The position numbers and the translations under genes were made by a program. The notes under the pieces were generated by a model. It did not search any database, was not told where the DNA came from, and saw only the letters and a list, made by a program, of their open reading frames with translations. From NCBI GenBank assembly GCA_024709955.1, contig JANJVS010000031.1, forward strand, positions 1 to 41,716: a DNA stretch of 41,716 nucleotides, read 5' to 3'. Positions 1-41,716 of this stretch are shown here, one piece after another (the stretch's first letter is position 1; the number at the start of each line of letters is the position of its first letter). This DNA comes from Rhodocyclaceae bacterium (GTDB taxonomy: Bacteria; Pseudomonadota; Gammaproteobacteria; Burkholderiales; Rhodocyclaceae).

Positions 1-1
1 C

Positions 2-292
2 AAGCAAAGCGCCGAGGGCACCAAGGCGCTGCTGGCCGCCATCGAGCGCGGCAATGCCCAGCAGGTCCGCCAGATCCTCGAACTGGGCATAGATCCCGAC
101 CAGCCCGGCGAGGCCGGCCTGACGCCGCTGATGCTGGCGGCACGATCCGGCCAGGCCGCGATCGTCGAAGACCTGCTGGCGGCGGGGGCGGACATGCGCC
201 GGACGGCCGCGGATGGCCAGACTGCCCGCGATTTCGCCCTCGGCAAGGGCTACCCCGCCATCGTCACGCGGCTGACGCCGCCCGCCCGATGA
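2..292 (+). CDS. Ankyrin-repeat protein, C-terminal part
   Basis: The reading frame is open from the left edge, so the start lies outside the window. The visible 96 residues hold ankyrin-type helices: a first repeat around [18 protein letters not shown] with the turn [20 protein letters not shown], then a second around [19 protein letters not shown] and [15 protein letters not shown]. The TPLMLAA and GADxxxx patterns are typical of the fold, which makes protein-protein contacts. No catalytic domain is visible. The stop TGA overlaps the ATG of the next gene (ATGA), so the two are probably translationally coupled. Partner and role cannot be deduced from what is visible. Confidence 0.85.
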
Positions 293-693
293 AGACCACG
301 CGAAAAGTCGGCGGTGGCGGGACGGTGCCCTCCGCCGCCCGGCTCGACCGGATCGTCGCCGATGCCCGTGCCGCCGCGGCAAAACGCGAACAGGGCTACC
401 GCGAACAGGCCCTCAAGATCTATCCCTGGGTCTGCGGCCGCTGCGCGCGCAGCTTCACCCACGCCAACCTGCGCGAACTGACCGTGCATCACCGCGACCA
501 CAACCACGACAACAACCTGCCCGACGGCAGCAACTGGGAACTGCTCTGCCTCTATTGCCACGACAACGAGCACCAGAAACAGCTCGAAGCCGCGGGTGGC
601 GCATCCGCCGCGAGCGGCGACAAGGGCGGCGGCGCGACCCATTCGCCCTTCGCCGACCTCAAGGCCATGCTCGCCCGGAAGGACGCGAAATAG
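289..693 (+). CDS. yajD: YajD-family HNH nuclease-like protein
   Basis: This 134-residue protein closely resembles E. coli YajD. It has the core [16 protein letters not shown], then [16 protein letters not shown], then [17 protein letters not shown]. The two CxxC pairs (CGRC and CLYC) probably bind a structural zinc, and the HH plus later N and H are the HNH nuclease ligands. The family C-terminus PFADLKAML is present. The true substrate of YajD is unknown. The first ~30 residues are basic, glycine-rich and unlike YajD; they contain one copy of the 26-bp dispersed repeat (303-328), read as KVGGGGTV. The gene overlaps its upstream neighbour by 4 bases and probably the downstream one as well. 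Confidence 0.9.
303..328 (+). repeat. 26-bp dispersed repeat, copy 1
   Basis: The sequence is AAAAGTCGGCG followed by GTGGCGGGACGGTGC. It differs from the copy at 10577-10602 (opposite strand) at one position and from that at 21122-21147 at two. It lies inside the yajD coding region just after the start codon, in the poorly conserved N-terminus. Confidence 0.8.
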
Positions 694-1064
694 CCGCATC
701 CTGCCCCTGCGGCCGTCCCCTGCCCTACCCATCCTGCTGCGGCCGCTGGCATGCCGGCGCGCCGGCGCCGGACGCCGAGAGCCTGATGCGCTCGCGCTAC
801 AGCGCCTTCGTGCTCGGCCTGCGCGACTATCTGCTGGTCACCTGGCACCCGGCCACCCGGCCGGCCGAACTGGACCTGGCGACCGATCCGCCGACCAGAT
901 GGCTCGGCCTGGAGGTCAAGCGTGCCGCCGCCACCGGCGCCGACTCGGCGAGCGTCGAATTCGTCGCCCGCTACAAGATCGGCGGCCGCGCCCATCGTCT
1001 GCACGAAACCAGCCGCTTCGTCAGGGAAAACGGCCGCTGGTACTACCTCGACGGCAACTACTGA
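690..1064 (+). CDS. YchJ-like SEC-C motif protein
   Basis: The protein starts with a zinc-binding SEC-C motif, [17 protein letters not shown], followed by the YchJ domain: [23 protein letters not shown], then WLGLEV, then a beta-rich end with [11 protein letters not shown] and the terminal [14 protein letters not shown]. coli YchJ has a second C-terminal SEC-C motif that is absent here, so this is a short form. The start is doubtful. By family alignment it should lie about four residues before the first cysteine, where the only candidate is ATA at 690, overlapping the yajD stop (ATAG). The nearest conventional start in frame is TTG at 555, deep inside yajD, which would add about 45 arginine-rich residues. 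I chose 690 on family length. Function of the family is unknown. Confidence 0.8.
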
Positions 1065-1354
1065 GTTCCTGCAATAACTCGGTGCAGGCTAACTTGAGCG
1101 CTGCAAAAGTTAAGCGCAAAAACTCGGCGCCGGTAGAACGGTAATGCGGAGCGCAGTCCAGGCAGCCTTTCCGCCGCGCCGCCGCAAGGAAAGGCGGCAC
1201 GCGCCGAAGGTGCAATCCGCTCTTGCGGATAATCAGTCCTCCCCGTAATGGACGCGCGCAGGGCGCACCAAGTCTCCCCTTCCGCGAGGAAGGGGACGGG
1301 GGGATGGCGGGACACTGTATCCTTCGCCCTTTGCATCGACCGGAAGAATCGACC
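1065..1354. other. Structured intergenic region with diverged repeat copy
   Basis: This 290-bp spacer has no convincing gene. It holds an imperfect direct repeat (AACTCGGTGCAGG near 1077 and AACTCGGCGCCGG near 1121) and a diverged copy of the 26-bp repeat at 1119-1144 (20 of 26 positions match). Three inverted repeats follow: GCCTTTCC/GGAAAGGC near 1168-1198, ATCCGC-TCTT-GCGGAT near 1214-1229, and TCCCCTTCC-GCGA-GGAAGGGGA near 1274-1295 (9-bp perfect stem, 4-base loop). They could form RNA structures in the rdgC leader or be decayed repeats. No T-run follows any of them, so they do not look like standard terminators. Confidence 0.6.
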
Positions 1355-2269
1355 ATGTGGTTTCGCAACCTGCGCCTCTATCGCCTGCAACGCGAGCTGA
1401 ATCTCGACCTGGAACGCCTTGACGCCCTGTTGGCGAAGAAGCCGCTGCAGCGCTGCGGCAGCTTCGAGATGGCCAGCCGCGGCTGGGTGTTTCCGCGCCA
1501 GGAGGGCGCCTTCGTCCATGCCGTGAATCGCCAGTGGCTGCTGGCCCTCGGCGTCGAGCAGAAGCTGCTGCCTTCCACCGTGATCCGCCAGACCGCCCAG
1601 GAGCGCGCCGCCGCCATCGAGGCGGAACAGGGCCGCAAGGTCGGCCGCAAGGAACTGCGCGACATCGTCGAGCGCGTGGCCGAGGAACTGATGCCCAAGG
1701 CCTTCACGCGCCGGCGCACCACCTGGGGCTGGCTCGACCCGGTCCATGGCTGGCTGGTGATCGACGCCGGCTCCGACGCGCGCGCCGACGAATTCATCGA
1801 GACCTTTCTCTCCTCCCTCGACGATGGCGCCGCGCTGTGCGCGCCGCGCGTGCTGCAGACGCAGATTTCGCCGGTCAGCGCCATGACCGACTGGCTGGCC
1901 GGCAGCGAGGCGCCCGCCGGCTTCAGCATCGACAGTGACCTCGAACTGCGCTCCGCCGCCGAGGCCCAGTCGGCGATCCGCTACGTCCACCATGCACTGG
2001 CGGGCCCGGAGATCGCCGAGCACATCGCCGCCGGCAAGATCGCCACCAAACTCGGCATGACCTGGAACGACCGCGTCTCCTTCGTGCTGACCGACAAGCT
2101 GCACATCAAGCGCCTCGCCTTCCTCGACGTGCTCAAGGAGCAGGCCGAGCAGTCGGGAGCGACGGCGGAGGAACAGTTCGACGGCGACTTCGCCCTGATG
2201 ACCGGCGAACTTGCCCATCTGTTCAATGACCTGCTCGTCGCCCTCGGCGGCGAGATGAAGCCGGAATAA
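1355..2269 (+). CDS. rdgC: Recombination-associated protein RdgC
   Basis: The 304-residue product matches RdgC along its whole length: the start MWFRNLRLYRL, the segment CGSFEMASRGWVFPR, the central TRRRTTWGWLDPVHGWLVIDA and the C-terminal LGMTWNDRVSFVLTDKLHIKRLAFLDVL. In E. coli RdgC forms a ring-shaped dimer that binds duplex DNA without sequence specificity and limits RecA filament formation; in Neisseria it is linked to pilin variation. The ATG at 1355 gives the conserved N-terminus; the frame is open upstream but unlike the family. The gene stands alone, convergent with hldD, with 36 bp between the stop codons and no obvious terminator. Confidence 0.95.
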   Translation: MWFRNLRLYRLQRELNLDLERLDALLAKKPLQRCGSFEMASRGWVFPRQEGAFVHAVNRQWLLALGVEQKLLPSTVIRQTAQERAAAIEAEQGRKVGRKELRDIVERVAEELMPKAFTRRRTTWGWLDPVHGWLVIDAGSDARADEFIETFLSSLDDGAALCAPRVLQTQISPVSAMTDWLAGSEAPAGFSIDSDLELRSAAEAQSAIRYVHHALAGPEIAEHIAAGKIATKLGMTWNDRVSFVLTDKLHIKRLAFLDVLKEQAEQSGATAEEQFDGDFALMTGELAHLFNDLLVALGGEMKPE

Positions 2270-2305
2270 GCACCGTGGCCCTGCCCGGGCCGCCCGCTAA
2301 AGCGG

Positions 2306-3307
2306 TCAGGCCGCGCCGGCGAGACGGGCGACGTAGCGGCCAACGCCCTCTTCCACGGTCGCGAAATCGGCCTGGTAGCCGGCGGCGCGCAGGGCCGTCA
2401 TGTCGGCCTGGGTGAAGCTCTGGTACTTGCCCTTGAGGGCCTCGGGAAAAGCGACGTACTCGACGATGCCCTGGGCGACCATCTCGGCCAGCGCCAGCGC
2501 CGGCTTGCCTTCGAGGGCGCGGCAGGCATTCACCGTCGCGTGGGCGATGTCGTTGAAGGGCTGGGCGCGGCCGGTGCCGAGGTTGAAGATGCCCGACTTT
2601 TCCGGATGGTCGAGGAAGAACATGTTCACCTTGACCACGTCGTCGATATAGACGAAGTCGCGGCTCTGCTCGCCGTTGCCGTAACCGTCGCAGCCCTCGA
2701 ACAGCTTCACCTTGCCGTGCTCGCGGTACTGGTTGAAGTGGTGGAAGGCCACCGAGGCCATGCGGCCCTTGTGCTGTTCGCGCGGGCCGTAGACGTTGAA
2801 GTAGCGGAAACCGACCACCTGGGACGAAAAGTCGGCGCTGGCGAGACGCTGGCGCACCACCTGGTCGAAGAGGAACTTCGAGTAGCCATAGACGTTGAGC
2901 GGCCCCTCGTGCGCGCGCGCTTCCTTGAAGACGCGGCCGGCGCCGTACACCGAGGCGCTCGACGCGTAGAGGAACTGCGTCTCGTGGTCGAGGCAGAAAT
3001 CCAGCAGCGTGCTGGTGTAGCGGTAGTTGTTCTCCATCATGTAGTGGCCGTCGGTCTCCATGGTGTCCGAACAGGCCCCTTCATGGAAGATCGCCTCCAC
3101 CGCGCCGTCGAAATGGCCGGCCTGCACCATCTCGATGAACTCGTGCTTGTCGAGATAGTCGGCGATCTCGCAATCGATCAGGTTCTTGAACTTGTCGGCC
3201 TTCTTCAGGTTGTCGACGGCGATGACCTTGTCGATGCCGCGCTCGTTGAGCGCCTTGACGATGTTGGCGCCGATAAACCCGCAGGCGCCGGTGACGATGT
3301 GGTACAT
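2306..3307 (-). CDS. hldD: ADP-L-glycero-D-manno-heptose 6-epimerase
   Basis: This 333-residue short-chain dehydrogenase/reductase epimerase converts ADP-D-glycero-D-manno-heptose to the L-glycero form for the LPS inner core. The Rossmann motif GACGFIG is at residues 7-13, the substrate loop ASSASVYG near 115-122 and the catalytic YxxxK as YGYSK near 141-145; [10 protein letters not shown] is a family signature. It follows rfaE1 with only a 2-bp gap and ends the long minus-strand cluster. The loop [10 protein letters not shown] carries a copy of the dispersed repeat (2827-2852). The extreme C-terminal coding DNA (2315-2329) also matches the second half of the repeat. Confidence 0.96.
2827..2852 (+). 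repeat. 26-bp dispersed repeat, copy in hldD
   Basis: It reads AAAAGTCGGCGCTGG followed by CGAGACGCTGG on the plus strand, opposite to hldD. It differs from the copy at 10577-10602 at three of 26 positions. The gene reads through it as L-A-S-A-D-F-S-S, a frame unrelated to those used in the other host genes. Confidence 0.7.
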
Positions 3308-3309
3308 GC

Positions 3310-4233
3310 TTATCCTCTCAGTTCTTCCAGCGAGCAGGTCGCCGTGCCCAGCTTGCCGACGACCACGCCGGCGGCGCGATTGGCCCAGCGCATGGCCTGT
3401 TCCAGTGACTGGCCGCTCGCCAGCATGACCGCCATGGTGGCGATCACCGTGTCGCCGGCGCCGCTGACATCATAGACTTCGCGCGCGACCGCCGACTCAT
3501 GGACCACGCCGGCGGCGGAAAACAGCGACATCCCTTCCTCGGAGCGCGTCAGCAGCAGCGCCTCCAGGCCGAGTTCCGCGCGCAGCTTGGCGACGCGCGC
3601 CTGCAGGTCTTCTTCGCCGCTCCAGCGCCCCACCACCTCGCGCAGCTCGGCGCGGTTGGGCGTGACGATCGTCGCGCCGGCATAGCGCGCGTAATCGTCG
3701 CCCTTGGGATCGACGAGCACCGGCTTGCCGGCGGCGCGCGCCAGCCGGATCATTTCGCCGATGTGCGTCAGGCCACCCTTGCCGTAGTCCGACAGGATCA
3801 GCACGTCGCAGTGCGGCAGGCGCGCGGCGAACTCGGCGAGCTTGGCCTGCAGCACCTCGTGGGTCGGCGTGTTCTCGAAATCGATGCGCAACAGCTGCTG
3901 CTGGCGCCCCAGCACGCGCAGCTTGACCGTGGTGTTGAGCTGGACGTCCTCGTGCAGGCTGGCGTCGATCCTGGCCTCCGCCAGCAGCCGGGCCAGCGAG
4001 GCGCCGGCCTCGTCGGCGCCGACCACCGAAAGCAATGCGGCCTGTGCGCCGAGGGCGGCGATGTTGCGCGCCACGTTGGCCGCGCCGCCGGGACGCTCCT
4101 CGCTTTTCTCGACCTTGACCACGGGCACCGGCGCCTCGGGCGAGATGCGCGAGACGTCGCCGAACCAGTAGCGGTCGAGCATGACGTCGCCGACGATGAG
4201 GATGCGGGCCTGGCGGGTATCGGGCAGCTTCAT
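3310..4233 (-). CDS. rfaE1: D-glycero-beta-D-manno-heptose-7-phosphate kinase (HldE domain I)
   Basis: The 307-residue PfkB-family sugar kinase phosphorylates heptose 7-phosphate at C1 in ADP-heptose synthesis. Visible are [23 protein letters not shown] near residues 13-35, the substrate loop [11 protein letters not shown], and the ATP/anion-hole motif DVSGAGDT near 250-257 with the catalytic Asp. The E. coli protein continues into a cytidylyltransferase domain; here it stops after the kinase, so the adenylyltransferase step must be encoded by a separate gene outside the window. The start at 4233 gives the family N-terminus ([16 protein letters not shown]); longer readings enter lapB. It lies 7 bp after lapB and 2 bp before hldD. 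Confidence 0.93.
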
Positions 4234-4240
4234 GGGTGAG

Positions 4241-5440
4241 TCAGGGGGTGAGATCGAATTCTTCGGTACGCCTGGGCGGGAAGGATTCCCAGCCGCCGCA
4301 GGCCGGGCAGCGCCAGTGGAACTGGCGCGCCTTGAAGCCGCAGTCGTCGCAGCGGTAGCGCGCGACACGGCGGGTATGGGCATGGATGATGTTCTTGAGC
4401 AGTTCGAGGTCGGCGCGCCGTTCGACGGGCGCCAGCATCACCTGTGCTTCGAGCAGCTTGTCGAGGCCGAGCAGGGTCGGATTGCGGCGCAGCTCGTCGC
4501 GCACGCAGGCGTAGGCCGCCTCGGCACCGTGGGTCGCCAGCTCGGCCTGGAACACCGCGTCGAGCAGGTCGAGGGAGGGATGGCGCTCCAGGTAGCCACG
4601 CAACAGCAACAGGCCGGTCTCCTCGCGACCCAGTTCGCGGTAGGCGGTCATGAGTTTCTCGGCCGCCAGGGCGAGGAACACCGGATTCTGCTGCTCGATG
4701 CGCTGCCAGACGGCGATCGCGGCATTGCGCGCGTCGCTGCCGGAACCGACCTTGGTTTCCAGCTCGCCGAGCATGAGGTTGGCGCGCACGCATTTGCGGT
4801 TGGCGGCCAGGGCCGCCTCCAGGCGACGGCGCGCCTCGTCGTGGCGGCCGTTGAGCAGGTCGGCGGCGGCCAGTTCGCAGTGGAATTCGGCGATCTGCTT
4901 CTGCCAAAGATGCTCGGCATGGCCGGGCATCGCCGTCGCGATGGCGATCGCCTTCTCCCATTCCTTTTCCTGCTGATAGATCTCCAGCAGGTGGCGTAGC
5001 GCCTCTTCGTCGCGCGCCGTGCCACGCAGCTTGAGGAAGATGTCTTCGGCGCGATCGAGCAGGCCGGCCTTCAGGTAGTCCTGGCCAAGCTCGGAGAGGG
5101 CATGCAGGCGCTGTTCGTCGCTGAGTTGGGACAGGGAAGCGTCGCGCTCGATCAGGTGCTTATGCACGCGGATCGCGCGGTCGGTCTCGCCGCGGCGACG
5201 GAACAGGCTACCGAGGGCGAAATGCAGTTCGATGGTTTCCGGGTCGATCTTGGCGGCTTCGAGAAAGGCCTCGATCGCCTTGTCCGGCTGCTCGTTGAGC
5301 AGAAAATTCAGGCCCTTGAAATACGAACGGGGCAGCGCGCGCGATTCGCGCAGCAGGTGCTGGAGGTCGATGCGCGCCGCCAGCCAGCCGAGTCCGAAGA
5401 AAAACGGCAGCGCCAGCAGCCACCACAGTTCGATATCCAC
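4241..5440 (-). CDS. lapB: LPS assembly regulator LapB (YciM)
   Basis: The 399-residue inner-membrane protein has an N-terminal membrane anchor (DIELWWLLALPFFFGLGW), about nine TPR-like helical repeats from residue ~35 to ~350, and a C-terminal rubredoxin-type zinc domain with two CxxC pairs (RCDDCGF and RCPACGG). In E. coli LapB directs FtsH-mediated degradation of LpxC and so balances LPS against phospholipid. I chose the GTG at 5440 because it gives the standard MDIELWW start and lies 2 bp after the lapA stop. It is followed by rfaE1 and hldD, so LPS control and LPS sugar synthesis are co-transcribed here. Confidence 0.93.
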   Translation of the reverse strand: MDIELWWLLALPFFFGLGWLAARIDLQHLLRESRALPRSYFKGLNFLLNEQPDKAIEAFLEAAKIDPETIELHFALGSLFRRRGETDRAIRVHKHLIERDASLSQLSDEQRLHALSELGQDYLKAGLLDRAEDIFLKLRGTARDEEALRHLLEIYQQEKEWEKAIAIATAMPGHAEHLWQKQIAEFHCELAAADLLNGRHDEARRRLEAALAANRKCVRANLMLGELETKVGSGSDARNAAIAVWQRIEQQNPVFLALAAEKLMTAYRELGREETGLLLLRGYLERHPSLDLLDAVFQAELATHGAEAAYACVRDELRRNPTLLGLDKLLEAQVMLAPVERRADLELLKNIIHAHTRRVARYRCDDCGFKARQFHWRCPACGGWESFPPRRTEEFDLTP

Positions 5441-5442
5441 GC

Positions 5443-5745
5443 TCAGGCACCCGCGGCGGCGGATTCGTCGTCGGCCGACGCCGGACGCTGGGGCAACCGA
5501 TCCCGCGCCGCCAGCTGGCGATTGAGCGCGCCGATGGCGCGCCGCTGACGGACGACGAGGGGTAGCAGCGCCAGCAGGCCAAGCACGACCCCCGCGCTCA
5601 GCGCGATCAGCAGCGTGAGCGAAAGCGGGGCCTGCCAACTGGCGTCGAAGAAGAAGCGCAGCTCGACTTCGCCGCTGTTCTTGATGGCCAAGCCCAGCAA
5701 GATGACGAAGAGGATGCCGCGCAACACCCAGATCAGCGCGTTCAT
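5443..5745 (-). CDS. lapA: LapA-family membrane protein (DUF1049)
   Basis: This 100-residue protein has two hydrophobic helices (residues ~4-21 and ~41-64) separated by a short NSGEVELRFFFD loop, then a basic cytoplasmic segment and an Ala/Asp-rich tail. This is the LapA (YciS) architecture. LapA is the usual partner of LapB in control of LPS levels, and the direct lapA-lapB order with a 2-bp gap fits that role. It follows ihfB by 11 bp. Assignment rests on topology and position as well as sequence. Confidence 0.88.
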   Translation of the reverse strand: MNALIWVLRGILFVILLGLAIKNSGEVELRFFFDASWQAPLSLTLLIALSAGVVLGLLALLPLVVRQRRAIGALNRQLAARDRLPQRPASADDESAAAGA

Positions 5746-5756
5746 GACATCAGGCC

Positions 5757-6044
5757 TTATTTGTCGACCTGATCAACGCGCTCGCGCAACTCCTTGCCGG
5801 CCTTGAAATGCGGGACATACTTGGCCGGCACCTGCACCTTGACCCCCGATTTCGGATTGCGGCCGATGCGAGGCGGTCGATAATTCAGCGAAAAGCTGCC
5901 GAAGCCGCGAATCTCGATGCGATCGCCCTTGGCCAAGGCCTCGGTCATCGCATCGAGCATCATTTTCACGGACAAATCGGCATCTTTCGCCACCAGTTGC
6001 GGAAAGCGCTCCGCCAATCGAGCGATCAACTCGGATTTGGTCAT
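5757..6044 (-). CDS. ihfB: Integration host factor subunit beta
   Basis: The 95-residue HU/IHF-fold protein starts [15 protein letters not shown]. It has the DNA-binding arm motif [26 protein letters not shown] with the conserved Pro at the arm tip, and ends [15 protein letters not shown]-beta pairs with IHF-alpha (encoded elsewhere) to bend DNA sharply at specific sites. It lies 22 bp after rpsA, the classic rpsA-ihfB arrangement, and is probably transcribed with it. Confidence 0.96.
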
Positions 6045-6066
6045 GACCGGAACTTTCCGCCCTGGC

Positions 6067-7773
6067 TTACTGCTGGTTCAGCTTGGCCTTCAACAAGGCG
6101 CCGAGGTTGGTGGTGCCGGTCGCGGCGGAAGCGGAATCCGCCGACAGCTTCTGCATCGCCTCGCTCTGCTCGGCCTGGTCCTTGGCCTTGATCGAGAGGT
6201 TGATCGAACGCGACTTGCGGTCCACGTTGATGATCATCGCCTCGACGCTGTCGCCGGTCTTGAGGTGCTGAGAAAGATCCTCGATGCGGTCGCGGGAGAA
6301 CTCGGAAACGCGCAGGTAGCCCTCGACGTCGCCGCCGAGATCGATCACGGCGCCCTTCTGATCGACGCTCTTGACCGTGCCGGTGACCAGACTGTTCTTG
6401 TCGTGGGTGGCGATGAAGCTGGTGAAGGGGTCGCCGTCGAGCTGCTTGATGCCCAGCGAAATGCGCTCCTTCTCGACGTCGATCGACAGCACCACGGCCT
6501 CGACTTCGTCGCCCTTCTTGTAGTTCTGCTTGGCGTCCTCGCCGGCCACCGACCAGGACAGGTCGGAGAGGTGCACCAGGCCGTCGATGCCGCCGGGCAG
6601 GCCGATGAAGATGCCGAAGTCGGTGATCGACTTGATGGCGCCCTTCACCTTGTCGCCCTTCTTGTGGTTCATGGCGAAGTCGTCCCACGGGTTCGGCTGG
6701 CACTGCTTCATGCCAAGGGAGATGCGGCGGCGGTCCTCGTCGATCTCGAGGATCATCACCTCGACCTCGTCGCCCAGCTGGACGACCTTGGAGGGGTGGA
6801 TGTTCTTGTTGGTCCAGTCCATCTCGGAGACGTGCACCAGGCCCTCGATGCCCTGCTCGATCTCGACGAACGCACCGTAGTCGGTCAGGTTGGTGACCTT
6901 GCCGAACAGGCGGGTGCCGGACGGGTAGCGGCGGGCGATGCCCACCCACGGATCTTCGCCGAGCTGCTTCATGCCCAGGGAGACGCGGTTCTTCTCCTGG
7001 TCGAACTTGAGCACCTTGGCGGTGACTTCGTCGCCGACGTTGAGCACTTCGGACGGGTGACGCACGCGGCGCCAGGCCAGATCGGTGATGTGCAGCAGGC
7101 CGTCGATGCCGCCGAGGTCGACGAAGGCGCCGTACTCGGTGATGTTCTTGACGATGCCCTTGACGACGGTGCCTTCCTGCAGGTTTTCCAGCAGCTTCTG
7201 GCGCTCTTCGCCCATGTTGGCTTCCAGCACGGCGCGGCGCGACAGCACGACGTTGTTGCGCTTGCGGTCGAGCTTGATGACCTTGAATTCGAATTCCTTG
7301 CCTTCGAAAGGCGTGGTGTCCTTGATCGGGCGGGTGTCGACCAGCGAACCGGGCAGGAAGGCGCGGATGCCGTTGGTCATGACGGTCAGGCCGCCCTTCA
7401 CCTTGCCGGTGATGACACCCTTGACGAGAATGCTGTCGTTCAGCGCCTTGTCGAGATCGTTCCAGGCCGCGATGCGCTTGGCCTTGTCGCGGGACAGACG
7501 GGTTTCGCCGTAGCCGTCCTCCAGCATCTCGATGGCGACCTGGACGAAATCGCCCGGGTTGGCTTCGACTTCGCCGCGGTCGTTCTTGAATTCGTCGACC
7601 GGGATGAAAGATTCGGACTTGAGACCCGCGTTCACGACCACGAAGTTCTGGTCGACACGGACGACCTCGGCCGTGATGACTTCGCCGGCGCGCATTTCCT
7701 GGCGCGAGAGGCTTTCCTCGAAGAGGGCGGCAAAGGATTCGTTGGGATTCACGGCGGCAGCGGTAGCAGACAT
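6067..7773 (-). CDS. rpsA: 30S ribosomal protein S1
   Basis: The 568-residue protein contains six S1 RNA-binding domains in tandem; their repeated signature appears as [43 protein letters not shown] and [22 protein letters not shown]. The first two domains bind the ribosome (via S2) and the rest bind mRNA leaders. I chose the ATG at 7773 because it gives the usual short acidic N-terminus ([21 protein letters not shown]); the frame is open further upstream without family similarity. The gap to aroA-cmk is 35 bp and holds a weak inverted repeat, CTTGC/GCAAG. E. coli S1 represses its own translation through its leader; the same is possible here but not shown. Confidence 0.97.
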
Positions 7774-7808
7774 AGATATTTCCAAATAACCGTCTTGCGA
7801 CGGGCAAG

Positions 7809-9773
7809 TTAAAAAACGGCAGCTTGGAGACGGGCCTTGCGGACGCTGTCCATCACGGCTGCCACGGCTTCTTCGATGGTCAACGCGGTCGTATCGACCA
7901 GGTCGGCATCGTCGCATTGCTTCAGGGGGGCCACGCTTCTCGCGGCATCGCGGGCGTCGCGCTCCCTGAGGTCCTTCACAATGTCCTGCAAAAGGGGGCG
8001 CATGTTATCAGGCATTCCCTTGTCGATCAACTGTTTATAGCGCCTTTCGCCACGCGCCTCGGCCGAGGCGGTCAAAAACACCTTGACCGGGGCGTCGGGG
8101 AACACCACCGAGCCCATGTCGCGCCCGTCGGCCACCAGTCCGGGGAAGCGCCGGTAGGCCCGCTGGCGGTCCAGCAGGGCCGTACGCACCGCCGGCAAGG
8201 CGGCCACTTTCGAGGCGCCGACACCGACATCCTCGGCGCGGATCGCCTCGGTAACCTCTTCTCCGAAAAGAAGAATCTTGTCGCCGACAAACTCCGCCGG
8301 TAGTTCGGCGGCAACCTTGGCCACGGCGGCCTCGTCGTCGAGAGCCACGCCGGCTTTCAGCGCCGCCAAGGCCGTCAGGCGATAGAGCGCCCCGCTGTCG
8401 AGAAAATGGAAGCCCAGCGCCTGGGCCACGCGCTGGGCCACCGTGCCCTTGCCCGAGGCCGAGGGGCCGTCGATGGCGATCACCGGGGCGGCGATTTGCG
8501 CGAAGGCGTCGAAGTAGTGCGGAAAGGTCTTGGCCACGCACTTGGGATCGTTGATGCGCACCGGCACCCCTCCCAGCGCGGCGAGGGAGAAGCACATCGC
8601 CATGCGGTGGTCGTCGTAGGTGTCGATGGCGGCATTGTTCAGCAAACTCGGCGCTGGCAGGACGGTGAGCGCGTCCGCCCCCTCCTCCACCGTCGCGCCC
8701 AGCTTGCGCAGTTCCGCGGCCATCGCGGCGATGCGGTCGGTTTCCTTGACGCGCCAGGAGGCGATGTTGCGCAGGGTGCATGGGCCGTCGGCGAACAGCG
8801 CGGCCACCGCCAGAGTCATCGCCGCGTCGGGGATGTGGTTGAGGTCGAGGTCGAAGGCCTTGAGCTTGCCGGCGGCCGGCGCGGAGGCCTCGATGTGGTT
8901 GTCGCCCCAGACGATGCGCGCGCCCATGGTTTCCAGTGCGGCGGCGAACCTGATGTCGCCCTGGATGCTCCGCAGGCCGACGCCCTCGACGCGCACCGGG
9001 CCGCCGCCGATGGCGCCCGCCGCGAGGAAATAGGAGGCCGCCGAGGCGTCGCCTTCCACATGCAGCAGGCCGGGGCTGCGATAGCGCTGGCCGGCGGGGA
9101 TCGTGAAGCGCCCCCACCCGTCGCGCTGAACGGTCACGCCGAAGCGGGCCATGAGGTTCAGCGTGATCTCGATGTAGGGCTTGGAGATGAGCTCGGTGGT
9201 CATCTCGATGACCGCCGTCTCGCCCGTCAGTGGCAGCGCCATCAGCAAGGCGGTGAGGAACTGAGAGGACACGTCGCCGCGCACGCGGATCGGCGCGGCG
9301 AGCCTCGCAGCCGCGGGATGAATCTCCAGCGGCGGATAACCCTCGTTGCCGGCGTAGCGCACGTCGCAGCCGATCTGGCGCAGGCCGTCCACGAGATCGC
9401 CGATCGGCCGCTCGTGCATGCGCGGCACGCCGGAGAGCTTGTAGCGGCCGCCCGAGAGCGCCAGCGCCGCGGTCAGCGGCCGGATCGCCGTGCCGGCGTT
9501 GCCCATGAACAGCTCGGCATCCTTGCCGGGAAAAACGCCGGCGCAGCCGGACACCCGATAGGCGTTCGTTCCAATCGCCGTGACGCCGACGCCCAGCTGT
9601 TGCAGCGCCGCGAGCATGACGCGCGTGTCGTCGGAATCGAGCAGGTCGCGGATCTCGGTCTCGCCCGCCGCCAGCGCGGCCAGCAGCAGCATGCGGTTGG
9701 AAATGCTCTTGGAGCCCGGCAGCTTGACCGTGCCGGCGGCCCGCTGCAGCGCGGGCAGGTCGAGATGATCCAT
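7809..9773 (-). CDS. aroA-cmk: Bifunctional EPSP synthase / cytidylate kinase fusion
   Basis: A single 654-residue frame joins two enzymes. Residues ~1-428 are AroA (5-enolpyruvylshikimate-3-phosphate synthase): [46 protein letters not shown] and [14 protein letters not shown]. Residues ~429-654 are cytidylate kinase: P-loop [37 protein letters not shown] and the basic lid RRYKQL. There is essentially no linker between [12 protein letters not shown] and APVIAID. The first half catalyses the sixth step of the shikimate pathway; the second phosphorylates (d)CMP. The two genes are adjacent in many Proteobacteria, and fused forms are known in betaproteobacteria. No stop or frameshift separates the halves. 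The start overlaps the tyrA stop (TGATG). Confidence 0.95.
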
Positions 9774-10702
9774 CACTTCCCTTGCGTGTTGAAGGTATCG
9801 AGCCAGGCGTCGCGCCGCGTGCGCGCGGTGGCGAACATCGCTTCGAGGCCGGCGCTGTCCGCGCTCGCGAGCAGCACGCGGGTGCGCAACAGCTCGGCCA
9901 TGTAGGCGTCCAGTTCCTTGAGCAGCGCATTGCGGTTGGCGATGCAGATGTCGCGCCACATCTCGGGATGGCTGCTGGCGATGCGCGTGAAGTCGCGGAA
10001 GCCGCTGGCGGCGAAACCGAACAGCTGGTCGGCGTTGTCGCGCAGCGCCAGGTCATGCACCAGCGCGAAGGCGAGCAGGTGCGGCAGGTGGCTCACGGCG
10101 GCGAAGACGCGGTCATGTTCCTCGGGAGCCAGTTCGGACACCCGGGCGCCGCAGGTTTCCCAGGCGGCGCGCACCGCCTGGACGGACTCGGGCATGTTCT
10201 CCGGCAGGGGCGTGAGCACCACGCGCTTGCCGACATAGAGATCGGCCCTGGCGGCGGCGACGCCGCTTTTCTCGGCGCCGGCGATCGGATGACCGGGCAC
10301 GAACTGGCCGATCTTGGCGCCCAGGGCGGCGCGCGCGGCGGCGACCACGTCGGCCTTGGTGCTGCCGCCGTCGGTGACGAGGGTGTGGGCGTCGAGATGG
10401 GGCGCCATGGCCCGCATCACCGCTTCCATCTGGCCGACCGGCATGCCGAGCAGGACGAGGTCGGCGCCCTCGAGCGCGCTCGCCCAGTCGGTGGCGATTT
10501 CGTCGATCACGCCGAGTTGCAGCGCTTGCTCCAGCGGCGCGCGGGTGCGGCCCATGCCGACGATATGCAGCTCGTCGCACCGTCCCGCCAGCGCCGACTT
10601 TTCGCGTCGTGCCGCGAAATATTCCTTTACGGCCAGCGCGAAGGAACCGCCGATCAGGCCGACGCCGCAGACGACGATCTTGCTGGGACGCGCGCCGGCC
10701 AT
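9773..10702 (-). CDS. tyrA: Prephenate dehydrogenase
   Basis: The 309-residue NAD(P)-dependent enzyme decarboxylates prephenate to 4-hydroxyphenylpyruvate in tyrosine synthesis; some family members also take arogenate. It has the Rossmann GVGLIGGS at residues 13-20, [11 protein letters not shown] near 110-120, [12 protein letters not shown] near 135-146 with the catalytic His, and [12 protein letters not shown] near 205-216. The loop between the first helix and second strand is about 14 residues longer than I expect, reading [22 protein letters not shown]. Residues 34-42 of it are encoded by a dispersed repeat copy (10577-10602). It overlaps hisC upstream and aroA downstream (TGATG each). Confidence 0.94.
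10577..10602 (-). repeat. 26-bp dispersed repeat, copy in tyrA
   Basis: On the minus strand it reads AAAAGTCGGCGCTGG then CGGGACGGTGC, one mismatch from the copy at 303-328 and one from that at 21122-21147. It encodes EKSALAGRC in an extended loop of TyrA. The five bases before it (ACGCG) are also shared with copy 1. Confidence 0.85.
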
Positions 10703-11790
10703 CAGAGCGATATTTCCAACGCTTCGAGGAAGCGCGCGTTCTCGGTTTCGAGGCCGATGGTCACGCGCAGGTGGTTCGGCAGGCCGTAGCCGCCGATCGG
10801 ACGCACGATGACGCCCTGCTTGAGCAGTTTCTGGTTCACCGCCGCGCCGTCGGCGACGGCGAAGGTGACGAAGTTGCCGTGGGAGGGAATGTGTTCGAGG
10901 CCCAGGCGCTTGAGGCCGGCGACGATCTGCTCCATGCCCTTGCGGTTGAGCTCGAAGGATTCGGCGACGAACAGATGGTCGTCGAGGGCCGCGCAGGCCG
11001 CCGCGATCGCCAGGTTATTGACGTTGAAGGGCTGGCGCACGCGGTTGATCAGGTCGGCCACCTCGGGCGCGGCGACGGCATAGCCGACGCGCAGGCCGGC
11101 GAGGCCGTAGATCTTCGAGAAGGTGCGCGTGACGATCAGGTTCGGGAATTCCTTGATCCAGGCCACGGTGTCGGCGCGATCCGCCGGCGCCAGGTATTCG
11201 TTGTAGGCCTCGTCGAGCACGACGGCGACGTCGGCCGGCACGGACTGCAGGAAGGCGCGCAGTTCCGGGTAAGGCAGGAAGTTGCCGGTCGGGTTGTTCG
11301 GGTTGGCGATCCAGACGACGCGGGTGTCGGGCCGGATCGCCGCCTTCATCGCGGCGAGGTCGTGGCCATAGTGCTTCGCCGGGGCGACGACGCACGCCGC
11401 GCCGGTGGACAGGGTCGCCAGCGGATAGACGGCGAAGGCGTGCTGGGAGAATACCGCCGAGCGGCCCGGCGCAAGGAACACGCGTGCAGCCAGGTCGAGC
11501 ACGTCGTTCGAGCCGTTGCCAAGCACCACCTGGTTCTGCCCCACGCCCAACCGCTCGGCCAGCGCGGCGATGAGTTCGAACTGGTCGGGATAACGCTCGA
11601 TGCCGGCGCTGGCGGCCGCGACGGCGGCGCGCGCCTTCGGGCTCATGCCCAGCGGATTCTCGTTGGAGGCGAGCTTGACGATCCGTTCGACCGGCAGCCC
11701 CATTTCGCGCGCCAGGGCGGTGATCGGCTTGCCCGGCACGTAGGGGGAAATGCCGCGGATATAGGACAGCGCCTGTTCGGTGATGCTCAT
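10702..11790 (-). CDS. hisC: Histidinol-phosphate aminotransferase
   Basis: This 362-residue PLP-dependent class I/II aminotransferase has LASNENPLGMSPKA near residues 38-51, GNGSNDVLDLAARVF near 95-109, ANPNNPTGNF, VVLDEAYNEY, and the PLP lysine region TFSKIYGLAGLRVGYA. HisC makes histidinol phosphate from imidazole acetol phosphate. Because it lies between pheA and tyrA it may also, or mainly, transaminate phenylpyruvate and 4-hydroxyphenylpyruvate; this cannot be settled from sequence alone. The stop overlaps the tyrA start and it begins 27 bp after pheA. Confidence 0.93.
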   Translation of the reverse strand: MSITEQALSYIRGISPYVPGKPITALAREMGLPVERIVKLASNENPLGMSPKARAAVAAASAGIERYPDQFELIAALAERLGVGQNQVVLGNGSNDVLDLAARVFLAPGRSAVFSQHAFAVYPLATLSTGAACVVAPAKHYGHDLAAMKAAIRPDTRVVWIANPNNPTGNFLPYPELRAFLQSVPADVAVVLDEAYNEYLAPADRADTVAWIKEFPNLIVTRTFSKIYGLAGLRVGYAVAAPEVADLINRVRQPFNVNNLAIAAACAALDDHLFVAESFELNRKGMEQIVAGLKRLGLEHIPSHGNFVTFAVADGAAVNQKLLKQGVIVRPIGGYGLPNHLRVTIGLETENARFLEALEISL

Positions 11791-11817
11791 GCGAACCCCG
11801 CTAGAAAAAATATGGAT

Positions 11818-12900
11818 TTAATTCCCGGCCTTGGGATAGGAGCCGAGCTCCTTGAGGAAGCCGACGCAGCCGCGCAGATCCTCCAATGCGGCGGCAACCT
11901 TGGCGTCCTGGCGATGGCCGTCGATATCGACGAAGAACACGTATTCCCAGCGGCTGTTGCCGAAGCCGCGCGCGGGACGCGACTCGAAGCGCGACATCGA
12001 GACGCCGTGCTGCTTGAGCGGGGTCAGCAGATCGTGCACCGCCCCCGGCTTGTTCTGTGCCGAGCAGACGAAGGAGGTCTTGTCGAGGCCCGACGGTCCC
12101 GCGTCGTGGTTGGCCAGCACGACGAAGCGGGTCGTGTTGTTGGGGTCGTCCTCGATGTTGGCGGCGAGGATGTCGAGCTCGTAGAGCCGCGCCGCCGCCT
12201 CGCCGGCGATGGCACAGGCCTCCGGGTCCTGCGCCGCCATGCGCGCCGCCTCGGCGTTGCTCGCCACCGGCACGCGCGGCAGGTTCGGCAGGTTGCGGTT
12301 GAGCCACTCGTGGCACTGGGCGAGCGACTGGGCGTGGGAATACAGCTTCTTCGCCTCGGTCAGCGAGGCCGCCTTGGTCATCAGGTTCTGGTGGATGCGC
12401 AGATTGACCTCGCCGCAAATCATCAGCGGCGAGGTCAGCATCTGGTCGAGGGTGCGGCCGACCGAGCCCTCCGTCGAGTTCTCGATGGGCACCACGCCGT
12501 AATCGACCTGCCCCGCCTCGACGGCGCGGAACACGTCGTCGATGGTCAGGAAGGGCGTGAAGGTCGGTGCCGAGCCGAAATGCTTTTTCGCCGCCGACTC
12601 GGTAAAGGTGCCGGCAGGGCCGAAATAGGCGATCTTGAGCGGCTGTTCGAGCGCCAGGCAGGCCGACATCACCTCGCGGAAGATCGTCCGGACGGCCGTC
12701 TCGGGCAGCGGTCCGGGATTGGTTTCCGCGATGCGGCGCAGCACCTGGGCCTCGCGCTCGGGGCGGTAGATGTTGCCGTGCTTGATCGCGCCGACGCGCT
12801 GCGCGAGCCGCGCCCGCTCGGAGAGCAGGCGCAGCACCTCGCCGTCAATATGGTCGATGCCGTCGCGCAGCTTGGCGAGCTCTTCGTGTTGGTCAGCCAT
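11818..12900 (-). CDS. pheA: Chorismate mutase / prephenate dehydratase (P-protein)
   Basis: The 360-residue enzyme has three parts: an AroQ chorismate mutase helix bundle (residues ~1-90, [23 protein letters not shown] and [12 protein letters not shown]), a prephenate dehydratase domain (~91-270, [29 protein letters not shown], with the catalytic TTRFVV segment), and a C-terminal ACT domain (~275-355, [19 protein letters not shown] and [20 protein letters not shown]). The ESRP motif suggests phenylalanine feedback control. It converts chorismate to phenylpyruvate. It overlaps serC by 8 bp and sits upstream of hisC and tyrA in an aromatic amino acid run. Confidence 0.96.
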
Positions 12901-13990
12901 GGCGTCGCTCGAAGTCCTTCATGAAATCCACGAGGGCGGCGACGCCCTCCATGCTCATCGCGTTGTAGATCGAGGCGCGCATGCCGCCGACCGTCTTGTG
13001 GCCCTTGAGCTGAACCAGTCCGGCCGCCTTCGCCTCGTCCAGGAATGCCTGGTTGAGCGCTTCGTCCCTGAGGAAGAACGGCACGTTCATGCGCGAGCGG
13101 CAGGCCTTGGCGACGCGGTTCTCGTAGAGGCCGGAAGCGTCGATGCAGTCGTAGAGCAGCCGCGCCTTGGCGATGTTCTGCCGCTCGATGGCGGCAACGC
13201 CGCCCTGGGCCTTGAGCCACTTGAACACCAGGCCGGCGACGTAGATCGAATAAGTCGGCGGCGTGTTGTACATCGAATCGTTGTCGGCCACCAACTGGTA
13301 GTCGAAGGCCGTGGGACAGGCCGGCAGCGCATGACCGATCAGGTCGTCGCGGACGATGACGAAGGTCAGGCCCGCCGGACCGATGTTCTTCTGCGCGCCG
13401 CCGAAGATCAGGCCGTACTTGGACACGTCGATCGGCCGCGACAGGATGTGGGAGGACATGTCCGCCACCACCGGCACGTCGCCGCGGCCGATGCGCCCCA
13501 GGTCCGGCTCGAAGGGATATTCGACGCCGACGATGGTCTCGTTGGTGCAGGTGAACACGTAGGACGGAGCGGCGGACAGCCGCCACTCTGCCATGGGCGG
13601 CACGTCGAGGAAGCCACCCGTCGAGGTATCCACGGCGATGTTCGTTTTGCCGTACTTGCGTGCCTCCTTCTCCGACTTGACCGACCAGGTGCCGGTGATG
13701 ACGTAGTCGGCGGAGCCGGTGCGACCGATCAGGTTGAGCGGAATGATCGCGTTCTCGCCGATCGCCCCGCCCTGCATGAACAGCACCTGGTAGTTGTCGG
13801 GAATCGCCAGCAGTTCGCGGAAATCGGCGAGGGCCTCGTCGTGGATGGCCATGTATTCCTTGCCGCGGTGGCTCATTTCCATCACGCTCATGCCGCAACC
13901 GTGCCAGTCGAGCATTTCCTCGGCGGCCTGGCGCAGCACCGCCTCGGGCAACACCGCCGGGCCGGCGCTGAAGTTGAATACGCGGGACAC
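12893..13990 (-). CDS. serC: Phosphoserine aminotransferase
   Basis: The 365-residue PLP enzyme begins [18 protein letters not shown]. It has EMSHRGKEY and FMQGGAI near the cofactor site, [12 protein letters not shown] with the PLP Asp, and [17 protein letters not shown] with the Schiff-base lysine. It converts 3-phosphohydroxypyruvate to phosphoserine, and also acts in pyridoxal phosphate synthesis in many bacteria. It follows gyrA with a 6-bp gap and overlaps pheA by 8 bp, the gyrA-serC-pheA-hisC-tyrA-aroA order familiar from betaproteobacteria. Confidence 0.97.
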
Positions 13991-13996
13991 CCTTGC

Positions 13997-16546
<2,550 letters not shown>

Positions 16547-16589
16547 GTAGGCAGCCGCCCCGCTTTGCGGGCTATTCCAAAAGCGCGGA

Positions 16590-16598
16590 ATTCTAGCA
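16590..16598 (-). promoter_or_regulatory. gyrA: Possible gyrA promoter (extended -10)
   Basis: On the minus strand the spacer reads TGCTAGAAT, an extended -10 element, 44 bases before the gyrA start codon. The -35 region is weak. Two inverted repeats lie nearby: CCCGC-AAA-GCGGG in the leader (near 16559-16571) and CCGGACG/CGTCCGG just upstream (16610-16628). Confidence 0.45.
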
Positions 16599-16680
16599 CG
16601 CATCGCCCTCCGGACGGCATTCGTCCGGCATTCGCGGATTTACGCTAAGGTACTGTCGCCTCGCATATTTCGACGACGAC

Positions 16681-18036
16681 ATGAGCGCTCAGAATCCTCC
16701 CCGCCCCCCCCCAGAAGGACTGGAAGTCGACCAAATCATCGATGCCCGCTGGGTCATTCCCATCGAACCCGCCGGCCTGGTCCTTGAAAACCACAGTCTG
16801 GCCATCCAGGGCGATCGCATCCTCGACCTGCTCCCCACGGCGGAAGCCGCGACGCGCTACCGCGCCAGGCGCCGTCTGCATCTCGACGCCCATGTGCTGA
16901 TGCCGGGCCTCATCAACCTGCATACCCATGCGGCCATGTGCCTGTTGCGCGGCTTCGCCGACGACATGCCCCTGATGCGCTGGCTCAAGGAGCGCATCTG
17001 GCCCGCGGAAAGCCGCCACGTCGGCCCCGATTTCGTATATGACGGCACCCTCCTCGCTTGCTGGGAGATGCTGCGCGGCGGCATCACCTGCTTCAACGAC
17101 ATGTACTTTTTCCCCGCCGCCGCCGCCAAGGCCGCCCTGGCGGCCGGAATGCGGGCCGCTCTCGGCATCACGGTCTTCGAGTTTCCCAGCGCCTACGGCA
17201 GCAGCGCCGCGGACTATCTGGACAAGGGCCTGGCGACGCGGGACGCCCTGCGCGACGAAGCATCGATCTCCTTCTGCCTCGCCCCCCATGCGCCCTATAC
17301 CGTCGCGGACCCCAGCTTCGAACGGATTGTCGCGCTCGCCAACCAGCTCGACCTGCCGATCCACATCCACCTCCACGAAACCCTGGACGAAATCGCCGGC
17401 AGCCATAAGGACCATGGCATGCGGCCCTTCGAGCGCCTGCGGCGGCTCGGGCTGCTGGGCCCCAGGCTGGTCGCCGTCCATGCTGTGCATCTGGAGCAGG
17501 AGGAAATCGCCGCCCTGGCCTTTCACGCTTGTCACGTCGCCCACTGCCCCACCTCGAACATGAAGCTCGCCAGCGGCATCGCACCTGTCGGCGCCATGCT
17601 GGATCACGGAATCGGCATTGGACTAGGCAGCGATAGCGCCGCCAGCAACAACCGGCTCGACCTGTTCCAGGAAATGCGCCACGCGGCGCTGCTGGCCAAG
17701 GCAGCCACCCACGATGCGGAGTGCCTTCCGGCCCACCAGGCGCTCGCCATGGCGACCATCGAAGGCGCACGCGCCTTGGGACTGGAGGGACAGATCGGCT
17801 CCCTGCTCCCCGGCAAGGCCGCCTACCTGATGGCGGTACGACTGGACGACTGGCAGTTGCTACCCTGCTTCGATCCCGCATCCCATCTGGTTTACGCGGC
17901 CGGACGCGAATCCGTCAGCCATGTCTGGGTCGCCGGAAAGTTGCGCATAGACGACAAACAACCGGTTGACCTGGATATCAAGGCATTGCTGCATAAACTT
18001 AATGTGTGGCAGAATATGATTTCGAATCAAAGCTAG
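16681..18036 (+). CDS. mtaD: TRZ/ATZ amidohydrolase, MTA/SAH deaminase-like
   Basis: This 451-residue metal-dependent amidohydrolase has HxH in GLINLHTHAAM near residue 80, the metal His in IHIHLHET near 225, VHAVHL near 262, and the catalytic Asp in GIGLGSDSAASNN near 317. This set matches 5'-methylthioadenosine/S-adenosylhomocysteine deaminases of the ATZ/TRZ family. Other cytosine or guanine deaminase-like activities remain possible because substrate specificity is hard to read from motifs. It is divergent from gyrA with 134 bp between starts and lies two genes upstream of ubiG, a SAM-dependent methyltransferase that produces SAH. Confidence 0.88.
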   Translation: MSAQNPPRPPPEGLEVDQIIDARWVIPIEPAGLVLENHSLAIQGDRILDLLPTAEAATRYRARRRLHLDAHVLMPGLINLHTHAAMCLLRGFADDMPLMRWLKERIWPAESRHVGPDFVYDGTLLACWEMLRGGITCFNDMYFFPAAAAKAALAAGMRAALGITVFEFPSAYGSSAADYLDKGLATRDALRDEASISFCLAPHAPYTVADPSFERIVALANQLDLPIHIHLHETLDEIAGSHKDHGMRPFERLRRLGLLGPRLVAVHAVHLEQEEIAALAFHACHVAHCPTSNMKLASGIAPVGAMLDHGIGIGLGSDSAASNNRLDLFQEMRHAALLAKAATHDAECLPAHQALAMATIEGARALGLEGQIGSLLPGKAAYLMAVRLDDWQLLPCFDPASHLVYAAGRESVSHVWVAGKLRIDDKQPVDLDIKALLHKLNVWQNMISNQS

Positions 18037-18124
18037 TTTGGTTGCTTCAGGGTAGCTTTGCCGCTAAGCAAAAACGTTCAAACGGTTTCAGTAAACTCCA
18101 ACGCATTTACGAGGGAAGACAAAC

Positions 18125-18790
18125 ATGATCAAGCTCGTCTCGAAGAACATCCTGCTGGCCGCCACCCTGGCCTCGATCGGCGCTGCCGCCCAAGCCCAGA
18201 CTCCGGGCGTGGATCTGAAGGGCACCGTCGGCTATGTAATTGACCAGCGTGGCTATGTCGCGAAGAGCGGCACCGGCCTCTGCTGGCGCACCGGCTACTG
18301 GACGCCGGCGATGGCCATCGCCGAGTGTGATCCGGATCTCGTCAAGAAGGAGGCCGCCCCCGCCGCCGCCCCCGCCGCCGCCGCCGCCGCGCCCAAGCCC
18401 GCCGCCAAGAAAGTGACCCTCGCCGCCGACGCCCTCTTCGATTTCGACAAGGCCGTGCTCCGTCCCGAAGGCAAGGCCAAGCTTGATCAGCTCGCCAACG
18501 ACATCAAGAACATCAAGCTGGAAGTCATCATCGCCGTCGGTCATGCGGACCGCATCGGCAGCGACAAGTACAACCAGAAGCTCTCCGAGCGTCGTGCCGC
18601 CGCCGTCAAGGACTACCTGGTCGGCAAGGGCATCGAAGCCAACCGCGTCTATGCCGAAGGCAAGGGCGAGAAGCAGCCCGTCACCGGCGACAAGTGCGGC
18701 AAGAGCGTCGCCAAGTCCAAGAAGCTGATCGAGTGCCTGCAGCCCGATCGCCGCGTCGAGATCGAGGTGATCGGCACGCAAGCCCAGTAA
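18125..18790 (+). CDS. OmpA-family outer membrane/peptidoglycan-associated protein
   Basis: The 221-residue protein has a signal peptide ([25 protein letters not shown], cleavage near 25), a short domain with [11 protein letters not shown] and two cysteines, an Ala/Pro linker (residues ~79-98), and a C-terminal OmpA domain with [39 protein letters not shown] and PDRRVEIEV. The N-terminal part is far too short for an OmpA beta-barrel, so it is a periplasmic peptidoglycan-binding protein or outer-membrane associated. The start has a clear ribosome site (GAGGGAAGAC) and an 88-bp AT-richer leader. A strong terminator follows. Confidence 0.93.
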
Positions 18791-18808
18791 GCCGAACACG
18801 GTGCCGAC

Positions 18809-18836
18809 AAAAAGCCCTGCCTAGCAGGGCTTTTTT
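18809..18836 (+). terminator. Rho-independent terminator after the OmpA-family gene
   Basis: AAAGCCCTGC-CTA-GCAGGGCTTT forms a 10-bp stem with a 3-base loop followed by a T-run, 19 bp after the stop codon. Confidence 0.93.
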
Positions 18837-18897
18837 CTTAGGTGCCCCGACCAGAGACCCGGCTTTGCCTCTTCACGTACTCCATCCCGCATACCAC

Positions 18898-19602
18898 ATG
18901 ACTACGACAGCCAACTTCGATCCGCAGGAACTCGCCAAGTTCGGCGAGCTGGCGCACCGCTGGTGGGATCCGAATTCCGAGTTCAAGCCCCTGCACGACA
19001 TCAATCCCCTGCGGCTCGGCTGGATCGACCGCTGCATCGGCCTGGACGGCAAGAAGGTGCTCGATGTCGGCTGCGGCGGCGGCCTGCTCAGCGAAGGCAT
19101 GGCCGCCTGCGGCGCCCGCGTGACCGGCATCGACCTGTCGGAAAAGGCGCTTGGCGTGGCGCGCCTGCACCTGCTCGAAAGCGGCCGGCAAGTCGATTAC
19201 CGCCTGATCGCCGCCGAAACCCTCGCCGCCGAGGCGCCGGCGAGCTTCGATGCCGTGACCTGCCTGGAAATGCTGGAGCACGTCCCCGATCCCGCCAGCA
19301 CCATCGCCGCCTGCGCGCGGCTGGTCAAGCCCGGCGGCCAGGTATTCTTCTCGACCATCAGCCGCAACCCCAAGGCCTATCTGTTCGCGGTCATCGGCGC
19401 CGAGTACATCCTCAACATGCTGCCGAAGGGCACCCACGACTACGCCAAATTCCTCCGCCCGGCGGAACTCGCTCGCTTCACCCGGCAGGCCGGGCTTGAC
19501 GTGGAGGAAATCGTCGGTATGAGCTACAACCCGCTGACGCGCAGCTACCGCCTGGGCGCGGACACGAGCGTCAACTACCTGCTGCGCGCCGCGCGTCCTT
19601 GA
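18898..19602 (+). CDS. ubiG: Ubiquinone biosynthesis O-methyltransferase
   Basis: The 234-residue class I SAM methyltransferase begins with the UbiG hallmark [27 protein letters not shown]. It has the SAM-binding [16 protein letters not shown] near residues 49-64, [10 protein letters not shown] near 76-85, and the membrane-associated segment [27 protein letters not shown]. It performs both O-methylations of ubiquinone synthesis. The ATG at 18898 is the first that gives the family N-terminus; the frame stays open upstream across the terminator but without similarity. It is convergent with the substrate-binding protein, with 1 bp between stops. Confidence 0.95.
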
Positions 19603-19603
19603 T

Positions 19604-21796
19604 CTAGACGCCGCCGCGCGCCGTGGCGTTTTCGCGGCGACGATGGGCGAACACCGCCGGCAGGGCCAGCAGCACGAGCACGGCGACAGCCGTCAGCAGG
19701 GGCCAGAACACCGGCTTGTTCCAGCGCGCGCGCGCCTCCGCACGCAAGGCGGCGTCGATGCGCTGATACTTGAGGGTGTTGTTGCCTACCTTGCTGGGCT
19801 TGCGGTTCTTCAGCCAGGCGTGGCGCAGGCTGTAATCTTTCGGGTGGAAGCCCCAGACCCAGGGAGTGTCCTCGTGCAGGATCGCCAGCATGCGATCGAT
19901 GAGCGCCTGGCGTTCGGGAGAATTGTCCATGGCCTGCATCTGCTCGAACAGCCGGTCGTATTGCGGATTGGCGTAGTTCGCCGCATTCTGTCCGGCATGA
20001 CTGCCCTTGCCCTGAGGACCGTAGAGCAGGAAGAGGAAATTCTCCGGATCGGGATAGTCGGCGTTCCAGCCGAAATAGAACAGCTGCACCGCTCCCTTGC
20101 GGATCTTTTCCTGGAAGCGGTTGTAGTCGGTGCTGCGCACCACGAGCTGCACGTCGATTTTCTTGAACTGCTTGTTTAGCCAGTCGATACGCGCCTTGGC
20201 GCCGACGCCGGTCCCGGTGGTGTCGAGATTGATCACCAGGGGCTCGCCGCTGCGGGCATGGCGCCCGTTCGGCCAGCCCGCCTCCGCCAGCAGGCGCTTG
20301 GCGACGGCGATGTCCTTGCGGCGCGGCCCATCGGGTGTCCAGTCGTAGACAACGGGATTGAGCCCGGCGCGCCCCTCCCGATAACCGAAGATGCCGGGCG
20401 GGATCGGACTCTGCGCCGCGATGCCGCGGCCGTTCATGAAGATTGAGATGAACTCCTCCTGGTCGATGGCGATGGCGATGGCCTGCCGCAGCTTGCGCGC
20501 CGCTTCGCCAGCGCCGCCGACGAGGGGATCGAGCATGTTGAAGCCCATGTAGAAGGTACTGGTCGCCACCGACGTGGACAACGTGATGCCCTGCTCCCGC
20601 ATCGCCGGTGTCAGCGAAACCTCGCCGCCGCTGCCGACCTGTACCGCCTGATCGAAAGAATCCGAGGCGATGCCCGAGGCGTCGTAATAACCCTGCAGGA
20701 ACTTGTTCCAGTAGGGAATCTGCTCCTTCTCGCGGGCGAACACCACCTTATCGATGAAGGGCAGCGGCTCGCCGCAGTCGGCGAGCAGGCCCGCGGCGCG
20801 ATCCTCGTCCTCCCCCTCGCACGGATAGGTCTCGCCACGGAAGTTCGGATTGCGCTGCAGCACCATGCGCGCGTTCGGATTATTTTCCATCAGCATGTAG
20901 GGACCGGTGCCGACCGGATACCAGTCGAGGGTCAGGTTCCGTTCGGCCATGCCAGGCTGGCTGTGGAACTTGTCCGCCTCCCAGGGCATCGGCGCGAAGA
21001 AGGGCATCGTCAGCCAATAGAGGAACTGCGGGTATTTGCCCTTGATGCGGATGCGATAGGTATGGCGATCGAGCGCCGCGACGCCCGCGAGCTTCGCCTC
21101 GCGCAGGTCGAGCCAGCCGGCGCACCGTCCCGCCGGCGCCGACTTTTCGCCGGCGGCGCAGTCGGCCGCTTGCGCTTGCAGCTCCTGCCCCAGCTCGTTC
21201 AGGCCGACGACATATTCGGCCATCAGGCCGAAGATCGGCGAGTGCAGGCGCGGATGCGCGAGCCGCTTGATGCCGTAGACATAGTCGTCGGCGGTCAGCT
21301 CGCGCGTATCGGTGCGCGGAAAATCGGCGAGCGCATGCTTGTCCGCCAGTTGGGCGGGAGTGAGCGCGTGGTAGAGATGGCCGCCATCCTCGGCGCGCGC
21401 GAAGGCCGGATGCGGCTGGTAGCGAATGCCCGGCTTGATGGCGATCAGGTAATCGGTGAAGGCGATGCGCGCGGGATCCGCGTGCGCGGGCAAGGGGTGC
21501 CCTTGGGCATCCAGATAGCGCGGCTGCGGCACGGCCCGCGCCGTCGCCGGGATCAGTTCGTAGGGGCGCCGCAGATAGTGATACTGCAGCGGCGGCTCGT
21601 AGATCTGCGCCGTGAAGGCGATTTCGTCCTCGCTGTAGGACTGCACCGGATCAAGGTGCTTGGGGCGTTCCGTAAACGCCGTATAGAGAATGTTGCCGCC
21701 TCGCTCCGCGGCCGGATACGGATCGTTCCAGGCGGAACCGCAGCCCGTCAGCAGCAGCGCCAGAGCGGCGTAAAGAGATATCGGAAATCCGCGCAT
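19604..21796 (-). CDS. Oligopeptide-type ABC substrate-binding lipoprotein, orphan
   Basis: This 730-residue family 5 (DppA/OppA-like) solute-binding protein starts with a lipoprotein signal whose lipobox is LLTGC (Cys19). Family features include the region FTERPKHLDPVQSYSEDE, WYPVGTGPYML, the long lobe-closing segment near 510-640, and IDRMLAILHEDTPWVWGFHP. It is larger than usual and, unusually, ends in a membrane helix (PVFWPLLTAVAVLVLLALPAVFAHRRR), so it would be tethered at both ends. No permease or ATPase gene is adjacent: ubiG lies downstream and fabI is divergent. Residues 217-225 (EKSAPAGRC) are encoded by a dispersed repeat copy. Ligand unknown. Confidence 0.88.
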   Translation of the reverse strand: MRGFPISLYAALALLLTGCGSAWNDPYPAAERGGNILYTAFTERPKHLDPVQSYSEDEIAFTAQIYEPPLQYHYLRRPYELIPATARAVPQPRYLDAQGHPLPAHADPARIAFTDYLIAIKPGIRYQPHPAFARAEDGGHLYHALTPAQLADKHALADFPRTDTRELTADDYVYGIKRLAHPRLHSPIFGLMAEYVVGLNELGQELQAQAADCAAGEKSAPAGRCAGWLDLREAKLAGVAALDRHTYRIRIKGKYPQFLYWLTMPFFAPMPWEADKFHSQPGMAERNLTLDWYPVGTGPYMLMENNPNARMVLQRNPNFRGETYPCEGEDEDRAAGLLADCGEPLPFIDKVVFAREKEQIPYWNKFLQGYYDASGIASDSFDQAVQVGSGGEVSLTPAMREQGITLSTSVATSTFYMGFNMLDPLVGGAGEAARKLRQAIAIAIDQEEFISIFMNGRGIAAQSPIPPGIFGYREGRAGLNPVVYDWTPDGPRRKDIAVAKRLLAEAGWPNGRHARSGEPLVINLDTTGTGVGAKARIDWLNKQFKKIDVQLVVRSTDYNRFQEKIRKGAVQLFYFGWNADYPDPENFLFLLYGPQGKGSHAGQNAANYANPQYDRLFEQMQAMDNSPERQALIDRMLAILHEDTPWVWGFHPKDYSLRHAWLKNRKPSKVGNNTLKYQRIDAALRAEARARWNKPVFWPLLTAVAVLVLLALPAVFAHRRRENATARGGV
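21122..21147 (-). repeat. 26-bp dispersed repeat, copy in binding-protein gene
   Basis: On the minus strand it reads AAAAGTCGGCGCCGG then CGGGACGGTGC, differing from the tyrA copy at a single base. It encodes EKSAPAGRC in the same frame as in tyrA, between a Cys-containing stretch (QAADCAAG) and CAGWLDL. Confidence 0.85.
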
Positions 21797-21822
21797 GGCG
21801 GCAAGTGTAATGTAATCGCGGC

Positions 21823-21828
21823 TATAAT
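21823..21828 (+). promoter_or_regulatory. fabI: Likely -10 element of fabI
   Basis: A perfect TATAAT lies 38 bp before the fabI start codon in the 70-bp divergent spacer. No good -35 is visible at 16-18 bp. A strong ribosome site (AGGGAGGA) follows at about 21853-21860. Confidence 0.55.
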
Positions 21829-21866
21829 CCCGCGTTCGATTTGGATGGATTTAGGGAGGATTCACC

Positions 21867-22679
21867 ATGGGCTTTCTCGCCGGCAAACGCATTCTGATCA
21901 CCGGCCTCTTGTCGAATCGATCCATCGCTTACGGCATCGCCAAGGCATGCCATCGCGAGGGCGCGCAACTCGCCTTCACCTATCAGAACGAACGCTTCCT
22001 CGAGCGCATCGCCAAATTCGCCGGCGAGTTCGACAGCGACATGGTCTATCAGATGGACGTCGCCGACGACGCCCAGATCGATGCGGTATTCCAGGGATTG
22101 GCGACGCGCTGGGAAGGCCTCGACGGCCTGGTGCATTCGATCGCCTATGCCCCGAACGATGCCATCGAAGGCGACTTTCTCGATGGCATTTCCCGCGATG
22201 CCTTCCGCATCGCCCACGAAATATCCTCCTACAGCTTCCCGGCGCTCGCCAAGGCCGCCCGCCCGCTGCTGCTCAAGGGCAGCAACCCCTCCCTGGTCTG
22301 CCTCTCCTACCTGGGCGCGGAGCGCACCATGCCAAACTACAACACCATGGGACTCGCCAAGGCGAGCCTGGAAGCGGCCACGCGCTACCTGGCCTTCTGC
22401 CTCGGTCCGCAAGGCATCCGCGCCAACGCCGTTTCCGCCGGTCCGATCAAGACGCTCGCCGCCTCGGGCATCGGCAATTTCGGCAAGCTGCTGGCCTACA
22501 ACGCCCACCACGCACCGCTACGTCGCAACGTCACCATCGAGGAAGTCGGCAATGCCACGGCCTTCTTGCTGTCCGACCTGGCCAGCGGCATCACCGGCGA
22601 AATCCTCTACGTCGACGGTGGCACCCACACCACGGCGATGGGGAACGCCGACCCCCTGCCCGGCTCGAACGGTCAGTAA
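21867..22679 (+). CDS. fabI: Enoyl-[acyl-carrier-protein] reductase (NADH)
   Basis: The 270-residue FabI reduces trans-2-enoyl-ACP in the last step of fatty acid elongation. It begins [26 protein letters not shown] with the FabI-type cofactor loop, and has [10 protein letters not shown] near residues 91-100. The catalytic Tyr-x6-Lys is seen as [24 protein letters not shown], followed by [17 protein letters not shown]. It is preceded by a strong ribosome site and followed by a terminator, so it is probably a single-gene unit. This is the triclosan- and isoniazid-class target enzyme; nothing unusual is seen in the active site. Confidence 0.96.
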
Positions 22680-22697
22680 GCTTCTGACCAAGCCAAG

Positions 22698-22732
22698 AAA
22701 AAATGGCGCCGTATCGCGGCGCCATTTTTTTT
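22698..22732. terminator. Bidirectional terminator between fabI and ppiD
   Basis: AAAAAATGGCGCC and GGCGCCATTTTTTT pair across a 7-base loop. The A-run and T-run on either side allow termination in both directions for the convergent fabI and ppiD. Confidence 0.92.
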
Positions 22733-22753
22733 GCTGCCCGCTCGCGGGTACCG

Positions 22754-24652
22754 CTACTTGCGCTCGAGCGCGGCGTTGTTGATCGTCACGGGATAGCGCT
22801 GGCGCAAGGCCGCCAGCCAGCCGACCAGTTCCTCCTGGGCGGTCACCTGGTTGTATTGCTGACGCAAGGCCTGGGCGCGCGGAGCCGCGGTGGCATCGCC
22901 CTCGTCGAAAGGTTTGACCTTGGCGATCCGGTACAGGGCATAACCGCCCGGCACCTTCGCACCGACGTAGGCCGGCAAAGCTTGCACCGAAGCGGCGAAT
23001 ATCGCATCGCGCGCCTCGGGTGCCAGGGCCGGCGCATGCAGGCGACTCACCGCGCGGGCCTGCCCCCAGGACAGGCTGGATTTCTCGCCCTGCCGCAGCT
23101 TGGCGAGTTCAGCCTGGCCAGCCTCGGCGGCACGGCGCGCGGCGGCCTCGCGGGCCAGCAGCTTCTCGATCGTGCCGGCAACCGTGTCGAATGGCTCCAG
23201 CGCGGCAGGCCGATGCTCGACGACGCGCGCGGCGACAAGGGTGTTCGGATTGACTTCGACGGCCTCCGTGTTGCGCTTGTTGGCAACCGCATCCTCCGCA
23301 AAAATCGCCTGGACCAGCTTCGGATTGGCGAAGGGGGCAGCCGCCTCGCTGCCCTTGACGATCCAGTCGGACTCCTGCACGCTCAGGCCGAACTTTTCAG
23401 CCGCGGGCGCGAGGCTGTCGGGCTGCTCGTAGACGATGTTGCTGAAGCTCTCGGCGGCCTCCGCATATTGCTTGGCGCCCGCCTGGCGCTTCAATTCGGC
23501 GGCGATCTCCCCGCGTACCTCGTCGAGCGGACGGGCGCGCTCCGCGCGCACGCCGGTCAGTTTGATGATGTGGAAGCCGAAATCCGAATGCACCAAGTCG
23601 GAAAGCTGGTTTTCCTGAAGGGAGAAAACCGCATCCTCGAAGGGCTTGACCATCATGCCACGACCGAAGAAACCCAGATCGCCACCCTTTTCGGCGGAGC
23701 CCGGATCCTGGGAATGCTGCTTGGCGAGCTGGGCGAAGTCGGCGGGCTTGGCCTTCAACTGGGCGAGGATCTGCTCCGCCTTGTCGCGTGCCGCCTGCAC
23801 CTCCGCCTCCGGTGCGCCCTTGTCGGCGCGAACCAGGATATGGCTGGCTTGCCGCTGCTCCGGCTGCTTGTAGCGCGCCTCGTTGGCCTGATACCAAGAC
23901 TTGATCGCTTCGTCGCTGGGTTTGGCATTCTCGATCAGCTTGTCCTGGCTCAGCACGAGATAGGCGACGCGCACCTGTTCGGGCTTCTCGAAGCGCGCCC
24001 GGTTCTCGTCGTAATAGCGCTTGACCGCCGTCGCGTCCGGCTTGCTCTCGCCTAGGTATTGCTCGACGCGCAGCAGCGCCTCGCTGATCTCGCGCTCCTC
24101 CAGTTGGGCCTGCAGCCAGCGGCTGAGCGGCAGATTGCCGCCGACGGCGGCATCGCTGGCAGCCATCATCGCCTGCTGCATCAGCAGATCCTGCCTGACG
24201 CGTGCCTCGAACATCTCGATGCTCATGCCCTGGGCCGCGACGAGCGCCTCATAGCGTTCGCGCGAGAACTTGCCGTTTTCCTGCAGCGCCGGCACCGCGG
24301 TGATGAAGCTCGCCAGTTGCTCGTCGCCCACCACCATCCCCGACTTGGCGGCATGCAAGGCCAGCAGGCGCTGATTGACGAGATTCTGCAGCACGCCGCG
24401 CCGCATTTCCGGATTATCGAGGAGCTCCGGATTGACGTTGCCGCCCAACTGTGGCCGCAGCCGCTCCTGCTGCTCACGCAAGGCCTCCTGGAATTCTCCC
24501 AGGGGAATCGGCGTTCCGCCCACCGTCGCCACGGCTCCCGCGTCGCCGGGTGCATTCACGTAGGACTCGACGCCCCACAGGGCAAACGGCAGCACGATCA
24601 CCGCCAGCACAATCTGGATGAATTTTTTATTGTTGCGAACTAGATCGAACAT
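22754..24652 (-). CDS. ppiD: Periplasmic folding chaperone PpiD (SurA-N and parvulin domains)
   Basis: The 632-residue protein has an N-terminal membrane anchor (KFIQIVLAVIVLPFALWGVESYV), a SurA-N-like chaperone domain, and one parvulin domain around residues ~265-360 (ASHILVRADKG, FAQLAKQHSQDPGSAEKGGDLGFFGRGMMVKPFEDAVF, FGFHIIKLTGV). A long C-terminal chaperone region follows. It assists folding of secreted proteins near the Sec translocon. The start at 24652 gives the standard MFDLVRNNKKFIQ; the longer open frame upstream would run through the tRNA-Val gene and its terminator. It is the last gene of the tig-clpP-clpX-lon-ppiD neighbourhood. Confidence 0.95.
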   Translation of the reverse strand: MFDLVRNNKKFIQIVLAVIVLPFALWGVESYVNAPGDAGAVATVGGTPIPLGEFQEALREQQERLRPQLGGNVNPELLDNPEMRRGVLQNLVNQRLLALHAAKSGMVVGDEQLASFITAVPALQENGKFSRERYEALVAAQGMSIEMFEARVRQDLLMQQAMMAASDAAVGGNLPLSRWLQAQLEEREISEALLRVEQYLGESKPDATAVKRYYDENRARFEKPEQVRVAYLVLSQDKLIENAKPSDEAIKSWYQANEARYKQPEQRQASHILVRADKGAPEAEVQAARDKAEQILAQLKAKPADFAQLAKQHSQDPGSAEKGGDLGFFGRGMMVKPFEDAVFSLQENQLSDLVHSDFGFHIIKLTGVRAERARPLDEVRGEIAAELKRQAGAKQYAEAAESFSNIVYEQPDSLAPAAEKFGLSVQESDWIVKGSEAAAPFANPKLVQAIFAEDAVANKRNTEAVEVNPNTLVAARVVEHRPAALEPFDTVAGTIEKLLAREAAARRAAEAGQAELAKLRQGEKSSLSWGQARAVSRLHAPALAPEARDAIFAASVQALPAYVGAKVPGGYALYRIAKVKPFDEGDATAAPRAQALRQQYNQVTAQEELVGWLAALRQRYPVTINNAALERK

Positions 24653-24666
24653 GGTGCCGCCTTCCA

Positions 24667-24694
24667 AGAAAAAAGGCGAACCGCAGTTCGCCTT
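24667..24694 (-). terminator. Terminator after tRNA-Val
   Basis: On the minus strand AAGGCGAAC and GTTCGCCTT form a 9-bp stem with a 4-base loop followed by a T-run, just downstream of the tRNA and before ppiD. Confidence 0.85.
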
Positions 24695-24748
24695 GTGTAT
24701 CGCTTCGGGACTCCCCGCAACAGCCGGATGCGGGCAATCGATCAAATC

Positions 24749-24824
24749 TGGTGGGTGCTGAGGGGTTCGAACCCCCGACATTCGCCTTGTAAGGGCGACG
24801 CTCTACCAACTGAGCTAAGCACCC
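24749..24824 (-). tRNA. tRNA-Val (anticodon TAC)
   Basis: The minus strand folds as a 76-base tRNA. The acceptor is GGGTGCT pairing with AGCACCC, the D arm starts TTAGCTCAGTTGGTAGAGC, the anticodon loop is CTTACAA (TAC), the T arm is GGGGGTTCGAACCCC, and CCA is encoded. It sits between lon and ppiD. Confidence 0.97.
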
Positions 24825-24864
24825 GTGCACTACCGCACGGCAAGGCACAGCCGCAAGGCTGCGG

Positions 24865-24870
24865 ATTCTA
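24865..24870 (-). promoter_or_regulatory. Possible -10 of the tRNA-Val gene
   Basis: TAGAAT on the minus strand lies 40 bases before the tRNA. An inverted repeat with a small loop (CAGCC/GGCTG) follows it. The -35 is weak; the tRNA may also be transcribed from lon. Confidence 0.35.
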
Positions 24871-24913
24871 CCAAAGCATTCGCCCTTGCGTGCCCTGTCG
24901 TACGCCTCTTCAC

Positions 24914-27349
<2,436 letters not shown>

Positions 27350-27386
27350 GGACGCATCCTCTCTTGATTAGCCTCGTGGTTCCCAC

Positions 27387-27412
27387 ATGGGGACGCGGCC
27401 TGGGGATTCAAG
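27387..27412 (-). promoter_or_regulatory. lon: Sigma-32 (RpoH) type promoter of lon
   Basis: On the minus strand CTTGAA (27412-27407), a 14-base spacer and CCCCAT followed by GT (27392-27385) match the RpoH consensus CTTGAA-N13-17-CCCCAT. Transcription would start about 30 bases before the lon ATG. A perfect inverted repeat, CCGCTGT-CCC-ACAGCGG, lies immediately upstream at 27413-27429. Confidence 0.8.
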
Positions 27413-27447
27413 CCGCTGTCCCACAGCGGCACGGACGGGATCCGGAA

Positions 27448-28713
27448 TCAGTTGGAGCCGGAAACCTTGGGCTGGTCGGCGTAGATCAGGAGCGGCTGGC
27501 TGCCGGACTCGATCGTGTTCTCGTCGATCACAACCTTGGTCACGTTCGACAGGCTCGGCAGCTCGTACATGGTGTCCAGCAGCACGTTTTCCATGATCGA
27601 ACGCAGGCCACGCGCGCCCGTCTTGCGCTTGATGGCCTTCTTCGCCACCGCCTGCAGCGCGGAAGGACGCACCTCCAATTCGACACCTTCCATGGAAAAA
27701 AGTTTTTGGTACTGCTTGATCAGGGCGTTCTTCGGCTCGATCAGAATTTCCACCAGGGCCGCCTCGTCGAGCTCGGAGAGGACGGCGACCACCGGCAGGC
27801 GGCCGATCAGCTCGGGAATCAGGCCGTACTTGACCAGATCGTCCGGCTCGGCGCTGGCCAGGGTCTTGCTGACGTCCACGCCTTCCTTGCTCTTGACCTC
27901 GGCGCCGAAGCCGATGCCGGATTTCTCCGAACGGCTCTGGATGATCTTGTCGAGGCCGTCGAAGGCGCCGCCGCAGATGAAGAGAATGTTGGCGGTATCG
28001 ACCTGGATGAAATCCTGGTTCGGGTGCTTGCGGCCGCCTTGGGGCGGCACCGCGGCGACGGTGCCCTCGATGAGTTTGAGCAGCGCCTGCTGCACGCCCT
28101 CGCCGGAAACGTCGCGGGTGATCGAGCGGTTCTCGCTGCGCCGGGAGATCTTGTCGATCTCGTCGATGTAGATGATGCCCTGCTCGGCCTTCTCGGCCTC
28201 GTAGTCGCATTTCTGCAGCAGCTTGGCGATGATGTTCTCGACATCCTCGCCGACGTAGCCCGCCTCGGTCAGCGTCGTCGCGTCGGCGATGACGAAGGGC
28301 ACGTTGAGCAGACGCGCCAGGGTCTGGGCCAGCAGCGTCTTGCCGCAGCCGGTGGGACCAATCAGCAGGATGTTGCTCTTGGCGAGCTCGACCTCGTCCT
28401 TGCTCTTCGGGATGCTGCGCAGCCGCTTGTAATGGTTGTAGACGGCCACGGCAAGAATCTTCTTCGCCTGCTCCTGGCCGATGACGTACTGGTCGAGGAC
28501 GTCGCGGATTTCCGCCGGGATCGGCAGATCGCGCGACGGCTTGCCGGCTTCCTCCGCCGTCGCGTCGTCGCGGATGATGTCGTTGCACAGGTCGATGCAT
28601 TCATCGCAGATGAACACGGACGGACCGGCGATCAGCTTCTTGACCTCGTGCTGGCTCTTGCCGCAGAAGGAGCAGTAGAGCAGCTTTTCCGTACTGCCTT
28701 TCTTATCCGACAT
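27448..28713 (-). CDS. clpX: ATP-dependent Clp protease ATP-binding subunit ClpX
   Basis: The 421-residue AAA+ unfoldase has an N-terminal C4 zinc domain (YCSFCGKSQ and [10 protein letters not shown]), Walker [14 protein letters not shown] near residue 118, Walker [11 protein letters not shown], and the ClpP-docking IGF-type loop in the [11 protein letters not shown] region. It ends with the sensor-2 [20 protein letters not shown]. It selects tagged substrates and feeds them to ClpP. The ATG at 28713 has a good ribosome site (AGGAGAC); a TTG two codons upstream is less likely. It follows clpP by 30 bp. Confidence 0.97.
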
Positions 28714-28743
28714 GGTCAAGTCTCCTCTGGAAATGGCCCGGCA

Positions 28744-29412
28744 TCAGGCCGCGTCGCCACGGCTGGTCAACACCTTGTCGACCAGGCCATATTCGACGGC
28801 GGCGGCGGCCGACAGGAAGTTGTCGCGATCGGTGTCCTGCTCGATGCGCTCGACCGGCTGGCCGGTGTGCTTGGCCAGCATTTCGTTGAGACGCTGCTTC
28901 ATGAAGAGAATTTCCTTGGCGTGAATCTCGATGTCCGAAGCCTGGCCCTGGAACCCGGCCGACGGCTGGTGGATCATCACGCGCGAATTGGGCAGGCAGT
29001 AGCGCTTGCCCTTCTCCCCCGCCGCCAGCAGGAAGGCGCCCATCGAGGCGGCCTGGCCGATGCACAGCGTGGATACGGCCGGCTTGATGAACTGCATGGT
29101 GTCGTAGATCGCCAAGCCCGCAGTGACCGAACCGCCGGGGGAGTTGATGTAGAAGTAGATGTCCTTGTCCGGATTCTCCGATTCGAGGAACAGCAACTGG
29201 GCGACCACCAGGTTGGCGGTGACGTCATTCACCGGCCCGACCAGGAAGATCACGCGCTCCTTCAGCAGGCGCGAGTAGATGTCGTAGGCGCGCTCGCCGC
29301 GGCCGCTGGTCTCGATCACCATCGGCACCATGCCGAGGCCCTGGGTTTCGGGAATTGGGGAGTCGGAAATCATCATGTCAGTAATCTTGTAGGGCGACTG
29401 CCCCTCCATCAT
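28744..29412 (-). CDS. clpP: ATP-dependent Clp protease proteolytic subunit
   Basis: The 222-residue serine protease has the catalytic Ser in [14 protein letters not shown], His in [10 protein letters not shown] and Asp in [21 protein letters not shown]. The mature core begins near [26 protein letters not shown]. The start is uncertain: ATGs at 29412, 29409, 29376 and 29373 all precede the core, and the first overlaps the tig stop codon. I kept the longest form. ClpP forms the chamber that ClpX caps. The tig-clpP-clpX order is standard. Confidence 0.96.
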
Positions 29413-30731
29413 GCCGCATTACCCATAAGCTCGTCAAAAGCGACTTCCTTATCCGAGACCTTGGCGTTCGCCAGCACCCAGTCGACGACGTTGTTCTCCA
29501 TCGCCAGGGCCTCGGCTTCCGCCAGGCGCTGCGGCTGGCTGTAGTACCAGCGCACGACCTCCTGCGGGTCCTCGAAGGTGGCGGCGAACTCGTCGACGAC
29601 GGCGCGCACCTGGTCGGGCTTGACGTGCAGGTCCTTATCCCTGACCAGTTCGGACACGATCAGGCCAAGACGCACGCGCCGGGCGGCCTGCTCGGTGAAC
29701 CAGCTGGCCTCGACCGGCAGGTTCTTCATCTGTGGATTGCGGCCTTCGAGATCGCGGCGGGCGTTGTCGGCCATCTGCTGGGCCTCCACCTGGACCATCG
29801 CCTGGGGCACCTCGATCTGGTTGGTTTCCAGCAGGACATTCATCGCCTGCTCCTTGACGCGGGCGCGCAGGCGCTTGGCGACCTCGCGCTCGAGGTTCGC
29901 GCGCACCTCGGCGCGCATCTTGTCCAGGTCGCCGTCGGCGATGCCCAGCGCGCGCGCGAAGTCGGCGTCCACCGCCGGCAGCTGCGGCGCCTCGACGGAC
30001 TTGATCTTGACGGTGAACTGGACCGTGGTGCCGGCCAGGTCCTTGGCGTGGTAATCCTCGGGGAAGGCCACATCGAAGACCTTTTCCTGACCCTCGCTGA
30101 CTCCTTCGAGAGCTGCCTCGAAGTCGGGCAGCATCATGCCGCCGCCGACAAAGACCGGGTAATCGGTCGCGGTGCCGCCATCGAAGGCCTCGCCGTTCTT
30201 GCGGCCCGTGAAGTCGACCACCAGACGGTCGCCCTTCTCGGAGGGGCGGCCGGCGGTCGCGTAGGTGGTGCGCTGCTTGCGCAGCACTTCGATGGTCTTG
30301 TCGACCTCGGCGTCGCTGACGGTCAGCACGGCGCGCTCGATGGCGTGGCCGCCGATGTCGGCGATCTTGAATTCGGGAAACACCTCGAAGATGGCGGTGA
30401 ATTCCATCTGGCCCTCGGTGCCGGCGGGCTTGGGCTCGATGCGCGGCTGGCCGGCCACGCGCAGGTTCTGCTCGCGCACCGCCTGGCCGAAGGCCTTCTC
30501 GACGGCCGCGCCGATGGCCTCGGAACGCGCCTGGGCGCCGTACATCTGTTCCACCATCTTCATCGGCACCTTGCCGGGACGGAAGCCAGGCAACTTGGCG
30601 TTCTTCGCCATGCGCTTGAGCTGCTGTTCCACCTCGCGGTCGATTTCGGTCAGCGCCACGATCATCTCGATACGGCGCTCCAGCGGGCTGGGCACGGCGG
30701 CGGTTGCGTTGGTTTCCTGAGTCGTTTCCAT
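29409..30731 (-). CDS. tig: Trigger factor
   Basis: The 440-residue ribosome-bound chaperone and prolyl isomerase has an N-terminal ribosome-binding domain with [19 protein letters not shown] (the FRxGKxP signature near residues 50-54), a central FKBP-like domain ([16 protein letters not shown] and [23 protein letters not shown]), and a helical C-terminal chaperone arm with [12 protein letters not shown]. It meets nascent chains at the exit tunnel. It has an AAGGA ribosome site and begins 42 bp after tRNA-Leu. Confidence 0.97.
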
Positions 30732-30773
30732 GAAAAATCCTTGAAATCAAACCTGTGAAAGAATGAGATGGAG

Positions 30774-30858
30774 TGGTGCGAAGGGCGGGACTCGAACCCG
30801 CACAGGTTGCCCCGCTGGAACCTAAATCCAGTGCGTCTACCAATTTCGCCACCCTCGC
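30774..30858 (-). tRNA. tRNA-Leu (anticodon TAG)
   Basis: The minus strand gives an 85-base class II tRNA. The acceptor starts GCGAGGG, the D arm has AAATTGGTAGACGC, the anticodon stem-loop TGGATTTAGGTTCCA reads TAG, a long variable arm follows, the T arm is CGGGTTCGAGTCCCG, and CCA is encoded. Confidence 0.97.
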
Positions 30859-30868
30859 GCGACCGGGC

Positions 30869-30874
30869 ATTCTA
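30869..30874 (-). promoter_or_regulatory. Possible -10 of tRNA-Leu (and tig)
   Basis: TAGAAT on the minus strand lies 10 bases before the tRNA start, a normal distance for a stable RNA promoter. A weak TGGAAT sits 18 bp further upstream. On the plus strand TATACT at 30901-30906 could be the -10 of hpnC, giving an almost leaderless mRNA. Confidence 0.5.
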
Positions 30875-30914
30875 CCGCCGAATTCGACCTCCATTCCACC
30901 TATACTGGCGGCCG

Positions 30915-31733
30915 ATGAGCATCGATCACTACGAGAATTTCCCCGTTGCTTCGCTGTTGCTGCCTGCCCCGCTGCGTCCGGCGGTGGCGGCGATCTATGT
31001 TTTCGCCCGCACGGCCGACGATTTCGCCGACGAAGGCGACCTGCCGGCGGCGGAGCGCCTGCGCCTGCTCGCCGGCTACCAGGCGGAACTCGACCGCATC
31101 GAACGCAACGAAGCGACGGAACATCCGGTCTTCCTGCGCCTGCGCCCGTTCATCAGCCAATACGGCCTGCCGCTGCAGCTGTTCCGCGACCTGCTCGACG
31201 CCTTCGTCCAGGACGTGGGCAAGGACCGCTACGCCAGCTTCGACGAATTGCTGGACTACTGCCGCCGCTCCGCCGATCCGGTCGGCCGCCTGCTGCTCCA
31301 CCTGTTCGGCGCCGCGACACCCGAGAACCTGCGCCGCTCCGATTGCGTCTGCTCGGCGCTGCAGCTCATCAACCACTGGCAGGATGTCGGCATCGACGCC
31401 GGCAAGGGCGCGCGTGGACGCATCTACCTGCCCCAGGAAGACCTCGCGCGCTTCGGCGTCGCCGAGGAGACCGTCCTGCACCGTGCCGCCAGCGCCGAGT
31501 TTCGCGCCCTGCTGCGCTTCCAGGTGGAGCGCGCCCGCGCGCTGATGCTGGCGGGCGCGCCGCTCGGCCGCGACCTGCCCGGCCGCATCGGCCTCGAAAT
31601 CCGCGCCATCGTCGCCGGCGGCCTGCGCATCCTCGACAAGATCGAGGCCGTCGGCTGCGACGTCTTCACGCACCGGCCGACGCTCGGCGGCCTCGACTGG
31701 CCGCGTGTCCTTTTCCAGGCCCTCCGCCCATGA
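30915..31733 (+). CDS. hpnC: Squalene synthase subunit HpnC
   Basis: The 272-residue squalene/phytoene synthase family member acts in the three-step HpnCDE route, in which HpnC converts presqualene diphosphate to hydroxysqualene. It starts DHYENFPVASLLLP, typical of HpnC. The first acidic motif is degenerate relative to DxxxD (ARTADDFADEGD near residue 35), and the second region reads CSALQLINHWQDVGIDAGKGARGRIYLPQEDL near 155-185. The stop overlaps the hpnD start (ATGA). The start codon has no good ribosome site and lies 9 bases after a TATACT box. Confidence 0.93.
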   Translation: MSIDHYENFPVASLLLPAPLRPAVAAIYVFARTADDFADEGDLPAAERLRLLAGYQAELDRIERNEATEHPVFLRLRPFISQYGLPLQLFRDLLDAFVQDVGKDRYASFDELLDYCRRSADPVGRLLLHLFGAATPENLRRSDCVCSALQLINHWQDVGIDAGKGARGRIYLPQEDLARFGVAEETVLHRAASAEFRALLRFQVERARALMLAGAPLGRDLPGRIGLEIRAIVAGGLRILDKIEAVGCDVFTHRPTLGGLDWPRVLFQALRP

Positions 31734-32563
31734 CCCCCGACGAATACTGCGCCGACAAGACCCGCGCCAGCGGCTCCAGCTTCGCCCCGAGCTTCCGCTT
31801 CCTCGACGCACGCCGCCGCCAGGCGATCACCGCCTTCTACGCCTTCTGCCGCGAGGTGGATGACGTCGTCGACGAATGCCGCGAGCCGCTGCTGGCGAAG
31901 GCCAAGCTCGACTGGTGGCGCGGCGAACTGGCCGCCCTCGACGCCGGCCGGCCCACGCATCCGGTCACCCAGGCCCTCGCCATCGCACGCCAGCACTTCT
32001 CGCTGCCGTCCGAGCAGCTGACCGAGATCATCGACGGCATGCAGATGGATCTCGACCAGACGCGCTATGCCGACTTCAAGGCCCTGCAGCTCTACTGCCA
32101 CCGCGCCGCCGGCGTCGTCGGCCTGATCGCCGCCGAGATCTTCGGCTACCGTGATCGCCAGACGCTCAAGTACGCTCACACCCTCGGCCTCGCCTTCCAG
32201 CTCACCAACATCATCCGCGACGTCGGCGAGGACGCGCGGCGCAACCGCATCTACCTGCCCCAGGACGAGCTCGCACGCTTCGGCGTCGCCGAGCGCGACA
32301 TCCTCGCCTATCGCCACACCCCCGAATTCCGCGCCCTGATGGAATTCCAGGCGACGCGCGCCCGCGAGCACTACGACCGCGCCTACGCACAGTTGCCGGC
32401 CGTCGACCGCAAGTCCCAGCGCGCCGGCCTGATCATGGCGGCGATCTACCGCACCCTGCTCGACGAGATCGCCGCCGACGGCTTCCTCGTCCTCGACCGC
32501 CGCACCTCGCTGCCGCGCTGGCGCAAGCTCTGGCTGGCGCTGAAGACATGGCTGGCCGCGTAG
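31730..32563 (+). CDS. hpnD: Presqualene diphosphate synthase HpnD
   Basis: The 277-residue squalene/phytoene synthase family enzyme condenses two farnesyl diphosphates to presqualene diphosphate. The first Asp-rich motif is YAFCREVDDVVDE near residues 38-50 and the second QLTNIIRDVGEDARRNRIYLPQDEL near 160-185, both intact. It overlaps hpnC by 4 bp and hpnE by 16 bp, so the three are one operon. The product feeds hopanoid synthesis; the cyclase gene (shc) is not in the window. Confidence 0.95.
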   Translation: MTPDEYCADKTRASGSSFAPSFRFLDARRRQAITAFYAFCREVDDVVDECREPLLAKAKLDWWRGELAALDAGRPTHPVTQALAIARQHFSLPSEQLTEIIDGMQMDLDQTRYADFKALQLYCHRAAGVVGLIAAEIFGYRDRQTLKYAHTLGLAFQLTNIIRDVGEDARRNRIYLPQDELARFGVAERDILAYRHTPEFRALMEFQATRAREHYDRAYAQLPAVDRKSQRAGLIMAAIYRTLLDEIAADGFLVLDRRTSLPRWRKLWLALKTWLAA

Positions 32564-33894
32564 CCGCCAGAGTTGCCGTGGTGGGGGCCGGCTACGCCGG
32601 CCTCGCCGCCGCGGTGGAACTCGCCGCCGCCGGCATCGGCGTCGATGTCTTCGAGGCCTCGCGCACCCTCGGCGGCCGCGCGCGCGCCGTCGACCACGAC
32701 GGCGTCCGCCTCGACAACGGCGCCCATATCCTCGTCGGCGCCTATCGCGAGACGCTGCGGCTCATGGCAAAAGTCGGCGCCGGCGAGACGGTGGTCCGGC
32801 GCCACCCGCTGCGGCTCGAATTCCCCGGCCGCATGCGCCTGGCCGCCCCGCGCCTGCCGGCCCCGCTGCACCTGGCCTGGGCGCTGCTGACGGCGCGCGG
32901 ACTGAACCTGCGGGAGAAGTTCGCCGCCATCGGTTTCATGCGCGCCCAGCAGGCGCGCGGCTTCCGCCTCGCCGCGGACATGACGGCCGCCGAACTGTTC
33001 GCCGCCCACGGCCAGCCGGAGCGCGTGCGCCGCTACCTCTGGGAACCGCTCTGCCTCGCCGCACTCAACACCCCGGTCGCCATCGCCTCGGCCCAAGTCT
33101 TCCTCAACGTGCTGCGCGACAGCCTCGCCGCCGGGCGCGCCGCCTCGGACCTGCTGCTGCCGGCGAGCGACTTTTCCAGCCTGTTCCCCGATCCGGCGGC
33201 GCGCTTCGTCGAGTCTCGGGGCGGACGCATCCTGCGCGCCACGCGCGTCGCCGGCCTGGAAAAAGTCGGCGCCGGCTGGACGGTGGCGGGCGCGGAAACC
33301 CATGGCCCCTACGATCAGTTGATCCTCGCCGTCGCCCCCTACCACCTGCCGCGCCTGCTCGCCCCCCATCCGGAATTCGCCGCGCTGATCGAGCAGATCG
33401 CCGGCCTGTGCTGGCAGCCCATCGTCACCGCCTACCTGCAATATCCGGCAAGCGTGCGCCTGCCCTTCCCCATGGCCGGGCTCGACGGCGGCCACGCCCA
33501 ATGGCTGTTCGACCGCGGCGCCCTGTGCGGCCAGCCCGGCATGCTCGCGGCGGTGATCAGCGGCGAGGGCCCCTACCAGGCGCTCGGCCACGCCGAACTC
33601 GCGGCGGCGATCCATGGCGAGATCGGCCGCCTGCTGCCCGGCCTGCCGCCGCCGCGGCGCCACTGGGTGATCGAGGAAAAGCGCGCCACCTTCGCCTGCA
33701 CGCCCGGTCTGCGGCGTCCGGAGACCGCCACCGCCCGCGCCGACGTCTGGCTCGCGGGGGACTATGTCGCCGGCGATTACCCGGCGACGCTGGAAGGCGC
33801 GGTGCGCAGCGGCACGCATGCCGCCCGGCGCGTCGCGGCCGCGCTCACTGCATCTCGAACAGCTTGTGGAAGCCCCCGATCCGGAGGGCCTTGA
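32548..33894 (+). CDS. hpnE: Hydroxysqualene dehydroxylase HpnE
   Basis: The 448-residue flavoprotein of the amine oxidase/phytoene desaturase type reduces hydroxysqualene to squalene. It has the FAD motif VAVVGAGYAGLAAAVELAAAG near residues 9-29, GGRARA, and the C-terminal FAD segment VWLAGDYVAGDYPATLEGAVRSG. Two near-identical copies of the dispersed repeat lie inside it, encoding KVGAGETVV (residues 75-83) and KVGAGWTVA (239-247). The last ~16 codons overlap the convergent STAS gene by 50 bp, and the tail after AARRVAAAL is unlike the family, suggesting the original stop was lost. Confidence 0.93.
   Translation: MAGRVAARVAVVGAGYAGLAAAVELAAAGIGVDVFEASRTLGGRARAVDHDGVRLDNGAHILVGAYRETLRLMAKVGAGETVVRRHPLRLEFPGRMRLAAPRLPAPLHLAWALLTARGLNLREKFAAIGFMRAQQARGFRLAADMTAAELFAAHGQPERVRRYLWEPLCLAALNTPVAIASAQVFLNVLRDSLAAGRAASDLLLPASDFSSLFPDPAARFVESRGGRILRATRVAGLEKVGAGWTVAGAETHGPYDQLILAVAPYHLPRLLAPHPEFAALIEQIAGLCWQPIVTAYLQYPASVRLPFPMAGLDGGHAQWLFDRGALCGQPGMLAAVISGEGPYQALGHAELAAAIHGEIGRLLPGLPPPRRHWVIEEKRATFACTPGLRRPETATARADVWLAGDYVAGDYPATLEGAVRSGTHAARRVAAALTASRTACGSPRSGGP
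32769..32794 (+). repeat. 26-bp dispersed repeat, first copy in hpnE
   Basis: It reads AAAAGTCGGCGCCGG then CGAGACGGTGG, two mismatches from the copy at 21122-21147, and encodes KVGAGETVV. Confidence 0.75.
33261..33286 (+). repeat. 26-bp dispersed repeat, second copy in hpnE
   Basis: It reads AAAAGTCGGCGCCGG then CTGGACGGTGG, differing from the first hpnE copy at only two adjacent bases, 492 bp downstream and in the same frame. Confidence 0.75.
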
Positions 33895-34162
33895 GGACGG
33901 GACCGTTGCAGTTGGCGAGGGTGATGGCGCGCTGATGCTCTTCGAGCTTGCCGCGCCAGAACAGCAGGTTGCCCATCGCCGAGCTGTCGATGTACTCCAG
34001 CCGCGCGCAATCGACGACCACGTTCGGCCATTCCTTCTGGGAAGCCTTGATCATCGCGGCGCGGAACTTGGTCACCGAGGAAAAATCCATGCGCCCGACC
34101 AGTTCCAGCCTGGCGCCGTCATTCAGTTCGGAAACGATGACTTCGAGATGGTTAGCGTCCAT
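33845..34162 (-). CDS. STAS-domain protein (anti-sigma factor antagonist-like)
   Basis: The 105-residue single-domain protein has the STAS pattern: DGARLELVGRMDFSSVTKFRAAM, then NVVVDCARLEYIDSSAMGNLLFWRGKL with the regulatory serines in DSSAMGN, then ALRIGGFHKLFE. In SpoIIAA-type antagonists a serine at this site is phosphorylated by a cognate anti-sigma kinase. No kinase or phosphatase gene is nearby, so the partner is unknown. The start at 34162 is preceded by a clear GAGGGAAAG site. A TGCTAGGAT extended -10-like element lies 44 bp upstream (34206-34214, minus strand). It is convergent with and overlaps hpnE. Confidence 0.85.
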   Translation of the reverse strand: MDANHLEVIVSELNDGARLELVGRMDFSSVTKFRAAMIKASQKEWPNVVVDCARLEYIDSSAMGNLLFWRGKLEEHQRAITLANCNGPVLKALRIGGFHKLFEMQ

Positions 34163-34238
34163 TCTTTCCCTCTCCCTGGGTATGGCCCGATCCAATGTCC
34201 CGTTCATCCTAGCACTTACGGGCATGGCGACGCACGAG

Positions 34239-34928
34239 TCAGGCCTGCAGCCGTCCCGCCGCGAGCCGGATCGCCCGCCCGCAGCGGGAGGCGAGGGATT
34301 CGTCGTGGGTGACGAGGATCAGCGTGGTGCCCTGCTCGGCGTTCATCTCGAACATCAGGTCGATCACCTGCCGGCCGGTGGCGGCGTCGAGATTGCCGGT
34401 CGGCTCGTCCGCCAGCAGCAGGCGCGGCCGCACCGCGAAGGCGCGCGCCAGCGCGACGCGCTGCTGCTCGCCGCCGGAGAGGTGCTTCGGATAGTGATCC
34501 AGCCGGTTCGCCAGCCCGACGCGGGCGAGCATCGCCTCGGCGACGCCGCGCGGATCGTCCCCGTTGCCGGCGCCCAACAGTTCCAGCGGCAGCATCACGT
34601 TCTCCAGCGCCGAAAGCGCCGGCAGCAGGTGGAAGGACTGGAAGACGAAGCCGAGTTCGCGCCCGCGCAGGGCCGCGCGGCCGTCCTCGTCGAGCGCCGC
34701 CAGGTCCTGGCCCGCCAGCAGCACGCGGCCGCGCGTCGGCAGGTCCAGTCCGGCCATCAGGCCGAGCAGCGTGGACTTGCCCGAACCCGAGGCGCCGACC
34801 ACCGCCACCGCCTCGCCGGAGCGCACCGCCAGGTCGATCTCGTGCAAAATCGTCAGCATGCCGTCGCCGCTGGCGACGTCCTTGCCGAGTCCCTCAACCC
34901 TTAGCACCGCTTCATTCATGTCGAGCAT
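34239..34928 (-). CDS. ybbA: ABC transporter ATP-binding protein (YbbA/LolD-like)
   Basis: The 229-residue ATPase has Walker A GASGSGKSTLLGLMAG near residue 45, the Q loop in FVFQSFHLLPAL, signature LSGGEQQRVALARAFA, Walker B RLLLADEPTGNLD and the switch His in ILVTHDESLA. This is the MacB/LolD subfamily. In E. coli YbbA works with the large permease YbbP; here the permease is not adjacent, since the STAS gene follows in the same direction. The start at 34928 has an AGGA site and lies head to head with tesA, overlapping it by 11 bp. Confidence 0.9.
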   Translation of the reverse strand: MLDMNEAVLRVEGLGKDVASGDGMLTILHEIDLAVRSGEAVAVVGASGSGKSTLLGLMAGLDLPTRGRVLLAGQDLAALDEDGRAALRGRELGFVFQSFHLLPALSALENVMLPLELLGAGNGDDPRGVAEAMLARVGLANRLDHYPKHLSGGEQQRVALARAFAVRPRLLLADEPTGNLDAATGRQVIDLMFEMNAEQGTTLILVTHDESLASRCGRAIRLAAGRLQA

Positions 34929-35535
34929 CCGTGTCCTGATTTTCCTCTGCGCCCTGCTGGCCCCCGGCCTCGCCGGCGCCGCCGCGACCGTCCTGGTGTT
35001 CGGCGACAGTCTATCCGCCGGCTACGGCATCGCCGTCGAGCAAAGCTGGCCCGCCCTCCTGGCGGAACGCCTGCGCCGGGAAAAGTTCCCCATGACCGTG
35101 GTCAACGCCAGCATCAGCGGCGAGACCACGGCGGGCGGCCTGAGCCGCCTGCCCGCCCTGCTGGAGCGGGAAAAGCCCGCCGTCGTGGTGCTCGCCCTCG
35201 GCGCCAACGACGGCCTGCGCGGCCTCGCCCTCGACGCGACGCGCGCCAACCTGGCGCGGATGGCACGCACGGCCAAGGCCGCCGGCGCCCGCGTACTGCT
35301 GGTCGGCATGCGATTGCCGCCGAACTACGGTCCCGACTACACGAACGAGTTCCACGCCCTGTTCGCCGCCGTGGCCAAACAGGAAAAGACCGCCCTGCTG
35401 CCCTTCCTGCTCGAACCCGTCGCCCGCGACGACGGGGCCTTCCAGGCCGACCGTCTCCATCCCACCGCGGCGGCGCAGCCGAAGATCCTCGATCACGTCT
35501 GGCAGAGCCTCAAGCCCCTGCTCAGACGACCCTGA
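34918..35535 (+). CDS. tesA: Periplasmic esterase/thioesterase TesA (SGNH hydrolase)
   Basis: The 205-residue protein has a signal peptide (MSSIRVLIFLCALLAPGLAGA) and the SGNH blocks: GDSLSAGYG (nucleophile Ser), ASISGETTAGG, GANDGLRG (oxyanion Asn) and DRLHPTAAAQ (catalytic Asp and His). This is multifunctional acyl-CoA thioesterase/protease I/lysophospholipase L1. It is divergent from ybbA with overlapping 5' ends, the same head-to-head arrangement as tesA-ybbA in E. coli, so promoters must lie within the opposing genes. The 3' end overlaps selD by 14 bp. Confidence 0.93.
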   Translation: MSSIRVLIFLCALLAPGLAGAAATVLVFGDSLSAGYGIAVEQSWPALLAERLRREKFPMTVVNASISGETTAGGLSRLPALLEREKPAVVVLALGANDGLRGLALDATRANLARMARTAKAAGARVLLVGMRLPPNYGPDYTNEFHALFAAVAKQEKTALLPFLLEPVARDDGAFQADRLHPTAAAQPKILDHVWQSLKPLLRRP

Positions 35536-36562
35536 CGCGGGCCGCACCCGCCGCCAGCCCGCCGACCGGCGCCGCCTGGTCGAAGCCGTCGGCGCGGAAG
35601 GCCGCCAGCACCGCCTCGACGCTCTCCGGCGCGCATGCCACCAGCAGGCCGCCGCTGGTCTGCGGGTCGGTCAGCATCTTCTGCCGCCACTCTTCCAGGC
35701 CGGGCGCCAGTTCGACGGCCTCGCCGTAGCTCGTCCAGTTGCGCGCGGAAGCGCCGGTGGCGATGCCGGCGCGCACATGGCGCACCGCCTCGTCGATCAG
35801 CGGCAGGCGGGCGAACTCGACCTCCGCCGCCAGATGCGAGCCACGACAGATCTCCAGCAGGTGGCCGGCGAAGCCGAAGCCCGTCACGTCGGTCACCGCA
35901 TGCACGCCGGGCATGGCGGCGAGCTTGGCGCCGGTGACGTTGAGCATGGTGGTCCAGCGCACCATCTCCTCGTAGCCCGCGGCGGACAGCGAGTCCTTCT
36001 TGAGCGCGGCCGACAGGATGCCGATGCCGAGGGGCTTGGCGAGGATCAGCACGTCGCCGGCCTGGGCGCCGGCGTTGCGCTTGACCTGGTCCGGATGCAC
36101 GATGCCGATGCCGACCAAGCCGTAGATCGGCTCGAGCGCGTCGATGGTGTGGCCGCCGGCGATCGGGATGCCGGCCTCGGCGCAGATCGAGGCGCCGCCT
36201 TCGAGGATCGCGTGGATCACGTCCTCCGGCAGCTTGGCGATCGGCATGCCCACCACCGCGAGGGCGAAGATCGGCCGGCCGCCCATCGCATAGACGTCGG
36301 ACAGCGCGTTGGCGGCGGCGATGCGGCCGAAATCGCGCGGATCGTCCACGATCGGCATGAAGAAATCGGTGGTGGCGATCACCGCCTGCTCGGAATTCAG
36401 GCGATAAACGGCCGCGTCGTCGCCCGTTTCGACCCCGACCAGGAGGTCCCGCGGCAACGAGTTGAGAGGCGATTCGGCGATAATGCGCGACAACACGGCC
36501 GACGCAATCTTGCAGCCTCAACCGCCGCCGTGGCTGAACTGGGTCAGTTTGATCTTTTCCAT
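35522..36562 (-). CDS. selD: Selenide, water dikinase, a selenoprotein with UGA-encoded Sec15
   Basis: The enzyme makes selenophosphate from selenide and ATP for selenocysteine and selenouridine synthesis. A conventional frame starts only at a GTG at 36496 and lacks the family N-terminus. Reading through one in-frame TGA (36520-36518) to the ATG at 36562 gives MEKIKLTQFSHGGG-U-GCKIASAVL, aligning with E. coli SelD where HGAGCGCKIS has catalytic Cys17. The UGA therefore sits exactly at the catalytic residue and Lys18 is in place. The full product is 346 residues. Further motifs are ETGDDAAVYRL, TTDFFMPIVDDP, NALSDVYAMGG, GGHTID and DPQTSGGLL. It is divergent from mnmH. Confidence 0.93.
36479..36520 (-). 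promoter_or_regulatory. selD: Selenocysteine UGA and candidate bacterial SECIS hairpin
   Basis: The UGA is at 36520-36518. Downstream, GATTGCG (36509-36503) can pair with CGCATTATC (36487-36479), leaving a two-base bulge, to close a hairpin whose loop contains GTGTTGT. Bacterial SECIS elements lie within about 40 bases after the UGA and have a G-U in the apical loop. Pairing was judged by eye. Confidence 0.6.
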
Positions 36563-36583
36563 CTGGATATTATTGGAGCACAA

Positions 36584-37636
36584 GTGTCGGAACGCCTTCC
36601 GAAAGGGCTGGCAAAGGTATCACAGCTCGCCGAATTTGACGCCATCATCGACGCCCGTTCGCCGGCCGAATACGCCGAGGACCACCTGCCCGGCGCCATC
36701 AGCTGCCCGGTGCTATCGAACGAGGAACGTGCCCGCGTCGGCACCCTCTACAAGCAGGTCTCGCCCTTCGAGGCGAAGAAGATCGGCGCCGTGCTGGTGG
36801 CCCGCAACGTCGCCGCCAACATCGAGGCGAACTTCCTCGACCAGCCGAAGAGCTGGCGCCCCCTCGTCTATTGCTGGCGCGGCGGCCAGCGCTCTGGAGC
36901 TTTTACTCATATTCTGCGCGAGATCGGCTGGAACGCCCACCGCCTCGAAGGCGGCTACAAGGCCTGGCGTCAACACGTGGTCGCGGAGCTCGCCGTGCTG
37001 CCGGCGCGCTTCGCCTTCCGGGTGATCTCCGGCCCCACCGGCAGCGCGAAAAGCCGCGTCCTCGAAGCCCTGGCGCGCCAGGGCGCCCAGGTGCTGCACC
37101 TGGAAGAGCTCGCCGCCCACAAGGGTTCGGTGCTCGGCAACCTGCCGGACGCGCCGCAGCCGGCGCAGAAGGGCTTCGAATCCAAGCTGTTCGCCGCCCT
37201 CGCCGCCTTCGATCCGCAACGCCCCGTGTTCGTCGAGGCCGAAAGCCGGCGCATCGGCGCGCTGCAGGTGCCCGACGCCCTGATCGCCGCGATGCGCGCC
37301 GCGCCCTGCCTGCGCATCGAGGCGCACCGTGCCGCCAGAGCCGACTTTCTGCTGGGCGACTACGACTACTTCCTCGCCCGCCCCGCCTGGCTGGTCCAGC
37401 AGCTCGGCCATCTGCGCGGCCTGCAGAGCAACGAAATCCTCGCCCGCTGGACCGGGCTCGTCGAGGCCGGCGACTTCCGCGCCCTCGTCGAGGAACTGCT
37501 CGAAAAGCACTACGACCCGCTCTACCAGCGCTCCCAGGACAAGAACTACCGCTACTCCGACGCGCCGGTCTTCGTCGCCGACGAGCTTTCGGAGGAAGGT
37601 ATCGAGGACGTCGCCCGGCGGATTCTCGGCAACTAA
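36584..37636 (+). CDS. mnmH: tRNA 2-selenouridine synthase
   Basis: The 350-residue protein (also SelU or YbbB) has an N-terminal rhodanese domain with the active Cys in RPLVYCWRGGQRSGAF near residue 97. A P-loop domain follows with Walker A VISGPTGSAKSRVL near 150, and EAESRRIGALQVP near 225. It replaces the sulfur of 2-thiouridine at the wobble base of Lys, Glu and Gln tRNAs with selenium, using selenophosphate from SelD. The GTG at 36584 has a GGAG site. It is divergent from selD with 21 bp between start codons, linking donor and user of selenophosphate. The stop overlaps the next convergent gene by 4 bp. Confidence 0.95.
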   Translation: MSERLPKGLAKVSQLAEFDAIIDARSPAEYAEDHLPGAISCPVLSNEERARVGTLYKQVSPFEAKKIGAVLVARNVAANIEANFLDQPKSWRPLVYCWRGGQRSGAFTHILREIGWNAHRLEGGYKAWRQHVVAELAVLPARFAFRVISGPTGSAKSRVLEALARQGAQVLHLEELAAHKGSVLGNLPDAPQPAQKGFESKLFAALAAFDPQRPVFVEAESRRIGALQVPDALIAAMRAAPCLRIEAHRAARADFLLGDYDYFLARPAWLVQQLGHLRGLQSNEILARWTGLVEAGDFRALVEELLEKHYDPLYQRSQDKNYRYSDAPVFVADELSEEGIEDVARRILGN

Positions 37637-38178
37637 AGCGGCAGCGGTCCCGGCCGCCCGCGCCGCGCGCAGACGCGCTGGATAACCTGGGGTTTTTCCC
37701 CGCCGATCTCCCCCTGCTCGAAGGCGACCACGGCGAAGCGCCGGCCGATCAGCTCCAGCAGCTCGCCGGGACGCAGCAGGTGGGCCGGATCGCTAGGCCT
37801 GCCGTGGAGCTGCTGGCCTTCCATGAAGGTCTCGTAGATCAGGACGCCGCCCTCGTTGAGGCAGTTGAACAGCTGGGGCATCAGCGGCCGCCAGAGGTAG
37901 CGGCTGACGACGATGCCGTCGAAGCCGCAACCATAATAGGGCCAGGGACCGCCTTCGAGATCGGCCTGGCGCACCGTCACGCCCGCCATACCGGCCAGCC
38001 CGGCGAGCGCCTCGGCATCCCGATCCACCGCCTCGACGCGGTAGCCCATGCCGGCCAAGAGCCGCGCGTGCCGGCCGCCGCCGCAGGCCAGGTCGAGCAC
38101 CTCGCCGCCGGCCGGGATCAGCGGCGCGAAGCGGGCGATCCAGGCGGAGGGTGCCGTGGGATAGTCTTTTTCGGCCAT
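37633..38178 (-). CDS. Class I SAM-dependent methyltransferase
   Basis: The 181-residue Rossmann methyltransferase has motif I GEVLDLACGGGRHARLLAGMG near residues 25-45, the acidic end of strand 2 in VEAVDRDAEAL, and FDGIVVSRYLWRPLMPQL, then GGVLIYETFMEGQQ. It resembles TehB/UbiE-like small methyltransferases; the substrate cannot be named. The ATG at 38178 gives a normal start. The open frame upstream would read through the split repeat in the spacer. It follows rsuA on the same strand with an 86-bp gap. Confidence 0.88.
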   Translation of the reverse strand: MAEKDYPTAPSAWIARFAPLIPAGGEVLDLACGGGRHARLLAGMGYRVEAVDRDAEALAGLAGMAGVTVRQADLEGGPWPYYGCGFDGIVVSRYLWRPLMPQLFNCLNEGGVLIYETFMEGQQLHGRPSDPAHLLRPGELLELIGRRFAVVAFEQGEIGGEKPQVIQRVCARRGRPGPLPL

Positions 38179-38179
38179 A

Positions 38180-38266
38180 TTCACCGTCTCGTCATCCGCT
38201 ACGGCGAGGAGAGCGTTGTTTGCTCGACCGCCTGGTAGCGCAGTTGTTTCATCAGCGCCGACTTTT
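38180..38266 (-). repeat. Split copy of the dispersed repeat in the rsuA-methyltransferase spacer
   Basis: On the minus strand AAAAGTCGGCGCTG (38266-38253) matches the first half of the repeat and begins within the rsuA stop codon. The second half appears as GACGAGACGGTGAA (38193-38180) just before the methyltransferase start. The 59 bases between encode a possible 17-codon peptide starting MKQLRYQAVEQ. The inserted part contains an imperfect echo of the repeat end (GATGAAACAACTG). Confidence 0.5.
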
Positions 38267-38978
38267 ACAAACAGGCGAGTTGCTCGGCCGTCAGATGGCA
38301 CCACTTGCCTTCCGCCAGCCCCAGATCCTCCAGCCGCAGCCCGCCGATGGCGGTGCGCCGCAGGGCGACGCAGTGGTGGCCGGCGGCGGCGAGCATGCGC
38401 TTGACCTGATGGTATTTGCCCATGTCGATGGTCATCTCGATCCGATGGCTGTCGAGCTGGCATGCCCGGGCGGCCAGCGGCGCGGGCTCGTCGGTCAGCT
38501 TGACGCCGGCCACGAGTTGGGCGACGAGTTCGGGCGTTACCGGGTCCTGGGTCGTCGCCACGTAGGTTTTCGGCACATGGCGCTTGGGGTGGGACTGGGC
38601 GTGGATGAAGCCGCCGTCGTCGGAAAGCAGCAGCAGGCCGGTCGTGTCGTGGTCGAGGCGGCCGACCGGCTGCACGTCGCGCAGGGTAAATTGGTCGGGC
38701 AGCAGGCTCAGCACGCCGCGATGGACGGCCGGCCGGCGCGAGCACTCGACGCCGGCGGGCTTGTTGAGCGCCACATAGACATGCTCGCGATACACCCAGG
38801 GTTCGCTGTCGACGGTGAAATGCAGCCCCCCCTGCGCCATCGGGTCGAATTCGGCGCGGATGTCGTCCATGACCTCGCCGTCGATCTCCACCAGCCCGTC
38901 GAGCACCATATAGCGGCAGGCTTTTTTCGTGCCGAAGCCCTGCGATTGCAGGATTTTTTCCATAGTCAGTTTTCTCAT
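38265..38978 (-). CDS. rsuA: 16S rRNA pseudouridine(516) synthase RsuA
   Basis: The 237-residue protein has an S4-like N-terminal domain (KILQSQGFGTKKACRYMVLDGLVEIDGE), then the pseudouridine synthase core with VYVALNKPAGVECS, the catalytic Asp in QPVGRLDHDTTGLLLLSDDG, and KTYVATT, and the C-terminal KYHQVKRMLAAAGHHCVALRRTAIGGLRL. It modifies U516 of 16S rRNA. Starts at 38978 (MRKLTMEKIL) and 38963 (MEKIL) are both possible; neither has a strong ribosome site. Confidence 0.92.
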   Translation of the reverse strand: MRKLTMEKILQSQGFGTKKACRYMVLDGLVEIDGEVMDDIRAEFDPMAQGGLHFTVDSEPWVYREHVYVALNKPAGVECSRRPAVHRGVLSLLPDQFTLRDVQPVGRLDHDTTGLLLLSDDGGFIHAQSHPKRHVPKTYVATTQDPVTPELVAQLVAGVKLTDEPAPLAARACQLDSHRIEMTIDMGKYHQVKRMLAAAGHHCVALRRTAIGGLRLEDLGLAEGKWCHLTAEQLACL

Positions 38979-39076
38979 GGCCGGCACTTTAGCAAGAGTC
39001 GGGCCCATTGCGAGTACACTTCGCGCCTTTCCCGCGCGCATCGGCCGCGCCGTTTCACCCCAGACAAGGATTTCCC

Positions 39077-40708
<1,632 letters not shown>

Positions 40709-40749
40709 GCCGGCGGCGCAAGCAGTTCGTCATCCCGAGGAGAAGCAGC

Positions 40750-41151
40750 GTGAAAGACATCGTCTGGAGCAATATCCTCAGCATCGGCGTCGAGGAAGTC
40801 GATGAGGACCACCGCAAGCTGGTGAGCATCTTCAACACCCTCAACCACGCCGTCGGCGACGGGGAATCCCCGGAATACCTGGCGGCGACGCTGGAGGAAC
40901 TGATCAACTGCACGGTCTGGCACTTCAGCCACGAAGAGCGCCTGATGCTCAAGTACCAGTACAAGGACATGGACGCGCACAAGGCCGAGCACCGCGAGCT
41001 GATCGAGACCGCCAGGGAGCTGCAGCAAACGCTGCTGCGGGGCGGCGGGGCGATGGCGGAACGGGACATCGAAATCCTGGAGCGCTGGCTGACCGAGCAC
41101 ATCCTCACCGCCGACATGCGGCTGGGCGCCTATCTATCCCATGTGATGTAG
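40750..41151 (+). CDS. Bacteriohemerythrin
   Basis: The 133-residue four-helix protein keeps the di-iron ligand set: DEDHRKLV, HFSHEERLM (His and Glu), HKAEHREL, and EHILTADMRLG (His and Asp). It begins IVWSNILSIGVEEVDEDH, typical of single-domain bacteriohemerythrins that bind oxygen reversibly. A role in oxygen delivery or sensing fits a microaerophilic lifestyle but is inferred. The GTG at 40750 is preceded by a strong GAGGAGAAG site. It follows ybiT by 41 bp. Confidence 0.93.
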   Translation: MKDIVWSNILSIGVEEVDEDHRKLVSIFNTLNHAVGDGESPEYLAATLEELINCTVWHFSHEERLMLKYQYKDMDAHKAEHRELIETARELQQTLLRGGGAMAERDIEILERWLTEHILTADMRLGAYLSHVM

Positions 41152-41163
41152 GCGGCGCGGCGC

Positions 41164-41216
41164 TCACCGTCTCGCCAGCGCGCCCCGCAGGAAGTACCCT
41201 TGGGGTGCCGACTTTT
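41164..41216 (-). repeat. Dispersed repeat interrupted by a 27-bp hairpin-like insert
   Basis: On the minus strand it begins AAAAGTCGGC (41216-41207), continues with a 27-base segment starting ACCCCAAGGG, and ends GCTGGCGAGACGGTGA (41179-41164). Removing the 27 bases restores the 26-bp unit. The insert has CCCC and GGGG near its ends and an inner AGG/CCT pairing. Confidence 0.65.
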
Positions 41217-41286
41217 GTTCCGGCCGCTGCGCTTAACCGGCCGAGCCGGTTAGCCTCCACGAAAGCCGGGAAGGCCTGAGGCGCTC

Positions 41287-41312
41287 TCACCGTCCCACCA
41301 GCGGCGGCTTTT
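41287..41312 (-). repeat. Diverged dispersed repeat copy
   Basis: On the minus strand it reads AAAAGCCGCCGCTGG then TGGGACGGTGA, four mismatches from the tyrA copy. It lies in the spacer before the methyltransferase remnant. Confidence 0.55.
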
Positions 41313-41375
41313 CCGGCCGCGCCGGAATCTTGACGCTGTCGTAACGGCGGCGGCGTTTTCGGCGAAAATGGCGGC

Positions 41376-41716
41376 ATGACGCCCGAACAGTTCATCGCCC
41401 GCTGGCACAACAACCCGCTCTCCGAGCACGCCGACGATGTGACCTTCGGCATCCTGCATTCCCGCTTCCACGAACTCTGGTCGCTGCGGCTCGGCACTTC
41501 GCTCGAAGACCGCCCGCGCTACACCCCGACCACGACCTTCGAGACCTTCCCCTTCCCCGCCGGCATGACGCCGCGCGACACGGCCCCCAAGCCGGGGCAG
41601 GCGACGCCGCCGTGCATGGCCCCGGAAGTCATTGCCGCGAACATCGCCGCCGCCGCGCGGCGCTTGAACGAACTGCGCGAGAACTGGCTCAACCCGCCGG
41701 AATGGACGGAGCGCGT
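41376..41716 (+). pseudogene. Internally deleted MmeI-like DNA methyltransferase, runs off the window
   Basis: The frame starts MTPEQFIARWHNNPLSEHA, which resembles the extreme N-terminus of large class I SAM-dependent DNA methyltransferases (type IIL, MmeI-like). From about residue 20 it jumps to what is normally their C-terminal region: DDVTFGILHSRFHELWSLRL, GTSLEDRPRYTPTTTFETFPFP, and AARRLNELRENWLNPPEW. The whole nuclease, SAM-binding (including the NPPY motif) and most recognition sequence, some hundreds of residues, is missing, yet the frame is intact across the junction near 41433. It should be inactive as a methyltransferase. The end lies beyond the window. Confidence 0.8.

Follow-up and report, generated by a model that had tools for sequence, protein, structure and literature searches.

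A long dispersed word with species dialects in Rhodocyclaceae genomes, a putative DNA uptake-sequence-like watermark

The window, by which we mean the whole stretch of 41,716 nucleotides analysed here (contig JANJVS010000031.1 of the Rhodocyclaceae assembly GCA_024709955.1), contains two tRNAs as its only matches to known RNA families, and a non-palindromic word of 24–26 bp, (A)AAAGTCGGCGCYGGCGRSACGGYG, that recurs throughout its genes and spacers; with no match beyond the tRNAs, a known RNA family was rejected as the identity of the repeat. The six copies with at most three mismatches described in the first-pass annotation were all recovered in place, while two further copies with three mismatches, at 31478–31503 and 37324–37349, had been overlooked. 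The four-mismatch copy reported near the right end is present on the minus strand, and the reported 20/26 copy corresponds to six mismatches. Within the spans of the two reported split copies lie a half copy at background level and the exact ten-mer AAAAGTCGGC, respectively. This ten-mer, the first ten bases of the word, does occur eight times exactly in the window, as had been counted, against a mean of 0.12 in shuffled sequence. The features listed below were located by pattern search (the ten-mer by exact search); the four entries between 31478 and 37349 were placed by ortholog comparison and Pfam, the other pattern matches by gene call, joined by Pfam wherever a protein family is named.

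303–328, plus strand: motif with 1 mismatch, at the 5′ margin of a gene for an HNH endonuclease
1119–1144, plus strand: decayed copy with 6 mismatches, in the spacer past gene 786–1064
2827–2852, plus strand: motif with 1 mismatch, antisense within an NAD-dependent epimerase gene (2306–3307, minus)
8643–8668, plus strand: motif with 4 mismatches, absent from the first-pass annotation, antisense within an EPSP synthase-cytidylate kinase gene (7809–9776, minus)
10577–10602, minus strand: perfect copy, sense, within a prephenate dehydrogenase gene (9773–10702, minus)
21122–21147, minus strand: perfect copy, sense, within a solute-binding protein (SBP_bac_5) gene (19604–21796, minus)
31478–31503, minus strand: motif with 3 mismatches, antisense in a squalene/phytoene synthase gene (30915–31733, plus)
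32769–32794, plus strand: perfect copy, sense, in an amine-oxidase-fold gene (32578–33894, plus)
33261–33286, plus strand: motif with 1 mismatch, sense, in the same amine-oxidase-fold gene (32578–33894, plus)
37324–37349, minus strand: motif with 3 mismatches, antisense in a rhodanese-domain gene (36584–37636, plus)
38241–38266, minus strand: half copy with 7 mismatches, background level, at the 3′ end of gene 38265–39008 (minus)
41207–41216, minus strand: exact ten-mer, in a spacer
41287–41312, minus strand: motif with 4 mismatches, in spacer 41152–41375

The repeat is confirmed as real and genome-wide. At up to three mismatches the host genome holds 591 copies, divided 286/305 between the strands, a strong excess of one word on both strands, whereas the reversed pattern has none; the window itself holds 8 such copies, with none in 100 window shuffles. 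In a host sample of 441,716 bases, consisting of the window and 20 pieces, each 20 kb long, of contigs chosen off the match list, the copies with zero to six mismatches number 12, 27, 20, 13, 14, 6 and 5, respectively. The reversed control yields its first matches at seven mismatches (11 against 33 for the motif), and copies at this level, the 'split' ones included, are at the edge of background. A sequence logo of 52 copies, drawn from the window and 30 loci taken for perfect copies, loses information sharply at both motif edges, and the flanks are unconserved. Chance or codon usage might be invoked, as the word is easily encoded and a mean of 4.9 matches (range 2–8, at up to four mismatches) survives in 20 synonymous-codon shuffles of the called coding DNA of the host sample; the real coding DNA, however, holds 43, the genome-wide reversed control is empty and copies are denser in spacers than in genes. 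This explanation is thus refuted, and we regard its residual probability as negligible. The codon-shuffle comparison that the first-pass annotation had proposed as a check was thereby carried out and did not refute the repeat, and its argument that protein conservation cannot account for the copies holds, with the distribution over genes and spacers in agreement.

The motif is phylogenetically confined. Within the genus, at least 48 copies were found in 18 of 19 genomes, the host's own included; in the family, at least 100 copies occur in 15 of 150 sampled genomes, representing 6 of 68 genera, and elsewhere in the order the motif is rare. Sulfurisoma sediminicola BSN1, a cultured environmental relative, has at least one exact copy. 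Lineages also differ in the form of the word, as is typical of DUS and USS, and these species dialects are shifted jointly at orthologous sites: at one motif position a T in the host corresponds to a C in relatives for 24 of the 26 ortholog pairs, which represent 6 sites, 5 being located in the window. Several relatives carry the copy of 31478–31503 at the corresponding position, for the most part written in their own dialect, and the site at 32769–32794 is common to 8 relatives. Further dialects end in CA, in genomes G002 and G017, or contain GTCGAC, in G455.

Comparison with orthologous loci shows that the copies mostly arose in place. When flanks were aligned separately, 95 motif sites had a motif-less ortholog, and 73 of these agreed in length within 12 bases (46 equal, 27 more within that limit); beyond it, 9 were longer and 13 shorter. 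Motif-bearing orthologs were present for 104 sites. This second comparison was made because a long gap might have disrupted the joint flank alignments, in which 70 of 84 sites lay within 12 bases (36 equal, 34 near, 7 longer, 7 shorter), and the outcome is unchanged. The 84 and 95 sites are partly orthologous among themselves and so not all independent, and they scarcely cover intergenic copies. In the window, the copy at 37324–37349 is common to 10 relatives with the motif ungapped, and the motif-less genome G005 has unrelated sequence of equal length there. Evolution in place, a trait of DUS and USS, thus describes most copies; the exception is a 54-bp hairpin unit, which was found in the G017/G002 species group as 7 units at 6 sites, is present in G002 where G004 and G017 carry a plain copy, and counts against an uptake role.

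These results bear on the possibility that a small mobile element of the REP/REPIN, MITE or Rickettsia-palindrome-like kind entered genes and spacers. The copies are numerous and dispersed, and the 54-bp unit followed by the motif is indeed inserted at motif sites, but only 9 of the 95 sites exceed their motif-less ortholog by more than 12 bases while 13 fall short, so that the extra DNA over empty orthologous sites that marks REP/MITE elements is missing. Moreover, a 26-base insertion would disrupt reading frames, yet copies in genes are common; the flanks are unconserved, and the word alone folds weakly (RNA, −7.9 kcal/mol). For genic copies a mobile repeat is largely refuted and very unlikely overall, and an insertion element is rejected for ordinary copies by the length comparison under both alignment methods, which mainly covers copies in genes. 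Of the readings offered by the first-pass annotation, the uptake-like or protein-binding signal is supported; a mobile repeat or debris of a larger element is unsupported for ordinary copies in view of their sharp edges, unconserved flanks and motif-less orthologous sites of mostly equal length.

Copies lie on both strands, within genes and just past gene ends, and about half are genic in both orientations, figures which are approximate as the genes were called with our own simple hexamer caller. A preference for 3′ ends is clear in two genomes and weak in a third: convergent spacers hold 5.8 copies/kb against 0.57 in divergent ones in the host sample, and 2.84 against 0.41 in G017, while G476 shows 0.55 in convergent, 0.28 in divergent and 0.71 in tandem spacers, a weak preference that counts against an uptake role. 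The samples of G017 and G476 were the first 400 kb, chosen regardless of copies. Spacing is more even than under class-preserving random placement, with coefficients of variation (CV) of 0.64 versus 0.82 in the host (p 0.007), 0.69 versus 0.96 in G017 (0/2000) and 0.76 versus 0.98 in G476 (p 0.0035); the relatively even chromosomal spread of DUS and USS is accordingly seen in three genomes. For exact copies of G017 alone the evenness is absent (CV 0.974, null 0.973), which counts against an uptake role; it becomes clear once all copies with up to four mismatches are included, a difference probably explained by thinning. Three of the longest copy-free stretches, annotated in part as individual cases, contain island-like genes: in G017 a type I restriction system and a molybdopterin-oxidoreductase cluster, in G476 a region of low GC content and a weak TrwB-like match. 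In G002 the main contig C1 accounts for 47 of the 48 copies. Some phage contigs carry the motif too, which again counts against uptake.

A replication-polarity signal of the KOPS-like segregation type is unsupported. No strand polarity was seen in G017, where the 75 exact plus-strand copies occupy all four quarters (27/13/14/21), and the first 717 kb hold 28 plus and, among the matches listed (25 of 76), 25 minus copies. A transcription-terminator cassette would fit the enrichment directly past stop codons and the very stable folding of inverted copy pairs (−47.9 and −57.4 kcal/mol), with loops of 7–8 bases. Only 4 of 86 copies form such pairs, however, and self-complementarity to the surroundings is barely higher at 3′ ends (mean 7.9) than for genic copies (7.1), random 26-mers averaging 6.3, with scores of at least 9 in 7/34, 7/43 and 11/150, respectively. 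As roughly half of the copies are genic and in both orientations, a terminator cassette is highly improbable, and the few inverted pairs and near-equal scores rule it out as the main role.

Components of a competence machinery are widespread: ComEC is encoded in 18 of 19 genus genomes, PilQ scored above the cut-off in 31 of the 32 genomes searched and pilins of the ComP_DUS family were found in all 32. PilQ, ComEC and the ComP-family pilin are also present in motif-less genomes, G005 included, so no examined receptor gene tracks the motif; the ComP-family pilin was rejected as the discriminating receptor, being found with or without the motif and showing no clear charge difference. Two models found no stand-alone ComEA in the genus, apart from two weak sub-cut-off matches in shorter frames in G002 and G009, and in the family it scored above the cut-off in 2 of 15 motif-rich genomes (G471 and G551) versus 46 of 135 others. 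Both this scarcity of ComEA and the lack of a tracking receptor gene count against an uptake role. Among open-licence papers, we found none linking DNA uptake sequences with Rhodocyclaceae or Sulfuritalea with natural transformation.

Taken as a whole, the profile of the motif is, in our analysis, that of Neisseria DUS and Haemophilus USS, and we consider it somewhat probable that the word is a DNA uptake-sequence-like watermark of this lineage, read by a putative pilus-linked receptor. Such a DNA receptor would recognise the word in trans and act in uptake, most likely on type IV pilus machinery feeding natural transformation. Word-bearing fragments would then be preferentially imported and recombined into the chromosome, and sites drifting towards the word would spread and persist, so that both strands would come to bear hundreds of copies at even intervals, favoured where harm is small, i.e. 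past gene ends and in tolerant gene stretches. If the preference of the receptor shifted, the sites would follow, generating species dialects.

A serious rival, albeit one we judge unlikely, holds that the motif is bound by an abundant chromosome-organising protein such as a nucleoid, domain-boundary or terminator-associated factor, in which case selection for regular binding and coevolution of protein and site would produce the even spacing and the dialects. The length and specificity of the word, its even spacing, the joint dialect shift and the missing ComEA in 13 of the 15 motif-rich genomes of the family are all in keeping with such a protein. In G017, however, neither strand polarity nor regional restriction was seen among the matches listed, divergent spacers, which hold promoters, are poor in copies, and the placement of nearly all G002 copies on one contig also speaks against it. 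Half of the copies being genic and shaping protein would furthermore be costly for a regulatory site.

To our knowledge, just two other families of bacteria have so far been shown to use self-recognition tags for DNA uptake. The watermark could tentatively represent a third system for recognising self-DNA, evolved independently of these, with a word twice the length of the DUS and USS cores, at least four dialects in several Rhodocyclaceae genera and a new periplasmic or pilus receptor, the latter being proposed because most carriers have no recognisable ComEA; as part of the same tentative reading, its sites may in one species group have turned into landing sites for the 54-bp hairpin insert. 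If this is true, a third case would make it possible to test properly how uptake words originate, switch dialect and spread, and it would imply a network of preferential gene exchange among environmental bacteria that are largely uncultured. Otherwise the motif is an unusually long chromosome-wide binding site with no protein known for it, and its discovery would be just as worthwhile.

REP/REPIN and MITE repeats are likewise dispersed in hundreds of copies, and the hairpin-bearing 54-bp derivative in one species group resembles them, whereas ordinary copies of the motif mostly add no length, fold weakly and occupy genes in several frames. According to the relevant passages of PMC7811141, PMC2397512 and PMC3630211, DUS and USS show the same genomic traits as the motif. 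For the DUS of Neisseriaceae, parts of PMC3630211 and PMC2397512 describe, as found here, at least hundreds of copies of one conserved word on both strands, dialects of individual species, inverted pairs and conservation at orthologous sites; these DUS pairs act as terminators, and a core-genome bias is described for them as a point of likeness. The sequences are unrelated, with 10–12 bp for DUS and 24–26 bp for the motif, and ComEA was not found in most motif carriers examined, unlike in the DUS system. The density of one motif per 3.4–6 kb is lower than the roughly one per 1–1.5 kb given in sections of PMC2397512 and PMC7811141, and the word has roughly double the length of the 9–12 nt quoted for DUS and USS, both of which count against uptake; the full H. 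influenzae USS model spans 31 bp in the portion of PMC7811141 concerned. The USS of Pasteurellaceae belongs to another bacterial class and is another word, although AAAGTGCGGT (PMC2346458) and the motif AAAGTCGGCG are superficially alike in their long extended form and A-rich 5′ end. USS are scarcer in new DNA according to PMC7811141; like the motif, they arise in place, are scarcer in coding DNA and are relatively evenly spread in the discussion of that paper, the introduction of which calls their distribution uneven.

The excess of the 10-mer AAAAGTCGGC claimed by the first-pass annotation was borne out, with eight occurrences in the window against 0.12 expected, and the 26-mer with at most three mismatches was found in eight copies in the window (GC 66%) and in none of 100 shuffles. 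Throughout the genome containing the window (3.5 Mb, 237 contigs, the window being contig C200) we counted 591 copies, 286 on the plus and 305 on the minus strand, versus no match in the same genome for the motif written backwards. In a 441.7-kb sample of this genome, the classes of zero to six mismatches hold 12, 27, 20, 13, 14, 6 and 5 copies, respectively, while the reversed control stays empty below seven mismatches, so that a clear gap separates signal from background. The dispersed repeat also stood up to a codon-preserving check, as the called coding DNA of this sample contains 43 copies, and 20 synonymous-codon shuffles average 4.9. That the shuffled value is not zero suggests that the protein sequences themselves are bent towards the word.

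To describe the motif, 52 own copies with 60-base flanks, taken from the window and from 30 loci fetched for perfect copies, were aligned. Information is confined to the stretch from the first A to the TG near the end, the flanks being without signal and the RG in the middle representing weak positions; the consensus is AAAAGTCGGCGCYGGCGRGACGGTG(S). A single word folds weakly, two inverted pairs with loops of 7–8 bases form very strong hairpins, and most copies at gene 3' ends are unpaired. Among 86 copies with at most four mismatches, 43 are genic, 34 lie in spacers and nine at gene edges, and since 92.6% of the sample is coding, the spacer and edge density is 12–13 times the genic one. Allowing up to five mismatches, convergent, tandem and divergent spacers carry 5.8, 1.26 and 0.57 copies per kb, respectively, and 18 of 23 tandem-spacer copies have an upstream stop codon within 30 bases. 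At window 30915-33894, an amine-oxidase-fold gene comes after two adjoining squalene/phytoene synthase genes, an arrangement that resembles a hopanoid cluster (HpnC-HpnD-HpnE).

Orthologous sites were compared for length in 2.67 Mb of fetched sequence, the sites not all being independent. At window 37324, ten relatives carry the motif gap-free at the same place, and the motif-free genus member G005 has unrelated sequence of equal length. Joint alignment of 84 sites with a motif-less ortholog gave 36 without a length difference, 29 whose difference is three, six, nine or 12 bases, five with other differences up to 12, and seven longer and seven shorter by more than 12. When each flank was searched on its own, which keeps an insertion from breaking the alignment, the 95 such sites comprised 46 of equal length, 27 that differ by up to 12, nine longer (two of them by 23–32 bases) and 13 shorter; motif-bearing orthologs were met at 103 and 104 sites in the two tests, respectively. 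Judged from these lengths, most copies originate in situ, through mutation or through recombination of the DNA around them.

A 54-bp side element, consisting of a motif-like arm, a loop, an inverted arm and TCACCTCG with a motif copy directly 3', occurs in the relatives G017 (five sites with six units in 400 kb) and G002 (one met), at the following positions of fetched loci.

54-bp hairpin units
L306:9016-9150, G017
L306:13590-13670, G017
L307:8004-8085, G017
L315:14064-14145, G017
L298:about 8065-8120, G017
L261:about 2383-2440, G002

All seven units seen run into a further motif copy, two of them being in tandem, and at one locus G002 carries the unit where G017 and a third relative (G004) have the plain motif. 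Its length is a multiple of three, which fits its occurrence within called genes at some sites.

The motif is also spoken in dialects. Own copies carry ACGGTG, and 24 of 26 gapless motif-bearing orthologs at six sites have C in place of the own T. Copies end in ACGGCA in G002 and, in a sample picked by a pattern ending in C, also in G017; GGCGGCG is frequent among the matches listed for G016, and G455 copies carry GTCGACGC. This joint shift of many scattered sites calls for a putative recogniser acting in trans on the motif.

With close pairs merged and copies placed at random among positions of their own class (gene or spacer) as null, spacing was more even than expected in the own genome (CV 0.64 vs 0.82, p 0.007), in G017 (0.69 vs 0.96, 0 of 2000 random placements) and in G476, from another genus (0.76 vs 0.98, p 0.0035); the exact copies of G017 alone showed no evenness. 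No replichore polarity was seen in G017, judged from all 75 exact plus-strand copies and 25 of 76 minus-strand ones among the matches listed, because the plus copies span the whole chromosome (27, 13, 14 and 21 per quarter). Three of the longest copy-free stretches in G017 and G476 were annotated via 10 proteins: those of G017 hold a molybdopterin oxidoreductase cluster and a type I restriction-modification system, and that of G476 is a low-GC region containing an ammonium transporter and a weak TrwB-like match. The own genome also has long copy-free stretches, such as window 10603-21121.

Copies were counted in 61 genomes, the own one and 60 relatives; 18 of the 19 genus members hold 48–591 of them, G005 (87% complete) being the only one with none. 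At least 100 copies were found in 15 of 150 family genomes (6 of 68 genera), and 399 genomes of the order include four rich ones, namely G282, which shares the family, and three that share the genus, with 1–5 copies in 28 others, in some of them several per contig. Record titles among the matches listed are mostly Rhodocyclaceae, Sulfuritalea and Sulfurisoma, the latter two belonging to the NCBI family Sterolibacteriaceae. Several copies lie within 5–41 kb in G489:C1:1455000-1510000 (L289-L291) and G070:C3 (L292), genomes otherwise near motif-free, and these clusters are probably DNA received from motif-rich relatives. In G002, the main contig C1 (2.56 Mb) carries 47 of 48 matches, the other two contigs making up roughly 9% of the genome by rounded size; the lone match outside C1 has three mismatches. 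Phages of these hosts are not motif-free: the four IMG/VR contigs examined (L364, L377, L346, L376) combine phage-family genes with two copies each, and further viral contigs match as well. Viral contig L360:883-2237 holds five copies with similar flanks, four at 316-base intervals and the fifth 385 bases further, as might be expected of a longer tandem repeat.

Regarding competence machinery, ComEC was detected in all but one of the 19 genus genomes, being split in G016; the one in which it was not found, G018, is 83% complete. PilQ exceeded the cut-off in 31 and a ComP_DUS-family pilin was present in all of the 32 genomes searched, motif-bearing or not. Stand-alone ComEA was not found in the genus; the frames with HHH_3 matches over the cut-off span about 600 to 1,700 residues, with most close to 800, and we take them to be the Tex protein, and two weak sub-cut-off matches in shorter frames occur in G002 and G009. 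In the family, ComEA passed the cut-off in two of 15 motif-rich genomes (G471, G551) versus 46 of 135 others, and of all results this scarcity speaks most strongly against a classical uptake route. ComEA is replaced in other bacteria, for example by ComH in Helicobacter.

The leading analogy is with the uptake sequences DUS and USS. According to PMC7811141, PMC2397512, PMC3630211 and PMC2346458, uptake words are abundant, occur in both orientations, evolve in place and form dialects, are arranged as terminator pairs for part of their copies, and are sparse in newly acquired DNA and in coding DNA under constraint. The present analysis covered the majority of these traits. Their known owners, according to PMC12616744, are Neisseriaceae and Pasteurellaceae only. 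By this likeness, we file the motif as one that may work like an uptake sequence, as a candidate member only.
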